From contig NZ_AP027736.1 of assembly GCF_030296675.1 (NCBI RefSeq), positions 1,488,001 through 1,552,000 of the forward strand: DNA of 64,000 nucleotides, in the 5' to 3' direction. The position numbers were made by a program, and so were the translations under genes. Every line of letters starts with the position of its first letter. Position 1 is the first letter of the stretch. The stretch is from Demequina sediminis. Its GTDB lineage: Bacteria > Actinomycetota > Actinomycetes > Actinomycetales > Demequinaceae. The notes beneath the pieces are model-generated. The model did not search any database, was not told the origin of the DNA, and saw nothing but the letters and a program-made list of their open reading frames with translations. This document shows, one piece after another, positions 1-64,000 of this stretch.

Positions 1-748
1 CCGCGTCCCAGCGGCGTGGACATGTCCGTGAGGAGCGCGGACGTCACCACGCCCGCGTCGGTGCCCAGGTCGACCATGGTGCGCGCGAGTTCGAGCGCCT
101 GCGCGCGGTCCTTCATGAACGCGCCCGTGCCCACCTTGACGTCGAGCACCAGCACGCCGGTGCCCTCGGCGATCTTCTTGGACATGATGGACGATGCGAT
201 GAGCGGGATGGCCTCGACCGTTCCGGTGACATCGCGCAGCGCATAGAGCTTCTTGTCGGCCGGCGCGAGGCCCGAGCCCGCGGCGCAGATGACCGCGCCG
301 ACGTCCTCGAGCTGGCGCAGCATCTCGTCGTTGGACAACGCGGCGCGCCAGCCGGGGATCGACTCGAGCTTGTCGAGCGTGCCGCCGGTGTGGCCGAGCC
401 CGCGGCCCGACAACTGCGGCACCGCGACGCCGCACGCGGCCACGAGCGGCGCGAGCGGAAGCGTGATCTTGTCGCCCACGCCACCCGTCGAATGCTTGTC
501 CGCGGTGGGTCGCGACAGCGAAGAAAAGTCGAGCCGCTCCCCCGTGTTGATCATCGCCTGGGTCCATCGCGCGATCTCCGCGCGGCTCATGCCACGCTGC
601 AGGATCGCCATCGCGAGGAGCTCATCTGCTCGTCCGCGACCACGCCGCGCGTGTACGCGTCGACGACCCAGTCGATCTGGTCGTCGGTCAGGGTGCCGCC
701 GTCTCGCTTGACGCGAATGACGTCGACGGCGTCGTGGCGCTCGGCCAT
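1..748 (-). CDS. deoA: Thymidine phosphorylase, 3' end beyond window, frameshifted
   Basis: Converts thymidine and phosphate to thymine and 2-deoxyribose-1-phosphate in the cytosol (pyrimidine salvage). The N-terminus (DAVDVIRVKRDGG, then DEQM) is typical of the family. The downstream frame carries the family signature KHSTGGVGDK and runs in frame to the window edge. The two parts lie in different frames: around 615-622 one base is missing after DEQMS, and adding one restores LAMAIL. The ATG at 748 overlaps the cdd stop (TGATG), so the two genes are translationally coupled at the end of a nucleoside uptake operon. The frameshift is probably a sequence error, because conservation continues unbroken on both sides. 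The C-terminal half is outside the window. Confidence 0.9.
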
Positions 749-1143
749 CAGTGCTCCTCGAGGTGTTGGGGCCCGAAGGCCCACGGAAGAAGGTCGTCCA
801 GCGTGAGGGTGCCGTCAGGGCCGTCGATCAGCAGCCCGGGGCCGCCGAACTCGTACAGCAACTGCCTGCACCGCCCGCAGGGCTGCAGCGGCGCACCCGC
901 GGCGTCGACGCACGCGAACGCGATCAGCCTGCTGCCCAGCGCGTCCGTGTGCAGCTTCGACACGAGTGCGCATTCGGCGCACAGCGTGAGCCCGTAGCTC
1001 GCGTTCTCGACGTTCGCGCCCGTGACGATCTCGCCGGTGTCGGTGAGGGCCGCCGCCCCCACCTTGAACGTCGAGTACGGCACGTACGCGCGCGCATTCG
1101 CCTCGCGCGCCTTGGCACGGAGGAGGTCCCAGTCGATATCCAT
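748..1143 (-). CDS. cdd: Cytidine deaminase
   Basis: Deaminates cytidine and deoxycytidine to uridine and deoxyuridine. The 131-residue length matches the homotetrameric short form. Zinc ligands are visible as C55 in the CAE motif and C89/C92 in PCGRC, with E57 as the proton shuttle. Substrate contacts lie in GANVENASYG at residues 42-51. It sits 3 bases after the permease gene and overlaps deoA by one base. In this operon imported cytidine would be converted to uridine, and the neighbouring phosphorylase completes pyrimidine nucleoside breakdown. The gene is intact and the assignment is firm. Confidence 0.96.
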   Translation of the reverse strand: MDIDWDLLRAKAREANARAYVPYSTFKVGAAALTDTGEIVTGANVENASYGLTLCAECALVSKLHTDALGSRLIAFACVDAAGAPLQPCGRCRQLLYEFGGPGLLIDGPDGTLTLDDLLPWAFGPQHLEEH

Positions 1144-1146
1144 GGC

Positions 1147-2457
1147 CTACTTCTTGTACGGCTTGCCCTCGGCGGCAGGCGGGCGAGCGTGGCCCACGAG
1201 TCCGGCGACGGCGAAGATGGTCGCGAGGTACGGCAACATCGCGAGGAACTGCGACGGGATCGCGGTGCCGACGATGCCGAACTGCTCGCGCAGCGAGTCG
1301 GCGAAGCCGAAGAGCAGGGCGGCGGCGAGCGCCCCCTTGGGGCTCCACCGGCCCAGGATCATCGCGGCCAGCGCGATGAATCCCTTGCCGCCCGTCATCT
1401 CCTTGCCGAACGCGAGGCCGTTCGCGACGGTGAAGAACGCACCACCCAGTCCGGCGATCGCGCCGCCCAGGATGGTGTTGCGCACGCGCGTGCGGTTGAC
1501 CTTGATGCCCACGGTGTCCGCGGCACGCGGGTGCTCGCCGACGGCGCGCACGCGCAGACCCCAGCGCGACTTGAACAGCATGATGTGCAGCACGATCACG
1601 ATGACGTACATGAGGTACACCAGCGCGTTCGAATTGAACAGCACGGGCCCGATGATCGGGATCTGGTGGAGCAGCGGGATGGGCAGTCGCGGCAGGCCGA
1701 TGGCCTGGTTGAGTTCGGTGTTCTCGCGCAGGAGGGTGCCGAAGAGGAAGTTCGTCACGCCGATCACGAGCACGTTGAGCACGACGCCGACCACGATCTG
1801 GTCGACCCAGTAGCGGACGGCGAACAGCGACAGCGCGGCGCCCACGAGGGCGCCGGCGAGAGGCGCGGCGATGAGTCCCGCGTACGCGCCCAGCTCCCGC
1901 GAGCCTGAGGCGTTCGACACGTAGCCCGTCACGACCGCCGCGAGGAAGGCGCCGGCGAGCAGCTGACCCTCGATCGCGATGTTGATGATGCCCGAGCGCT
2001 CGCACAGGGTGCCGGCGAGAGAGCCGAACACGAGCGGAGTGGCCAGGAACACGGAGCCGATCAGCAGGCCCGTGATCTGCATCGACGTGCCCTCCTTGCC
2101 CGCACCGGCCCACGTGAGGAGCGCGGTGATCACGGCAAAGCCGAACCCGACGTAGAGGTACCACGGGATGGTGCGACGGTTCCATGCGAGCCAGAACGCC
2201 ACGCCCGACAGCGCGAGTGCGACGACCGACAGCAGGATCGCCGTCGGCTGGGACGGCACGGTCCACGTGGAGATCTGGAAGAAGTCAGTGGACCGCGCCA
2301 CCGCGAAGGTGGTCTCCTCGCCCGACGAGGTTCCGAAGCCCAGGAACAGCAGGGACAGCAGGCCCACGGCACCCAGCGTGATCGGCGCGCGCAGCTTGCG
2401 CGCCAGGACGGGGACGGCGGGTGCGGCCGCGATGGGCTCGGCAACAGTGGTGGTCAC
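1147..2457 (-). CDS. Nucleoside ABC transporter permease (NupQ-like)
   Basis: A 436-residue integral membrane protein of the BPD_transp_2 type, as in the NupP/NupQ and BmpD permeases that pair with BMP lipoproteins. It has many hydrophobic segments and the conserved stretch ERSGIINIAIEGQ at the cytoplasmic ATPase-coupling loop. The GTG start at 2457 overlaps the upstream permease stop in a GTGA arrangement, which fixes the start. A longer upstream reading in the same frame exists but lies antisense-like within the previous gene and is rejected. With its partner permease, ATPase and lipoprotein it should import nucleosides for Cdd and DeoA. The exact substrate is inferred from context. Confidence 0.9.
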   Translation of the reverse strand: MTTTVAEPIAAAPAVPVLARKLRAPITLGAVGLLSLLFLGFGTSSGEETTFAVARSTDFFQISTWTVPSQPTAILLSVVALALSGVAFWLAWNRRTIPWYLYVGFGFAVITALLTWAGAGKEGTSMQITGLLIGSVFLATPLVFGSLAGTLCERSGIINIAIEGQLLAGAFLAAVVTGYVSNASGSRELGAYAGLIAAPLAGALVGAALSLFAVRYWVDQIVVGVVLNVLVIGVTNFLFGTLLRENTELNQAIGLPRLPIPLLHQIPIIGPVLFNSNALVYLMYVIVIVLHIMLFKSRWGLRVRAVGEHPRAADTVGIKVNRTRVRNTILGGAIAGLGGAFFTVANGLAFGKEMTGGKGFIALAAMILGRWSPKGALAAALLFGFADSLREQFGIVGTAIPSQFLAMLPYLATIFAVAGLVGHARPPAAEGKPYKK

Positions 2458-3661
2458 GCCGCCACCTCCTTGACGTTCGTCGGGGTCGGGAGCCTGAAGA
2501 GGAATCTCACGAGCGGCGGGGCCGCGATGAACAGCACGATGAGCGACTGGATGACGAGCACGATGTCCACCGGCAGGCCCGCCTGGACCTGCAGCGCGGG
2601 GCCAGAGGCCCGCAGCCCGCCGAACAGGATCGCCGCCATCACGGTGCCCACGGGACGCGAGCGTCCCAGCAGCGCGACGGTGATCGCGTCGAAGCCGAAC
2701 GAGGCGGCGACATCGGTCGTCAGCGACTTCTCGGTGCCGAGGATCTGCGCGGAGCCTGCGAGACCCGCGAGGGCACCCGCGAGGGTCATCACCAGGATGT
2801 ACGCCTTGGCGACGCTCATGCCCGCCGTGCGCGCCGCGGACGGGTTGGCACCCACCGCGCGGAACTGGAAGCCCAGCGTCGACCGCTCCATGAGCCACCA
2901 CACGCCCGCAGCGGCCGCGAGCGCGATCAGGAAGCCCAGGTGAAGCGGGAACTGCTCGCCGAGGATCAGCGGATACTCCGCGGTCTCGTGAATGAGCGGC
3001 GACTGCGGGTTGTCCGAGCCGGGGCGCTGGAATGCATCCTTGGTGAGCAGGAACGCCACCAGGTTGAGCGCGATGTAGTTGAGCATGATGGTCGTGATGA
3101 CCTCATGCGCACCGGTGCGCGCCTTGAGGATGCCGGGGATGAAGCCCCACAGCGCGCCACCCACGACGCAGCCGATCACCGCAACCAGCAAGTGGAGTCC
3201 CGCGGGGAGCTCCCACGTCCAGCCGATGAAGCCACCCAGCGTCGCGCCGATCACGATCTGTCCCTGCGCGCCGATGTTGAACAGGCCCGCACGGAAGCCG
3301 ATGCCGAGGCCGAGTCCCGCGAAGATCAGCGGGGTGGCCACGGTGAGGGTCTGCGTGAAGGGCTTGATCTGCGCCGCGAAGCTGTTGCCGTTCGAGTTGA
3401 ACACCGCTCCCTGGAACATCGCCTGGTACGCGCCCACGACCGCATCGCCGATGGCAGCGAACGTGTCGCCCGGCCGCGAGAAGAAGTAGACGGCGGCCTC
3501 GCGCACCTCCGCCGAGGCGATCACGATGAGCACGCTGCCGAGGATGAGCGAGGCGACAATCGCGAGGATGACGACGAGCGTCTGGCTCTCGACGATCTCC
3601 TTGAGCATTCCGCGCGCGTCGCGGTCCTTCTCCGGCGTGGCCGGAGCCTCCGTCGTGGCGC

Positions 3662-3665
<4 letters not shown>
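2454..3665 (-). CDS. Nucleoside ABC transporter permease (NupP-like)
   Basis: A 403-residue membrane permease of the same superfamily as its downstream neighbour. The conserved region FRAGLFNIGAQGQIVIG corresponds to the coupling segment of NupP/YufP-type proteins. It has a short soluble N-terminus, then about eight or more hydrophobic spans. The GTG start at 3665 overlaps the ATPase stop (GTGA), and its own stop overlaps the next permease, so ATPase and both permeases form a tightly coupled translation unit. The paired non-identical permeases, each beside a two-domain sugar-type ATPase, are diagnostic of BMP-family nucleoside importers. Confidence 0.9.
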
Positions 3666-5176
<1,511 letters not shown>

Positions 5177-5233
5177 GGGCGTCCTTCCACGTCTTTGATG
5201 GTGTGTTTCAGAGCGTACTCCGGGGGGACGAGC

Positions 5234-5271
5234 CGGGGGCGCGCCACGGGGCTACCCGTGACGCGCCCCCG
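5234..5271 (-). terminator. Intercistronic hairpin after the BMP lipoprotein gene
   Basis: CGGGGGCGCG and CGCGCCCCCG arms, with a further CACGGG/CCCGTG pairing, close over a GCTA loop. It lies just after the lipoprotein stop and before the ATPase gene of the same direction. No T-run follows, so it could be a partial terminator or an mRNA-stabilising structure. Such a site would explain higher expression of the binding protein than of the membrane complex. Confidence 0.6.
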
Positions 5272-5289
5272 GGCCGTCGTCAATCGCGA

Positions 5290-6357
5290 CTAGGAGGTCG
5301 CGATCGACCCGTCGATGATGCCCGCCGTGATGGTCTCGAGCTCGGCGAGAACGTCCTCGCTCACGACCGAGGCGGTGGTGCCGAGGCCGACACCCTCGTT
5401 CTCGAGCGTGCCGAAGTAGGCCTCGGCCGAGAAGCCGGCGCCCACCGCAGCCTCGTTGACCACGTCGTGGACCGCGGGGCCCATGTTCTTCATGATCGAG
5501 GTGAGGATGATGTCGCTGTACTCGGGCGCGGTGAGCGTCCAGTCGGAGTCGACACCGATGATCCAGGTGTCACCGGCCGCCTGCGCGGCGGCGGCGGCGC
5601 CGAGGCCCACGGGGCCCGCGACAGGGAGGATGATGTCCGCACCCTGGTCGATGAAGCCCTGCGTGAGGTTCTGGCCCTTGGTGGCGTCCTCGAAGTCACC
5701 GGTGAACGAGCCGTCGGTGCCGTCCCAGCCGAGCACCGTGACGTCGCCGCCGGTGGTCTCGTTGAAGTAGTTAACGCCGCGGTAGAAGCCGTCCATGAAG
5801 ACAGTGACCGGCGGGATGTTGATGCCGCCGAAGGTCGCCACGGTGCCGGTCGCGGTGGTGGCCGCTGCGGCGTAGCCCGCGAGGAACGCGGCCTCGTTGG
5901 TGCTGAAGAGGATCGGCTTGACGTTGTCGACCGGCTCGTCGAACGCGTTGTCAATCATCGCGAAGTTGGTGTCGGGGTTCGCGGCGGCCGCAGCGGCGGT
6001 CGCGTCACCCAGGAGGAAGCCCACCGTGACGATCAGGTCGCAGCCGTCGGCCACGAGCGCGTCGATGTTCGGGCCGTACTCGTTGCCGTCCTGCGACTCA
6101 ACGGTGTTGTACTCCAGGCCGAGCTCCTCGGAGATCGACACCAGGCCCTCGTAGCCGGCCTGGTTGAACGACTTGTCGTCGAAGCCGCCCGCGTCCGAGA
6201 CCATGCAGGGGCGGTAGTCGACGGTCTCCACGGGCGTCTCGCCGCCGGCCGTGGCGGAGGACGAAGCAGCGGGCTCCTCCTCGGGCGCCGAGGCGCAGGC
6301 AGCCAGCACGAGCGCCGACACGGCGGTCAGCGCGCCCACACGGATGATGTTCTTCAT
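5290..6357 (-). CDS. BMP-family nucleoside-binding lipoprotein
   Basis: The extracytoplasmic substrate receptor of the nucleoside importer, 355 residues. The N-terminus has two charged residues, a hydrophobic stretch and a lipobox LAAC with the lipidated cysteine at residue 21, then an acidic/Ser-Ala linker. The mature part shows the PnrA/Med family features MVSDAGGFDDKSFNQAGYEG and a later FMDGFYRGVNYF block. The ATG at 6357 is chosen because it begins a complete lipoprotein signal; the frame stays open upstream but without such a signal. It is first in the uptake and salvage operon ending with deoA. Nucleoside specificity is inferred from the family and from the cdd/deoA genes. Confidence 0.93.
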   Translation of the reverse strand: MKNIIRVGALTAVSALVLAACASAPEEEPAASSSATAGGETPVETVDYRPCMVSDAGGFDDKSFNQAGYEGLVSISEELGLEYNTVESQDGNEYGPNIDALVADGCDLIVTVGFLLGDATAAAAAANPDTNFAMIDNAFDEPVDNVKPILFSTNEAAFLAGYAAAATTATGTVATFGGINIPPVTVFMDGFYRGVNYFNETTGGDVTVLGWDGTDGSFTGDFEDATKGQNLTQGFIDQGADIILPVAGPVGLGAAAAAQAAGDTWIIGVDSDWTLTAPEYSDIILTSIMKNMGPAVHDVVNEAAVGAGFSAEAYFGTLENEGVGLGTTASVVSEDVLAELETITAGIIDGSIATS

Positions 6358-6476
6358 CAGGTGTTTCCCTCTCTTCTGCCCGGCGGTCGCCGGGCTGGGT
6401 GTAAGCGTTATCGTACGCGCGGTTGTGTTACGCGGGACGGCGCCGATGTTGCGTCCAGGCAACGATTGGGTATCGT

Positions 6477-7584
6477 TCACGCCGTTTCGAGCGAGGCGGA
6501 CGCGTCCTTCACGCGCTGGGCCGCGGACCGCACCGTGACCAGCAGGGCCTCGTCCGACTCGACCACCACGGCATCGTCCACCCCCACGATCACCACGGGC
6601 TTGGTGCCCCCCACGACGAGCGCCCCCGCGGCGCCCACGGCGCCGACGGGCGCGGTGCGGTGGATGCTCACGGCGGTTCCCGCGACGCCCGAGAGCTCCG
6701 CGAGCGAGTCGAAGTCGCCCACGTCGTGCCACTCGAAGGTCGCGGGCACCACGGCCACGCCGCCCGCGGCCGCCACGGGTTCGGCGATCGCGTGGTCGAT
6801 CGCGATGCGGGTCAGCGTGGGCCACACGCGCGCGAGCACCTCGGCGCGAGCGGGCCCGTCCCACGCGGCGGCGATCTCCTCACCCCTGCCGCGAGCGCGG
6901 GCTGCAGCCGGTCGAGGTGGCCCAGCAGGGCATCGGTCCTCACGACGAACATCCCCGCGTTCCACGCGAAGCCGCCGCGCGCGAGCATTCCCGCCGCGGT
7001 CTCGGCGTCGGGCTTCTCCGTGAACGCGACCACATGGCGCGCCGCGCCGGTGAGCGCCTCTCCCATCTCGATGTAGCCGAAGGCGGTCGAGGGCTCGGTG
7101 GGCTCGATACCGATCACGACGACCTTGCCCTCGCGCGCGACCTCGACCGCCCGCGCGACCGTCGCACGAAAGGACGCGGCGTCGGGGATGAGGTGGTCCG
7201 CCGCGAAGGATCCGATGACCCGCGGCCCCCACCGATGCTCGACCACCGCCGCCGCGAGCGCGATCGCGGCCATCGAGTCGCGCGGGCTGGGCTCGGTGAG
7301 CAGGTCCTCGCGGGGCAGGTCGAGCTGGCCGGCCACGGCGTCGACGTGCCGCTCCCCCGTCACCACCAGCACCCGGCTCGACAGCGGGCGCACGCGCGCG
7401 ACCGTGTCCTGAATGAGGGTCGCCCCCGTGCCCAGCAGATCGAGCAGGAACTTGGGCCGGTGAGGCTGTGACAGCGGCCACAGCCGCGAGCCCACTCCCC
7501 CGCGGGGATCACGATGACGAGGTCGTCGATCTCGGTCGCCGACGGAGTCTCGCCGGACGCTGGCGCGCTGTGCTCGGAGGTCAT
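6477..7584 (-). CDS. manC: Mannose-1-phosphate guanylyltransferase, two frameshifts
   Basis: Makes GDP-mannose from mannose-1-phosphate and GTP. Three frame segments together give a complete protein of about 369 residues. The N-terminus includes IVIPAGGVGSRLWPLS, the nucleotide-binding motif, which only appears after restoring one base in a G run near 7497. The centre has ITGERH-like VVTGERHVDA and FTEKPD. The C-terminal part, with FEWHDVGDFDSL, follows a second missing base near 6880. The corrected length is a multiple of three. It is divergent from sdhC with about 50 bases between them. It could be read as a pseudogene, but both breaks look like sequence errors. Confidence 0.85.
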
Positions 7585-7635
7585 GGGGACCACATTAGGA
7601 TGAGCGACATACCCGGTTGAGTTCGAAGGAGAACC

Positions 7636-8010
7636 GTGTCCCCCACGACAACGCTCTATCGAGGCCATGAAGGCATGTGGATGTGGGTCGTCCATCGCGT
7701 GACGGGCGTCGCCATCTTCTTCTTCCTGCTTGTCCACGTGTTGGACACGGCCCTTGTCCGGGTGTCGCCCGAGGCCTACAACGAGGTCATCGGCAGCTAC
7801 AAGACCCCGATCTACGGGCTCGTCGAGGCGGGGCTGGTCGCGGCCATCCTGCTGCACGCGTTCAACGGACTGCGCATCATCGCGGTCGACCACTCGACGT
7901 GGGCGCTGCGCCACCAGAAGCAGCTCGTGTGGGCCGTGTGGGTGCTGTTCGCGATCCTCATGGTGCCGTTCCTCGTCCGCCACCTCGGACACGTCTTCGG
8001 GGGTGCCTGA
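7636..8010 (+). CDS. sdhC: Succinate dehydrogenase cytochrome b556 subunit
   Basis: A 124-residue membrane anchor of complex II. It starts at GTG 7636 after a GAAGGAGA ribosome site. It opens with TTLYRGHEGMWMWVVHR, the actinobacterial SdhC N-terminus, followed by three hydrophobic helices. The conserved histidines in LVHVLD and LLHAFNGLRI are candidate haem ligands. It is first in sdhCDAB and overlaps sdhD. The operon feeds electrons from succinate into the quinone pool and, with gltA and fumC in this window, makes up part of the TCA cycle. Confidence 0.93.
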   Translation: MSPTTTLYRGHEGMWMWVVHRVTGVAIFFFLLVHVLDTALVRVSPEAYNEVIGSYKTPIYGLVEAGLVAAILLHAFNGLRIIAVDHSTWALRHQKQLVWAVWVLFAILMVPFLVRHLGHVFGGA

Positions 8011-8494
8011 TGACCACCGCACAGCCGGCACAGCCCGCCCCCGCGCGCCGCGCCTCAAGGAGCCCCAGGTCCGCTCGGGCCGCCTTCGCCCCGGCGCGGA
8101 GCAGTGGTCGTGGCGCTTCATGCGCCTGTCGGGGCCCCTTCTCGTGGTCCTGATCCTCACGCACCTCTTCATCAACCTCATGACGGGCGACGGGGTCAAC
8201 CAGATCGACTTCGCGTTCGTCGCGGGCAAGTGGGCCGCACCGCTGTGGAAGATCTGGGACCTCACGATGCTGGTGCTCGCGATGCTGCACGGCGGCAACG
8301 GCATGCGCCTGCTCATCAACGACTACGCGCAGCGCCCGTGGATGAAGAAGCTCCTGCACGGCGCGCTCGGGGTGGCGGTCATCGGCATCATCGTCCTCGG
8401 TAGCCTGGTCATCTTCACGTTCGACCCGTGCCCGACTGGGACGGATCCCGAACTCCTGAACATCGAACTCTGCAAGGAACTTGGACGGCTATGA
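8003..8494 (+). CDS. sdhD: Succinate dehydrogenase membrane anchor subunit
   Basis: The second membrane anchor of complex II, with three hydrophobic spans. Family features include [15 protein letters not shown], then [12 protein letters not shown] and ending [11 protein letters not shown]. Two start models exist. GTG 8003 gives an uninterrupted 163-residue reading but an unusual N-terminus. ATG 8010, overlapping the sdhC stop as TGATG, gives a typical start ([15 protein letters not shown]) but needs one base restored near 8045-8055. Given the many one-base losses in this window, the second model is likely the true one. The stop overlaps the sdhA start (ATGA). Confidence 0.88.
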
Positions 8495-10260
8495 CCCACC
8501 ACGAGTACGACGTCGTCATCGTCGGCGCCGGCGGCGCCGGCATGCGAGCCGCCCTGGAGAGCTCTCAGCGGGCCCGCACCGCGGTGCTCACCAAGCTCTA
8601 CCCCACGCGCTCGCACACCGGAGCGGCTCAGGGCGGCATGGCCGCGGCCCTTGCCAACGTCGAGGACGACTCGGCCGAGTGGCACGTGTTCGACACGATC
8701 AAGGGTGGCGACTACCTGGTGGACCAGGACGCCGCGGAGATCCTGTGCAACGAGGCGATCGACGCGGTGCTCGACCTCGAGAAGATGGGCCTGCCCTTCA
8801 ACCGCACGCCCGACGGCAAGGTGGACCAGCGCCGCTTCGGCGGTCACACCCGCAACCATGGCGAGGCCGCCGTGCGGCGCGCGTGCTACTCCGCCGACCG
8901 CACGGGCCACATGATCCTGCAGACGCTCTACCAGCAGTGCATCAAGCAGGAGGTCGAGTTCTTCAACGAGTACTACGTGCTCGACCTCATCCTCGACGGC
9001 GACCCTCAGCAGGCCGGCCCCGGCGAGGAGGTCGCGGTGGCGGGCGTGGTCGCTCTCGAGCTGTCGACGGGCGAGGTGCACACCTTCCGCGCGAAGTCCG
9101 TGATCTTCGCGACCGGCGGCGCAGGCAAGATCTTCAAGACGACGTCGAACGCGCACACGCTCACGGGCGACGGCATGGGCATCGCGCTCACCGCCGGGCT
9201 CCCGCTCGAGGACATGGAGTTCTTCCAGTTCCACCCGACGGGCCTCGCGGGCCTGGGCATCCTGCTGTCCGAGGCCGCGCGCGGCGAGGGCGGAATCCTG
9301 CGCAACTCCGAGGGCGAGCGCTTCATGGAGCGCTACGCCCCCACCATCAAGGACCTCGCGCCGCGCGACATGGTCGCGCGTGCGATGGCCAACGAGGTTC
9401 GCGAGGGCCGCGGCGCGGGTCCCCACAAGGACTACGTATTGCTCGATCTCACGCACCTCGAGCCCGCCCACATCGACGAGAAGCTCCCTGATATCACCGA
9501 GTTCGCGCGCACCTACCTGGGCGTCGAGCCGTACACCGAGCCGGTGCCGGTCTACCCCACCGCGCACTACGCGATGGGTGGCATCCCCACCACGGTGAAG
9601 GGCGAGGTGCTGCGCAACAACACCGACGTCGTCAAGGGCCTCTACGCCGCCGGGGAATGCGCGTGCGTGTCCGTCCACGGCGCCAACCGGCTGGGCACCA
9701 ACTCGCTGCTCGACATCAACGTGTTCGGCCGCCGCGCGGGAATCGCCGCCGCCGAGTACGCGGCCTCCGTGGAGGCCGCCCCCGTCTTGCGGGACGATGC
9801 CGCGGCCAGGGTCGAGGGCATCGTCACCCGTCTCTTGGGGACCGTGGGCGGCGAGGGCACCGCGCGCGTGGCCGACGTCCGCAAGGCCCTCCAGGAGACC
9901 ATGGACCGCAACGTCCAGGTGTTCCGCGACGCGGCCTCGCTCGAGGAGGCGCGCGGCGTGGTCGCCGAGCTCAAGAAGCGCTACGAGTCCGTCGCGATCC
10001 ACGACCGCGGGCGCCGCTTCAACACGGACCTGCTCGAGGCGATCGAGCTGGGCTTCCTGCTCGAGATCGCCGAGGTCGTGGTCGAGGGTGCGCTCGCTCG
10101 CGAGGAGTCCCGCGGCGGCCACTACCGCGAGGACTTCCCCACGCGCGACGACGAGCGCTTCCTCCACCACACGATGGCCTATGCGACGCCCGACGGTGTG
10201 CGGCTCGACACCAAGCCCGTGGTGATCACCAAGTACCAGCCCATGGAGAGGAAGTACTGA
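8491..10260 (+). CDS. sdhA: Succinate dehydrogenase flavoprotein subunit
   Basis: The catalytic flavoprotein oxidising succinate to fumarate, 589 residues. The FAD dinucleotide fold is [10 protein letters not shown] at residues 12-21. H42 in SHTGAAQGG is the expected covalent FAD attachment site. The active-site region [12 protein letters not shown] and the [14 protein letters not shown] block are present. The C-terminal part carries the [10 protein letters not shown] motif of the family. The ATG overlaps the sdhD stop. The gene is intact, so it supports the view that breaks in neighbouring genes are not operon decay. Confidence 0.97.
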
Positions 10261-10261
10261 C

Positions 10262-11026
10262 ATGACGGCGACTGTCGAGACCCCCGCCGTGGGCGAGGTC
10301 GCGTCCATTCAGGTGAAGCTCCGGATCCTGCGGTCGAACCCCGAGGGCACCGCGGACCATGCGCCGGGAGAGGCATACTGGCAGGAGTTCGAGATCGAGG
10401 CGCACGCCACCGACCGCGTGCTCGACGCCCTCCACAAGATCAAGTGGGAGCAGGACGGCTCGCTCGCGTTCCGTCGCTCGTGCGCGCACGGCGTGTGCGG
10501 ATCCGACGCGATGCGTATCAACGCGCGCAACCGCCTGGCATGCAAGACGCTACTCAAGGACCTCAACCCGGCCAAGCCCATCATCGTCGAGCCCATCAAG
10601 GGCCTGCCGGTCGAGAAGGACCTGATCGTCGACATGGAGCCGTTCTTCGCCTCCTACCGCGAGATCATGCCGTTCCTCATGACCACGGGCAACGCGCCCA
10701 CGCGCGAGCGGCTGCAGTCCCCCGAGGAGCGCCAGCGCTTCGACGACACGACCAAGTGCATCATGTGTGCCGCGTGCACCACGTCGTGCCCGGTGTTCTG
10801 GACCGATGGCCAGTACTTCGGCCCCCAGGCGATCGTCGGCGCGCATCGGTTCATCTTCGACTCTCGCGACGAGGGTCAGTGGGACCGCCTCGAGATCCTC
10901 AACGACAAGGCCGGCGTGTGGAAGTGCCGCACGGCGTTCAACTGCACCGAGGCCTGCCCGCGCGGCATCGAGGTGACCAAGGCGATCTCCGAGGTCAAGA
11001 AGGCGCTCACGACCGGCGAGATCTAA
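10262..11026 (+). CDS. sdhB: Succinate dehydrogenase iron-sulfur subunit
   Basis: Carries electrons from the flavin to quinone, 254 residues. The [2Fe-2S] site uses C74, C79 and C94, with an aspartate at the third ligand position (CGSDAM) as in enteric SdhB. The C-terminal ferredoxin domain has CIMCAACTTSCP and CTEACPRGIEV for the [4Fe-4S] and [3Fe-4S] centres. It starts one base after the sdhA stop and is the last gene of sdhCDAB. It converges on the YihY-family gene. Confidence 0.97.
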   Translation: MTATVETPAVGEVASIQVKLRILRSNPEGTADHAPGEAYWQEFEIEAHATDRVLDALHKIKWEQDGSLAFRRSCAHGVCGSDAMRINARNRLACKTLLKDLNPAKPIIVEPIKGLPVEKDLIVDMEPFFASYREIMPFLMTTGNAPTRERLQSPEERQRFDDTTKCIMCAACTTSCPVFWTDGQYFGPQAIVGAHRFIFDSRDEGQWDRLEILNDKAGVWKCRTAFNCTEACPRGIEVTKAISEVKKALTTGEI

Positions 11027-11052
11027 GCACTGCCCGCGCCGTGCGGGAACCG

Positions 11053-11068
11053 CGCGACACCGGTCGCG
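11053..11068. terminator. Small hairpin between convergent sdhB and yihY-like genes
   Basis: CGCGAC and GTCGCG form a six-base stem over an ACCG loop, 27 bases after the sdhB stop and followed by AAAGG. There is no U-tract. It is a candidate bidirectional end for the two convergent transcripts, supported mainly by its position. Confidence 0.4.
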
Positions 11069-11118
11069 AAAGGTGTGACGTGCGACAGGGGTACGGCAGG
11101 TCAGGACGTCGCGGCGGG

Positions 11119-12021
11119 TCAGGATGTCGCCTGCGACTCCTCGCGTGTGCCGAGCCACGCCGCACCCATGAGCACGATCCTCGCCACGAAGTCCGCAAAG
11201 ATCATGATCGACACGAGCGCGGCGAACGAGCCCAGCACGGGATTGTCAGCCACGCCGCCGACCACATAAGACACACCCAGTCGCAGCGTCCCGATCGCGA
11301 CCGCCGTCGCCGCGAGCGTCCACAGGAGGGGCCTGCGCGGTCCCTCATAGCGACCCAACACCACGATCGCGAGCGCCACGAAGGCGGCGTCGAGTAGCAC
11401 CCCCACGAACAGCGCCGGCCCGCGCACGATCCACTCCGACACGAGCTCGATCGACACGAGGTCCGCGAGCGCCTCCGCGAACCGCGACGCAAGCACCTGC
11501 AGCGCGAAGCCGAGCACCACGACCACGAACAGCGAGAACAGCGCGATAAGGTCGCGCACCTTGCCCTGGACGGGGCCCGCGAGGTCCCCGCCGAGCATCG
11601 CCCTCACGCCCAGGCGCATGCCCCCCAGGTAGCGCGTCGCGGTATTGAGAAGCAGCAACAGGCCCACGACTCCCACGATTCCCGTGATGGTCTGCGGGCG
11701 GATCGCGGAGGGATCCACGAGGGCGTCCTCGCCCGTGCCGACCACTCCGGGCAGCACTCCGTCGATGAACGAGTAGAAGGCCTCGTTCCACGCGCGGTTG
11801 TTCTGCACCAGGTAGCTGGACGCGGTGACGCCGATCACGAGCGCGGCGGCGATCGAGGTCAGCGAGAAGTACGCGATGCCCCCCGCGAGGACCATGCCGT
11901 TGCGGTCCTTCATGCGCTCGAGCGTGCGTCCCGCGTGGCTCGCGTCAAAGCGCTCTTTGAGCGCCTTGCCGCGTGCGACGAGGGTGCCCGCCTTGTCCTT
12001 GAGGTCGGTACCGCTCGTCAT
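11119..12021 (-). CDS. YihY/BrkB-family inner membrane protein
   Basis: A 300-residue protein with a basic cytoplasmic N-terminus and about six hydrophobic segments. The motif GGIAYFSLTSIAAALVIG in the first span and the later FADFVARIVLMGAAWL match the YihY/virulence factor BrkB family, often mislabelled ribonuclease BN. The biochemical role of the family is not established. It begins six bases after the trpS stop, so the two are likely cotranscribed; actinobacteria commonly keep a YihY gene next to trpS. The gene is intact. Confidence 0.85.
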   Translation of the reverse strand: MTSGTDLKDKAGTLVARGKALKERFDASHAGRTLERMKDRNGMVLAGGIAYFSLTSIAAALVIGVTASSYLVQNNRAWNEAFYSFIDGVLPGVVGTGEDALVDPSAIRPQTITGIVGVVGLLLLLNTATRYLGGMRLGVRAMLGGDLAGPVQGKVRDLIALFSLFVVVVLGFALQVLASRFAEALADLVSIELVSEWIVRGPALFVGVLLDAAFVALAIVVLGRYEGPRRPLLWTLAATAVAIGTLRLGVSYVVGGVADNPVLGSFAALVSIMIFADFVARIVLMGAAWLGTREESQATS

Positions 12022-12027
12022 GCTCCC

Positions 12028-13035
12028 CTATCGATGCAGCGGAGGCAGCAGCCCCAGCCGGTCGTAGATCCGGTCCAGCGTGGCCTGGGCGATGGTCGAT
12101 GCCTTCGCGGCGCCCTGGGCCAGCACCCCGTCCAACCGCTCGGGGGACTCGATCCATTCCATCGCGGCGTCGTGGAACGGCGTGAGGTACGCGACGACGA
12201 CGTCGGCGAGGTCGACCTTGAGGTGTCCGTACATGCGGCCCTCGTACTCCGCGACCAGGCCGTCGACATCACGACCCGTGAGCGCGGAGTAGATCGTCAG
12301 CAGGTTCGACACACCGGGCTTGGCCTCGCGGTCGAAGCGGATCACGGAGTCGAGGTCGGTGACGGCCGACTTGATGTTCTTGGCGACCTTCTTCGGGTCG
12401 TCGAGCATCTCGATGATGCCCTTGGGATTGCCGGTCGACTTCGACATCTTCTTGACCGGGTCCTGCAGGTCGTAGATCTTGGCCGTCTCCTTGACGATGT
12501 GCGCCTCGGGCACCATGACCGTTCCCTCGCCGAACCGCCCGTTGATGCGCTGCGCGAGGTCGCGCGACAGCTCGAGGTGCTGGCGCTGGTCCTCCCCCAC
12601 CGGCACCACGTCGGTGTCGTACAGCAGGATGTCGGCGGCCATGAGGATCGGGTAGGTGAACAGGCCCACGTTCGCGCCGGACTCGCCCGTCTTCTGCGCC
12701 TTGTCCTTGAACTGGGTCATGCGCGACGCCTCGCCCATGCCCGTGAAGGTGCTGAGGATCCAGGAGAGCTCCGCGTGCTGCGGCACGTGGGACTGCACAA
12801 AGCACAGGGAGCGCTCCGGATCCACACCGGCCGCGAGGTACTGGGCCGCGGTGCGGCGCGTCCGCGACCGCAGCAGCTCCGGCTCGGGCGCCTGGGTGAG
12901 CGCGTGCAGATCGACCACGGAGTAGATGGCGTCGTGGGTGTCCTGGAGCTTGACCCACTCGACCAGCGCGCCCAGGTAGTTGCCAAGGTGGAGGGAGTCG
13001 GAGGTCGGCTGCATGGCCGAGAACACGCGGGTCAT
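12028..13035 (-). CDS. trpS: Tryptophanyl-tRNA synthetase
   Basis: Charges tRNA-Trp, 335 residues, the usual bacterial length. The class I signatures are HLGN at residues 16-19 within [14 protein letters not shown], and KMSKS in [15 protein letters not shown]. The start ATG at 13035 directly precedes the conserved RVFSAMQPT. It lies downstream of tatB in the same direction, with a hairpin in the gap, and upstream of the YihY-family gene. It is essential and intact here. Confidence 0.96.
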
Positions 13036-13097
13036 GCGCCCATTGTTCCAAAGAACGGGAGCGGCTCGGACCGCCCCGCCCGCAGCCACCCGGCCCC

Positions 13098-13126
13098 GGC
13101 ATCGTCCCGGGGGACGGGACGATGCC
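13098..13126 (-). terminator. Perfect 11-bp hairpin at the tatB 3' end
   Basis: GGCATCGTCCC (13098-13108) and GGGACGATGCC (13116-13126) are exact inverted copies around a 7-base loop. The right arm ends on the first base of the tatB stop codon, so the structure forms immediately behind tatB. It probably ends or attenuates the sigE-anti-sigma-htrA-tatB transcript before trpS. Both arms contain the 9-mer GGACGATGC that recurs throughout this window. Confidence 0.65.
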
Positions 13127-13448
13127 TAGGTGGCGTCGGAATCGAACGGCGCCTTGCCGGGGGCGGGGGTAGAGGGCGCGGAGCCGCCGCCCTGGGCGGC
13201 GGCGACGGCTCGGCGAGCGCATCACGGACGATCCGGCGGGGGTCGTACTGGCGCGGGTCGAGCTGAGACCAGTCGACCTCGTCACCCACCTCCTGCTTGA
13301 GGGTCGCCTTGCCCGACTGCACGAGGTCGCGGCCCTTGATCACGAGGTTGCGCAACTGGCGCGCGTACTCCGGCATCCGCTCGGGCCCGACCACGAGGAT
13401 CGCGACCAGCACGAGGATGAGGAGTTCCCCGCCGTTGATGTCCAGCAT
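13126..13448 (-). CDS. tatB: Sec-independent translocase protein TatB, frameshifted near its C-terminus
   Basis: Substrate-recognition subunit of the twin-arginine translocase. The N-terminus is typical: MLDINGGELLILVLVAILVVG as the single membrane helix, then GPERMPEYARQLRNL leading into an amphipathic helix. One base appears missing near 13208; restoring it replaces a long arginine/proline tail with a short one ending GKAPFDSDAT and a stop at 13126, which is typical for actinobacterial TatB and gives 107 residues. It is the fourth gene of the sigE block, a position conserved from Mycobacterium onward. It is followed by a perfect hairpin. Confidence 0.88.
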
Positions 13449-13453
13449 GCGCC

Positions 13454-14828
13454 CTATTCTGACGGGTCGGGGAGCATGCCGCCATCACCGTCGGGGCCGG
13501 ACTGCTCGGGCGCCGACTCCTCGGGCTCACCCGAGTCGCCGTACGAGACCTCGGTGTTGGCCACGAGGGTCACGGTGATGTCCTGTTCGGACTCGCCGCG
13601 ACGGACCGTGAGGACCACGTCCTCGTCGGGGGCCTTCGCGCGGATCGCGACCACGAGCTCGTCGCTGCGCGTGATGGGGCGACCGTCGATCGCGGTGATG
13701 ACGTCTCCCGACTCGATGCCAGCGAGGTCGGCGGGACCACCCGACGCGACGCCGCCCTCGTCGGCGACCTTGACGCCCTCTCCCGTGTACGTGCCGTCGA
13801 GCACGACACCCACCACGGGGTAGGTCGCGGTGCCGGTCGCGATGATCTCCTCGGCGGTGCGTCGCGCCTGGTTCGACGGGATCGCGAAGCCGAGCCCGAC
13901 CGAGCCGGACTGGCTGGCGGAGCTGCCGAGCGAAGCGATGGCCGAGTTGATGCCGATGACCTCGCCGCGCGCATTGAGCAGCGGCCCGCCCGAGTTGCCG
14001 GGGTTGATCGCCGCGTCCGTCTGGATCGCGTCGATGAACGCGGTGGACTCGGTGTCACCCGCCGTCACGGGCCGGTGGAGTGCGGACACGATTCCCGTGG
14101 TCACGGTGGCCTCGAGACCGAGGGGGATCCGACGGCGATGACGTCGTCACCCACGACCATGGCGTCGGAGTCGCCGAGAACGAGCGGCGTGAGGCCGGTC
14201 GCGTCGATCTTGACCACGGCGAGGTCGTAGTCGGCGGTCGCGCCGACGATCTCACCCTCGTACTCGGTGCCGTCGCTCATCACGACCGTCACGGTGTCGC
14301 CGTCGGAGCCCGACACGACGTGGTTGTTGGTGAGGATGTAGCCGTCCTCGCGAATGATGAAGCCCGATCCCTCACCGGCGACCTGGCCGCCCTGAAGGTT
14401 CTCGATCGACACCACCGAGGGCAGCACCGAGGCGGCAACCGAGGCGACCGTGGTGGAGTCCGTGCTCGAGATCGTCGAGTTGCCCGACTGCGGCAGCGTG
14501 GCAGCGGCGCCGGAGGACGCGGAGGAGGGGCCGAACTCGTCGTAGGCCCATGCGCCGCCGAAGCCGGCGCCCGCGCCAAGCACGAGAGAGCCCGCGACGA
14601 TCGCGGCGACCGTCGAGCGGCGCAGCCGCGCGGGGCGGGTCGCCGGGGACTGCGGAAACGCGGCCGGCTCGGCGGGGGCACCGCGGGCGGGAAGAAGGAG
14701 GCGCCGGGCGCGGCGGACGGCAGCTCGACCGTGTCGTGGGTCGGCCGCGAGAGGTCGGTGGTCGTGGCAGGCGCCTCGGGAGTCGAGGCCGTCAGGTCGC
14801 GCGGAGGCGCGAAGGGGTTGTCATTCAT
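13454..14828 (-). CDS. htrA: HtrA/DegP-type serine protease with PDZ domain, two frameshifts
   Basis: A membrane-anchored envelope-stress protease of about 458 residues after correction. The order is a proline-rich cytoplasmic N-terminus, a transmembrane segment ([19 protein letters not shown]), a trypsin-like domain and a C-terminal PDZ domain. Catalytic residues are H in ILTNNHVV, D in DYDLAVVKI and S in [11 protein letters not shown]. The frame breaks near 14676 and near 14123, each a five-base G run where six are needed to restore PPAEPAAF and [12 protein letters not shown]. The gene sits between the anti-sigma factor and tatB, as in mycobacterial sigE loci, so it is a likely SigE target. 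Both breaks look like sequence errors. Confidence 0.9.
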
Positions 14829-14847
14829 GCGTGGGGATCCCTTGCGG

Positions 14848-15690
14848 CTAGTGGCCGGTCAGCGCGTCGGCGAAGACGCCCATGCCGGCCATGACTTGGT
14901 CGACGAACCCTGGCTCGTCGTCCTGCGGGAACGCGGCCGCCACCTCTTCAAGAGTGCCCTGTGCGCAGTCGCACGACAGGGCCACCACGATCTCGCCCGC
15001 CTGCCAGACGATTCGTGACGGCGAGGTGCCGATCACGTAGGCGTCGACGCCCTCGACATCGGCCAGCGGCAGGTCAGCCACGAGCTCGGGCGAGAGGCGT
15101 CCCTGCTGCTCGAGGACGAGCACCGGCACGGAGCCGTTCAGCAGGGTGGCGACGAGCACGGGAGAGCCATTGGGCACCTCCTTGAGCGCCGCCTCGACCG
15201 GTTCGAATCCACTCGACTGCCAATCCGGGTGGATCCATGCGCCCAGCTCGTCCCCGGAGCGCATGCTCCGGGAATCGATGCGGGCGACACTGAGGACGCC
15301 GTCCTCCGACGATGCCGTGAGGCCCGGGTCGACGTCGTCGGGCTCGCCCGCGACGTACGCCGCCCCCACGAGCGCCGCGAGCACGATCACGACGGACAGC
15401 GTGAGGACCACGGGACGGCGGTCGCGTCCGCGGGCCGCGCGCGCGTGGCGCGGGCTCTCGTGCTGAGCGATCTGCGCGATCCGGTCGCGGTCCAGCAGGC
15501 TGCGGGCGAAGGACATGTCGATTCCGGCGTCCGACGAGTTCAGGGCCTCACGCGCGAGGCGAAGGTCGTCCCAGCGCGCGGAGCACTCGGCGCACTCCTC
15601 GAGGTGAGCCATCGCCTCGGCCGCGGCATCCCTCGGGAGTCGGTTGTCGAGCAGATCGTGGATCCGCTCCCCCAGGTGCCGTCCGCTCAC
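14848..15690 (-). CDS. rseA: Anti-sigma factor with zinc finger and membrane span
   Basis: Predicted partner that holds the adjacent ECF sigma factor inactive, 280 residues. The N-terminal zinc-binding anti-sigma motif is H29-x3-C33-x2-C36 (HLEECAEC). A hydrophobic helix near residues 94-114 places the C-terminal part, about 165 residues, outside the membrane as a sensor. The GTG start at 15690 overlaps the sigma factor stop as GTGA, so the pair is made in step. By analogy with mycobacterial RseA, release of SigE would raise htrA and tatB expression. The signal sensed is not visible in the sequence. Confidence 0.88.
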
Positions 15691-16274
15691 ACGCCACCTC
15701 GCATCGGGGCGCGGTGAGCGAGCGACTCACGGAGCCGGGCGCGGGCGCGGGACAGGCGCGAGCGCACCGTGCCCATCTTGATGCCGAGCGTCGCCGCGAT
15801 CTCCTCGTACGAGAGCCCCTCGATGTCCGCGAGCACCACGGCGGCACGGTACTCCGGCGGGAGGTCCGCGAGCGCGGCGATGATGTCGTCGCCGAGGTTC
15901 GACATGTCGAAGGCGTCTTCGGGCTGGCCGGAACGCTCGTGGCGGTCGAAGCTGTCCGAGGTCGCGACCGCGGAGTCGTCGTCGGCCATGAAGTCGAAGC
16001 GGATGCGCTTCTTGCGGCGCATGCGGTCGAGGAACAGGTTGGTCGTGATGCGGTGCAGCCAGCCCTCGAACGTGCCCGGCTTGTACTGCGAGAGCGAGTT
16101 AAAGACGCGCACGAACACGTCCTGCGTGAGGTCCTCGGCATCGTGCTGGTTGCCCGTGAGGTGATACGCGAGGCGGTAGACGCGGGCCGAGTGGTCCTCG
16201 ACGATGCGCTCCCACGTGAGTTCGGGCGCGGCGGCAGGAGCGATCGTGGCCTCCAGTGCGGCGGTCTCGGTCAT
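15687..16274 (-). CDS. sigE: ECF sigma factor, SigE type
   Basis: A 195-residue group 4 sigma factor. Region 2 contains [18 protein letters not shown] and the following [22 protein letters not shown]. Region 4 contains [23 protein letters not shown] and [16 protein letters not shown], the helix-turn-helix for the -35 element. The ATG at 16274 is chosen over one 60 bases upstream because it opens with MTETAA and leaves a normal leader. It is divergent from an O-methyltransferase gene; the same arrangement surrounds mycobacterial sigE. It likely controls its own operon under envelope or surface stress. Confidence 0.92.
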
Positions 16275-16391
16275 CGTGCGCTCCCCTCGTGCATCACATC
16301 GTGTCAACGGGTCCTGATGCGTCCATGTTCCCATGCGGTCCTGAGAGTTCCCTGAGAGGGACCGATACGCTGGGCTTCACAAGGAGGCGTG

Positions 16392-17021
16392 ATGAGCACC
16401 GAAGCAGCGAACTGGGCCTACGCGGAGGACTTCGTCGAGGAGGACCGCGTGATCCTCGCGGCACGCGACGTCGCCGACCAGCTGGGATGCGTGCCGGTTC
16501 TCCCGGGCGCGGCCCGCGCGATCGAGGTCCTGGCGAGGACGATGCGCGCGAGCTCCGCGGTCGAGATCGGCACCGGCGCGGGGGTGTCGCTTACGTATCT
16601 GCTGCGCGGGATGGGCCCGAGCGGCGTCGTGACGACCATCGACGTCGAGCCCGAGCACCACCGCGCGGCGCGGCAGACCATCGCCGCCGGCGGATTCGCG
16701 CCCGAGCGCGCCCGCATGATCACGGGCCGCGCCCTCGACGTGCTGCCGCGCCTCACGGACGGCGGCTACGACATCGTCCTCATCGACGCGCGCAAGTCGG
16801 AGTACCCCGCGTACCTCGAGCACGCGATGCGGCTGTTGCGCTCGGGCGGCCTGCTTCTCATCGACAACGCGCTGTGGCATGGGCGTGTGCCCGACCCCGC
16901 TCAGCGGGATAAGGACACGACCGCGGTGAGGGAGACCCTCAAGGCAGTGCGAGAGGACGAGCGGCTCACGGTGGCGCTGCTGCCCTCGGGAGACGGCCTC
17001 CTCGCGGCCGTCAAGGAGTGA
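16392..17021 (+). CDS. Class I SAM-dependent O-methyltransferase
   Basis: A 209-residue cytosolic methyltransferase of the catechol/caffeoyl-CoA O-methyltransferase type. The SAM motif EIGTGAGVSLTYLLRG lies around residues 58-73, followed by TTIDVEPEHH, and DIVLIDARKSEYPAYLEHA supplies the metal/SAM acidic residues. AAGGAGG at 16381-16387 is four bases before ATG 16392, which favours this start over the GTG three bases earlier. Its natural substrate is unknown. It is divergent from sigE, as Rv1220c is in Mycobacterium tuberculosis. Confidence 0.9.
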   Translation: MSTEAANWAYAEDFVEEDRVILAARDVADQLGCVPVLPGAARAIEVLARTMRASSAVEIGTGAGVSLTYLLRGMGPSGVVTTIDVEPEHHRAARQTIAAGGFAPERARMITGRALDVLPRLTDGGYDIVLIDARKSEYPAYLEHAMRLLRSGGLLLIDNALWHGRVPDPAQRDKDTTAVRETLKAVREDERLTVALLPSGDGLLAAVKE

Positions 17022-17024
17022 CGG

Positions 17025-17198
17025 CTAGGACTGCGGGAGCGCGGCGTGGAGCGCGTCGCCGAGCTGCTTGACCTCGTCGGCCGTGATCTCGACCACGAGA
17101 CGGCCTCCGCCCTCGAGCGGGACTCGCATCACGTAACTGCGACCCTCCTTCACGACCTCCATGGGGCCGTCGCCGGTGCGGGGCTTCATTGCAGCCAT
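17025..17198 (-). CDS. DUF3117 small protein
   Basis: A 57-residue cytosolic protein beginning MAAMKPRTGDGPMEVVKEGR and containing RVPLEGGGRLVVEIT, which matches the short, very conserved actinobacterial DUF3117 family. Its function is unknown. It converges with the O-methyltransferase gene, with three bases between stops. Translating the minus strand from ATG 17198 gives a clean reading to TAG 17025. The gene is found near sigE or dap loci in many actinobacteria. Confidence 0.88.
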   Translation of the reverse strand: MAAMKPRTGDGPMEVVKEGRSYVMRVPLEGGGRLVVEITADEVKQLGDALHAALPQS

Positions 17199-17292
17199 CG
17201 TGTGGTTCTCCTCGGGTGCGTCACGCGCCGCGAAGCACGGCGTTACGCTCGATTCTACTGCGCGCGGCAGACCGTGCCCAAATCACCCGCGC

Positions 17293-18021
17293 CTAGCCGT
17301 CCTCACGGGTGAGCGCGACCATGCGCGCCACGGCCTCGTCCGGATCGTCGGTGACGGACACCAACTCGAGGTCGGTGGGAGAGATCTTGCCGTCGGCCGC
17401 GAGCGTGTCACGCATCCAGTCGAGCAGGCCGCCCCAGTAGGACGTGCCGACCAGCACGATCGGGAACCGGCGCACCGTGCGGGTCTGGACCAGGGTGAGG
17501 CACTCGAAGAGCTCGTCGAGGGTGCCGTATCCGCCCGGCAGTGCGATGAATCCCTGGGCGTACTTCACGAACATGGTCTTGCGCGCGAAGAAGTAGCGGA
17601 AGTTGATGCCCAGGTTGACGTGCTCGTTGACGCCCTGTTCGAAGGGGAGCTCGATACCGAGCCCCACGGAGGTGCCGCCCGCCTCGGAGGCGCCCTTGTT
17701 CGCGGCCTCCATGCAGCCGGGGCCGCCGCCCGTGATGACGGCGTAGCCCTCCTCGACCAGGCGCCTGCCCACCTCGACGCCCGCCTCGTACTCCCACGAG
17801 CCGGGGGCGGACCGCGCGGAGCCGAACACGGTGATCGCGGGACCGAGCTCCGCGAGCGCGCCGAAGCCCTCGACGAACTCCGACTGGATGCGTAGCACGC
17901 GCCACGGGTCGTCATGCAGCCAGTCGGGACGATGCTGCCCGTCAAGCAGGCGCTCAGAGGTGGAGGTGGTGGGCACGTTGCGGCCGCGCAACAGGACGGG
18001 GCCCTTGCGGTACTCCTTCAT
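17293..18021 (-). CDS. LOG-family protein (TIGR00730), predicted nucleotide phosphoribohydrolase
   Basis: A 242-residue Rossmann-like protein. The family motifs ITGGGPGCMEAANKGA and LPGGYGTLDELFE form the nucleotide site. LOG proteins release cytokinin-type bases from nucleoside monophosphates; the actual bacterial substrate is often another nucleotide. It lies ten bases before dapE in transcription order and on the same strand, a linkage also seen in mycobacteria, where the LOG gene follows the dap genes. The gene is intact. Confidence 0.9.
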   Translation of the reverse strand: MKEYRKGPVLLRGRNVPTTSTSERLLDGQHRPDWLHDDPWRVLRIQSEFVEGFGALAELGPAITVFGSARSAPGSWEYEAGVEVGRRLVEEGYAVITGGGPGCMEAANKGASEAGGTSVGLGIELPFEQGVNEHVNLGINFRYFFARKTMFVKYAQGFIALPGGYGTLDELFECLTLVQTRTVRRFPIVLVGTSYWGGLLDWMRDTLAADGKISPTDLELVSVTDDPDEAVARMVALTREDG

Positions 18022-18030
18022 GGTTCCTCC

Positions 18031-19122
18031 TCAGGACGTAAGCCAGGCCTCGAGACCGGCGCGGCACTGGTGGATCTCGATGACGGGACAGCGCTCGTCG
18101 TCGGCGTGGGCAAGTTCGGGGTCGCCCGGCCCGTAGTTGACCGCGGGGATCCCCAGCTCCCCGAACCGCGCGACGTCGGTCCACCCCTGCTTCGCGCGCG
18201 GAGCGGCGACACCCGTGCGCGCGACCGACTCGGCGAAGGACGCCGCGAGCGGCGCGTCGAGTCCGGGCCGCGCGGCGCCCGACAGGTCCGTGTAGACCAG
18301 GTCGTAGCCGTCGATGCCAGAGGAGGCGACGAGCGCCTCGAGGCGCGACTGTGCCTCCGCGAGCGTCCAGCGGGGAGCGAATCGATAGTTGAGCGTCACG
18401 ATGCATTCGTCGGGGATGACGTTGCCCGCGATGCCGCCGGAGATGCGCACCGCGTTGACGCCCTCGCGATAGTCGAGCCCGTCGACGGTGAAGGTCTCGG
18501 GCTCGTGCTCCGCGAGCACGGCGAGCAGCGGCGCGGCGCGGTGCACCGCGTTGAGTCCCTTCCACGCCCGCGCACTGTGCGCGGCCTTGCCGTGGACGCG
18601 AACCTCGGCGCGCATCGTCCCGTTGCAGCCGCCCTCGATGACGCCCTGCGTGGGCTCGCACAGCACCGCGAAGTCGCCCGCGACCAGGTCGGGGCGCTCG
18701 CGGGCGATCCGGCCCAGCCCATTGCGGTCGGCCTCGACCTCCTCCTGGTCGTAGAAGACCCACGTGATGTCGCGCGTCGGCGCCGTGAGCGCGGCCGCGA
18801 GCGACAGCTGCACCGCGACCCCCGCCTTCATGTCGACCGCCCCGCGCCCCACGAGGTCGCCGTCGGCGGACCACTCGGAGGGCACGTTGCCCTTGATCGG
18901 CACGGTGTCAAGGTGGCCGGCGATCACCACGCGCTCGGGGCGACCCAGGTGAGTGCGCGCGACGATCGCGTTGCCCAGGCGGGTGACCTCGAGATGAACG
19001 AGGGGCGTGAGCGCGGCCTCGACGGCGTCGGCGATCCTGTCCTCGTTGCCCGAGACCGAGGGGATGTCGACGAGCGCCTTGGCCAGCAGCTCGACGGGGA
19101 CGGCAAGGTCCAGGTGCGTCAT
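18031..19122 (-). CDS. dapE: Succinyl-diaminopimelate desuccinylase
   Basis: Removes succinate from N-succinyl-LL-diaminopimelate to give LL-DAP for lysine and peptidoglycan, 363 residues. An M20 metallopeptidase: VIAGHLDTVP carries the first metal ligand and catalytic Asp, DMKAGVAVQ the bridging Asp, and VFYDQEE the catalytic Glu pair. The dimerisation domain includes NGTMRAEVRVHGKAAHSARAWKG. The C-terminal metal histidine is in IEIHQCRAGLE. It starts 30 bases from the divergent dapD. With dapD and dapC this is most of the succinylase branch of lysine synthesis. Confidence 0.95.
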   Translation of the reverse strand: MTHLDLAVPVELLAKALVDIPSVSGNEDRIADAVEAALTPLVHLEVTRLGNAIVARTHLGRPERVVIAGHLDTVPIKGNVPSEWSADGDLVGRGAVDMKAGVAVQLSLAAALTAPTRDITWVFYDQEEVEADRNGLGRIARERPDLVAGDFAVLCEPTQGVIEGGCNGTMRAEVRVHGKAAHSARAWKGLNAVHRAAPLLAVLAEHEPETFTVDGLDYREGVNAVRISGGIAGNVIPDECIVTLNYRFAPRWTLAEAQSRLEALVASSGIDGYDLVYTDLSGAARPGLDAPLAASFAESVARTGVAAPRAKQGWTDVARFGELGIPAVNYGPGDPELAHADDERCPVIEIHQCRAGLEAWLTS

Positions 19123-19152
19123 GCGGTCAGCCTATCCACGTAATCTTGACGC

Positions 19153-20100
19153 ATGACACGACCCGCCTTCGGATTCGGCCTCGCGACCATCGACGCCCAG
19201 GGAGTCGTCCTCGACACCTGGTACCCCGCGCCCGCACTGGGAGAGCCCAAGGTGCGCGCGGAGGCCTCGGCCCAGCTCAAGGCGGCCGAGCGCACCGACG
19301 ACCTCCGCGACGTCCAGATTCGCGTCGTGCGCACCGTGATCGACCTCGACGAGCCGCCCGCCACGGTCGAGGATGCGTATCTGCGTCTCCACCTCCTGAG
19401 CCACCGCCTCGTGAGGCCGCACGGACTCAACCTCGACGGCATCTTCGGCGTGCTCACCAACGTGGTGTGGACGTCGGACGGCCCGTGCGCGATCGACGGC
19501 TTCGAGCAGGTGCGGCTGCGCTACCGTGCGTTCGGCCGCCCGCTCACGGTGTACGGCATCGACAAGTTCCCGCGCCTGGTCGACTACGTCGTGCCGTCCG
19601 GCGTGCGCATCGCCGACGCCGACCGCGTCCGCCTGGGAGCCCACCTGGCCGAGGGCACGACCGTCATGCACGAGGGATTCGTCAACTTCAACGCGGGCAC
19701 GCTGGGCCACTCGATGGTCGAGGGCCGCATCTCCGCGGGCGTCGTGGTGGGCGACGGCTCCGACGTGGGCGGAGGCGCCTCGATCATGGGCACGCTCTCC
19801 GGCGGGGGCAAGGAGATCATCTCGATCGGCGAGCGCTCCCTGCTGGGCGCCAACTCGGGCCTGGGGATCCCCCTCGGCGACGACTGCATCGTCGAGGCGG
19901 GCCTGTATGTCACCGCGGGCTCGAAGGTGCTGCTCGTGGGCCAGAGCGACGACGACGGCAACCCGCTCGTGGTGAAGGCCCGCGACCTCGCGGGCCGCGA
20001 CGGAATCCTGTTCCGCCGCAACTCCCTGTCCGGCGCGCTCGAGGCCGTGCAGCGCCAGGGCAAGGGCGTCGAGCTCAACGCCGCGCTGCACGCGAACTGA
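19153..20100 (+). CDS. dapD: Tetrahydrodipicolinate N-succinyltransferase, actinobacterial type
   Basis: Transfers succinyl from CoA to tetrahydrodipicolinate, 315 residues. It belongs to the actinobacterial DapD subgroup: an N-terminal alpha/beta domain, then a left-handed beta-helix of hexapeptide repeats with [39 protein letters not shown] and [14 protein letters not shown]. It is divergent from dapE with a 30-base gap that must hold both promoters, suggesting leaderless or very short leaders. A secreted lysozyme-like protein gene follows one base later. Confidence 0.95.
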
Positions 20101-20101
20101 C

Positions 20102-20964
20102 GTGGCATCGCGGCGCACCGCCGCCGCGGTGACCCTGCTCCTCCTCGCGACGGGCGGCGCGGTCTACGGCTCGTACCTGTGGAGTGAGAGCGCGCCGACT
20201 CCCCCACCGGGTGAGCAGTGCACGGTCGCGCTGGGCGAGTCGACGGACACGCTGAGCGCCGAGCAGGCCGCGAACGCCGCGCTCATCGCCGCGGCCTCGG
20301 CGCGCCTTGAGATGCCCGCGCGCGCCGCGACCATCGGCATCGCGACGGCCCTGCAGGAGTCTTCGCTGCGCAACATCGACCACGGCGACCGCGACTCGCT
20401 CGGCCTCTTCCAGCAGCGTCCGTCGCAGGGGTGGGGAACCGTCGAGGAGATCCTCGATCCGTACTACTCGACGGACACGTTCTACGCGGCGCTCGCGAAG
20501 GTCGACGGCTGGCAGGACATGGAGGTCACGGTCGCCGCGCAGACGGTGCAGAGGTCGGGCTTCCCCGACGCGTACGCGACGCGAGAGGCGTCCGCGCGGC
20601 TGTGGGCCTCGGCGCTGCGCGGTCACTCGGGGGTGCTCGCCGTGACGTGCGACGTGTCGGCTGGAGGCGGCACGACGGCGCAGGACTTCGCCGCGCGCAT
20701 CGACCGCGACTTCGGGGCGGGCGCCTACGCGGTCGAGGTGGCCTCCGCGACGAGCGAGGCGATCTGGCTCTCCGTGTCGGGGGCGGACGCGACGGCGAAC
20801 GACGCCTTCGCGGCATGGGCGGTCGCGGTGGCCCGCGAGGAATCCGTCGCGGCGGTCGCGGTGGACGATGCCGGCTGGCAGCAGGGCGAGGGACTCACCA
20901 CTGTCGAGGTGCCCCGGCCGGGCGAGGGGGTGGCCGTGAGGCTCACGCCCCTGGCCGGCGAGGC

Positions 20965-20992
<28 letters not shown>
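20102..20992 (+). CDS. Membrane-anchored protein with lysozyme-like domain
   Basis: A 296-residue protein of unknown function. It has a signal anchor (AAAVTLLLLATGGAVYGSYLW) at residues 7-27 and then a domain containing ALQESSLRNIDHGDRDSLGL and FQQRPSQGWGT. These features are shared by a widespread actinobacterial family with a transglycosylase-like fold, sometimes misnamed heavy metal transporters. The Glu in LQES is the candidate catalytic residue; activity is not established. The C-terminal 90 residues are Ala-rich and unrecognised. It starts at GTG one base after dapD, so the two are cotranscribed, and its last 28 bases overlap the end of the convergent gltA. Confidence 0.7.
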
Positions 20993-22255
<1,263 letters not shown>

Positions 22256-22306
22256 GTTCTCCCCTTCGAAACCCATGCGCCGGTACCCCAATGCTTGAGC
22301 GCCGGT

Positions 22307-23415
22307 TTACTCGCGTTTTGCGAGCCTACTAGATGCGGCAGAGACTTCCTCTCGCCCGCCGTGAGCGCGATCCGCACGTGACGGCGTGCCGCCTCACCGT
22401 AGAACGCTCCCGGCGCGGCCAGGATGCCCGCCTCGGCGAGCATGCCGAGGGTGTCCCAGCAGTCCTCGCCCCTCGTGGCCCACAGATACAGTCCGGCGTT
22501 CGAGTGCTCGACGCGGAAGCCCGCCGCCTCGACGGCGGGCAGCAGCATGTCGCGACGCGCGCGGTAGCGCGCCTTCTGCTCGGCCACGTGGGAGTCGTCG
22601 GCCAGCGCGGCGACCATCGCGGCCTGCACCGGCGCGGGCACGATCAGCCCGGCGTGCTTGCGCACCTCGAGCAGCGCCGCGATCACGGCGGGATCGCCCG
22701 CGACGAAGGCGGCGCGGTAGCCCGCGAGATTGGACTGCTTCGACAGCGAGTAGACGGCAAGGACGCCCTCATGGCTGTCTCCGCACACGCGCGGGTCGAG
22801 GATCGACGGCACAGGGTCGTCCGTCCACGACAGCTCGGCGTAGCACTCGTCCGAGGCCACGATCGCGCCGATCTCGCGGGCCGCGGCGACCACCGCCGCG
22901 AGATCGCTCGCTCCGGTCACCGCGCCCGTGGGATTCGACGGGGAGTTCACCCACACGAAACGCACCGCGGGGTTGCCGCGCCACTGCTCGACGTCATCGG
23001 TCGCGAGCGGCGTCGCGCCCGCCAGGCGCGCCCCGACGTCGTACGTGGGGTAGGCCGCCCGCGGATGCACCACGACGTCGCCGGCCCCCAGCCCCAGGTA
23101 CGCGGGCAGCGTCGCGACCAGCTCCTTCGAGCCGATGGTCGGCAGCACCGCGGCGGGGTCGACGTGCGGCGCCGAGCGCCTCCGTGCGAACCATGCCGCG
23201 ACGGCCTCTCGCAGCGCGAGCGTGCCGTGCGTGGTCGGATAGCCGGGTGAGTCGGCCGCCGCCGCGAGCGCCTCCCTGATCACGGCAGGCGTGGGATCGA
23301 CGGGCGTGCCGACGGAGAGGTCGACAAGCCCGCCGGGATGCGCCGCCGCGCGAGCGCGGTACGGCGCGAGGGAATCCCAGGGAAAGTCGGGCAGCGAGCG
23401 AGGGCTGAGCCCCAT
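22307..23415 (-). CDS. dapC: Succinyldiaminopimelate transaminase, frameshift at C-terminus
   Basis: PLP-dependent class I/II aminotransferase making N-succinyl-LL-DAP, about 369 residues. The PLP lysine is in VYSLSKQSNLAGYRAAF. Other marks are VWVNSPSNPTGAV, IVASDECYAEL and the N-terminal LPDFPWDSLAPY typical of actinobacterial DapC. After HVRIALTAG one base is missing near 22350; restoring it gives the family ending EEVSAASSRLAKRE and a TAA at 22307. The uncorrected frame runs into the gltA leader. It follows fdxA by nine bases, a pairing conserved in mycobacteria. Confidence 0.92.
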
Positions 23416-23424
23416 GCGCCCGGG

Positions 23425-23745
23425 TCAGCCGTTCTGAGGTGCCAGCGACTTGATGAGGTCGTGGTCGTGCTCGATCAGACCCATCTTCGCGGCGCCGCCC
23501 GGCGAGCCGATCTCGGAGAAGAACTCGACGTTGGCGTTGTAGTACTCCGCCCACTTGTCGGGCACGTCGTCCTCGTAGTAGATGGCCTCGACGGGGCACA
23601 CCGGCTCACACGCACCGCAGTCCACACACTCATCCGGGTGGATGTAGAGCATGCGCTCACCCTCGTAGATGCAGTCGACCGGACACTCGTCGATGCATGC
23701 CTTGTCCTTGACGTCGACACACGGCAGGGCGATGACGTAGGTCAC
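23425..23745 (-). CDS. fdxA: Seven-iron ferredoxin
   Basis: A 106-residue electron carrier with one [3Fe-4S] and one [4Fe-4S] cluster. Ligands are in CIDECPVDCIYEG and CVDCGACEPVCPVEAI, preceded by an isolated cysteine at CVDVKD. The C-terminal tail of about 45 residues is that of the actinobacterial FdxA/FdxC group. It is translated just ahead of dapC. Physiological partners are not shown by the sequence. Confidence 0.95.
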   Translation of the reverse strand: MTYVIALPCVDVKDKACIDECPVDCIYEGERMLYIHPDECVDCGACEPVCPVEAIYYEDDVPDKWAEYYNANVEFFSEIGSPGGAAKMGLIEHDHDLIKSLAPQNG

Positions 23746-23857
23746 TGCGCCTCCTCCATCCAGGGGCTTGCGGGAACGCCGTCATCATACCGCCGTCGGA
23801 GCGCCCGTCGGACGCGAGGGAGGGCGCGCGCGCCCGCTCCCGGCCGCATCGTCCCCG

Positions 23858-25674
23858 CTACGTGCACGTGACTCCGTTGTTGGGCTTGTACGTCCACGTG
23901 AGCGACTCCGTGTCCACCAGCGCGCCGTCCAGGAACACCTTGCGCGTGTTCGTGATGGTGAAGCCGTCCGCGCCGATCGGCGTGTCGATGCAGCCCTCGT
24001 GGTCGGATTCGACCATCACTGCCGGCGTGACGTTGCTGCGGCCCGAGGCCGAGGTCTCGACCGTGAAGTGGGGCGTCGACCACACGTCGACGTGCAGGCG
24101 CCCCTCGTGCACATACGAGTTGAGCGTCAGCGCGTACGGGGTGTTGTTGCGGAACTTGACGTCGATCGCGCCCACGTAGATGGTCGCCTCGCGGCCGGCG
24201 GGATAGCGGGAGAAGTACTTGGAGTGAGGACGATGCTCGACGTCCTCGAGCCCCGCGAAGTAGGCGGCGTTGTAGAGGGTCGTGGCCATCTGCGAGAGGC
24301 CCCCGCCCAGCGCGTCCGCGAGGAAGCCATCGACGATCACGTGGGCCGGGTAGTACCCGTTGTCGGCCGTGATCGGGCTGAGCGCGTCGAGCAGCGAGAA
24401 CGTCTCCCCGGGCTTGACGACGGTTCCCGTGACGAGCTCAGCGCCACGCACGAGGTTCTTGGTGCGGATCGTCTCGTTGGTGAGCGGCGTCGAGAACTCG
24501 GCGACGCGGTCCGTGAAGTCGCTGACGCCGAGGTCGTCGCTCGTGATGGCCGGCTCGGTGTCGCGGTACGGTAGCTCGCCCGCGCGGTTCGCGCTCTGCG
24601 CCGCGGTCGCGACGGCCTCGCCCAGGAGGGCACCGTCGATCGCGCGTCCGGGCTGCGACTGGGTCACCTGGATGCGGTGCGAGGCGTCGAACGAGAACGA
24701 GGCCCCCGTGGCCGCGCTGACCAGCGACGGCTCGGCGGATTCGAGCTCGGCCGCGAGGCTCTCGCCGTCGATCGCGAGGGCGAGGCCGCCCTCCTCGACC
24801 ACGACGGAGCCGTGCCTCGTGAGCTGCTCGGAGGAGACCACCACGTCGCCGTTCGGCCCGGTCATCGCGACGTCCCCCGCGAGCACCTCGGCGTTGAGGA
24901 CACGCGCAAACTCCTCGGCGTCCGCGGTCGACACGACGGGCTCGCTCGGTGCGGTCACCGCCTGAAACGAGTCGACGGGCCACGCGTCGGCGAGGCCCGC
25001 GGAGGTCGCCTCGACGTCGACGGCGACGCCCTCGCTCGAGGGCTCCGCGCTCGCGCCGGTGGATGCGATGCTCACCCCAGCGTCCTGCGCGGGGAGGTCG
25101 AGCACCGTCGCCGCCTCCGTGACGGCGTCGGCGAGCGCGTCGCTGTCGACAGACGTGACGGGGTCGATGTCGCGCTGCCCGCCCGTGAAGGCGCGCATCA
25201 CGGTCAGGGGGTCGAGGCTGAAGCTGAGCAGCGAGTCGACGGTCGCGGCGGCGTCGACCGCGAGGCCAGAGTCCGCGGGCACGATCTCGACCGAGGTGGT
25301 TCCCGCCGTCACGGCGACCGGCGCCTCGCCCGCCGCGGCCGCTGCGGGCTCGAGAGCTTCGAGGGCGCCGTCGCGTCCCAGTCCGCCCACGTCGACACCC
25401 AGCACGGTGGTCCCCGACGGGATGCGGTCGGCCGCATACGCGGCCGCTCCCACGTAGCCACCCACCGCGAGCACCAGCGCGGCCGCGATGCCCCAGCGCG
25501 CCCACCGCCGACGCGGGCGGGGGCGGCGGTCTCGTCGGACGGCGCGTCGTCGGACGACGCGTTGTCGGATGATGCGTTGTCGGATGATGCGGCCGGGGCA
25601 TCGTCCTCCGTCAGATACGACGGCAGCGCCTCCTCGACGTCGTCCGCCACCTCATTTGATCGCTTGTCCGCCAT
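23858..25674 (-). CDS. VanW-family protein with peptidoglycan-binding-type repeats, frameshifted
   Basis: About 605 residues after correction. It has an acidic, Ser-Asp-rich cytoplasmic N-terminus, a membrane span (AAALVLAVGGYVGAAAYAA), two peptidoglycan-binding-4-like segments (GTTVLGVDVGGLGRDGALE and a second near residues 250-330), then the VanW domain with NLVRGAELVTGTVVKPGETFS and ADALGGGLSQMATTLYNAA. VanW proteins are found in vancomycin operons and widely elsewhere; their reaction is unknown but tied to the cell wall. One base is missing near 25508, between the acidic leader and the membrane span. GTG 25680 is an alternative start, overlapping the upstream gene stop. Confidence 0.85.
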
Positions 25675-25676
25675 GC

Positions 25677-26039
25677 TCACGCCACCCCCGCCGTGCGTCC
25701 CAGGATCCGCCGCGGCACGAGCGCCGCCGCCGCGATAATCGCGACGCCGCCGATCACCCATGCGAGACCGAGCGCGTCCTGCACGATGAGGAACGAGCCG
25801 CCCGGGCCCTCGGACGCGAGCACCACCGTGACAGTGGCCCACGCGGCGCCCATCACCGCGAGGCCCGTGAGGCCGCGCCACGCCCGGGAGAACACGCTCG
25901 CGGTCGCGACCATCGCGAGGCATGCGATCAGCCCCAGCCACGCGTAGGCGCGGTGTGAACCCGCGCCCACGAAGGCCACGATCGCCCCGAGGAGGGCGAT
26001 GACGAGCAGGGACCACACGATGCGAGCCATGCCAGTCAT
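25677..26039 (-). CDS. Small four-helix membrane protein of unknown function
   Basis: A 120-residue protein made almost entirely of four hydrophobic segments (residues about 7-26, 34-50, 58-73, 88-107). I do not recognise a family. It lies 13 bases after typA and its stop overlaps an upstream GTG start option of the VanW-family gene, so it is probably translated from the same message. ATG 26030, three codons in, is an alternative start. Composition is like that of its neighbours. Confidence 0.7.
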
Positions 26040-26052
26040 GGTAGGTGCGGGA

Positions 26053-27953
26053 TCAGGCGTTCTGGCGCTTCGCGCGCGAGGCGGCGCGCGCCCGCTCGGT
26101 CCCGTCGAGGATCACCTTGCGGATGCGGACGTTGAGCGGCGTCACCTCGACGCACTCGTCCTCGCGCGCGAACTCGAGCGACTCCTCGAGAGTGAGGCGG
26201 CGCGGAGGCGCCAGGCGCTCGAGCTCCTCGGAGGTGGAGGAGCGAATGTTGTTGAGCTTCTTCTCCTTGGTGATGTTGACGTCCATGTCCTCGTTGCGGC
26301 TGTTCTCGCCGACGACCATGCCCTCGTAGGTCTCCTCGGTGGGGCCGACGAAGAACGTGCCGCGGTCCTGCAGCGCCGTGAGGGCGTTGGACGTCACCGC
26401 GCCGGCGCGGTCCGCGACCAGCGAGCCGTTGGTGCGGTACTCGATGAGGCCGGCCCACGGCTCGTAGCCGTGAGCGATCGACGAGGCGATGCCCGTGCCG
26501 CGCGTGTCCGTGAGGAAGGTCGACCGGAAGCCGATGAGGCCGCGCGCGGGGACGATGAACTCCATGCGCACCCAGCCGGTGCCGTGGTTCGACATCGACT
26601 CCATGCGCCCCTTGCGCGACGCGAGGAGCTGCGTGACGGCGCCCAGGTGCTCCTCGGGGACGTCGATGGTCATGTGCTCCATCGGCTCGTGGAGCTTGCC
26701 GTCGATCTCCTTGGTGACCACCTGCGGCTTGCCGACCGTGAGCTCGTAGCCCTCGCGACGCATCTGCTCGACCAGGATCGCGAGCGCGAGCTCGCCGCGG
26801 CCCTGCACCTCCCACGAGTCGGGACGCTCGGTGGGCAGCACGCGGATCGAGACGTTGCCGATCAGTTCCTTCTCGAGGCGGTCCTTGACCTGACGGGCCG
26901 TGACCTTGGCGCCCTTGACGCGGCCGGCGAGCGGCGACGTGTTGATGCCTATCGTCATCGAGATCGCGGGGTCGTCGACCGTGATGAGCGGCAACGGGCG
27001 CGGGTCCTCGAGGTCGGTGAGGGTCTCGCCGATCGTGATGTCCTCGATGCCGGCGACGGCGACGATGTCTCCGGGCCCGGCGGACTCCGCGGGCACGCGG
27101 TCGAGGCCCTTGGTCTCGAGGAGCTCGGTGATCTTGACCTGCTTGATCGAGCCGTCGGCGCGGGCCCACGCGACCTGCTGGCCCTTGCGCAGCGTGCCGT
27201 TGAAGACGCGCAGGAGCGCGAGGCGGCCCAGGAAGGGCGACGCGTCGAGGTTGGTGACGTGGGCCTGGAGGGGGCGTCCTCGTCGTACGAGGGCGCGGGG
27301 ATGCGCTCCATGATGACCTGGAACAGCGGCTCGAGGTTCTCGCCGGCGGGCAGGGTGCCGTCGGCGGGCTGCTCGAGGGAGGCGATGCCCGCCTTCGCGG
27401 ACGCGAAGACCACCGGCACCTCGAGCAGGGCGTCGACGTCGAGGTCGGGGACCTCGTCGTGGAGGTCGGACGCGAGACCGAGCAGCAGGTCGTGGGTCTC
27501 GTCGACCACCTCGGAGATGCGCGAGTCGGGACGGTCGACCTTGTTGACGACAATGATGACGGGAAGGTGCGCCGCGAGGGCCTTGCGCATGACGAAGCGG
27601 GTCTGGGGCAGCGGCCCCTCGGACGCGTCGACCAGCAGCACCACGCCGTCGACCATGCTGAGGCCGCGCTCGACCTCTCCGCCGAAGTCGGCGTGGCCGG
27701 GGGTGTCGATCACGTTGATCGTGACGCCGCCCTCGACGGCCGCGGCTCCGGTGTAGCGGATCGCCGTGTTCTTCGCGAGGATCGTGATGCCCTTTTCGCG
27801 CTCGAGGTCTCCCGAGTCCATCGCGCGGTCCTCGACGTGGGCGTGGTCGCCGTAGGCGCCGCCCTGCACAAGCATGGCGTCGACGAGGGTGGTCTTGCCG
27901 TGGTCGACGTGGGCGACGATCGCGACATTGCGCAGGTCGGAGCGCAGGGGCAT
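26053..27953 (-). CDS. typA: TypA/BipA translational GTPase, frameshifted
   Basis: A ribosome-binding GTPase linked to assembly and stress, 633 residues after correction. G1 is AHVDHGKTT, the switch region [12 protein letters not shown]3 [12 protein letters not shown] and G4 [13 protein letters not shown]-like domains III and V follow, then the TypA-specific C-terminus with [15 protein letters not shown] and [21 protein letters not shown], cited here in part. One C is missing at 27278, where five of an expected six remain; restoring it joins APSYDEDAP to [15 protein letters not shown]. Most other translation factors in the window are intact, supporting an error reading. Confidence 0.93.
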
Positions 27954-28056
27954 GCGGGAACTCGTTTCCGTGTGAGGGGGAGCCGATCCGACATGGACCG
28001 GCCCCTCAGTCTACCGGTCAGCCCGCTGGACCCCCAAGGGCCTCCCGCACGGCGGG

Positions 28057-29070
28057 CTAGGCCGGCTGCGGCTCCGGCTCCGGCTCGGGCTGCGGCTCGG
28101 CGATCTCGGGCAGCTCGATCGGCGCAGGCGTGGCCTCGGCGGCGGGCTCTCCGGCGCGCAACAGCAGCACGCCCACGAGGATGAGTCCCGCGCCCGCGAA
28201 CTGGATCGGCCCGGGCACCTGACCGAGCAGCACCCACGCGAAGCCGGTGGCGGCAATCACCTCGATGAGCGCGACAAAGCCACCGAGTCGCGCGCCCAGG
28301 CGCCGCGTCGCGGCGATGCCGGTGACGTACGCGAGCGCGGCGGTCACCGCACCGAGCAGGAGTGCGGCGCCCCACCACGGCAGAGCGAAGGGCAACAGCT
28401 CGACGGTCTCGGCGGTGAAGGACAGCGGCAGGATCCCGCCGAGCCCCGCGAGGCCCAGCACGCCGAGCGCGACCACGAGACCGCCCCAGGCGAGCGTGAC
28501 GGGCGGCAGCCCGGTCGAGGTGTCGCCCGAGATCACGAAGTAGACGGACGCACCCACCATCGCGAGCAGCGCCCAGCCCACGCCGACGGGGTCGATGTGC
28601 GCGCTGCCTCCGAAGACATCGAGCAGCAACGCGAGTCCGCCGACCGCGACGGCGGCGCCCGCAAGCGTAAGGATCCCCGGTCGGCTCCCCTGGCTCACCC
28701 AGAGCCAGCCGACGACCACGACGGGCGCCATGTACTCGATCAGCAGTGCCACGCCGACATCGAGGGTGCCGACGGCGAGGAAGTAGAACAGCTGCGCGCC
28801 GGCGACGGCAAAGACGCCGTAGGCGACCACGGTCGCGGCGGCGCGGCGCATGAGGCCCCATCGCCCGCGCAGCGCGATGAGCGCGGGAATCGCGAGCACG
28901 GCCGCGGCGATCGCGACGCGCACGAGCGTGGCCGCGCCCGCGGTCCACCCCGCGTCGAGGAGGCCGCGCGCGAGCGAGCCGGACAGTCCGAACGAGCACG
29001 CGGACACGAGCGCGAAGGCGAGTCCGTTGGCGCGCCGCGTCCGGGCCGCGTCATGAGTCAAAGGCGTCAT
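28057..29070 (-). CDS. EamA-family drug/metabolite transporter
   Basis: A 337-residue inner membrane protein with two EamA repeats of about five helices each. The first begins LAFALVSACSFGLSGSLARG and the second near GVGWALLAMVGASVYFVISG. The C-terminus is a hydrophilic Pro-Glu tail (EPQPEPEPEPQPA). The substrate is unknown. It is divergent from a CGNR zinc finger gene with an inverted repeat over both starts, so that regulator probably controls it. Confidence 0.88.
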   Translation of the reverse strand: MTPLTHDAARTRRANGLAFALVSACSFGLSGSLARGLLDAGWTAGAATLVRVAIAAAVLAIPALIALRGRWGLMRRAAATVVAYGVFAVAGAQLFYFLAVGTLDVGVALLIEYMAPVVVVGWLWVSQGSRPGILTLAGAAVAVGGLALLLDVFGGSAHIDPVGVGWALLAMVGASVYFVISGDTSTGLPPVTLAWGGLVVALGVLGLAGLGGILPLSFTAETVELLPFALPWWGAALLLGAVTAALAYVTGIAATRRLGARLGGFVALIEVIAATGFAWVLLGQVPGPIQFAGAGLILVGVLLLRAGEPAAEATPAPIELPEIAEPQPEPEPEPQPA

Positions 29071-29103
29071 GGCTCATGACAATATGGCACCGAGTGGTAA
29101 TGT
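29050..29103 (+). promoter_or_regulatory. Inverted repeat and promoter in the eamA/CGNR divergent region
   Basis: GTCATGAG (29050-29057) and CTCATGAC (29073-29080) are exact inverted copies 15 bases apart and flank the eamA start codon. Rightward, ATGACA at 29076 and TAATGT at 29098 are spaced 16 bases and resemble -35 and -10 boxes. TAATGT ends seven bases before the CGNR ATG at 29110, which has no ribosome site, so the message is probably leaderless. Protein binding to the repeat would cover both starts. Confidence 0.55.
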
Positions 29104-29109
29104 GTCAAA

Positions 29110-29643
29110 ATGCCGTTCGCCACTGACACCGCCGAGGCCCTCGAGTCCGGCGTGTTCCTGTCGAATTCGGAACTCGACCCGGACACGCTCACCACGCTCG
29201 AGGAGTTGCGCGCCTTCTTCGACCGCTTCGCCTACACGGGCGGACGCCCCACCGCGGCGGACCTCGAGCCGGTCCGCGCGATCCGCACGCCGCTGCGCAG
29301 GCTGTTCCTCGCGAGCCGCGACGAAGCGGTCCCGCTCGTCAACGCGATCCTCGCGGAGCAGTCCGCCGTCCCCCGCCTGGTGCGCCATGGCGACGTCGAC
29401 TGGCACATCCACGCGACGTCGGACGACCGCCCTTTCCACGAGCGCATCCTCGTGGAGACCGCGATGGCGATGACGGACGTCATCCGCGCCGACGAGATGC
29501 AGCGCTTCTCGCGGTGCGCGATGGAGGACTGCGAGGGGGTCGTGCTCGACCTCAGCCGGAACCGCTCGCGCAAATACTGCACGGTGACGTGCACCAACCG
29601 CGCGGCCCAGGCCGCGTTTAGGGCTCGCCAGGCCGACGACTGA
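29110..29643 (+). CDS. CGNR zinc finger regulator
   Basis: A 177-residue protein with an N-terminal ABATE-like region and a C-terminal treble-clef zinc finger. The finger reads CAMEDCEGVVLDLSRNRSRK then YCTVTCTNRAAQ; the four cysteines are in place and CTNR replaces the usual CGNR. Family members are putative stress-linked transcription regulators. The start has no Shine-Dalgarno sequence and lies close to a good -10 box, suggesting leaderless translation. It is divergent from the EamA transporter, its most likely target. Confidence 0.87.
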   Translation: MPFATDTAEALESGVFLSNSELDPDTLTTLEELRAFFDRFAYTGGRPTAADLEPVRAIRTPLRRLFLASRDEAVPLVNAILAEQSAVPRLVRHGDVDWHIHATSDDRPFHERILVETAMAMTDVIRADEMQRFSRCAMEDCEGVVLDLSRNRSRKYCTVTCTNRAAQAAFRARQADD

Positions 29644-29686
29644 CCCGCCCGCATCGGCCCTCCCGACCGCGTGGAAGGATGACCGC

Positions 29687-30259
29687 ATGCAGACCTTTCG
29701 TGCCCGCTCGTCCGTCGTGTGGGGATGGATCGCCGTCGGCGCCGGCGCCGCACTCGCGCTTCTCCACCTCGTCACCGTGGGCTTCTCTCGCGGCACGGGC
29801 GGCTTCGGGCTGGGTGTCGCGGCGATCGCGGTCGGGACCGCCGCGTTCCTGCGCCCGCGCGTCGAGGCCCACGACGACGCCGTGGTGCTGCGCAATACGA
29901 CGCACGCCGTGAGCATTCCCTTCGCCCGGCTCGGCGCGATCGAGACGCGCTGGTCGCTCACCCTCGTGGACGACGCCGGCCGTCGGTGGGGCGCCTTCGC
30001 CGCGCCCGCGCCGGGGGCGGCGGCATCGATGCGCCGTCCCGCGGGAGAGGACGATGCCTCGCTCGGGGGCCGCCCGAGCGACCGCCCCGGCACGGCCTCG
30101 GGTGACGCGGCCGCGATGGTCCACGACGCGTGGGAGGACTGGCGTGCGGGTCACCCCGACGGCGAGAGCGACGCCGCGGTCGAGCGCACGCCCGACCTCG
30201 TGGGCGTCGCGCTCGCGGTGCTCGCGATCGCCGGCGGCGCGTGGGGCCTCTTCGGCTAG
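29687..30259 (+). CDS. Membrane protein with bacterial PH-like domain
   Basis: A 190-residue protein of unknown function. Two hydrophobic helices at residues about 10-28 and 37-55 are followed by a stretch (DDAVVLRNTTHAVSIPFARL) like the start of the actinobacterial PH domain (PF10756 type), then a low-complexity hydrophilic linker and a final hydrophobic helix at 171-189. The family call is by pattern only. The gene stands alone between the CGNR and RamB-like genes and converges on the latter with a gap of nine bases. Confidence 0.6.
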   Translation: MQTFRARSSVVWGWIAVGAGAALALLHLVTVGFSRGTGGFGLGVAAIAVGTAAFLRPRVEAHDDAVVLRNTTHAVSIPFARLGAIETRWSLTLVDDAGRRWGAFAAPAPGAAASMRRPAGEDDASLGGRPSDRPGTASGDAAAMVHDAWEDWRAGHPDGESDAAVERTPDLVGVALAVLAIAGGAWGLFG

Positions 30260-30268
30260 CTGGCGCTC

Positions 30269-31708
30269 CTACTCCTCCGGCGCGCTCGCGTGGGACTCGA
30301 GGAAGTCGTACAACTCACGGTCGTCGACCCCGGGATAGGTGCCCTGCGGTAGCGGCGAGAAGATGTGCGCGTGGACGCGCGCGCTCGCCCACGCCCTCCC
30401 CTCCCACCTCGCGGCGACATCGGCATCCGGCCTCCTGCAGCAGGTGAGGTCGGGGCAGCGCGACACCTCGCGGTGACCCGACTCGCGCCCGCGGAACCAC
30501 CGCGACTGCGCGTACGGCACGCCGAGCGTGATCGAGAACTCGTCGGACTCGGCGGTGCCGGTCTGGGTCGCCTCGAAGAACGTGCCCGCGGGCGTGTCCG
30601 TGTACTGGAAGTACTCCGTGGTGCGGGTGGAGCGCGCGAAGGCGCGCCGCGCGCTCCAGTGCCGGCACACGATCTGCCCCTCGGTCGCATGCGTGGCGTC
30701 GACGGGCAGCGGCAGCCCGTCGTTCTCGTAGGCGCGCACCACCGCGCCGTCGCCGGCGACGCGCACGAAGTGCACGGGGATGTCGAGCCGCGCGGTCGCG
30801 AGGTTCGTGAAGCGCAGGGCGGCAGCCTCGTGGGTGACGCCAAAGGCGTCGCGGAAGTCCTCGATCGCGATGTCGCGCTCGCGCTTGGCGCGCTCGAGGA
30901 AGGCGACCGCCGCGCCCTGCGGCATGAGGCACGCGGCCGCGTAGTAGCTCGCGTCCTGGCGCTGGCGCAGGAAGTCCTCGTAGTCAGCCGGCTCGCCGTG
31001 GCCCAGTCGCAGGTGCGCCATGGCCTGCAGCGCGAGCGAGCGCAGTCCGTGTCCGCCCGGGATCGAGGCGGGCGGAATGTAGATGCGGCCGTTCTCGAGG
31101 TCGAGCACGCAGCGCGCCGAGTGGGGCAGGTCCGCGACGTGTACGATCGACAGGCCCAGCCGCTCCGCCATGACCGACACCGTGCGGTGCGTCAGTGCTC
31201 CCCCGCCGTGGCCCGCGGCGGCGACGTCGGCCTCCGCGAGGTCCTCGATGTCGGGCAGGTAGTTGTCGACCTGCTGCATCCTCAGTCGCTGGCGGGTGTT
31301 CGCGCGGCGCGCCTCCTCGGGGGTCGCGATCGCGAGGCGGGCACGCCGGTCGAGCTCGCGGTGCAGTCCCACGAGCGCCCGCAAGACCTCGTCGGTCATC
31401 GACCGCGTCGCGCGCACCTCGGGCAGACCCAACTCGCGATACGCGGCGGCCGACTGCGCGCGCTCGAGCTCGATCTCCAGGGCCGCGCGCGGCGACGGCG
31501 CCGACTCGTCGAGAAGATCCGCGACCGTCACACCCAGCCGGGAGGCGATCGCGCCGAGCAGCGTGAGGCGCGGCTCGCGCTTGCCATTCTCGATGAGCGA
31601 CAGCTGACTCTGCGCGACGTCGACCTCGCGCCCCAACTCCTCGAGAGTGAGGCCCGCGGCGGTGCGGAAGTGACGGATGCGACGGCCGAGCGTCGCGAGA
31701 TCGGACAT
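30269..31708 (-). CDS. RamB/ScfR-type XRE transcription regulator
   Basis: A 479-residue regulator. The N-terminal helix-turn-helix is GLTLEELGREVDVAQSQLSLIENGKR at residues about 18-43, cited in part. An IrrE-like/ImmA-type domain (LRSLALQAMAHLRLGHGE) and a C-terminal DUF2083 segment with CPDLTCCRRPD follow. This architecture is that of RamB (acetate metabolism) and MutR-like ScfR regulators that sense short-chain acyl-CoA status. The ATG at 31708 is the first that gives a normal N-terminus. It is divergent from pckG with 128 bases between, so gluconeogenesis is the probable target. Confidence 0.88.
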   Translation of the reverse strand: MSDLATLGRRIRHFRTAAGLTLEELGREVDVAQSQLSLIENGKREPRLTLLGAIASRLGVTVADLLDESAPSPRAALEIELERAQSAAAYRELGLPEVRATRSMTDEVLRALVGLHRELDRRARLAIATPEEARRANTRQRLRMQQVDNYLPDIEDLAEADVAAAGHGGGALTHRTVSVMAERLGLSIVHVADLPHSARCVLDLENGRIYIPPASIPGGHGLRSLALQAMAHLRLGHGEPADYEDFLRQRQDASYYAAACLMPQGAAVAFLERAKRERDIAIEDFRDAFGVTHEAAALRFTNLATARLDIPVHFVRVAGDGAVVRAYENDGLPLPVDATHATEGQIVCRHWSARRAFARSTRTTEYFQYTDTPAGTFFEATQTGTAESDEFSITLGVPYAQSRWFRGRESGHREVSRCPDLTCCRRPDADVAARWEGRAWASARVHAHIFSPLPQGTYPGVDDRELYDFLESHASAPEE

Positions 31709-31836
31709 GTTCTTCACGCTAGGACAAGAAACGCGAAACTTCTCGGCGAGAGCGCGCTCAACCCGCGCGGACTCGACCCTAGCGTCGAAAACAGGCGGCG
31801 CTTCCCGCACCGCCGGTCCTCGACCCCGGAGCGATC

Positions 31837-33673
31837 ATGACCGTCACGGAACACCGCGCCACCACCCTCCACGACCTCGCCCACCCGTCGATCGCGGCCT
31901 GGGTCGACTCCCTCGCCGCGCACGCCCTGCCCGACGCGGTCGTGTGGTGCGGCGGCTCGACCGCCGAGCGCAGGGGACTCGTGGCGGGCATGGTCGATTC
32001 CGGCACGCTCGTGCCCGTCGAGGCGCGGCCCGGCAGCTACCTCGCGCGCTCAGACCCGAGCGACGTCGCCCGCGTGGAGTCCCGCACCTTCATCTGTTCG
32101 CGACGCGAGGAGGACGCCGGGCCCACCAACCACTGGGTGCCGCCCGCCGCGATGCGCGAGACGCTGCACGGCCTGTTCAGGGGGACGATGCGCGGGAGGA
32201 CGATGTACGTGGTCCCGTTCGCGATGGGCCCGGTGGGCGGACCGCTCACGCGGTACGGGGTCCAGGTCACCGATTCGCCGTACGTGGTCGCGAGCATGGG
32301 CATCATGACGCGCATGGGGCGCGAGGCCCTCACCGCGATCGACTCCGGCACCGCGTGGGTGCGGTGCGTGCACTCGGTGGGTGCGCCCCTCAAGCCGGGC
32401 GAGGCCGACATCGCGTGGCCGTGCAACGCGACCAAGTACATCTCGCACTTCCCCGAGTCGCGCGAGGTGTGGTCATACGGTTCGGCGTACGGCGGCAACG
32501 CGATCCTCGCCAAGAAGGCGTTCGCGCTGCGCATCGCGAGCGCGATCGGCCAGGACGAGGGCTGGCTCGCGGCGCACATGCTGCTGCTCAAGGTGACCAC
32601 CCCGCGCGGCAGGGCCTTCCACGTCGCGGCGGCCTTCCCCAGCGCATGCGGCAAGACCAACTTCGCGATGCTGAGGCCCACGATCCCCGGCTGGACGGTT
32701 GAGACGCTGGGCGACGACATCGCGTGGATCGCTCCCGGACCCGACGGCCGACTGCGGGCCATCAACCCCGAGGCCGGCTTCTTTGGCGTCGCGCCAGGCA
32801 CCAGCCGCGACACCAATCCCGTCGCGATGGACATGCTGGACCGCGACGTCGTCTTCACCAACGTCGCCCTCACCGACGACGGCGACGTCTGGTGGGAGGG
32901 CATGACCGCCGACCCCCGCCCACCTCACCGACTGGACTGGCGCGGACTGGACCCCCGCATCGTCCTCCCCCGCCGCCCATCCCAATGCGCGCTTCACCGT
33001 CGCCGCGACCCGCTGCGCCACGCTCGCCGACGACTGGGACGCCCCCGAGGGAGTCGCGCTCGACGCGATCATCTTCGGCGGCAGGCGGGCGACCACTGTG
33101 CCGCTCGTCGCGCAGGCGCGCGACTGGGAGCACGGGATGCTCATGGGAGCCACGCTCGCGTCCGAGCGCACCGCGGCGGCGGAGGGCACGGTGGGCGAGC
33201 TGCGCCGCGACCCCTTCGCGATGCTGCCGTTCTGCGGCGTGCACATGGCCGACCACTGGCGACACTGGCTCGAGGTGGGCGCCGCGGCCGAGCGCTCGGG
33301 CGGCGCCCCCGCGGTGTTCCAGGTCAACTGGTTCCGCCGCGGCGAGTCAGGCGAGTTCCTGTGGCCCGGCTTCGGGGAGAACATCCATGTGCTCGCGTGG
33401 ATCCTCGACAGGCTCGAGGGGCGGGCCGATGCCGTCGAGGGCCCGTTCGGGCGCGTGCCGGCACCGGGGGCGATCGATCACGAGGCGGCCGGAGTGTCAC
33501 GCGAGGCGTGGGCCGCGCTGTTCGCGCTCGACCGGGACGCGCTCACGGCAGAGGCGGAGGACGCCGACGCGTTCCTCGCGTCCTACGGCGAGCGGGTGCC
33601 CGCCGCACTGCGCGCTCAGCTTGCGCTCATGCGGGCGTCGATCGACGCGCTGGGTTCGGAGTCCTCCGGCTGA
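31837..33673 (+). CDS. pckG: Phosphoenolpyruvate carboxykinase (GTP), frameshifted
   Basis: Converts oxaloacetate and GTP to PEP, the first step of gluconeogenesis; about 612 residues after correction. Motifs are the kinase loop [44 protein letters not shown] and [21 protein letters not shown], cited in part. The frame breaks in a five-C run at 32913-32917: two missing bases give DPPAHLTDW, as family members read, while one extra base would give DPAHLTDW. A C7 run undercalled as C5 fits best. The 3' end overlaps the convergent MFS gene by 58 bases. Regulation by the RamB-like neighbour is inferred. Confidence 0.92.
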
Positions 33674-35187
33674 TCCGCCTCCGTCGCGTCATCGGTGGGC
33701 GCGGGACGGATCGTGCGCCACGCGACCACCGCACCGATCGCGGTGAGGATTGCCGCCACCACCGAGGTCGCCTGCATCGCAGCGACGAAGGCCTCGCGCG
33801 CCGCGTCGATGACGTCGGGCGCGCCGGTGGCCGACGCGCTCGCGAGGGAGTCGCGCAGGGCATCGCTCTCCGCGCCGGAGGTCCCCGACGGCACCGTCAC
33901 TCCCGCGCGATACAGGGCGGTCATGAGCGAACCGAGCACCGCGATGCCCAGGCCCACACCGAGTTCGTACGACACCTCAGAGATGGCCGAGGCCGCGCCC
34001 GCCTTGCGTGCGGGCACCGCACTCACGACGGCATCGGTCGTGAGCGTCTGAGCGAGGCCCACGCCCAGGCCGATCGGCACGAGCGCGACGAGCAACCACA
34101 CCAGGGAGCTCGCGCCCTCGGCGAAGGCGACCGCGAGGAGCCCACCCGAGGTCGCGGCGAGCGCGATCGCGATGGCCCTGCCGCGGCCCGCACGGGCCAC
34201 CAGCCAGCCGACCACGGCGATTGCGGCCATCGACGCGAGCGCCGCGGGCAGTTCCGCGAGCCCCGCGTGCAGGGGTCCCAGTCCGCGCACGAGCTGCAGG
34301 TACTGCGAGAGGAAGAACAGCAGCCCCGTGAGCGCGAAGACCGCGATGAAGTTGGAGGCGACCGCGCCGGAGAAGTCGGCGCGCGCGAACAGCGCCACGT
34401 CGATGAGCGGGCTCGCCGAGCGTCGCTGACGCGCGACGAACCACGCGCCGGCGGCGGCCCCCATCACCGCTGCGACGGCCACGCTCACCCCCGGCCCGTC
34501 GACCACGAGGTGCTTGACGGCGTACACGAGCGGCACGAGCGTGAGGATCGACAGCGCGGCCGCGAGCGGATCGAACGGTCCGGGGCGCGGGTCACGCGAC
34601 TCGGGCAGCATGACTGCGCCGGCGACCACGAGCACGATCATGACGGGCACGTTGATGAGGAAGACGGCGCCCCACCAGAAGTGCTCGAGGAGCACGCCGC
34701 CCACGAGCGGGCCGATCGCCGCGCCGCCGCCTGCCGCCGCGGCCCAGATCGCGATCGCGCGGGTCCGCTCGCGGGGATCCTCGAACAGCGTGCGAATGAT
34801 CGCGAGGGTCGACGGCATGAGGCTCGCCCCCGCGATGCCGAGCAGCAGCCTCGCGAGCATGAGCACCTCGGCGCTCGGCGCGAAGGCCGCGAGCACGGAC
34901 GCGGCGCCGAAGGCGGCCGCACCCACGAGCAACACGCGCTTGCGGCCGAGGCGGTCGGCGAGCGCGCCCATCGTGACCAGCAGGCCGGCGATGGCGAGGG
35001 AGTAGATGTCCCCGATCCACAGCACCTGCGACGCCGTCGCGCCGAGGTCGGCAGCGAGCGAGGGCACGGCGAGTAGCAGGACGGTGCCGTCGATCGCGAG
35101 CAGCGCGATCGCGAGCGTGAGGACCGCGAGCGCGGCCCAGCGGCGAGGCGAGGCGGTCGCAGGAGTGAGGGGGGACGAGGCCTGCAT
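33616..35187 (-). CDS. MFS multidrug efflux transporter, DHA2 (EmrB/QacA) type
   Basis: A 523-residue 14-helix exporter. DHA2 features include [20 protein letters not shown] in helix 1, the motif A loop [14 protein letters not shown], and [19 protein letters not shown] (motif C region). The hydrophilic C-terminus ends SIDARMSAS. It is divergent from a TetR gene with a clear operator lying 7 bases upstream of its start, so it is very likely repressed by that protein. The substrate is unknown; antiseptics, dyes or antibiotics are typical. Confidence 0.93.
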
Positions 35188-35194
35188 GGCATTT

Positions 35195-35218
35195 ACTGTA
35201 CCGTCCAGTCGGTATAGT
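35195..35218. promoter_or_regulatory. TetR-type operator between efflux pump and repressor
   Basis: ACTGTACCG (35195-35203) and CGGTATAGT (35210-35218) are inverted copies with one mismatch and a 6-base centre. The half-site spacing and TA-rich arms are typical for TetR repressors. It lies 7 bases from the MFS start codon and 56 bases from the repressor start, so one site could control both. Confidence 0.7.
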
Positions 35219-35274
35219 TTCTAGCGCAAAGGGTCCGCTACCCTGTCGGCATCGTCCATCCGAGGGAGGCGCAC

Positions 35275-35841
35275 GTGGCACGCACGACTGGGCGCGACGC
35301 GGGCGCGACGCGGGAGCTCGTGCTCCGCGCGGCGGCCGCCGAGGTCGGCGACCACGGACTCGGGGCGTCGATGGACGCGATCGCGCAGCGGGCGGGCGTC
35401 TCGAAGGGCGGGCTGCTCTATCACTTCCCCTCGAAGGACGCGCTGATCGTCGCCCTCGCCGACGACGTCCTCGGGCGCTACCGCGCGTCGATCGAGTCCC
35501 ATCTCGACCCGCGAGCCGGCGCGGGTCGGCTCACGCGAGCGGTGGTGCTCGCATCGCTCGACGCCGCGGACGACGAGTCCGAGCGCGACAGGACGCTGCT
35601 CCTCGGGCGCCTCCTCACGATCCCCGGGGTGCGCGATCGCGTGATCGAGGACAACGCCAGGTGGCGCGAGGAGCTCGCGGCTGATGGACTCGAGCCCGCC
35701 GCTCAGGCCGTCGTGCTCGCCGCGGCTGACGGCGTGTCGACCGCCGCACTATGGGCCGCGACCCCGTCCAGGGCGGAGCGCGACATGCTGCGCGAGCGGC
35801 TGCTCGCGATGGTGGACGCGGCGGCGATCGTCGGCGCCTGA
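35275..35841 (+). CDS. TetR-family transcription repressor
   Basis: A 188-residue protein with the N-terminal helix-turn-helix GASMDAIAQRAGVSKGGLLYHF, cited in part, at residues about 30-53. The ligand domain is a variable helical bundle with no recognisable relatives. The GTG start follows GAGGGAGG by a normal distance. Its position beside the DHA2 exporter and a palindromic operator makes it the probable repressor of that pump, released by a pump substrate. Confidence 0.93.
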   Translation: MARTTGRDAGATRELVLRAAAAEVGDHGLGASMDAIAQRAGVSKGGLLYHFPSKDALIVALADDVLGRYRASIESHLDPRAGAGRLTRAVVLASLDAADDESERDRTLLLGRLLTIPGVRDRVIEDNARWREELAADGLEPAAQAVVLAAADGVSTAALWAATPSRAERDMLRERLLAMVDAAAIVGA

Positions 35842-35986
35842 GCGCTCTACTGTCGCAGCATCACGCCACGTAGTCGACCGTTCGGGCGCGAATCGGGAAG
35901 GCTCGCGGCGCGACCCGGGTTGTCCCTAAGAGCGGGGCAAACCGGCCCCGCGGCAGTTCGAGACAGCTCACCTCAAGGAGGCTCAC

Positions 35987-36469
35987 ATGACCACCGCGAG
36001 CAGCACGATCGACGTTGAGGTTCCCCTCAGCACCGCATACAACCAGTGGACTCAGCTCGAGTCCTTCCCCCGCTTCATGTCGGGGATCGAGAGCGTCACG
36101 CAGATCGACGACACCCGCACCCACTGGGTCACCACCGTGGGAGGTGCCCGTCGCGAGTTCGACGCCGAGATCACGGATCAGGTGCCCGACAGCCACCTCG
36201 CGTGGCACGCACTCGGCGAACTCGACCAGGGTGGACGCGTCGAGTTCGAGCCCGTGGGCCCCGACGCGACGCGCGTCACGCTCACCGTCAACTGGGACCC
36301 CCAGGGCTTCGTCGAGCATGCGGGAGCGGCCCTGCAGGTCGATGACGGCATGGTCCGCGCCGACCTCGCGCAGTTCAAGTCGTTCATCGAGGAGCGCGGC
36401 GTCGAGGAGGGCGGCTGGCGTGGCGAGGTGAGCGGCGGGGACACCACCTCCCGCGGGCCCCTCGGCTAG
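35987..36469 (+). CDS. SRPBCC-family protein (polyketide cyclase/dehydrase-like)
   Basis: A 160-residue START-fold protein. The stretch VEVPLSTAYNQWTQLESFPRF followed by WVTTVGGARREFDAEITDQ is characteristic of the COG5637 type found across actinobacteria, often beside membrane or stress genes. Function is not known; a small-molecule binding role is likely. CTCAAGGAGGCTCAC gives a strong ribosome site 6 bases before the ATG. It stands alone, converging on the RidA-family gene. Confidence 0.85.
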   Translation: MTTASSTIDVEVPLSTAYNQWTQLESFPRFMSGIESVTQIDDTRTHWVTTVGGARREFDAEITDQVPDSHLAWHALGELDQGGRVEFEPVGPDATRVTLTVNWDPQGFVEHAGAALQVDDGMVRADLAQFKSFIEERGVEEGGWRGEVSGGDTTSRGPLG

Positions 36470-36494
36470 GACCCCACCCCAGCATCGTCCACGT

Positions 36495-36551
36495 GCCACG
36501 GCCTTCCTGCCAGCCGCTCCTTCAGGAGCGTCAGCCGCGGAAGGCCGTGGC
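36495..36551. terminator. Nested hairpins between convergent SRPBCC and RidA genes
   Basis: An inner hairpin CGCTCC-TTCA-GGAGCG (36515-36530) ends one base before the RidA-family stop codon. An outer 13-base pairing joins GCCACGGCCTTCC (36495-36507) to GGAAGGCCGTGGC (36539-36551), the latter inside the coding end. Position and strength suggest a terminator serving one or both convergent genes. Confidence 0.6.
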
Positions 36552-36896
36552 CTCGATCTCGATCCGCATCGCGGGATCGATCAGCGGGCACTGCTGCATG
36601 GTGGCGGCGGGGCGCACGTCCCCGAACCAGCGCCGCAGGACGGGCCAGCACGCCTCGAAGTCCGCGGCATCGGGCAGGAGATAGCGCACGCGCACCACGT
36701 CCGCCATCGAGAAGCCGCCCTGCTCGAGGGCCGCGGCGATGGTCGCCAGGGCGGCGTCCGCCTGTTCCGCGACGTCGTCGCTCGCGGTGCTCGTGGTGCC
36801 GGAGACGAAGGCCCAGTCGCCCTGGACCACGGCGCGCGAGTAGGCGACGCGCTCCTCCCAGGGACCGCCGGAAGAGATGAGCTGGCGTGAGGTCAT
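36531..36896 (-). CDS. RidA/YjgF-family protein
   Basis: A 121-residue trimeric-type protein. Features are the N-terminal PWEERVAYSRAVVQGDWAFVSG and the C-terminal DPAMRIEIEATAF, cited in part. Archetypal RidA hydrolyses reactive enamine/imine intermediates, and its key arginine sits in the C-terminal strand; here that region reads IDPAMRIEIEA, where many RidA-like subgroups differ, so deaminase activity is uncertain. ATG 36896 is the first start that gives a normal N-terminus. Confidence 0.85.
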   Translation of the reverse strand: MTSRQLISSGGPWEERVAYSRAVVQGDWAFVSGTTSTASDDVAEQADAALATIAAALEQGGFSMADVVRVRYLLPDAADFEACWPVLRRWFGDVRPAATMQQCPLIDPAMRIEIEATAFRG

Positions 36897-36983
36897 GGAC
36901 GGAGCGTAGCGGTAAGGCCGTGCGACGTGAGCGGGCCGTACGATGCTCGGCGTGCCCCCTCTCGCCGACGCCACGCCCGCCTG

Positions 36984-37919
36984 ATGCCGCCGCGCTCTCC
37001 CCTGCCCCAGCGCCACGGGCTCGACGCCGCGTGGGTGCGCACGCCGGGGCGCGGCCCCGAGGGGGAACCCACGTGGGCGACGATGCGCGATTTCCTCGTG
37101 TCGCGCCTGCCCGCCGCTGCCGAGGTGGAGGCACGGCTCGCGGCCGGGGAGTTCGTCGACCACTCCGGAACGGTCCTGACCGGCGACGAGCCGTACCGCC
37201 CGCACGCCTTCGTGTGGTTCCACCGTCCCCTCGAGGACGAGGTGCCGGTCCCCTTCCCGCTCGAGATCCTGGATCGCACCGAGACCCTGGTGGTGATCGA
37301 CAAGCCCCACTTCCTCGCCACCACCCCGCGCGGGGTGCACGTGCGCGAGACCGCGTTGGTGAAACTGCGGCTCGCGCTTGACCTGCCCGAGCTCGCGCCA
37401 GCGCACCGTCTCGACCGCCTGACCGCGGGGGTCCTGGTCTTCACGACGCGTCGCGAGGTGCGAGGTGCGTACGCCGGCGCCTTCCAGTCGCGCGACGTCG
37501 CGAAGACGTATGAGGCAATCGCGCGCCTTGACCCGGCGATCACCTTCCCGCGCCGCTTGGTCGGGCGCATCGAGAAGCGGCGCGGGAGCCTCCAGGCGCA
37601 ACTCGTGCCGGGAGAGCCCAACGCGGAGACCGTGGTGGAGGTCCTCGAGGCGCGCGGCGCGTACGCGCGGTGCCGGCTCACGCCCGTGACGGGCAAGACG
37701 CACCAGTTGCGCCTCCAGATGTCCGACGCCGGGCTGCCGATCGTGGGCGACCCGCTGTACCCGGACGTGCTCGATGTCGACCCGGCCGACTTCTCCTCGC
37801 CGCTGAGGCTCGTGGCACGGCGGCTGCGCTTCGTCGACCCCCTCGACGGCGCCGAGAGGGACTACGCGAGCGCGCGCGTGCTCGAGTGGCCGGAGGCTCC
37901 GGGCGGCGCGGATGCGTGA
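36984..37919 (+). CDS. RluA-family pseudouridine synthase
   Basis: A 311-residue RNA modification enzyme. The catalytic motif is HRLDRLTAGVL with the essential aspartate, preceded by LVVIDKPHFLATTPRG, and followed by GKTHQLRLQMSDAGLPIVGD. There is no obvious S4 domain. Such proteins modify rRNA or tRNA; the target position is not visible. ATG 36984 is preferred to one 57 bases earlier because it starts MPPRSPLPQRHGL, typical for actinobacterial members. It is followed by a non-core stretch with a toxin-antitoxin pair. Confidence 0.92.
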   Translation: MPPRSPLPQRHGLDAAWVRTPGRGPEGEPTWATMRDFLVSRLPAAAEVEARLAAGEFVDHSGTVLTGDEPYRPHAFVWFHRPLEDEVPVPFPLEILDRTETLVVIDKPHFLATTPRGVHVRETALVKLRLALDLPELAPAHRLDRLTAGVLVFTTRREVRGAYAGAFQSRDVAKTYEAIARLDPAITFPRRLVGRIEKRRGSLQAQLVPGEPNAETVVEVLEARGAYARCRLTPVTGKTHQLRLQMSDAGLPIVGDPLYPDVLDVDPADFSSPLRLVARRLRFVDPLDGAERDYASARVLEWPEAPGGADA

Positions 37920-38109
37920 CCTGGGACGTCACACCGGAACTCCGCAACAGCCCTGTCAATAGTCTCGGCTTTCGGCCTCGACAGAAGCGGCGCAGCTCGC
38001 CTGGTGGCCGCCAGTCGTCGCCACCGATGTGAGCGCGAGGCCGAGCACGGCGATCGCATTTCCCCTCTGGCGTCGAGCGTGAAGCACCTCGACACCGAAG
38101 ACGAGTCGC

Positions 38110-38433
38110 TTACGCCACCTGCAGCGGGATGATCGCCGCGACCTGGTCGCGAAGAGCGCGACGCTCGAGCCGCAGTTCGTAGTGGGACTGCAGGCTCATC
38201 CAAAACTCAGCCGTCGTCCCGAAGTACGCACTGAGCCGCACCGAGGTGTCGGCCGTGATGCCACGCTTACCGTGGACGATCTCGTTGATGCGCCGCGGAG
38301 GGACCCCGATGGCGACCGCAAGCTTGTTCTGGGTGATCCCGAACCCTTCGATGAAGTCCTCCATGAGGACCTCTCCGGGATGGACCGGCTGGATCAGGTC
38401 GTCCTCAGTGGTCGTCGACGAGCTCGACATCAT
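38110..38433 (-). CDS. higA: HigA-family antitoxin
   Basis: A 107-residue XRE-type antitoxin. The start IQPVHPGEVLMEDFIEGFGI and the helix-turn-helix ITQNKLAVAIGVPPRRINEI are standard for HigA. GGAGG lies five bases before ATG 38433, which decides between three near starts. It follows and overlaps the toxin gene, the usual toxin-first order of higBA. It should bind HigB and repress its own operon. The module sits between core genes. Confidence 0.92.
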   Translation of the reverse strand: MMSSSSTTTEDDLIQPVHPGEVLMEDFIEGFGITQNKLAVAIGVPPRRINEIVHGKRGITADTSVRLSAYFGTTAEFWMSLQSHYELRLERRALRDQVAAIIPLQVA

Positions 38434-38686
38434 CCGCACCTCCGTCCTTCCATCGAAAGCAGATCCTCCATTGGTCGTTCACACGGATGCTGTGCTGACC
38501 CGCGCGATCGCCCGTGAGCAGTTCGAGCCGGTTTCCTGGTGGGATCCGCAGGTCCTCCACCTCCGCCGCAGCGTGGAGCGCCTCAAGCTTGCGAAGCGCG
38601 GCGCGCTGATCCCGCCGATCGATCGCCTTCACGAAATGCTCGTCCCAGATCCGCTCAGCGTTCTTGTCGCTGAAGGATCTGATCAC
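38405..38686 (-). CDS. higB: HigB/RelE-type toxin
   Basis: A 93-residue putative ribosome-dependent mRNA interferase. Family features are IRSFSDKNAERIWDEHFVKA at the start, LRIPPGNRLELLTGDRAGQ and the C-terminal SIRVNDQWRICFRWKDGGA with the conserved arginine and tryptophan. The gene overlaps higA by 29 bases, so both are made from one message, and it lies upstream as in other higBA operons. Confidence 0.93.
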   Translation of the reverse strand: MIRSFSDKNAERIWDEHFVKAIDRRDQRAALRKLEALHAAAEVEDLRIPPGNRLELLTGDRAGQHSIRVNDQWRICFRWKDGGADDVELVDDH

Positions 38687-38823
38687 ACGAGCATCGCATA
38701 ACGGAGAGCGTCAATGACGCTACGCGTTAACTCTGGACCCAACGGTGTTCGAGAGCCGAGCAACCTCAGAGCATGAGCTTCGAGCGTACCGACAGACGCA
38801 AGCGCTCGGATTGCCGCCGCTCT

Positions 38824-39345
38824 CTAGAGGCGTACGACCTCGCGAGGCGGTTCCTGTCGACGAAACCTGCGCTTTGGGTCCTGCTCAAGGACCGTCGCCT
38901 GCGCGCACCGCGCGCGAATCTCATCCAGAACCACGCGGTAGTCCCTCTCGTCGAACATGAACTCCACTGAGGTCTCGGCGGGCGGACCGTCACTGAAGAT
39001 GTCGTACCGGCACAGCCCAGTCCAGCTCACCACGGAAGTGCGGCGTTCGATCCGCGCCCCCACGAGCCCGCACCCGGGATCGCGGCACCAGCACACCTCG
39101 ACGGGGCGGTGGCTCTCCGAGAAGGGCACATCCGGGTCGAGCCATTCAAGCGCTTCTGCAATGCCGTCGGGCGTGGTCCCCGCGCAGATCAGCCCGTACG
39201 TGGTTCCACCGTTGAGCTGCTCGTGCCACCGCGCGAGCCTCATGCCGTCGACAGTGAACGCAAGGCCTCGCAGGGGTCCGAACCCGAGCCCTCGGTCCTC
39301 CACATCGATATCGACCACTCCGAGCACATTCACGCCAGTGAGCAT
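38824..39345 (-). CDS. Hypothetical protein
   Basis: A 173-residue soluble protein that I do not recognise. It contains a cysteine-rich stretch CWCRDPGCGLVG that could bind metal and a conserved-looking TTYGLICAGTTPDGIAEALEW segment. Its C-terminus is rich in arginine. Codon use is less extreme in G+C than in neighbouring core genes, and there is no tight operon link. With higBA it fills a short accessory stretch between the pseudouridine synthase and ychF. Confidence 0.6.
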   Translation of the reverse strand: MLTGVNVLGVVDIDVEDRGLGFGPLRGLAFTVDGMRLARWHEQLNGGTTYGLICAGTTPDGIAEALEWLDPDVPFSESHRPVEVCWCRDPGCGLVGARIERRTSVVSWTGLCRYDIFSDGPPAETSVEFMFDERDYRVVLDEIRARCAQATVLEQDPKRRFRRQEPPREVVRL

Positions 39346-39471
39346 ACGGACGCCCTCAGCGGTGCCTCGCGCATCGGCTCAACGAGCATCGTCGTGTCGG
39401 GGGCCGTCAAGGTCAGCCGAGGTGCGCGACCGGCCGGACGCTGCTTCGCTCGACCAGCCCTTGGGCCGCCT

Positions 39472-40557
39472 CTACACGTTAAACCGGAACTCCACGACGT
39501 CGCCGTCCTGCATCACGTAGTCCTTGCCCTCGATGCGCACCTTGCCCGCCGACTTCGCGGATGCCATCGACCCGGCCTCGATGAGGTCGTGGAAGTGCAC
39601 CACCTCGGCCTTGATGAAGCCGCGCTCGAAGTCGGTGTGGATCACGCCGGCTGCCTGCGGCGCGGTCCAGCCCTTGCGGATGGTCCACGCGCGCGCCTCC
39701 TTGGGGCCCGCGGTGAGGTACGTCTGCAGCCCGAGCGTGTCGAAGCCCACGCGCGCGAGCTGATCCAGCCCCGACTCGTCCTGGCCGTTCTCCGCGAGCA
39801 TCTCGCGGGCCTCGTCCTCGGTCAGCTCGACCAGCTCGGACTCGAACTTCGCGTCGAGGAAGATCGCCTCGGCCGGCGCGACCTGGGCCGCGAGAGCGGC
39901 CTTCTTGTCAGCGTCCAGCAGCCCGGCATCGTCCGTGTTGAAGACATAGATGAAGGGCTTGGCGGTGAGCAGGTTGAGCTCGCGCACGTCCGCGAGGTCG
40001 AGCTTCGCGGCGGCGGCGCCCGCACTGAGCGCGGTGCCCGACTCGAGGATCTCCTTGGCGGTCTGGACCGCGGCGAGGAAGGCGGGTTCGGCCTTCTTGG
40101 CACGCACCTCCTTCTCGAGGCGCGGGATCGCCTTCTCGACCGTCTGCAGGTCCGCCAGGATGAGCTCGGTGTTGATGGTCTCGATGTCCGAGGCGGCGTC
40201 GACCTTGCCGTCGACGTGCACCACGTCCGGGTCCTCGAACGCGCGCGTCACCTGGCAGATCGCATCGGCCTCGCGGATGTTCGCGAGGAATGCGTTGCCG
40301 AGGCCCTCGCCCTCCGACGCGCCCTTGACGATTCCCGCGATGTCCACGAACGACACCGTCGCGGGGACCTCGCGCTCGGAGCCGAACACCGTCGCGAGCT
40401 GGCCCAGCCGCGCGTCAGGGAGCGGAACCACGCCCACGTTGGGTTCGATGGTCGCGAACGGGTAGTTCGCGGCCAGGACCTCGGCGCGGGTGAGGGCGTT
40501 GAACAGGGTCGACTTGCCGACATTCGGGAGTCCGACGATTCCAATGGTGAGTGCCAC
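39472..40557 (-). CDS. ychF: Redox-regulated ATPase YchF/OLA1
   Basis: A universally conserved OBG-related P-loop protein of 361 residues that prefers ATP. G1 is GLPNVGKST at residues 8-16, G3 is DIAGIVKGASEGEGLG, and the specificity loop FIYVFNTDD departs from the GTPase NKxD, in line with ATP use. A coiled-coil insertion near 130-200 and the C-terminal TGS domain (TYLTAGPKEARAWTI...) follow. The GTG start at 40557 gives VALTIGIVGLPN. Two inverted copies of a recurrent motif lie upstream. Confidence 0.95.
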   Translation of the reverse strand: MALTIGIVGLPNVGKSTLFNALTRAEVLAANYPFATIEPNVGVVPLPDARLGQLATVFGSEREVPATVSFVDIAGIVKGASEGEGLGNAFLANIREADAICQVTRAFEDPDVVHVDGKVDAASDIETINTELILADLQTVEKAIPRLEKEVRAKKAEPAFLAAVQTAKEILESGTALSAGAAAAKLDLADVRELNLLTAKPFIYVFNTDDAGLLDADKKAALAAQVAPAEAIFLDAKFESELVELTEDEAREMLAENGQDESGLDQLARVGFDTLGLQTYLTAGPKEARAWTIRKGWTAPQAAGVIHTDFERGFIKAEVVHFHDLIEAGSMASAKSAGKVRIEGKDYVMQDGDVVEFRFNV

Positions 40558-40587
40558 GGGGAGCCAGTCTACCGGCGCGGCCGCGCC

Positions 40588-40630
40588 GGCATCGTCCCCT
40601 CGTCGCGCCACCCGGCACGGGGACGATGCC
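40588..40630. repeat. Inverted pair of the recurrent GGACGATGC motif
   Basis: GGCATCGTCCCC (40588-40599) and GGGGACGATGCC (40619-40630) are exact 12-base inverted copies with 19 bases between. They lie between the divergent ychF and small 40674 gene, so they cannot be a normal transcript end for either. They could form a cruciform or be a binding site. The same 11-base core forms the hairpin behind tatB. Confidence 0.6.
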
Positions 40631-40673
40631 CCGGGCAGGTGACGTGGGCGCCGTCGCGCCCTACTGTGGCGAG

Positions 40674-40841
40674 ATGAGCTTCGAGGAGATCTTCAATCCC
40701 GGCCTCGCGCATACCCGCGATCAGCAGGCGCTCGACAAGGTGCGCCCGGCGACGGAGGTCGTGGGCGAGGCGCCCCCGGCGCAGGACCGCGTCCCGGACG
40801 TCGACATCCCCGATCCGGGCGACCTCGCGCCGTTCGAGTAG
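40674..40841 (+). CDS. Small acidic protein, DUF6191-like
   Basis: A 55-residue protein starting MSFEEIFNPGLAHTRDQQAL, with an acidic, proline-rich C-terminus. The FEE.F.PG..H opening resembles short actinobacterial proteins of unknown function (DUF6191 type); the match is by eye. It ends six bases before a strong two-way terminator hairpin. It has no membrane segment or signal peptide. Confidence 0.6.
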   Translation: MSFEEIFNPGLAHTRDQQALDKVRPATEVVGEAPPAQDRVPDVDIPDPGDLAPFE

Positions 40842-40846
40842 ATCCC

Positions 40847-40908
40847 GCACACACGCCGAAGGCCCCGGCCGATCCGAATGAGGATCGCCGGGGCCTTCGG
40901 TGTGTGTC
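40847..40908. terminator. Strong bidirectional terminator
   Basis: GCACACACGCCGAAGGCCCC pairs with GGGGCCTTCGGTGTGTGT-type sequence on the right, and GATCC/GGATC extend the stem to a GAATGA loop, with two small bulges. It lies between convergent genes: the small 40674 gene on plus and the ABC ATPase on minus. This is the most stable hairpin noticed in the window. Confidence 0.8.
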
Positions 40909-42656
<1,748 letters not shown>

Positions 42657-42660
<4 letters not shown>

Positions 42661-43601
42661 CGACGGGCCCTCGCCTTCGGGTCGAGCGCGTCACGGATGA
42701 GCTCGCCAAGCACGATGAACGCGAGCACCGTGATGGTTAGCGCGAGCGACGGCCAGAACAGCGCCATGGGCGCCACTCGGATGGACGTCTGCGCCTGAGC
42801 GATGTCGTTGCCCCACGACATGATCGTGTTGGGCAGTCCGATTCCCAAGAAGGACAGCGTCGCCTCCGCGGTGATCGCCGCACCGAGCGCGATCGTGAGG
42901 TACACGATCACCGGGGTGAGGGAGTTCGGAAGCACGTGACGCAGGAGCGTGCTGAACCTGCCGCGTCCCACCGCCTCCGAGGCCATCACGTACTCGAGGT
43001 TCTTCACCTGGAGGACTTCCGCTCTCAGGATGCGCGCGAGCGAGGCCCACGCGAATCCACCGATAGCGAGCGAGATCACGAAGACGTTGCGGTGCGCGGA
43101 CAGCACCGACATCACGACCACGGCCGCGAGGAAGTAGGGAATCGAGAAGAAGATGTCGCCCACGCGCGACAGCAGCGAGTCGACCCAGCCACCGTAGAAG
43201 CCCGCGATCGCGCCCATGGGGATGCCGATCGCCGCGGTGATCGCGACCACGAGCAGCCCCACCGAGAGTGACGTGCTGGCGCCATAGACGATGCGCGAGT
43301 ACACGTCACAGCCCTGGCGCGTGAAGCCCAGCGGGTGGCCCTCGGCGGGTCCGGCATTGGAGTTCTCGAGGAAGCAGTCGTTGTTGGGCAGGACGTCTGT
43401 GAAGAGCGACGGAAACAGCGCAGCAACCACGACCACAAGGACGATCGACATGGCGATGTAGAACAGCGGCCGGCGACGCAGGTCGCGCCACGCGTCGAGC
43501 CACAGGTTCGACTTGCGCTCGCTCAGCTTAACGCGGTCGACCTCGACCTTCTCGTCGGGGTCGACGGGCGCCACATAGTGCTCGGTGGTGCGCTCAGACA
43601 T
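42657..43601 (-). CDS. Peptide-type ABC transporter permease (DppC/OppC-like)
   Basis: A 314-residue permease. A soluble N-terminus of about 45 residues precedes a membrane span, then a periplasmic loop with GHPLGFTRQGCDVYSRIVYG, and five more spans. The EAA loop is EYVMASEAVGRGRFSTLLRHVLP, cited in part. Its stop overlaps the ATPase start, and its start overlaps the preceding permease. The loop motif (HPLGTD..GRD in peptide systems) differs here at several positions, so the substrate may not be a plain dipeptide. Confidence 0.92.
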
Positions 43602-44520
43602 AACGAATCCTTGGGTCGAGGACGGCATACAACAGGTCCACCAGGATGTTCACGATCACGTAGAGGATCGTGAGGATGGTGACGAAGGACACGACGGTGG
43701 CGTTCTCGCCTCGCAGGATCGCGTCGTAGAGGACCTTGCCCACGCCGGGAATGTTGAAGATGCCCTCCGTGACCGTGGTGCCCGCGATCAGCGCACCGAA
43801 GCTCGCGGCGGTATTGGTCACCACGGGGATGAGCGAGTTGCGCGCGACGTGCACGGGGATGATGCGACGCGCGGTGAGGCCCTTCGCGGCCGCGGTGCGG
43901 ACGTAGTCTGCGGACTGCGCCTCGATCACCGAGCCGCGCATGAGACGCATGCCCGTCACGTAGATGGTGAGCGCGATGACGATCGCGGGGAGCAGCATCG
44001 ACCCCCACGTCGCATTGGCCCCCACGGTGACCGGAGCCCAACCGAGCTTGATCCCGATGAAGTACTGCGCGACGAACAGCGCGACGAACGGCGGCACCGA
44101 GCTCAGGACGAGTGCGGTGACGAGGTTCGCGTTGTCGATGATGCCGCCCTTGCGCAGCCCCGAGATGAGGCCGATCACGACCGCCAGGATGAACTCGATG
44201 ACGACGGCCATCGCCACGAGCTTGAGCGTCACGGGGAAGGCACGCGAGAGGACGTCGACGACCTCCTGGCCCGAGAAGGTCACGCCAAGGTTTCCCGTGA
44301 CGAGGTTCTGCAGGTACAGGAAGTACTGCACGATGAACGGTTCGTCGAGGTTGTACTGCTCGCGAATCGCCGCGAGCACGGCGGGGTTCGGGGTCTTGTC
44401 ACCGAACAACGCGATGATCGGGTCTCCCGGCATTGAGAAGACCATGAAGTAGATGAGGAACGTTGTTCCAAGGAAGACAGGAATCGCCTGCAGGAGGCGG
44501 CGCACCACGTACATCAGCAT
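43594..44520 (-). CDS. Peptide-type ABC transporter permease (DppB/OppB-like)
   Basis: A 308-residue permease. It has the typical opening YVVRRLLQAIPVFLGTTFLIY, a large external loop (GDPIIALFGDKTPNPAVLAAI) and the EAA segment DYVRTAAAKGLTARRIIPVHV. ATG 44520 is preferred over an upstream GTG because GGGAG lies seven bases before it and it starts at the conserved MYVVRRLLQ. Two hairpins separate it from the binding-protein gene upstream in the operon. Confidence 0.92.
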   Translation of the reverse strand: MLMYVVRRLLQAIPVFLGTTFLIYFMVFSMPGDPIIALFGDKTPNPAVLAAIREQYNLDEPFIVQYFLYLQNLVTGNLGVTFSGQEVVDVLSRAFPVTLKLVAMAVVIEFILAVVIGLISGLRKGGIIDNANLVTALVLSSVPPFVALFVAQYFIGIKLGWAPVTVGANATWGSMLLPAIVIALTIYVTGMRLMRGSVIEAQSADYVRTAAAKGLTARRIIPVHVARNSLIPVVTNTAASFGALIAGTTVTEGIFNIPGVGKVLYDAILRGENATVVSFVTILTILYVIVNILVDLLYAVLDPRIRYV

Positions 44521-44632
44521 GGGCGCTCCCACGATGTCTGAGACTTGAGCATAAGGAAGCCGATTCTACTGGGCCGGGACCGCGTGCCCCGCACGGAGCG
44601 AGGATACCCACTCGGTGGCACGCGGCGTCGGG

Positions 44633-44691
44633 ACGTCCGGCCGTTTCCGGACGTGCGACGGCCCGCCCCGCGGGTAGCGGGACGGGCCGTC
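44633..44691 (-). terminator. Two hairpins after the binding-protein gene
   Basis: Reading leftward from the binding-protein stop, the first is GACGGCCCG...CGGGCCGTC (44657-44691), a long stem with two single-base bulges over a GGGTA loop. The second is ACGTCCGG-CCGTTT-CCGGACGT (44633-44654). They lie in the 178-base gap before the permease gene. Together they probably reduce read-through, giving more binding protein than membrane complex. Confidence 0.65.
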
Positions 44692-44698
44692 GATCCGA

Positions 44699-46338
44699 CT
44701 AGTTCTTGGTGATCTGGTAGAACAGCGGCACCGAGTGCCAGTCGAACACCACGTTCTCGACGGTCTCGGCGTAGCCGCCGGTCACGTTCGAGTACCACAG
44801 CGGGATGGCCGGAAGGTCCTGGAACAGGATCTCCTGCGCCTCCTGGAACTTCGCGTTGGCCTCGTCCGTGTCGGTCAGGGACGAGCCCTCCGCGAGCAGC
44901 GTGTCGAACGCCTCGGACGAGTAGTCGCCGTCGTTCGATCCTGCACCGGTGCCGTAGAGCGGGCCGAGGAAGTTGAACAGCGACGGGTAGTCCGCCTGCC
45001 AGCCGGTGCGGAACGGGGTCTCGATGACGCGGTCCGTGATCGACGTGCGGAACTCCGCGAACGTCGGGTACGGGCGCCGGCGGCCTCGATGCCCAGCGTG
45101 TTCTTGATCGAGTTGGCAACAGCGTCGACCCAACCCTGGTGGCCACCATCGGCGTTGTAGCCAATCTCGAAGGTGCCCTCCCACGGGGAGATGGCGTCGG
45201 CCTGGGCCCACAGCTCCACCGCGGTCTCGGGGTCGTACGCGAGCACCTCGGAGCCGGGGATCGAGTCCGACCAGCCGTTGATGACCGGCGACGTGAAGTC
45301 GGAGGCCGGGGTGCGGGTGCCCTGGAAGATCACGTCGGTGATCTCCTCGCGGTTGATCGCCATGGACAGCGCCTGGCGACGGAGCTTGCCCTCCTCACCC
45401 GAGAAGTGCGCGAGGCGCTCCGGGATGGTGAAGGACTGGAAGATCGCGGCGGGCTGGTTGACCGCGCGGTCGCCAAGGTCGGCCTCGAAGGTCGCGAACG
45501 CGGAGTCGGGGATGCCGTCGATCACATCGACGTTGCCCGCGAGGAGGTCGGCGTAGGCCGCGTCCTGCGTGGCGTAGAACGTGATCAGCAGGCCGTCGTT
45601 CTGCGCGACGCGCTCACCCGCGTAGTCGGGGTTGACCGCGAGCTCGATCTGGACGTCGTGCTGCCAGTCGGCCGGGTCCTCGAGCATGTAGGTGCCGTTG
45701 CCCACCGGGTTCGCACCGAAAGCCTCGGGGTCCTCAAAGAACGAGTCGGGCAGCGGGTAGAACGCCGAGTAGCCGAGGCTCAGCGGGAAGTCGGCCTGGG
45801 GCTGCTTGAGCGTGATCGTGAAGGTCAGGTCGTCGACCACGGTGAGGCCGGACATCTCCGGGACGGACTCGTCCCAGCTGAAGCCCTCGATCGCCTCGAA
45901 GAAGTACGAGTTCAGAGAGACCTCGGCGTTGGCCAGGTCCGCGCCCCAGTTCCACGCGTCCACGAAGTTGTGGGCGAGCACGGGAGTGCCGTCGGTGAAG
46001 GTCCAGCCCTCCTTGAGGGTGACCGTGAAGGTCTGCGAGTCCTCGGTGGTGATGGACTCCGCGACCTCGTTATGCGGGGCACCGTCGCCGTCGTAGTACA
46101 CGAGGCCAGCGAAGATCGCGTCGATGATCTTGCCGCCACCCGTCTCGTTGGTGGCGCTCGGGATGAGCGGGTTCGCGGGCTCGGAGCCGTTGGTCTTGAT
46201 GATGGCGTCGCCGGTCGTACCGCCGCCGGCCGAAGCCGACGGGTCGGTCTCGGAACCGGTGGACGAGCAGCCGACGAGGACGAGGGCAGCCGCGGACGCG
46301 ACAGCCACACCCCCGAGCACGGACTTGCTGATCTTCAC
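44699..46338 (-). CDS. Peptide-type ABC transporter substrate-binding lipoprotein, frameshifted
   Basis: A family 5 solute-binding protein of about 546 residues after correction. It starts at GTG 46338 behind AGGAGG. The signal ends in the lipobox LVGC, then a Ser/Gly linker. SEPANPLIPSATNETGGGKI and DGTPVLAHNFVDAWNWG are the usual OppA-type blocks. One base is missing near 45074; restoring it joins GIEAAGA to PYPTFAEFRTSITDR, after which the family C-terminus with GWQADYPSLFNFLGPLYG follows. The ligand is probably an oligopeptide, though some family 5 proteins bind sugars. A LacI-like palindrome lies upstream. Confidence 0.9.
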
Positions 46339-46645
46339 TATTCCTCCTATGTGCGCCCGCCTGAGGCGGGCTGGGATAGGCGTCGTCCCGGGTCTCGGGA
46401 CGGCGACTGATGAGCACGCTGATGACGTGCCACCCTGCCAGGCTAGACACGTGCGAGTTAACGCGATGTTTCCTTGTGCCGCCTGGCGTGGTTTTGTGAC
46501 CAAATAGTAACCACCGTGCGCAAGGAAGCGCTTTCATGTGGTCCGCGTCACAAGAGTGATGCGTGACGCGCAGGATTCTTGCGTCGCGTTTCCTTTGCGG
46601 GACCGACCTCCGTCCCCTGTCGGTGGCGCGTGGGACCGTCGTGGC
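46339..46645. promoter_or_regulatory. 307-base divergent control region with LacI-like palindrome
   Basis: This gap holds the promoters of the ABC importer (leftward) and rmuC (rightward). GGAAGCGCTTTC at 46524-46535 is a palindrome with an exact AAGCGCTT core, like operators of LacI-family sugar regulators. Nearby leftward TACTAT could be a -10 box, but no convincing -35 is placed at normal spacing. A CGCC...GGCG hairpin (CCCGCCTGAGGCGGG) lies near 46355-46369 in the importer leader. There is no gene in this stretch. Confidence 0.45.
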
Positions 46646-47848
46646 ATGGACACCCTGCTGATCGCCCTGCTCTGCCTCATCCTCGGTGCCGCACTCGGTG
46701 CCGCGATCGGGGCGACTGCCGCCACCCGACGCGCCGACGCCCAGCGCGCCGCGCTCCGCCAGGAGTTCCGCGCCCTGAGCGCCGAGGCCCTGCGGGAGAG
46801 CCAGGCGCAGTTCCTCGATCTCGCGCACGAGCGCCTCAAGCGTTCGGAGCAGCAGGGCGGCGCGACGCTCGCGCAGCGCGAGCAGGCGATCAGGGAGATG
46901 GTCGAGCCGCTCGCGCGGACCCTGGAGACGATGCGCAGGCAGACGGCCGACTCCGACCTCGCGAGGGCAGCGGGCCAGGCTGCACTGGCCGAGCAGGTGC
47001 GTCAGATGCTCGAGGCCTCGGAGCGAGTGGGCCGCAAGGCCGACGATTTCATCAACACGCTGCGCCGCTCGGACGTGAGGGGTAACTGGGGCGAGGTGCA
47101 GCTGCGTCGCGTGGTCGAGCTCGCGGGGATGCTCCCCCACGTCGACTTCGTCGAACAAGAGAGCGTGAGGGACGGCAAGGGCCGCGCGCTCCGCCCCGAC
47201 ATGACGGTGCGCCTCGCGGGCGGCCGCACGATCGTCGTGGACGCGAAGGTCGCGCTCGTGGGCCTGCTCGAGGCCTTCGAGACCGACGACGAGGCGGTCC
47301 GGGTCGAGCGACTGCAGGCTCACGCGCGTCACGTGCGCAGGCACGTCGACGAGCTCAGCGCGAAGCGCTACTGGGACCAGTTCGCTTCCGCTCCCGAGTT
47401 CGTCGTCATGTTCGTGCCCTCCGAGGCCTTCCACCAGGCCGCGATCGAGCAAGACTCTTCGCTGCAGGAGTACGCGTACGGACGCGGGGTGCTCATCGCC
47501 ACGCCCACCACGCTCGTCGCGATGCTGCGGACCGTCGCGCACGCGTGGCGCGAGGACGCCCTCGCGCGCGACGCGCAGCAGGTGCTCGCGCTCGGCAAGG
47601 AGCTCTACGACCGCCTGTCGACCATGGCGGGCCACCTGAGCAAGGTCGGACGCGCGCTCGACCAGGCGGGCCGCGCCTACAACTCGACGGTCGCCTCGCT
47701 CGAGTCGCGCGTGCTCGTGAGCGCCCGCAAGTTCGGCGAGATGCAGCAGATCGCCGCCGAGCTGCCGCCCGTCGAGCGCGTCGAGTCCGACATCCGGCTG
47801 CTCGCCGCGCCGGAACTCACGTCCGGCAACGACGGTTCACACGACTAG
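46646..47848 (+). CDS. rmuC: DNA recombination protein RmuC
   Basis: A 400-residue protein with an N-terminal membrane anchor ([20 protein letters not shown]), a coiled-coil region to about residue 130 and the RmuC nuclease-like domain. Conserved blocks are [37 protein letters not shown] and [20 protein letters not shown]. RmuC limits inversion between short repeats in E. coli; the mechanism is not settled. Its stop overlaps that of the convergent ispH by three bases. Confidence 0.92.
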
Positions 47849-48827
47849 GCGCGCAGCGCGCGCTCGGCCTCCTTGGCCTTGAGGTCGGCACGGATCTCGC
47901 GCGGCAGCGAGAACATGAGGTCCTCGGTCGCGGTCCTGACCTCCTCGACGGTGTCGAAGCCTCGCGCCGACAGCGAGTCGAGCACGTCGCGCACGAGGAT
48001 CTCGGGCACGGAGGCCCCGGACGTCACGCCCACGGTCGTCACGCCGTCGAACCACTCGTCACGCAGCTCGGCCGCACGGTCGACCCGATACGACGCGTCC
48101 GCTCCGGACTGAAGCGCCACCTCGACCAGGCGCACCGAGTTGGACGAGTTGGCCGACCCCACGACGATCACCAACTCGCATGCGGGCGCGAGCTTCTTCA
48201 CCGCCACCTGGCGGTTCTGCGTCGCGTAGCAAATGTCGTCGCTCGGCGGGTCCTGCAGCGCGGGGAAGCGCTCGCGCAGGCGGCGCACCGTCTCCATCGT
48301 CTCGTCGACCGACAGCGTGGTCTGCGAGAGCCACACGACGTTGTCGGGATCCGCCACCTCGAGTGTGGCGACGTCCTCGGGGAGTTCACCACGATCGTGT
48401 GGTCAGGCGCCTCGCCGGCGGTCCCCTCGACCTCCTCGTGACCGGTGTGGCCGATCAGCAGGATCGTGCGACCGTCGCGGGCGAAGCGAATCGCCTCCTT
48501 GTGCACCTTGGTCACCAGCGGGCACGTCGCGTCGATGGTCTGCAGGCTGCGCGCGTCCGCCGCCGCGCGCACCGCCGGGGACACGCCGTGCGCGGAGAAG
48601 ACCACGCGCTCGCCCTCGGGAACCTCGTCCGTCTCGTCGACAAAGATCGCGCCACGTTCGGACAGCGTCTCCACGACGTACTTGTTGTGGACGATCTCCT
48701 TGCGGACATACACGGGCGCACCGTGAAGCTCGAGAGCCTTCTCGACGGCGATGACGGCGCGATCGACGCCGGCGCAGTAGCCGCGCGGGGCAGCGAGCAG
48801 GACACGCTTGGTGGTGGGGGCGGGCAT
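47845..48827 (-). CDS. ispH: 4-hydroxy-3-methylbut-2-enyl diphosphate reductase, frameshifted
   Basis: Last enzyme of the MEP isoprenoid pathway, a [4Fe-4S] protein of 327 residues after correction. Cluster cysteines are C18 in [13 protein letters not shown], the one in [12 protein letters not shown], and the one in [18 protein letters not shown] and [11 protein letters not shown] are substrate motifs. The frame breaks at 48379 where CCCC is present and CCCCC is needed to give [15 protein letters not shown]. The gene is essential in MEP-pathway bacteria, so a real break is implausible. ATG 48836 is an alternative start; xseA begins 32 bases away on the other strand. Confidence 0.93.
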
Positions 48828-48858
48828 GGTCTCCATCCTACGTGGCAGGCTGGGGCGC

Positions 48859-50139
48859 GTGACCGAGCCGACCACGCCCCCGCAGGACAACGAGCCGGCC
48901 CCGCACACGCTTCCCGCGACTGCGGCCGAGACCACGCCGGAGCGGCCGTGGCCCGTGCGCCACCTCTCCCCCAAGATCGGCGAGTTCGTGTCGCGCCTGC
49001 CCCCCGTGTGGGTCGAGGGGCAGGTCCTCAACGTCAAGCGCTGGCGACACCTGGTCTTCCTCACCCTGCGTGACACCGACGAGAACATGTCGCTCAGCGC
49101 GACGCTCCCCGCCAGCGCGGCCGATGCCCTGGGCACCGCCCTCACGGACGGCACCCGAGTCGTCATTCAGGCCAAGCCCGAATGGTGGACGCGATCCGGC
49201 ACGCTCCAGCTCGCCGGCAGGGACGTGCGCCAGGTCGGATTGGGAGACCTTCTGGCACGGCTCGAGGCACTCAAGGAGGCGCTCGCACGGGAGGGACTCT
49301 TCGACGCGGACCGCAAGGTCGCGCTGCCGTTCATCCCCCGCACCGTCGGCCTCGTATGCGCGACCCAGGGGGACGCGGAGCACGACGTGGTCGAGAACGC
49401 AAGCCGACGATGGCCGGGGGTGACGTTCGAGATTCGCCGCGTCACGGTGCAGGGCCCACGGGCCGTGCCGGAGACGGTGGCCGCAATCCGCGAGCTCGAC
49501 GCGCTTCCCGAGATCGACGTGATCGTGGTCGCGCGCGGCGGCGGGTCGTTCGAGGACCTCTTGCCCTTCAGCGACGAGTCGCTCGTGCGCGCGGCGGCGG
49601 CGTGCGCGACCCCGCTCGTGAGCGCAATCGGGCATGAGAAGGACTCTCCCCTGCTCGACCTCGTGGCCGACTACAGGGCCTCCACGCCCACGGACGCCGG
49701 CAAGCGCATCGTCCCCGATGCCGCCGCCGAGCGCGCGGGCCTGTCGAGAGCGAGGTCGTCGCTGGCCGGAGCGATGATCCGCACGGCGCGACGCGAGGCC
49801 GCGGCGCTCGAGGCACTCAGGGCCCGGCCCGTGCTCGCGCGGCCCGAGGCCATGTTGGCCCCCTTCGCGACCGCGCTCTCCCTCGCGACGGCGGCCTCAC
49901 ATCGCGCAATGCACGCGACTCTCGCGCAGGCGCGGTCCGAGACGGCGACGCTCGCGGCGACGCTGCGCGCCCTCAGTCCACAGAGCACGCTCGAGCGGGG
50001 CTTCGCGGTGGTGCGCACGCCGGACGGGACGGTCGTCTCGGACGCGACGTCCATCACCAAGGGCGACATCCTGCGGATCCGCCTGGCTCGCGGCGAGATC
50101 GAGGCCGTCGCACGGGGCCGCGCGCCGAAGCGCGCCTAG
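48859..50139 (+). CDS. xseA: Exodeoxyribonuclease VII large subunit
   Basis: Catalytic subunit of the single-strand-specific nuclease, 426 residues. It has an N-terminal OB fold ([21 protein letters not shown]), then the catalytic core with [21 protein letters not shown] and ISAIGHE-like [22 protein letters not shown], cited in part. A long helical region follows and the end [16 protein letters not shown] is typical. GTG 48859 is chosen as start because the preceding in-frame residues overlap ispH. The small subunit gene xseB lies 685 bases away, beyond an opposing gene. Confidence 0.94.
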
Positions 50140-50705
50140 CGCTTGTCGCCCAACAGGATGTCGAGCGCGTCGGCACGCGAGCGATCCGCCATGGGCGTGA
50201 CGGGAGTGCGCGCGACGGTGGGCTCCTGGATTGCGGGGAACGAGGGCACGGCCGGCGTAGGCGTGGGCGCGGGCTCGGCTGCGGCCTCCACGGCCGGTGC
50301 CCACGTGCCGTTCTTCGACTCGGACAGGCGCGCGCGGGCCGCCTTCGCGTACTCGCGGTGAAGGTGACGGCCGAGCTTGGCGATGAGCGACTCCGGCACG
50401 GAGGGGTTGTCGATCAGCGCGTAGACCACGTCGACGCTCTTGTCCTTCGCGAGGTCCTCGAGAAGCTCGATCGGGATGCCCTTGCGGCGGTTGCGTGCGA
50501 CGCCGATGCGCACGTCGACCGCGGTGTCCTGCGCGAGCTTGAGCAGCGTCGTGAGCGGCGTGCCCGCGTGTTCGGCGACGGCAGCCCTCACCTTGACCTC
50601 GGGAGCGCGCGACAAGGCCGCGAGCTCGCCGTCCGTGACTCCCGCCGCGATCGCGCGCTGGGCGCTCTGCAAGGCCGTCTGCTGTGCACTGGTGTCGCTG
50701 AACAT
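50136..50705 (-). CDS. Helical-repeat (variant leucine-rich/HEAT-like) protein
   Basis: A 189-residue soluble protein of unknown role. Three to four helical repeats, visible as EVKVRAAVAEHAGTPLTTLLKLA, VDVRIGVARNRRKGIPIELLEDLA and VDVVYALIDNPSVPESLIAKLG, each cited in part, resemble the variant leucine-rich repeat family. A Pro/Ala linker and a short tail [12 protein letters not shown] follow. ATG 50705 is preferred because GGGGTGGGGA precedes it. It lies between xseA and xseB on the opposite strand, and its stop overlaps the xseA stop by four bases. Confidence 0.65.
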   Translation of the reverse strand: MFSDTSAQQTALQSAQRAIAAGVTDGELAALSRAPEVKVRAAVAEHAGTPLTTLLKLAQDTAVDVRIGVARNRRKGIPIELLEDLAKDKSVDVVYALIDNPSVPESLIAKLGRHLHREYAKAARARLSESKNGTWAPAVEAAAEPAPTPTPAVPSFPAIQEPTVARTPVTPMADRSRADALDILLGDKR

Positions 50706-50824
50706 TCCCCACCCCATTGTGTAGTCGTTCGGTCGTACCCCATGAGAGGGCCCACGGGTGCGACTATGACGCGATTGTCGGCACGACGTGTGCGGTCCTT
50801 GAGCGCGCGGGTAGCGTACGGGTC

Positions 50825-51076
50825 ATGAGCGACGCAGCATTCGACCGTCCGGTGGATTCCCTCTCCTACGAGGACGCGCGCGACGAACTCGTCGCGATCG
50901 TCGCGAAACTCGAGACGGGTAGCGCCACGCTCGAGGACTCCCTCACGCTGTGGGAGCGAGGAGAGGCGCTCGCGGCTAGGTGCCAGGCGCTGCTCGACGG
51001 CGCCCTCGCGCGCGTCGAAGGAGCGAGCGACGACGTCAGCGACGAGTCCGCCGACGACGCGGACGCCGACGCATGA
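50825..51076 (+). CDS. xseB: Exodeoxyribonuclease VII small subunit
   Basis: An 83-residue helical partner of XseA. It shows the family core LSYEDARDELVAIVAKLETG, SATLEDSLTLWERGEALAARC and a short acidic tail ([15 protein letters not shown]). The stop overlaps the PfkB-kinase start (ATGA). In most actinobacteria xseB directly follows xseA; here an opposing gene has come between them, so xseB needs its own promoter. Confidence 0.93.
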   Translation: MSDAAFDRPVDSLSYEDARDELVAIVAKLETGSATLEDSLTLWERGEALAARCQALLDGALARVEGASDDVSDESADDADADA

Positions 51077-51996
51077 CCGAGCACGTCCTGGTGATTGGCG
51101 AGGCGCTCGTCGACGTCGTGGTGCGCGGCGACGGCACGCGGGACCTGCACCCCGGCGGGTCACCGGCCAACGTCGCGCTCGGGCTGGCCCGCCTGGGCCG
51201 CGAGGTCGATCTCCTCACGCATCTGGGGCTCGACGCCCACGGGGTGCTGGTCGCGGACCACCTGCAGGACAACGGCGTCCACCTGGTCCCGGGGTCTGCG
51301 GGACCCGGGCCGACCTCCGTCGCGACCGCGACCCTCGACGAGTCGGGCGCCGCGACCTACGACTTCGCCCTCGACTGGGACATCGCGCCCGGCGTGAGGA
51401 TGCGCCAGCAGCCGCTCGCGGTGCACACGGGCTCGATCGCGGCCGTGATCGAGCCGGGGGCCACCGCCGTGCACCGCCTCGTCAAGGTGCTGCGCTACCA
51501 CTCGACCATCACCTACGACCCCAACGCACGCCCCGCACTCATGGGAGAGCCCGCCGCGGCGCGCGGCGCGGTCGAGCGGTTCGTCGCTCTCGCCGACGTC
51601 GTCAAGGCCTCCGACGAGGACCTCGCGTGGCTCGCTCCCGGCGAGGCGGTGGACGATGTCGCGCGCGCCTGGGCGAGGAGCGGCCCTGCCATCGTGGTGG
51701 TCACCCGAGGCGGCGAGGGCGCCACCGCCTTCGTGCACGACGGACGCGAGGTCTCGGTGGCGGCTCCGCGGGTCACAGTGGCCGACACGGTCGGGGCGGG
51801 AGACTCGTTCATGTCGGGCATCATCGACGGACTCTGGGACGAGGCTCTCCTAGGCGGCTCGCGCCGCGAGGTGCTGCGCACCATCTCCGACGCCCAGCTG
51901 ACGGCCGTGCTCGACAGGTGCGCCCGCATCGGCGCCATCACGGTGTCCAGGCCGGGCGCCAACCCGCCCACGCGCGAGGAGCTCAACCGCGCATAG
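51073..51996 (+). CDS. PfkB-family carbohydrate kinase (fructokinase-like)
   Basis: A 307-residue sugar kinase. The N-terminal PfkB signature is [20 protein letters not shown], and the C-terminal one is [18 protein letters not shown] with the catalytic Asp in GAGD. The arrangement matches the fructokinase/ribokinase branch; the substrate is not decided by sequence. It is translationally coupled to xseB through an ATGA overlap, a chance-looking operon of a nuclease subunit and a sugar kinase that nevertheless recurs in related genomes, as far as I recall. Confidence 0.9.
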
Positions 51997-52039
51997 AAGG
52001 AGGACCTCGGTCCCGATCGGTCGTGCCAGACTTGGCGGC

Positions 52040-53428
52040 ATGACAACGGAGTTTCGCATCGAGCACGACACCATGGGCGAGGTTCGGGTCCCCGCCCACG
52101 CCCTCTATCGCGCGCAGACGCAGCGCGCCGTCGAGAACTTCCCCATCTCCGGCACCACGCTCGAGCGGCGCCACATCGAGGCGCTCGCCCGCGTGAAGAA
52201 GGCCGCCGCGCGCGCCAATGCCGAGCTGGGTGTGCTGGAGGCCGACGTCGCCGATGCGATCGTCGCCGCAGCCGACGAGGTCGCGGCCGGCGCTCACGAC
52301 GCGCACTTCCCCGTGGACATCTTCCAGACCGGCTCGGGCACGTCGTCGAACATGAATACCAACGAGGTCATCGCGACGCTCGCGACGCGCTCTCTCGGCC
52401 GCGACGTCCACCCGAACGACCACGTCAACGCGTCGCAGTCCTCGAACGACGTGTTCCCGACGTCGGTGCATGTGGCCGCCACCGCGTCACTCGTGGGCGA
52501 TCTCATGCCCGCCCTCGAGGTCCTCGCGACGTCGCTGGAGGCCAAGGCAGAGGAGTTCGCCGACGTCTTCAAGTCGGGGCGCACTCACCTCATGGATGCG
52601 ACCCCCGTCACGCTCGGCCAGGAGTTCTCCGGCTACGCGGCCGCGGTGCGCTACGGCGTCGAGAGGCTCGTCGTGGCCCTGCCGCGCGTCGCCGAGGTGC
52701 CGCTCGGCGGCACCGCCGTCGGGACGGGCATCAACACCCCCGACGGCTTCCCGCAGCGCGTGATCGCCCTGCTCGCCGAGGACACCGGCCTGCCCATCAC
52801 CGAGGCCCGCAACCACTTCGAGGCGCAGTCCGCCCGCGACGGACTGGTCGAGGTCTCCGGGGCGCTGCGCACCATCGCGGTGTCGCTCACCAAGATCTGC
52901 AACGACCTCAGGTGGATGGGCTCTGGCCCCAACACCGGTCTCGGCGAGATCCAGCTCCCCGACCTGCAGCCGGGGTCCTCGATCATGCCGGGCAAGGTCA
53001 ACCCCGTGGTGCCCGAGGCGGTGCTCATGGTGTGCTCGCGGGTGATCGGCAACGATGCCACGGTCGCGTGGGCCGGGGCATCGGGCGCGTTCGAGCTCAA
53101 CGTGCAGATTCCTGTCATGGCGCTGGGCGTGCTCGAGTCGACCCGCCTGCTCGCGAACGCGTCACGCGTGCTCGCGGAGCGCACCATCGACGGCACGGTC
53201 GCCAACGTCGACCGCGCGCGCCGCCTCGCCGAGGCCTCCCCCTCGATCGTCACTCCCCTCAACCGGGTGATCGGGTACGAGAACGCCGCCGCGATCGCCA
53301 AGCACTCCGTCAAGGCGGGGCTCACGGTCCGCGAGGCGGTGATCGACCTGGGCTTCGTGGAGCGCGGCGAGATCACCGAGGAGCAGCTCGACGCGCTGCT
53401 CGACGTCACCACGATGGTGGGCCGCTAG
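52040..53428 (+). CDS. fumC: Fumarate hydratase, class II
   Basis: Interconverts fumarate and malate without an iron-sulfur cluster, 462 residues. The superfamily signature is [15 protein letters not shown] near residue 313. [32 protein letters not shown] and [17 protein letters not shown] carry the substrate residues. Together with sdhCDAB and gltA it covers part of the TCA cycle in this window. A 500-base repeat cluster follows the stop. Confidence 0.96.
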
Positions 53429-53499
53429 CCCCCTCGTCCTTCTGCGACTCAGCTGGGCCCTGTCCCCCCGGTTGGCGCTTGTTCCCCTGTCGCCCCCCT

Positions 53500-53791
53500 G
53501 TCGGCTCCGCCACACGTTTTCGCGGCTCCGCCACACGGGTCTCGGCGTGTCGCCGGCGCGTCGCGCCCGCGGAGGCCGCTGAGGGCCGATGCAGAGCTTG
53601 CGTGTGTGGCGGAGCCGCAAGTAGGTGCGGCGTGGCAGCTTCCGACCCCTCGCGGTGAGCGTCGGCTCCGCCACACGTTTTCGCGGCTCCGCCACACGGG
53701 TCTCGGCGTGTCGCCGGCGCGTCGCGCCCGCGGAGGCCGCTGAGGGCCGATGCAGAGCTTGCGTGTGTGGCGGAGCCGCAAGTAGGTGCGG
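53500..53791. repeat. Two identical 131-bp repeats, 161 bp apart
   Basis: Copy 1 spans 53500-53630 and copy 2 spans 53661-53791, identical by eye. Each begins with two copies of GGCTCCGCCACACG and ends with its inverse, GTGTGGCGGAGCC, so each unit can fold back on itself. A 30-base unrelated spacer separates them. No transposase or coding gene is present; the readings through here are repetitive and not credible proteins. The stretch 53429-53948 holds no gene. Confidence 0.9.
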
Positions 53792-53868
53792 TGTGGCGGA
53801 GCCGCAAGTAGGTGCGGTGTGGCGGAGCCGCAAGTAGGTGCGGCGTGGCAGAGCCGCAAGTAGGTGCG
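53765..53868. repeat. Tandem 26-bp repeats, four copies
   Basis: The unit GTGTGGCGGAGCCGCAAGTA plus GGTGCG repeats directly at 53765, 53791, 53817 and 53843, the last with two changes (GCGTGGCAGAG). A partial fifth copy begins at 53869. The first unit is the tail of the second 131-bp repeat, so the array seems to have grown from that end. No spacers separate the units, unlike a CRISPR array. Confidence 0.9.
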
Positions 53869-53890
53869 GTGTGGCAGAGCCCAGACGTGA

Positions 53891-53931
53891 CTCGGGGCCC
53901 CGCCGGCGAGGAGATCCGGCGAGGCCCCGAG
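53891..53931 (-). terminator. Terminator hairpin of the GH43-like gene
   Basis: CTCGGGGCC (53891-53899) pairs with GGCCCCGAG (53923-53931), with an inner GCCGG/CCGGC pairing. It lies 18 bases downstream of the glycosidase stop on the minus strand. The location and stem strength make termination likely despite the lack of a clear U-run. Confidence 0.7.
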
Positions 53932-53948
53932 CATGGGGGTGGGGGTCG

Positions 53949-56900
53949 TTAGTCGAGCTGGTTGAAGCGGTAGAGGAAGGTGGCCATCGCGTCACGCTTG
54001 GTGTACGACAACGGCCTGTACTCCTGACCCGAGGGCGTCGACCAGCCGGTCGTGATGCCGGTCGACTCCAGCCACGTGATCTCCGTGAAGAACTCCGTCG
54101 ACGACGCAGTCACATCCGCAAACGGAGACTCACCAGGATCCGTCCAGGCAGGCTCCCCCGCATACCGGTACAAGAACGCGGCCATCGCATCCCTCTTCAC
54201 CGGAGCAAGCGGACGGAACTCACGCCCCTCAGACGTCTCCCAACCCGTGGAGATGCCCTCCTGGAACATCCACACAATCTCCTCATAGAACTCCGTCGAC
54301 GTCGGCGTCACGTCCACGAACGGAGACTCGGCAGGAAGCGTCACCTCAGGAGAACCCGCATACCGGTACAAGAACGCCGCCATCGCATCACGCTTAATCT
54401 GCGCCAACGGACGGAACTCCTGACCAGACGCAGTCGACCAGCCCGTGCTAATCCCCTCCGCAGCAAGCCACCCAATCGCCACAGCATGCTCCGAACCCTC
54501 GACGTCGATGAACTCGATCGCGGGCTCCTCGATCGTGACCTCGATCGAGACCTCGGCGAGGGCGGGGTTCAGCTCCTCCGTGGCCGTCATGTCCAGGATC
54601 GGCATGCCGGTCGAGGTGAAGTGGACCAGCTTCGCGTGAGCGTTGCGGCGCGGGTCGAAGAGGCCGCCGTCGGTCGCGGTACCCGAGGGAACGTCCGTGT
54701 CGGCGTACGAGCGGGCGTGGTAGACGAGCACGGGGTTGCCGAACTCGTCGACAGTGAAGGAGTTGTGACCCATCCCGTACATGCCCTCGACATCGCCGGT
54801 GCCCAGGTAGGGGTACTGCGCCTTGTGCCACGACGCGGGGTCGAGCAGGTCATCGTCCTCGTCGGCCCACAGGAACGAGATGTTGTACGAGGTGTTGACC
54901 GCGGACGACGAGAAGGCGATGAAGATCTTGCCGCCGTGCTTGAGGACGGCGGCGCCCTCGTTGACGGGGGTGCCCGACTCGCTCTCGATCTCCCACGCGT
55001 ACTCGGGCGCGGTGATCTCGATCGAGTCGCTCGTCAGCTGCAGTGGGTTGTCCGTGTCGACCGACGCCATGCGCAGCGTCGACAGCGCCCACTTGTCGGC
55101 CCAGATCATGTAGTCGACGCCGTCGTGCTCGAAGTGCGTCATGTCGAGCGCGAAGTTTCCCGTGAACGCGGTGGAGTCCGTGGCTGCCGGCTGGACGTAG
55201 CCAACCGTCTCCCAGTTCTCGGGCTGCAGCGGGCCGTCGCCGGAGAACTCGCCGCCCACGTACTTGAGGAGCGCGGGCTGCTTGTCCCACACATTCGAGT
55301 TGCGCGAGGTCGTGAAGAGGATGTACCAGTCGTCGCCGATCTTGGCGAGCTCGGGCGCCCACACGTAGGTGTTGAAACCGGGGTGGTCCGCCTGATGCCA
55401 GATGGTCACCTCCTCCGCCTCGGCGGCGTCGAGGCCCTCGAGCGTCGCCGCGCGGCGAAGCACCACCCGGTCGTAGCCGTTCGGGTCGCTCGCACGGAAC
55501 ATCGGGTACGAGCCCGTGAGGTAGTACATGCCGTCGTCGCCCACCGTGACATCGGGGTCCGCGCGCTTCCACGCGAGCGGAGCGAGGTCGGTGGTGGACA
55601 GCGGGGCCTGCACGATGCCGTCGACGGTGTAGGTACCCGGCTCGCCCGACTCGATCGCCGAGGTGTCCCACTCGACGCCCATCTCGACCGACTGCCCGCT
55701 CGAGTACCGCACGGTGGCGGACTCGGGCAGCGCGACCTCGCCAGCGGCCTCGACCGTCACGGGAGCGAACGCGTCGACCGACGTCGAGTGCACACGCTCG
55801 AGCCGCAGCTCGGTCGCGAGCGTGTCATACGCCTCGGCGCTGAGCCCGATCGCGTCGGTCGCGAGCGCGCCCGCGGGGAAGGAACCCGCAGTGAAGGAGG
55901 GCGCCTGGGCGACCTCGACGGGCTCGCTGAAGGTCACGAAGTCAGGGGTGGTGACCTCGTAGTTGACGTCCGCCGCGGTGTAGAGCAGCCGGTACGCGAG
56001 GAGCGCGTTGTCGTACTCGACGTCCACGCGGGTCACGCCCGCGGTCCCTGGCGCAAAGGTCACGCGACGCTGGTTCGCGTAGGTGACCAGGTCATCGGTC
56101 TCGAACACGTAGCCATCGTTGGCGGTCGTGCCGGGAATCGTGACGAACAGCCCGTAGCCCCCGTCGGGAGCGTGGAACGCGGTGGGCGACGTGATCTCGC
56201 GGTTGACGTCGGTGTTTACGTCCGCCGCGGAGGGGAAGAGCACGCCCTTGTTGTCGTTGAGCGCGGAGAAGGTCTCGCCGTCCTCGGACAGCGCAAGGTG
56301 CACACTCGCCGTGTCGTCGTTGGTCTGCGGCGTGCGGATGTACGTGCCTAGGTAGCCGGCGACCTCCGCCAGCACGGTGACCGGGTACGTGCGCACCGCG
56401 GTGAGTCCGTCGTTGGCAAACGTCGCCGTGAGGACCACGTCCTCATCGGTCGCGGCGCGAGCAACCTCGCCTGCGGCGGACACGATGACTGGAGCGGAGG
56501 ACTCCCACGTCACCGCGGCGCCCTCCACGTCCGTCGCCAGCGTGATGTCGTCCCACAGCACCGAGACGCCCAGGTCGAAGCCGTCCGCGATCCGGTCGAG
56601 CTCCGCCTGCGGGTTGTCCGCGATCACCGTGACGTCGAACGTGCGCACCAGCTCCTGACCCGCGAGCGTCAGCGTCGCGGTGAGCGTCACGGCGGCGTTG
56701 ACGTCGGTCGGCCGGTTCACCACCCCGTCGAGGCCGATCACGGCGGGGTTGGAGGTCTCCCACACGATGCTCGAACCGCTCTGCCCCGTCGCGGGCAGGG
56801 TCACGTCGCCGGTGATGCCCAGCGGGTCGAAGCCCAGCGCGTCGGCATCGGCCTCGAGGGCGGCCGTGATGACGGATGGGTCGTCCACGCCGTCGTAGTA

Positions 56901-57683
56901 GGACGCGAGAACGTCCTCGTCCGACAGCGCTGCGGTGTACACCCGGACGTCCCGCACGTCGCCGTTGTAGTACGGATCGGCGTACGAGGAGCGGCCGATA
57001 TAGCTCACGAGGTTGGGGCCGAAGTCGGTCACGGTCCGCGTGGTCGCCACCGTGCCCACCGGCTCGCCATTGAAGTAGCCGGTGATCGACGTGGGCGTGA
57101 TCACCGTCGTGTAGAGGCTCCACTCGTTCGCCGGGGTCACCGGGCCAGCGACGCCAAAGGCCGAGTTGGTCGGGCTGATGCCGTACTCGGTGCTCCACGG
57201 CGACGACGGCGAGCTCCCGTTGGTCACGACGGTCTTGAAGCGTCCCGCGGGGTTCCTGGGGTTGAGCAGCCAGTACTGGGCCGGCGGGTTCGCGGAGGAG
57301 CCGAAGAACATCGCGGCGTAGTTGCCCGAGCCCGTGCGGTTGCGCAGCCATGTCGAGATCGTCAGCGTGTCCTCGCCGTCGAAGGTGCCCGTGGGGATCC
57401 GCACGTGCCCGGCGCCGGAGGAACTGCCGCCGCCCGGCAGGGTCAAGACGCCCGCCTCGGTGTCGACCGCGGCGCCCGTGCCGAGCACGGTGCCGTCGTT
57501 CCCGTTGCCCGACACGTCGGACACGAGAGAGTCGGCGATCGAGTCGGAGAAGTCGTAGTGGAGGAGGAGGTCGGCCTCATGCGGCTCGAGGACATCCGCG
57601 GCGGCGGGACCCGCCGACACGAGGATGCTCGCGGCAAGCGAGGCGAGGGCGGCGGCCGCGAGGCCAGGGCGGGACAGGTGCAT
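53949..57683 (-). CDS. Secreted multidomain GH43-like glycosidase with SLH-like repeats
   Basis: A 1,244-residue exported protein. The order is signal peptide (1-29, cleavage near AAA-DV), LamG/concanavalin-like domain (about 38-265), two Ig-like bacterial repeats (275-355, 358-440), a first five-bladed-propeller-like region (443-625), an Ig-like domain (630-690), a GH43 catalytic propeller (700-1035) and three SLH-like repeats (about 1055-1110, 1118-1177, 1185-1243). Likely catalytic residues are D709 in RADPDV, D847 in FALDMTH and E909 in VNEGAAV; H973 in GMGHNSF is also typical. Arabinan or xylan side chains are plausible substrates. SLH-like repeats suggest surface attachment. Two LacI-like sites lie upstream. 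Confidence 0.88.
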   Translation of the reverse strand: MHLSRPGLAAAALASLAASILVSAGPAAADVLEPHEADLLLHYDFSDSIADSLVSDVSGNGNDGTVLGTGAAVDTEAGVLTLPGGGSSSGAGHVRIPTGTFDGEDTLTISTWLRNRTGSGNYAAMFFGSSANPPAQYWLLNPRNPAGRFKTVVTNGSSPSSPWSTEYGISPTNSAFGVAGPVTPANEWSLYTTVITPTSITGYFNGEPVGTVATTRTVTDFGPNLVSYIGRSSYADPYYNGDVRDVRVYTAALSDEDVLASYYDGVDDPSVITAALEADADALGFDPLGITGDVTLPATGQSGSSIVWETSNPAVIGLDGVVNRPTDVNAAVTLTATLTLAGQELVRTFDVTVIADNPQAELDRIADGFDLGVSVLWDDITLATDVEGAAVTWESSAPVIVSAAGEVARAATDEDVVLTATFANDGLTAVRTYPVTVLAEVAGYLGTYIRTPQTNDDTASVHLALSEDGETFSALNDNKGVLFPSAADVNTDVNREITSPTAFHAPDGGYGLFVTIPGTTANDGYVFETDDLVTYANQRRVTFAPGTAGVTRVDVEYDNALLAYRLLYTAADVNYEVTTPDFVTFSEPVEVAQAPSFTAGSFPAGALATDAIGLSAEAYDTLATELRLERVHSTSVDAFAPVTVEAAGEVALPESATVRYSSGQSVEMGVEWDTSAIESGEPGTYTVDGIVQAPLSTTDLAPLAWKRADPDVTVGDDGMYYLTGSYPMFRASDPNGYDRVVLRRAATLEGLDAAEAEEVTIWHQADHPGFNTYVWAPELAKIGDDWYILFTTSRNSNVWDKQPALLKYVGGEFSGDGPLQPENWETVGYVQPAATDSTAFTGNFALDMTHFEHDGVDYMIWADKWALSTLRMASVDTDNPLQLTSDSIEITAPEYAWEIESESGTPVNEGAAVLKHGGKIFIAFSSSAVNTSYNISFLWADEDDDLLDPASWHKAQYPYLGTGDVEGMYGMGHNSFTVDEFGNPVLVYHARSYADTDVPSGTATDGGLFDPRRNAHAKLVHFTSTGMPILDMTATEELNPALAEVSIEVTIEEPAIEFIDVEGSEHAVAIGWLAAEGISTGWSTASGQEFRPLAQIKRDAMAAFLYRYAGSPEVTLPAESPFVDVTPTSTEFYEEIVWMFQEGISTGWETSEGREFRPLAPVKRDAMAAFLYRYAGEPAWTDPGESPFADVTASSTEFFTEITWLESTGITTGWSTPSGQEYRPLSYTKRDAMATFLYRFNQLD

Positions 57684-57908
57684 CGTCGATCCTCACATCA
57701 TTGTGGTGGTCCGTTGTCACGCAAGTTAGCGCTCACAACCGAGCGTGTCAACGTCAACATTGGAGCCGGATTTGTGGGGTCCAGGCACTTATCTCGGCCC
57801 ATCGCGGAGCGCCTCGTAGAATGGCGTGACCCCCATGCACTGCCGCGGGTTCGCGGCTTGGGGAAGAACGCCGCGCGACCCGTGGTTCTCCCTCCAGGAG
57901 GTACCCCC
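57684..57908. promoter_or_regulatory. Divergent control region with two LacI-like operators
   Basis: GTTAGCGCTCAC (57725-57736) is a near-palindrome of the GTTAGCGCTAAC type, and TGTCAACGTCAACA (57746-57759) differs at two positions from the LacI-family consensus TGTTAACGTTAACA when read on the other strand. Their centres are about 22 bases apart, two helical turns. Both lie within 80 bases of the glycosidase start, as expected for a sugar-responsive gene. Rightward, TAGAAT at 57817 may be the -10 box of the NADH dehydrogenase gene. Confidence 0.5.
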
Positions 57909-59222
57909 ATGTCACGCACGCGCATCCTCATCCTCGGCGGTGGCTACGTCGGCCTCTACACCGCGCTGACGCTGATGCGCCGCGCCAAGGACGCCGTCGA
58001 CGTCACGGTGATCGACCGCAGGCCCTACATGACCTACGCGCCGTTCCTCCCCGAGGCGGCCGCCGGATCGATCGAACCGCGCCACGCGGTGGTGCCGCTG
58101 CGGCGCGAGCTCAAGGGCGCGCGGGTCCTGCAGGGCAAGGTCGAGACCATCGACCACGCCTCGAGATCCGTCACGGCGACCACCGACCTCGGCGAGACGC
58201 TCACTCTCGACTACGACCACATCGTCATCGCGCTCGGGGCGGTGTCGCGCACGCTGCCCATTCCGGGCCTCGCGGACTTTGGCCTTGGCTTCAAGTACGT
58301 TGAGGAGGCTATCAACCTGCGCAATCGCGTGCTCGGGCGCATCGCGCGGGCGGCCACCACGACCGACCCAGCGCTCCGCAGGAGGCTGCTCACGTTCGTG
58401 TTCGTCGGCGGCGGTTTCGCCGGGGTCGAGGCCTTCGCCGAGACGGAGGATATGGCCCGCGCCGCGCTGCGGTACTACCCCGAGTTGAAGCACGACGACC
58501 TCAACTTCGTGATGGTCGAGGCCATGGGCCGGATCCTGCCCGAGATGGGCCCCGACATGGGCGCATACACGGTCACGGAGCTTGAGCGCCGCGGCATGCG
58601 CGTCCTGCTCGAGACGCGACTCGAGAGCTGCATCGACGGCCACGTGGCGCTGTCCAACGGCGAGGCGTTCGAGGCGGACACCGTGGTCTGGACCGCCGGC
58701 GTCAAGCCCTCCCCCGTGATCCAGTCCTCGGACCTCCCGCTCGGGCCGAGGGGACACGTCAACACGGCCGCGACGTTGCAGGTCATCGACGACTCTGGCA
58801 TTCCCCTGCCCGGCGCGTGGGCCGCCGGCGACTGCGCCCAGGTGCCCAACCTCGTCGAGGGCGAGGGCGACTGGTGCGCCCCCAGTGCGCAGCACGCCGT
58901 GCGCCAGGCGAAGCACCTGGGCCGTAACATCGCCGCGCACCTCGCGGGCCGTCCGCTCGCGGAGTACAAGCACAAGCACCTGGGCGTGGTCGCCTCGCTC
59001 GGCCTCAACAAGGGCGTCGCCTCGACCATGGGCATCAAGCTGCGCGGGTGGCCGGCGTGGGTGATGCACCGCACGTATCACCTCCTCGCGATCCCCACCT
59101 TCAACCGCAAGGCCCGCGTGGCCCTCGACTGGACGGCGGCCGTGTTCTTCCGTCGCGACCTGGTCTCGATGGGCAGGCTGCACGAGCCCCGCCGCGCCTT
59201 CGAGGAGGCCGCTAGAAGTTAA
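57909..59222 (+). CDS. Type II NADH dehydrogenase (NAD(P)/FAD oxidoreductase)
   Basis: A 437-residue flavoprotein that passes electrons from NADH to quinone without pumping protons. The FAD fold is ILILGGGYVGLYTALTL, the NAD fold FVFVGGGFAGVEAFAE, and the second FAD motif AWAAGDCAQVPN. AQHAVRQAKHLGRNIAAHL is the quinone-site segment of this family. The C-terminus likely forms an amphipathic membrane anchor. AGGAGGTA precedes the ATG by a normal distance. A strong hairpin follows the stop. Confidence 0.9.
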   Translation: MSRTRILILGGGYVGLYTALTLMRRAKDAVDVTVIDRRPYMTYAPFLPEAAAGSIEPRHAVVPLRRELKGARVLQGKVETIDHASRSVTATTDLGETLTLDYDHIVIALGAVSRTLPIPGLADFGLGFKYVEEAINLRNRVLGRIARAATTTDPALRRRLLTFVFVGGGFAGVEAFAETEDMARAALRYYPELKHDDLNFVMVEAMGRILPEMGPDMGAYTVTELERRGMRVLLETRLESCIDGHVALSNGEAFEADTVVWTAGVKPSPVIQSSDLPLGPRGHVNTAATLQVIDDSGIPLPGAWAAGDCAQVPNLVEGEGDWCAPSAQHAVRQAKHLGRNIAAHLAGRPLAEYKHKHLGVVASLGLNKGVASTMGIKLRGWPAWVMHRTYHLLAIPTFNRKARVALDWTAAVFFRRDLVSMGRLHEPRRAFEEAARS

Positions 59223-59237
59223 CGCTCTCAGGGCATG

Positions 59238-59283
59238 GCGAAGGGCCCCGGAGGTGCGCGGTGCGCGCCCCGGGGCCCTTCGC
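59238..59283. terminator. Strong hairpin between convergent genes
   Basis: GCGAAGGGCCCCGG (59238-59251) and CCGGGGCCCTTCGC (59270-59283) are exact 14-base inverted copies around an 18-base loop. It lies 15 bases after the NADH dehydrogenase stop and 34 bases from the stop of the convergent 59318 gene, so it probably ends both transcripts. Confidence 0.8.
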
Positions 59284-59317
59284 CTGTTCGCGCCGGCTGT
59301 CCCGACCGGCGCGAGGT

Positions 59318-59797
59318 CTACGCCGCCTCGACCTCGCGGCACAACTCCTCGACCACGCAGGCGGCCTGCGCCTCGCGCGCGGCATCCTCGAGCGCGTCCT
59401 CGTCGAGCTCGCTCGACATCACCTGCACGACGCTGATGTCGAGCAGCAGGTCCTCGCGCACGATCGCGTGCGCCTCGTCGGGCCACCGAGTGCGCTCGCG
59501 CAGGCAGCGGGCGGTGTGCTCCGCGCTCAGATGGGTCACGAAGTAGCGCAGGCCCGGCACGGCGAGCATGCCCGCGTGGTACCTGGCTCCGGGGAAGTCC
59601 ACGCGCGCGACATGCGGCTCGCAGCCGTCGACCCACGCGGCCATCAGGCGGCGGAACCCGTCGATGCACATCGCGCCGGTGCCGTGATCGCCGATCAGAA
59701 CGGTCGCGCCGTCGAGGGTCTCGAGTCGCAGGGTCACCTGGGGCGAGGCCGCCGCGATCGCGGCGACCTCGGAGAGCGCCTCCCGTGACATCGCCAT
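59318..59797 (-). CDS. Hypothetical protein
   Basis: A 159-residue soluble protein that I do not recognise. It has hydrophobic strands in LETLDGATVLIGDHG and HVARVDFPGARYHAGMLAVP, and an acidic, Glu/Ala-rich helical C-terminus (ELDEDALEDAAREAQAACV). It lacks a signal peptide or membrane span. It lies downstream of hemH on the same strand after a 113-base gap, with no tight coupling. Confidence 0.55.
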   Translation of the reverse strand: MAMSREALSEVAAIAAASPQVTLRLETLDGATVLIGDHGTGAMCIDGFRRLMAAWVDGCEPHVARVDFPGARYHAGMLAVPGLRYFVTHLSAEHTARCLRERTRWPDEAHAIVREDLLLDISVVQVMSSELDEDALEDAAREAQAACVVEELCREVEAA

Positions 59798-59910
59798 GCC
59801 GTGCTCCCGCCGTCGGGGGCGGCGCGGTGCCGCCCTGTCCTGTGCCGCCCACTGTAGGCGGAACGACGGGAATACGCAACGAGCCCGTTGCTTAATTCAC
59901 GGCTGGCCCG

Positions 59911-61098
59911 TCAGGCCGATGCGACGGTGGGCTTCGGCGCGCGGCCCAGGCAGCAGTCGGTCGGGCAGACGTCCTGCCACGGGCCCAGCGCCGTGAGCGC
60001 CACCCGCTCGCGCGGGGAGTCGCCCTCACGCGCCACGTGGCGCTCCTCGACCAGGTCCACGAGCCCCGCGACGAAAGCGGGATCGATCCCCACCGTGGGC
60101 ACGCGGACAGCCGCGAGGCCGCGCTCGGCGCACGTCTCGAGGGCCTCGTTGTCGAGGTCCCACGCGACCTCCATGTGGTCGGACACGAAGCCGATCGGCG
60201 AGATGACCACGCCCGTGACCGACTCCGGCAGCGCCTCGATAGCGTCGTTGATGTCAGGCTCGAGCCACGGCACCTCGGGCGCTCCGGAGCGCGACTGGAA
60301 GACGAGCGACCAGTCCACACCAGGGAATTCGTCGCCCACGGCATCCATGATGAGCGCCGCGACCGCGCGCTGCTGCTCGACGTACCAGCCCCCGCCCGCG
60401 TGCCACTCGTTCTCTCCGCCCGTGGGCACGGCCGTCCCGTCGGGGCGGGCCTCGCGCGGACCCGACAGGTCAGCCGCCGCGGTGGGAATCGAGTGCGTCG
60501 CGAACAACACGTGGGGCTGCGCGCCGGAGTCCGACTCGACCAGCTGGTGCAGTCCCGAGCGCACCGCCGCGACGTTGGGCGTCACGAAGCCGGGGTGATC
60601 GAAGTACTGGCGCACCTTGTGCAACTCGAGCTCGCCCTCGAGCCCCGTCTCCGCGAGCGCGGTCGCGAGGTCCTCGCGATACGCGCGACAGCCCGAGTAG
60701 CTCGAGAAGGCGGTCGTCACGAGGACCAGCACCTTGCGGTGGCCATCGGCGTGCAGCTCGCGCAGGGCATCGGCGAAGTAGGGCGCCCAGAAGCGGTTGC
60801 CCCAGTACACGGGCAGGCCCAGGCCGCGCTCGGCGATCTCGGCCTCAAGGGCGGCCTTGAGCGCGCGGTTCTGGTCGTTGATCGGGCTGATCCCGCCGAA
60901 GTGGCGGTAGTGGTGCGCGACCTCTTCGAGGCGCTCGTCCGGGATGCCGCGCCCGCGCGTGACGTTGCGCAGGTACGGGATGACGTCGTCCTGCCCCTCG
61001 GGTCCGCCGAATCCCGCGAGCAGGATCGCGTCGTACGTGGTCGCGGGCAGGATGCGGGACGATGCCGCGAGCGGCGGGAGCGTCGTGTCCTGGCTCAT
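59911..61098 (-). CDS. hemH: Coproporphyrin III ferrochelatase
   Basis: Inserts iron into coproporphyrin III in the coproporphyrin-dependent haem route, 395 residues. Core motifs are ILLAGFGGPEGQDDVIPYL, HYRHFGGISPIN, VYWGNRFWAPYFADAL and LFATHSIPTA with the metal-site histidine. The C-terminal CPTDCCLGR supplies cysteines for the [2Fe-2S] cluster found in actinobacterial enzymes. The ATG overlaps the hemQ stop as ATGA. Being in line with hemE, hemY and hemQ supports the coproporphyrin pathway rather than protoporphyrin. Confidence 0.95.
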   Translation of the reverse strand: MSQDTTLPPLAASSRILPATTYDAILLAGFGGPEGQDDVIPYLRNVTRGRGIPDERLEEVAHHYRHFGGISPINDQNRALKAALEAEIAERGLGLPVYWGNRFWAPYFADALRELHADGHRKVLVLVTTAFSSYSGCRAYREDLATALAETGLEGELELHKVRQYFDHPGFVTPNVAAVRSGLHQLVESDSGAQPHVLFATHSIPTAAADLSGPREARPDGTAVPTGGENEWHAGGGWYVEQQRAVAALIMDAVGDEFPGVDWSLVFQSRSGAPEVPWLEPDINDAIEALPESVTGVVISPIGFVSDHMEVAWDLDNEALETCAERGLAAVRVPTVGIDPAFVAGLVDLVEERHVAREGDSPRERVALTALGPWQDVCPTDCCLGRAPKPTVASA

Positions 61099-61769
61099 GA
61101 CGCGAGCACCTCCACTGCCTCGGCGGTGCTGACGCGGCGGCCGGTGTAGAACGGCAGTTCCTCGCGCACGTGGCGGCGAGCCTCCGTGTAGCGCAGGTCG
61201 CGCATCATGTCGACGAGCTCCGTGACGTCGTCCGCCTCCATCGGCAGCAGCCACTCGTAGTCGCCCAACGCGAAGGCCGCGACCGTGTTGGCGATCACTC
61301 CCGCGTACTTCGAGCCGGCGATGCCGTGCTCGCGGAGCATGACCGACCTCTCCTCCTCCGGCAGCAGGTACCACTCGTAGGACCGCACGAAGGGGTAGAC
61401 GGTCAGCCAGTCGCGCGCGCGCTCACCGCGCAAGAAGCCGGGGACGTGACGCTTGTTGAACTCGGCGTCACGGTGGACACCCGCCGCGGACCAGGTCAGA
61501 CGCGTGTCCGCGAGGAGTTCGGTCGCGCGCAGCTCGCGCAGCGCGAGCTGCAGGTCCTCGAGCACGGGGCCGTGGAGCCACAGCATGACGGTGCCGTCGG
61601 CGCGCAGTCCGGTGACGTCGTAGATGCCGCGCAGCGTGACGTCGTGCTCGGCGAGCTCGGCGACCGCGGCGTCGAAGTGCTCGACGACATCGGCGAGGTC
61701 CTCGTCCGGCGCGTCGAGCATGCCGTCGAGGACGGAGAACAGGGTGAAGCCGTGCGGGGTGTCGGTCAT
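61095..61769 (-). CDS. hemQ: Coproheme decarboxylase (HemQ/ChdC)
   Basis: Converts coproheme to haem b with hydrogen peroxide, 224 residues, chlorite-dismutase fold. The catalytic tyrosine is in TVYPFVRSYEWYLL, and FNKRHVPGFLRG and GDYEWLLPMEADD are family blocks. It is the enzyme that marks the coproporphyrin-dependent pathway of Gram-positive bacteria. It lies 37 bases after hemY and is translationally coupled to hemH. Confidence 0.95.
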   Translation of the reverse strand: MTDTPHGFTLFSVLDGMLDAPDEDLADVVEHFDAAVAELAEHDVTLRGIYDVTGLRADGTVMLWLHGPVLEDLQLALRELRATELLADTRLTWSAAGVHRDAEFNKRHVPGFLRGERARDWLTVYPFVRSYEWYLLPEEERSVMLREHGIAGSKYAGVIANTVAAFALGDYEWLLPMEADDVTELVDMMRDLRYTEARRHVREELPFYTGRRVSTAEAVEVLAS

Positions 61770-61806
61770 GAGGACATCATCCGTCGAGAGGGGCCCCCAG
61801 GGGAAA

Positions 61807-63093
61807 TTACCGGCCCGAACCCGCCGCCTCGGCCCCCACGATCGCCGCGAGACCGCTCAGCCCCGCCGCGGAGCCCACGAGCTCGAGGCCGGGCAGGGGC
61901 CTGATGTCGGCGACCCTCGCGGGCGAGGCGTCGGGCCACTCGACCACCGCGCTCGACCGCACGCTCTCGGGGCTCAGGTCGACCCCGAGCAGTCGGGAGG
62001 CGTCCGGCACCGCGTGCGCCACCAGGTCCTCCCCCGGATCGCGCAACGCATACGACAGCCGGACCACATGACTGCCGCGCGCGGCCTCGCGCAGCCACCG
62101 CCACTTGGCGGTCGCATGCGTGAGCGCCTTCGCGCGCGTCACGCCGTCGAGTGCGAGCACACCCGTCCCACGAGGGGCGGCATCGAGGTCGGGGGCGTCG
62201 AGCACGAGCGTCACCAGCGCGACCCTGTGCTGGGCGGGCGGGTCGGGCAGGACGGGCACGAGGGTCCGCGCCGCCGCCTGCGGCACCGCGAGCACGAGGG
62301 TGTCGGCGACCAGCGTCCCTCCACCGGCCCTTACCCTCCACGCGCCGTCGACGCGCTCGGCATGCGCCGCGGCGGTCCCCGCGACGAGCCTCACTCCCGC
62401 CTCGCGCGCGGACTCCGCGAGCGCCTCGGTGAGCCTCCACATCCCGCCGCGCAGCCCCAGCACCGCGGAGCCGGCGGGCGCGAGCGCGCGGCGCCGCTCG
62501 GCCAGCGCGGTGAGGCTGCCCGCCGCTCGCAGCTGGGCCGGCAGCGTCGGGTCGATCGCCGCCAGCGGAAGCTCGTCGAGGGGGCGCGAGTACACGCCCT
62601 GGAGGACGGGCGCGACCAGCAGGTCCGCGACCCCCGCGCCCAGCCGGGTCCTCACGAGGGACCCGACCGTGGCATCGTCCCTCACCTCACCCAGGGGGCG
62701 GGTGCGTTCGAGCGCGGCCTCCGCGGCGGCACCCCAGCCGATCACGCTGCGGACGTCGGCCAGCAGCGGCCGGGTGGGAATGCCCAGCCATCCCGTGGTC
62801 GGCAGCGGGTAGGCGCGCGAGGGGGTCACGACCCACGCGGGTGAACGCGTCGGCGCCACGATGTCGCCCTCAAGTCCCAGCTCGCGCGCGAGCGCCGCGA
62901 CGGCATCGGTCCGCGTCGCGAAGGACTCGGCTCCCGCGTCGAGCGTGAGGCCGGCGAGGGACAGCGGCGAGACGCGCCCTCCCCATCCCTGCCCCGCCTC
63001 GAGCACGGTGACCACGGATCCGCGGCGCGCGTGGCGACGCGCGGCCAGCAGTCCGGCGACCCCGCCCCCGACGACGAGGACGCGCTCAGCCAC
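61807..63093 (-). CDS. hemY: Coproporphyrinogen III oxidase (HemY/CgoX)
   Basis: An oxygen-dependent FAD enzyme, 428 residues, that oxidises coproporphyrinogen III to coproporphyrin III. The FAD site is VLVVGGGVAGLLAARRHARRG, cited in part, with EAGQGWGGRVSP and LDAGAESFATR. LVAPVLQGVYSR and LGLRGGMWRLTEAL are subfamily blocks. The GTG start at 63093 lies 8 bases inside the end of hemE. A continuous reading into upstream hemE sequence exists only because hemE is shifted, so the apparent fusion is an artefact. Confidence 0.92.
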   Translation of the reverse strand: MAERVLVVGGGVAGLLAARRHARRGSVVTVLEAGQGWGGRVSPLSLAGLTLDAGAESFATRTDAVAALARELGLEGDIVAPTRSPAWVVTPSRAYPLPTTGWLGIPTRPLLADVRSVIGWGAAAEAALERTRPLGEVRDDATVGSLVRTRLGAGVADLLVAPVLQGVYSRPLDELPLAAIDPTLPAQLRAAGSLTALAERRRALAPAGSAVLGLRGGMWRLTEALAESAREAGVRLVAGTAAAHAERVDGAWRVRAGGGTLVADTLVLAVPQAAARTLVPVLPDPPAQHRVALVTLVLDAPDLDAAPRGTGVLALDGVTRAKALTHATAKWRWLREAARGSHVVRLSYALRDPGEDLVAHAVPDASRLLGVDLSPESVRSSAVVEWPDASPARVADIRPLPGLELVGSAAGLSGLAAIVGAEAAGSGR

Positions 63094-64000
63094 GCGAGTG
63101 GACGAGGTCGACCACGCGTTGCAGCGCCGCGGGGTCCGTCTCGGGGGCACGCCGTGGCCCAGGTTGACCACGTGGCCCGGAGCCTCGGCCCCACGCGCGA
63201 GCACGTCGAGGACGTGGCGCTCGAGAACCTCGGCCGGCGCACCCAGGCGTGCGGGGTCGATGTTGCCCTGCAGGGGAAGATGCCCGCCGAGGAGGCGCGA
63301 CGCCTCGTCGAGCGGCATCCGGTAGTCCACCCCCATCGCGGTCGCCCCCGCCTCGGCCATCGGACGCAGGAGGTGAGCGCCGTGAGCGGCGAAGTGAATG
63401 CGCGGCACGGGCAGGTCCGCGACGGCGCCCAGGGCGGCCGCGGAGCCGGGGGCGCAGTGCGCGACGTAGTCGGCCTCGGCGAGCGAGCCGGCCCACGAGT
63501 CGAAGAGCTGCACCGCCGAGGCACCCGCGAGCACCTGCGCGCGCAGGAACAGTCCGGCGGCGCGCGACGTCCACGCGGTGAGCGCCTCCCACACGGCGGG
63601 CGAGTCGATCATGAGGCGACGCGCTCCCAGGTGGTCACGCGACGGCCGGCCCTCGACCATGTAGGCAGCGAGCGTGAACGGGGCCCCCGCGAAGCCGATC
63701 AGCGGTGTCGATCCCAGCTCGGCCACCGTGAGCCGCACCGCCTCGCGGATGGGCTCGAGGCCGCGGTCGAACGCGCCGCCGTCGCCGGGCTCCCCGAGCG
63801 CGGGCAGGGCGTCGACGTCCTCCATCGCACGGATCGGGCGCTCGAACACCGGGCCCACGCCGGGGGCGATGTCGACGCCGACCCCGGCGATGCGCATCGG
63901 CACCACGATGTCGGAGAAGAAGATTCCCGCGTCCACGCCGTAGCGGCGCACGGGCTGGAGCGTGATCTCCGCCGCGAGCGCGGGGGTGAGGCACGCGTCG
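63086..64000 (-). CDS. hemE: Uroporphyrinogen decarboxylase, 5' end beyond window, frameshifted
   Basis: Decarboxylates uroporphyrinogen III to coproporphyrinogen III, first enzyme of this haem cluster. About 305 residues are inside the window. Motifs include GIFFSDIVVPMRIAGVGVD, LIGFAGAPFTLAAYMVEG, LFDSWAGSL and GVDYRMPLDEA, with the C-terminal GHVVNLGHGV. One C is missing near 63150, where five remain and six are needed to give PPETDPAALQRVVDLVHSRG and the stop at 63086. The start is outside the window. The stop overlaps the hemY start. The break looks like a sequence error. Confidence 0.93.

Follow-up and report, generated by a model that had tools for sequence, protein, structure and literature searches.

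Known uptake sequences and the word found in Demequina

The closest described systems are the DNA uptake sequences (DUS) of the Neisseriaceae, which occur in dialects and have the minor pilin ComP as receptor (PMC3630211, PMC6370729, PMC3868556), and the USS of the Pasteurellaceae, which number 1,465 copies in H. influenzae (PMC7811141, PMC12616744) and for which a second sequence subtype has been described (PMC3630211), all as given in the available sections of these papers. A 2025 paper calls DNA uptake sequences known only in these two families. Among actinobacteria, natural transformation has been described in Micrococcus luteus, which has comEA and comEC and employs Flp/Tad pili; the available part of that account mentions no uptake sequence for M. 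luteus (PMC6370729).

The 9-mer GGACGATGC, examined here in the window (the whole 64-kb stretch of DNA analysed) and in the 2.7-Mb genome that contains it (Demequina, Actinomycetota), shares much with the DUS as the available texts describe them: a word of 9-12 bases, copies on the order of a thousand or more both within and between genes, inverted pairs, several phylogeny-following dialects with common core positions, and accompanying T4P and Com genes. It differs in being unrelated in sequence, in belonging to another phylum and being known from sequence alone, in having only a candidate receptor, and in that its intergenic copies are densest between divergent genes. With the USS, as far as those papers' available text goes, it shares a 9-base core, weaker flanking bases and a copy number of the same order, but the core is unrelated and the flanks there are AT-rich, whereas in Demequina they carry GG 12-13 bases downstream, counted from where the core begins. 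Micrococcus luteus, on the same partial basis, resembles Demequina in being an actinobacterium with comEA and comEC, and differs in its Flp/Tad pili.

Together with the variants of its relatives, the word looks like the species-specific password that a few other bacteria use for uptake of DNA of their own kind. In our judgement GGACGATGC probably serves natural transformation in Demequina, as the signal of a system that resembles those of DNA uptake sequences and evolved independently in a new phylum. In the proposed mechanism, a surface receptor of the T4P machinery would bind the word on free double-stranded DNA, retraction by PilT would deliver the bound molecule to ComEA and ComEC, and recombination would insert the incoming strand into the chromosome. 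Because word-bearing DNA would be preferentially taken up, copies would accumulate and be maintained chromosome-wide on either strand, with the least hindrance between genes, and changes in the receptor would shift the word, giving rise to the dialects of species groups. The fuller proposal, that this is a third origin of sequence-specific uptake, in a monoderm phylum, with recognition by a T4P pilin (orphan or operon-borne) and at least three dialects that may act as barriers to exchange, seems to us only somewhat better than an even chance. A partial search found no report, by title or start of abstract, of such a word in the literature on Actinobacteria (Micrococcus luteus, Cellulomonas and Demequina included) or Gram-positive bacteria, which leaves its absence unproven, and an equally partial one found no report of competence in Demequina; papers containing the 9-mer string were on unrelated topics among the matches listed.

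The Actinomycetota generally lack an outer membrane. If the proposal is true, an unrelated case in this phylum would show that the strategy of an uptake signal needs none, Demequina is predicted to be naturally competent and to offer a usable signal for transformation, and a genus of 44 searched genomes with repeated dialect switches becomes available for studies of receptor-signal co-evolution and genetic isolation.

Abundance of the word

The window contains 23 exact copies of GGACGATGC, 11 on the plus strand and 12 on the minus strand, where about two are expected, and no other 9-mer there has a higher Markov-3 score (23 against 1.99). The original prediction had counted 20, ten per strand; all 20 positions are right, but 6571 (minus), 16537 (plus) and 18612 (minus) had been missed. 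Its expectation was roughly one copy in 64 kb; dinucleotide shuffles of the window give a mean of 2.17 and a maximum of 7, with none of 100 reaching 23. The strong over-representation that it had claimed is evident throughout the genome, which has 984 copies (501 and 483 by strand) against 9 (4 and 5) of the reversed word used as a control. In the 1.244 Mb sampled, 441 copies were observed where a Markov-4 model expects 47; GGACGATGC again ranks first among the 9-mers, and the lists of 8- and 10-mers are headed by its sub-word and its extensions, respectively. The extended form is RGGGACGATGCCnnGG, and information in the flanks is low past about +18.

Coding sequence alone holds 297 copies, distributed over all six classes of frame and orientation (138, 58, 52, 25, 20 and 4), against 56.2 +/- 6.0 (maximum 71) in 60 synonymous-codon shuffles, an excess of about fivefold. 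Among 300 letter permutations of the word, the coding maximum is 193 (mean 16.4), and the noncoding maximum is 18 (mean 3.1) against 144 for GGACGATGC itself. These permutation and synonymous-shuffle controls, with the use of all six classes, rule out codon use of a single peptide motif, which the original prediction had named as a possible source of the count; together with the Markov models, they likewise rule out an artefact of composition. Coding excess over synonymous shuffles was found in all eight further dialect sets, the weakest being that of G003 (26 copies against a mean of 15.4 and a maximum of 22).

Distribution of copies in the window and the genome

Copies in the window were located as exact matches on both strands, with coding status assigned by a simple gene caller. 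Those in coding sequence are at 189..197 (+), 9792..9800 (+, as GGGACGATGCC), 17927..17935 (+), 20863..20871 (+), 24228..24236 (+), 30049..30057 (+), 39926..39934 (-), 49706..49714 (-), 61057..61065 (+) and 62672..62680 (-), with the three missed earlier (6571..6579, 16537..16545 and 18612..18620) and one in a low-scoring gene call (32183..32191, +). Intergenic copies are at 23846..23854 (-), 25598..25606 (-), 32957..32965 (-), 35249..35257 (-, between divergent genes) and 36482..36490 (-, between convergent genes), and an intergenic inverted pair with a gap of 23 is formed by 40589..40597 (-) and 40621..40629 (+). Another inverted pair, with a gap of 9 (13099..13107, -, and 13117..13125, +, both as GGGACGATGCC), falls in a low-scoring, doubtful open reading frame, and so the number of intergenic copies ranges from 7 to 9 of 23. 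Both of the inverted pairs described earlier are present, and the earlier figure of seven noncoding copies agrees with the gene caller, though out of 23.

The clustering between genes proposed in the original prediction is partial: noncoding density (682/Mb) is 2.4-fold that of coding sequence (288/Mb), but only 144 of the 441 copies lie in noncoding DNA or at the edges of genes, about two thirds being inside genes. Close pairs of any kind number 33 against roughly 21.5 expected under uniform placement, and 12 of them are noncoding inverted pairs, with gaps of up to 141. The even use of strands noted earlier holds in the window and the genome alike. Over 58 stretches the spread is even (index of dispersion 1.18, p=0.17) and density neither rises nor falls with distance from the skew minimum; leading and lagging strands carry 229 and 212 copies, respectively (p=0.45). 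Words of the Chi or KOPS type are strand-biased with replication. A recombination or segregation word of such a kind would also be short, G-rich in its flanks and present in about a thousand copies, yet with neither orientation bias nor unevenness of density we consider it very improbable here, and strand-polar words as a class are ruled out.

Intergenic density is highest between divergent genes (1072/Mb), compared with 722/Mb between tandem and 655/Mb between convergent genes; the lack of enrichment in convergent regions, judged from gene orientation, seems unlike what a simple association with terminators would give. The divergent peak, the extended flanks and the approximately one thousand sites would suit a chromosome-wide intracellular protein (nucleoid-associated, segregational or a global regulator) co-evolving with its site, the other option raised in the original prediction. 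The position of two thirds of the copies in genes, with their synonymous excess, and the lack of clustering, strand polarity or trend from origin to terminus argue against such a protein, which we regard as unlikely. Best supported is the uptake-sequence reading, which the original prediction had raised by analogy: the copies are balanced between the strands, evenly spread, in excess between genes and in part arranged as inverted pairs, the genus has dialects, and T4P and ComEA/ComEC genes are present. From these we infer both preferential uptake and a receptor.

A link of low copy number with foreign-looking DNA is weak: locus L057 fits it, but loci L064 (0 copies) and L035 (1 copy) have codon scores that are not out of the ordinary.

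Dialects across the genus

Comparison with related genomes places the word in a genus-wide family, in which three related words replace each other across 44 Demequina genomes: GGACGATGC (dialect A), GGCCGATGC (dialect C) and GSCCGACGCTG. At least 31 of the 44 have more than 700 copies of one of the three. GGACGATGC reaches 1280-1700 copies in nine of ten named Demequina, GGCCGATGC reaches 718-2018 in 16 of the 44 genomes (and may have been adopted by at least one genome outside Demequina, G359), and GSCCGACGCTG has 809 copies in G009, 191 in G012 and 137 in G003. A flanking GG at +12/+13 is common to the genome of the window, the pooled named A loci and D. globuliformis, and G at +13 is found in G014, G016 and G035, the results for these last four genomes resting on 32-51 copies each; the GG persists when noncoding copies alone are used. 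The over-represented ten-base words of G009 overlap into GCCCGACGCTGTGG, in which the GG occupies the same position.

Within a dialect, orthologous sites are more often retained than background windows (271 of 492 against 0.307, and 72 of 276 against 0.142), only slightly so at the T4P loci of A genomes (23 of 75, 0.307 against 0.235). At A sites in C genomes the C word is the commonest (16 of 126) and the A word is found at 2 of 126. On a 20-genome tree the dialect has changed at least six times; G004 represents a separate A branch. Any pair of protein and site would also produce co-evolving dialects, but repeated change would be unusual for a housekeeping protein, which would weigh further against a chromosome-wide intracellular one.

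HIP1 of the cyanobacteria is a hugely over-represented short palindromic word, and we know of no HIP1 dialects of the Demequina kind. GGACGATGC resembles it in abundance, and its function is so far only predicted, as would be the case for a word due to mutation, repair or another cause unrelated to uptake; but it is not palindromic, bears a spaced GG flank, is denser between genes and switches dialect at orthologous sites, and an origin of this type appears improbable. The genome contains one 18-bp tandem array of GGACGATGC, which appears again in a redundant contig end, and another, different interspersed repeat. Both would be compatible with a short interspersed mobile repeat (REP/MITE), an explanation that we find scarcely credible given the absence of long shared flanks, the two thirds of copies within genes and the sites common to orthologous places across species.

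Transformation genes and a candidate receptor

If the word is an uptake signal, the machinery of transformation should accompany it. The search for com and pil genes suggested in the original prediction found PilT in 44 of 44 Demequina genomes and ComEC in 43 of 44, with the comEA gene directly preceding comEC and a T4P locus in the order pilB-pilT-pilC-pilA-minor pilins-pilD-pilM. PilT and ComEC are present in genomes where the word is weak as well, and so the presence of these genes does not discriminate.

A candidate receptor is an orphan pilin with a clear match (E<1e-40) in 30 of the 44 genomes. Among the matches listed, which go down to about E 1e-6, there are weaker ones in G018, where the location is the same, and in G013 and others, with a remnant in G014. 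Of those listed, the best match is the T4P-operon pilin in G000, G020, G011, G061, G036, G062, G019, G021 and G007, and in G005 one without an assigned place. In the genome of the window, two prepilin genes (C1:2159781-2161178) lie in a low-G+C stretch that does not adjoin metE. With clear matches in only 30 of 44 genomes, the orphan pilin was rejected as the sole receptor.

The minor-pilin cassette of the T4P locus was rejected as the receptor that sets the dialect, its PilA and minor-pilin types, compared by eye at 20 loci, not matching the dialects: D. pelophila (G022, dialect A) has the short type, unlike the remaining A genomes inspected, which have the long one, and C genomes carry both. 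In an alignment of orphan pilins, with protein from 29 of 30 loci (none from G027) and with G059 and G063 assumed to be A from incomplete counts, there is one column at which the 12 A sequences differ from the 12 C sequences (Ile versus Val). Being a conservative substitution in one of about 150 columns, uncorrected for descent, it is given no weight.

In G000, G009 and G060 the match to comEC comes in separate pieces, and since pilB and mltG are also split in G000, sequencing error is a likely, if unproven, cause.

Abundance of the repeated word and its placement relative to genes

The window has 23 copies of the 9-mer GGACGATGC (the A word), 11 on the plus and 12 on the minus strand, against a mean of 2.17 and a maximum of 7 in shuffled sequences, and this word has the highest Markov-3 score for over-representation of all 9-mers there. 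The original prediction listed 20 copies, all at correct positions, and overlooked three; its claim of strong over-representation holds beyond the window, since 441 copies were found in 1.244 Mb of the same genome (59 stretches of 20 kb plus the window, the last stretch duplicating part of an earlier one, with 5 copies), against 47 expected under a Markov-4 model. The leading 8-, 9- and 10-mers of this sample are the A word itself together with its sub-word and its extensions by one base. The complete contig (2,705,399 bases) has 501 + 483 copies, versus 4 + 5 of a control word with the same letters in reverse order. Approximately the first 73 kb of the contig appear to recur at its end, shifted by 2,632,397 bases, as judged from one pair of stretches (L069 and L012), so that the assembly appears to be an untrimmed circle and the count of unique copies would drop by a few percent. 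The pilB, mltG and comEC genes are split by frame changes, which suggests base errors.

According to gene calls from our own simple caller (83 percent coding), 297 of the sampled copies are coding and 144 are noncoding or at gene edges, at densities of 288 and 682 per Mb, respectively; the proposed clustering between genes therefore stands as an enrichment, but most copies lie within genes. Codon use of one peptide motif does not explain the coding copies, which occupy all six frame and orientation classes and far exceed the 56.2 +/- 6.0 (maximum 71) obtained in 60 synonymous-codon shuffles. Among 300 letter permutations of the word, the best reached 193 coding copies (mean 16.4) and 18 noncoding copies (mean 3.1). 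In eight of eight further dialect sets from other genomes, coding copies topped the shuffle maximum and density was higher between genes, the intergenic excess being slight in G035 (331 versus 286 per Mb); the coding excess was weak in G003 (26 versus a shuffle maximum of 22), and in G001 neither word exceeded its shuffle maximum.

The flanks of the A word favor R at -2, G at -1, C at +9, GG at +12/+13 and G at +16. In noncoding copies alone the two G's of GG are retained at frequencies of 0.74 and 0.70, and hence are not a codon effect. Position +9 varies, being C in this genome and G in the pooled named species with the A word.

Dialects of the word in Demequina and its order

The nearest relatives of the ComEA protein of this genome belong to named Demequina species (Demequinaceae, Actinomycetota), and the A word numbers 1280-1700 copies in nine of the ten named species reached, the tenth, D. 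globuliformis, having 89. The A word reaches at least 900 copies in 13 of 37 genomes of the genus, including the present one. A second word, GGCCGATGC (the C word), was traced from D. globuliformis and has 718 to 2018 copies in 16 of 44 Demequina genomes, its reversed control totaling 34 to 139 over the 44. Genomes with few copies of either word yielded a third, GSCCGACGCTG: GCCCGACGCT occurs 40 times in 120 kb of G009 versus 1.4 expected, and counts of the degenerate form are 809 in G009, 191 in G012, 137 in G003 and 79 in G032. In total, at least 31 of the 44 genomes have more than 700 copies of one word (14 A, 16 C and one third word, with G059 and G063 lacking a separate A-word count), and two genomes (G001 and G027) have no clear one of the three. 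One genome (G061) has 1749 copies of GGMCGATGC, which covers both A and C words; 488 are C words and the remaining 1261 are A words.

Among 347 genomes sampled from the order, GGMCGATGC reaches at least 900 copies in 25 of 28 Demequina and one of 319 others. The exception (G359, 1929 copies; family f11, genus g11) apparently carries the C dialect, with five C words and no A word in 20 kb (L360); no other sampled member of g11 exceeds 579 copies, and the next highest count, 828, is in a 9.4-Mb genome. Family f20 is intermediate (e.g., 626 in 3.0 Mb), perhaps because of a related dialect; four of its members (G246, G105, G276 and G286) have approximately 190-240 copies per Mb, and approximately 20-30 per Mb of the control.

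When dialects assigned by our own count thresholds are placed on a 20-genome tree of AlaS, they cluster but require at least six changes (two for A, three for C and three for the third). Orthologous sites in aligned DNA were compared between pairs of genomes, in comparisons that are not independent of one another. Among eight A species the A word is retained in 271 of 492 comparisons (background 0.307, from 9-base windows of equal G+C); for the C word the figure is 72 of 276 (background 0.142, from windows whose G+C count is one lower than that of the word). The type IV pilus region is a weaker case (23 of 75 A words versus 0.235), and a C word that occurs in an A genome shows no special retention among the other A genomes (8 of 54 versus 0.235). 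Of 126 comparisons of A sites with C genomes, 2 show the A word and 16 the C word; of 209 comparisons of C sites with A genomes, 18 show the C word and 16 the A word. Thus positions often persist and the word follows the local dialect.

A probable DNA uptake signal

This pattern matches the DNA uptake sequences of Neisseriaceae (DUS) and Pasteurellaceae (USS), and the A word is therefore probably a DNA uptake signal. As in those systems, a core with weaker flanks occurs on both strands, within and between genes, and copy numbers are comparable (1,465 in H. influenzae and 1,892 in N. meningitidis; PMC7811141). Likewise, dialects track phylogeny around constant core positions, as PMC3630211 describes for DUS. 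The signal would be one of the DUS/USS kind, but of independent sequence and in a new phylum; no published report was found for Demequina, Cellulomonas or Actinomycetota in a literature of partial coverage.

The main alternative, that the word is the site of an intracellular protein that binds throughout the chromosome, seems unlikely. Copies are divided between leading and lagging strands (229 versus 212, p=0.45), are distributed nearly as Poisson among 58 stretches of 20 kb (index 1.18, p=0.17), and show no trend in density with distance from the skew minimum in the same stretches. Intergenic density is highest between divergent genes (1072 per Mb, versus 722 for tandem and 655 for convergent pairs), a point in favor of this alternative, and copies thus have no special tie to gene ends.

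There are 33 close pairs versus about 21.5 expected, of which 12 are noncoding inverted pairs, and one 18-bp tandem array of three copies, which reappears in the redundant contig end. Copy number correlates weakly with the codon typicality of a stretch (Spearman 0.34, p=0.007), and one stretch of G+C 0.61 (L057) has a single copy; a general scarcity in foreign-looking DNA is not supported, since stretches with no copies (L064) or one (L035) are not untypical by codon score.

Type IV pilus and competence genes

If the word is an uptake signal, a receptor would bind it, word-bearing DNA would be taken up preferentially, and the dialects might act as barriers. The com and pil genes that the original prediction proposed to seek are present: ComEC (PF03772) in 43 of 44 genomes, the other being 85 percent complete, with the match split in G000 (the present genome), G009 and G060; and a PilT-family match (TIGR01420) above cut-off in all 44, with a second ATPase match one to two kb away in most, which is pilB going by the locus of the present genome. 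That locus comprises pilB (split), pilT, pilC, pilA, large minor pilins, pilD, pilM and pilN, and comEA and comEC follow leuS and degV, most of these names being our reading of the sequences. Several pilin types occur across the loci of 20 genomes and by eye do not track dialect; downstream of pilC (L240-L259), the genus has several alternative cassettes of PilA and minor pilins, likewise mismatched by eye.

The ComP gene sits outside the main pilus operon, and an orphan prepilin of Demequina resembles ComP as a small pilin encoded outside it. This protein is ~138 residues long and has two conserved cysteines as a pair toward its C terminus. Of 19 relatives fetched, 18 have its gene (L311-L329) next to one for an acetyltransferase, with metE close by in 17 of the 18, whereas G014 retains only a remnant. 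By profile search it is present in 30 of 44 genomes with E<1e-40. The N_methyl motif is its only Pfam content (four of four scanned), and the solved relatives of the one scanned are type IV pilins and pilin-like proteins. It is unlikely to be the only receptor, being missing from several word-rich genomes. Two more prepilin genes occupy a low-G+C, motif-poor, possibly mobile stretch (G000:C1:2159781-2161178; L310, L057).

Other repeats

In G012, repeated TTCACGTGAA words (L275-L279, L257) are of the kind found at parS sites. A second over-represented repeat of the present genome, CTCCGCCACAC, has 78 copies in the sample excluding L069, all intergenic and clustered, often at spacings of 21, 26 or 78 bases, for example at C1:318662-318787, at 333074-334203 and at approximately 53505-53801 of the window (G000:C1:1541505 onward); it lies within a longer repeat that includes CATCGGCC and looks like a REP/MITE-like interspersed element.
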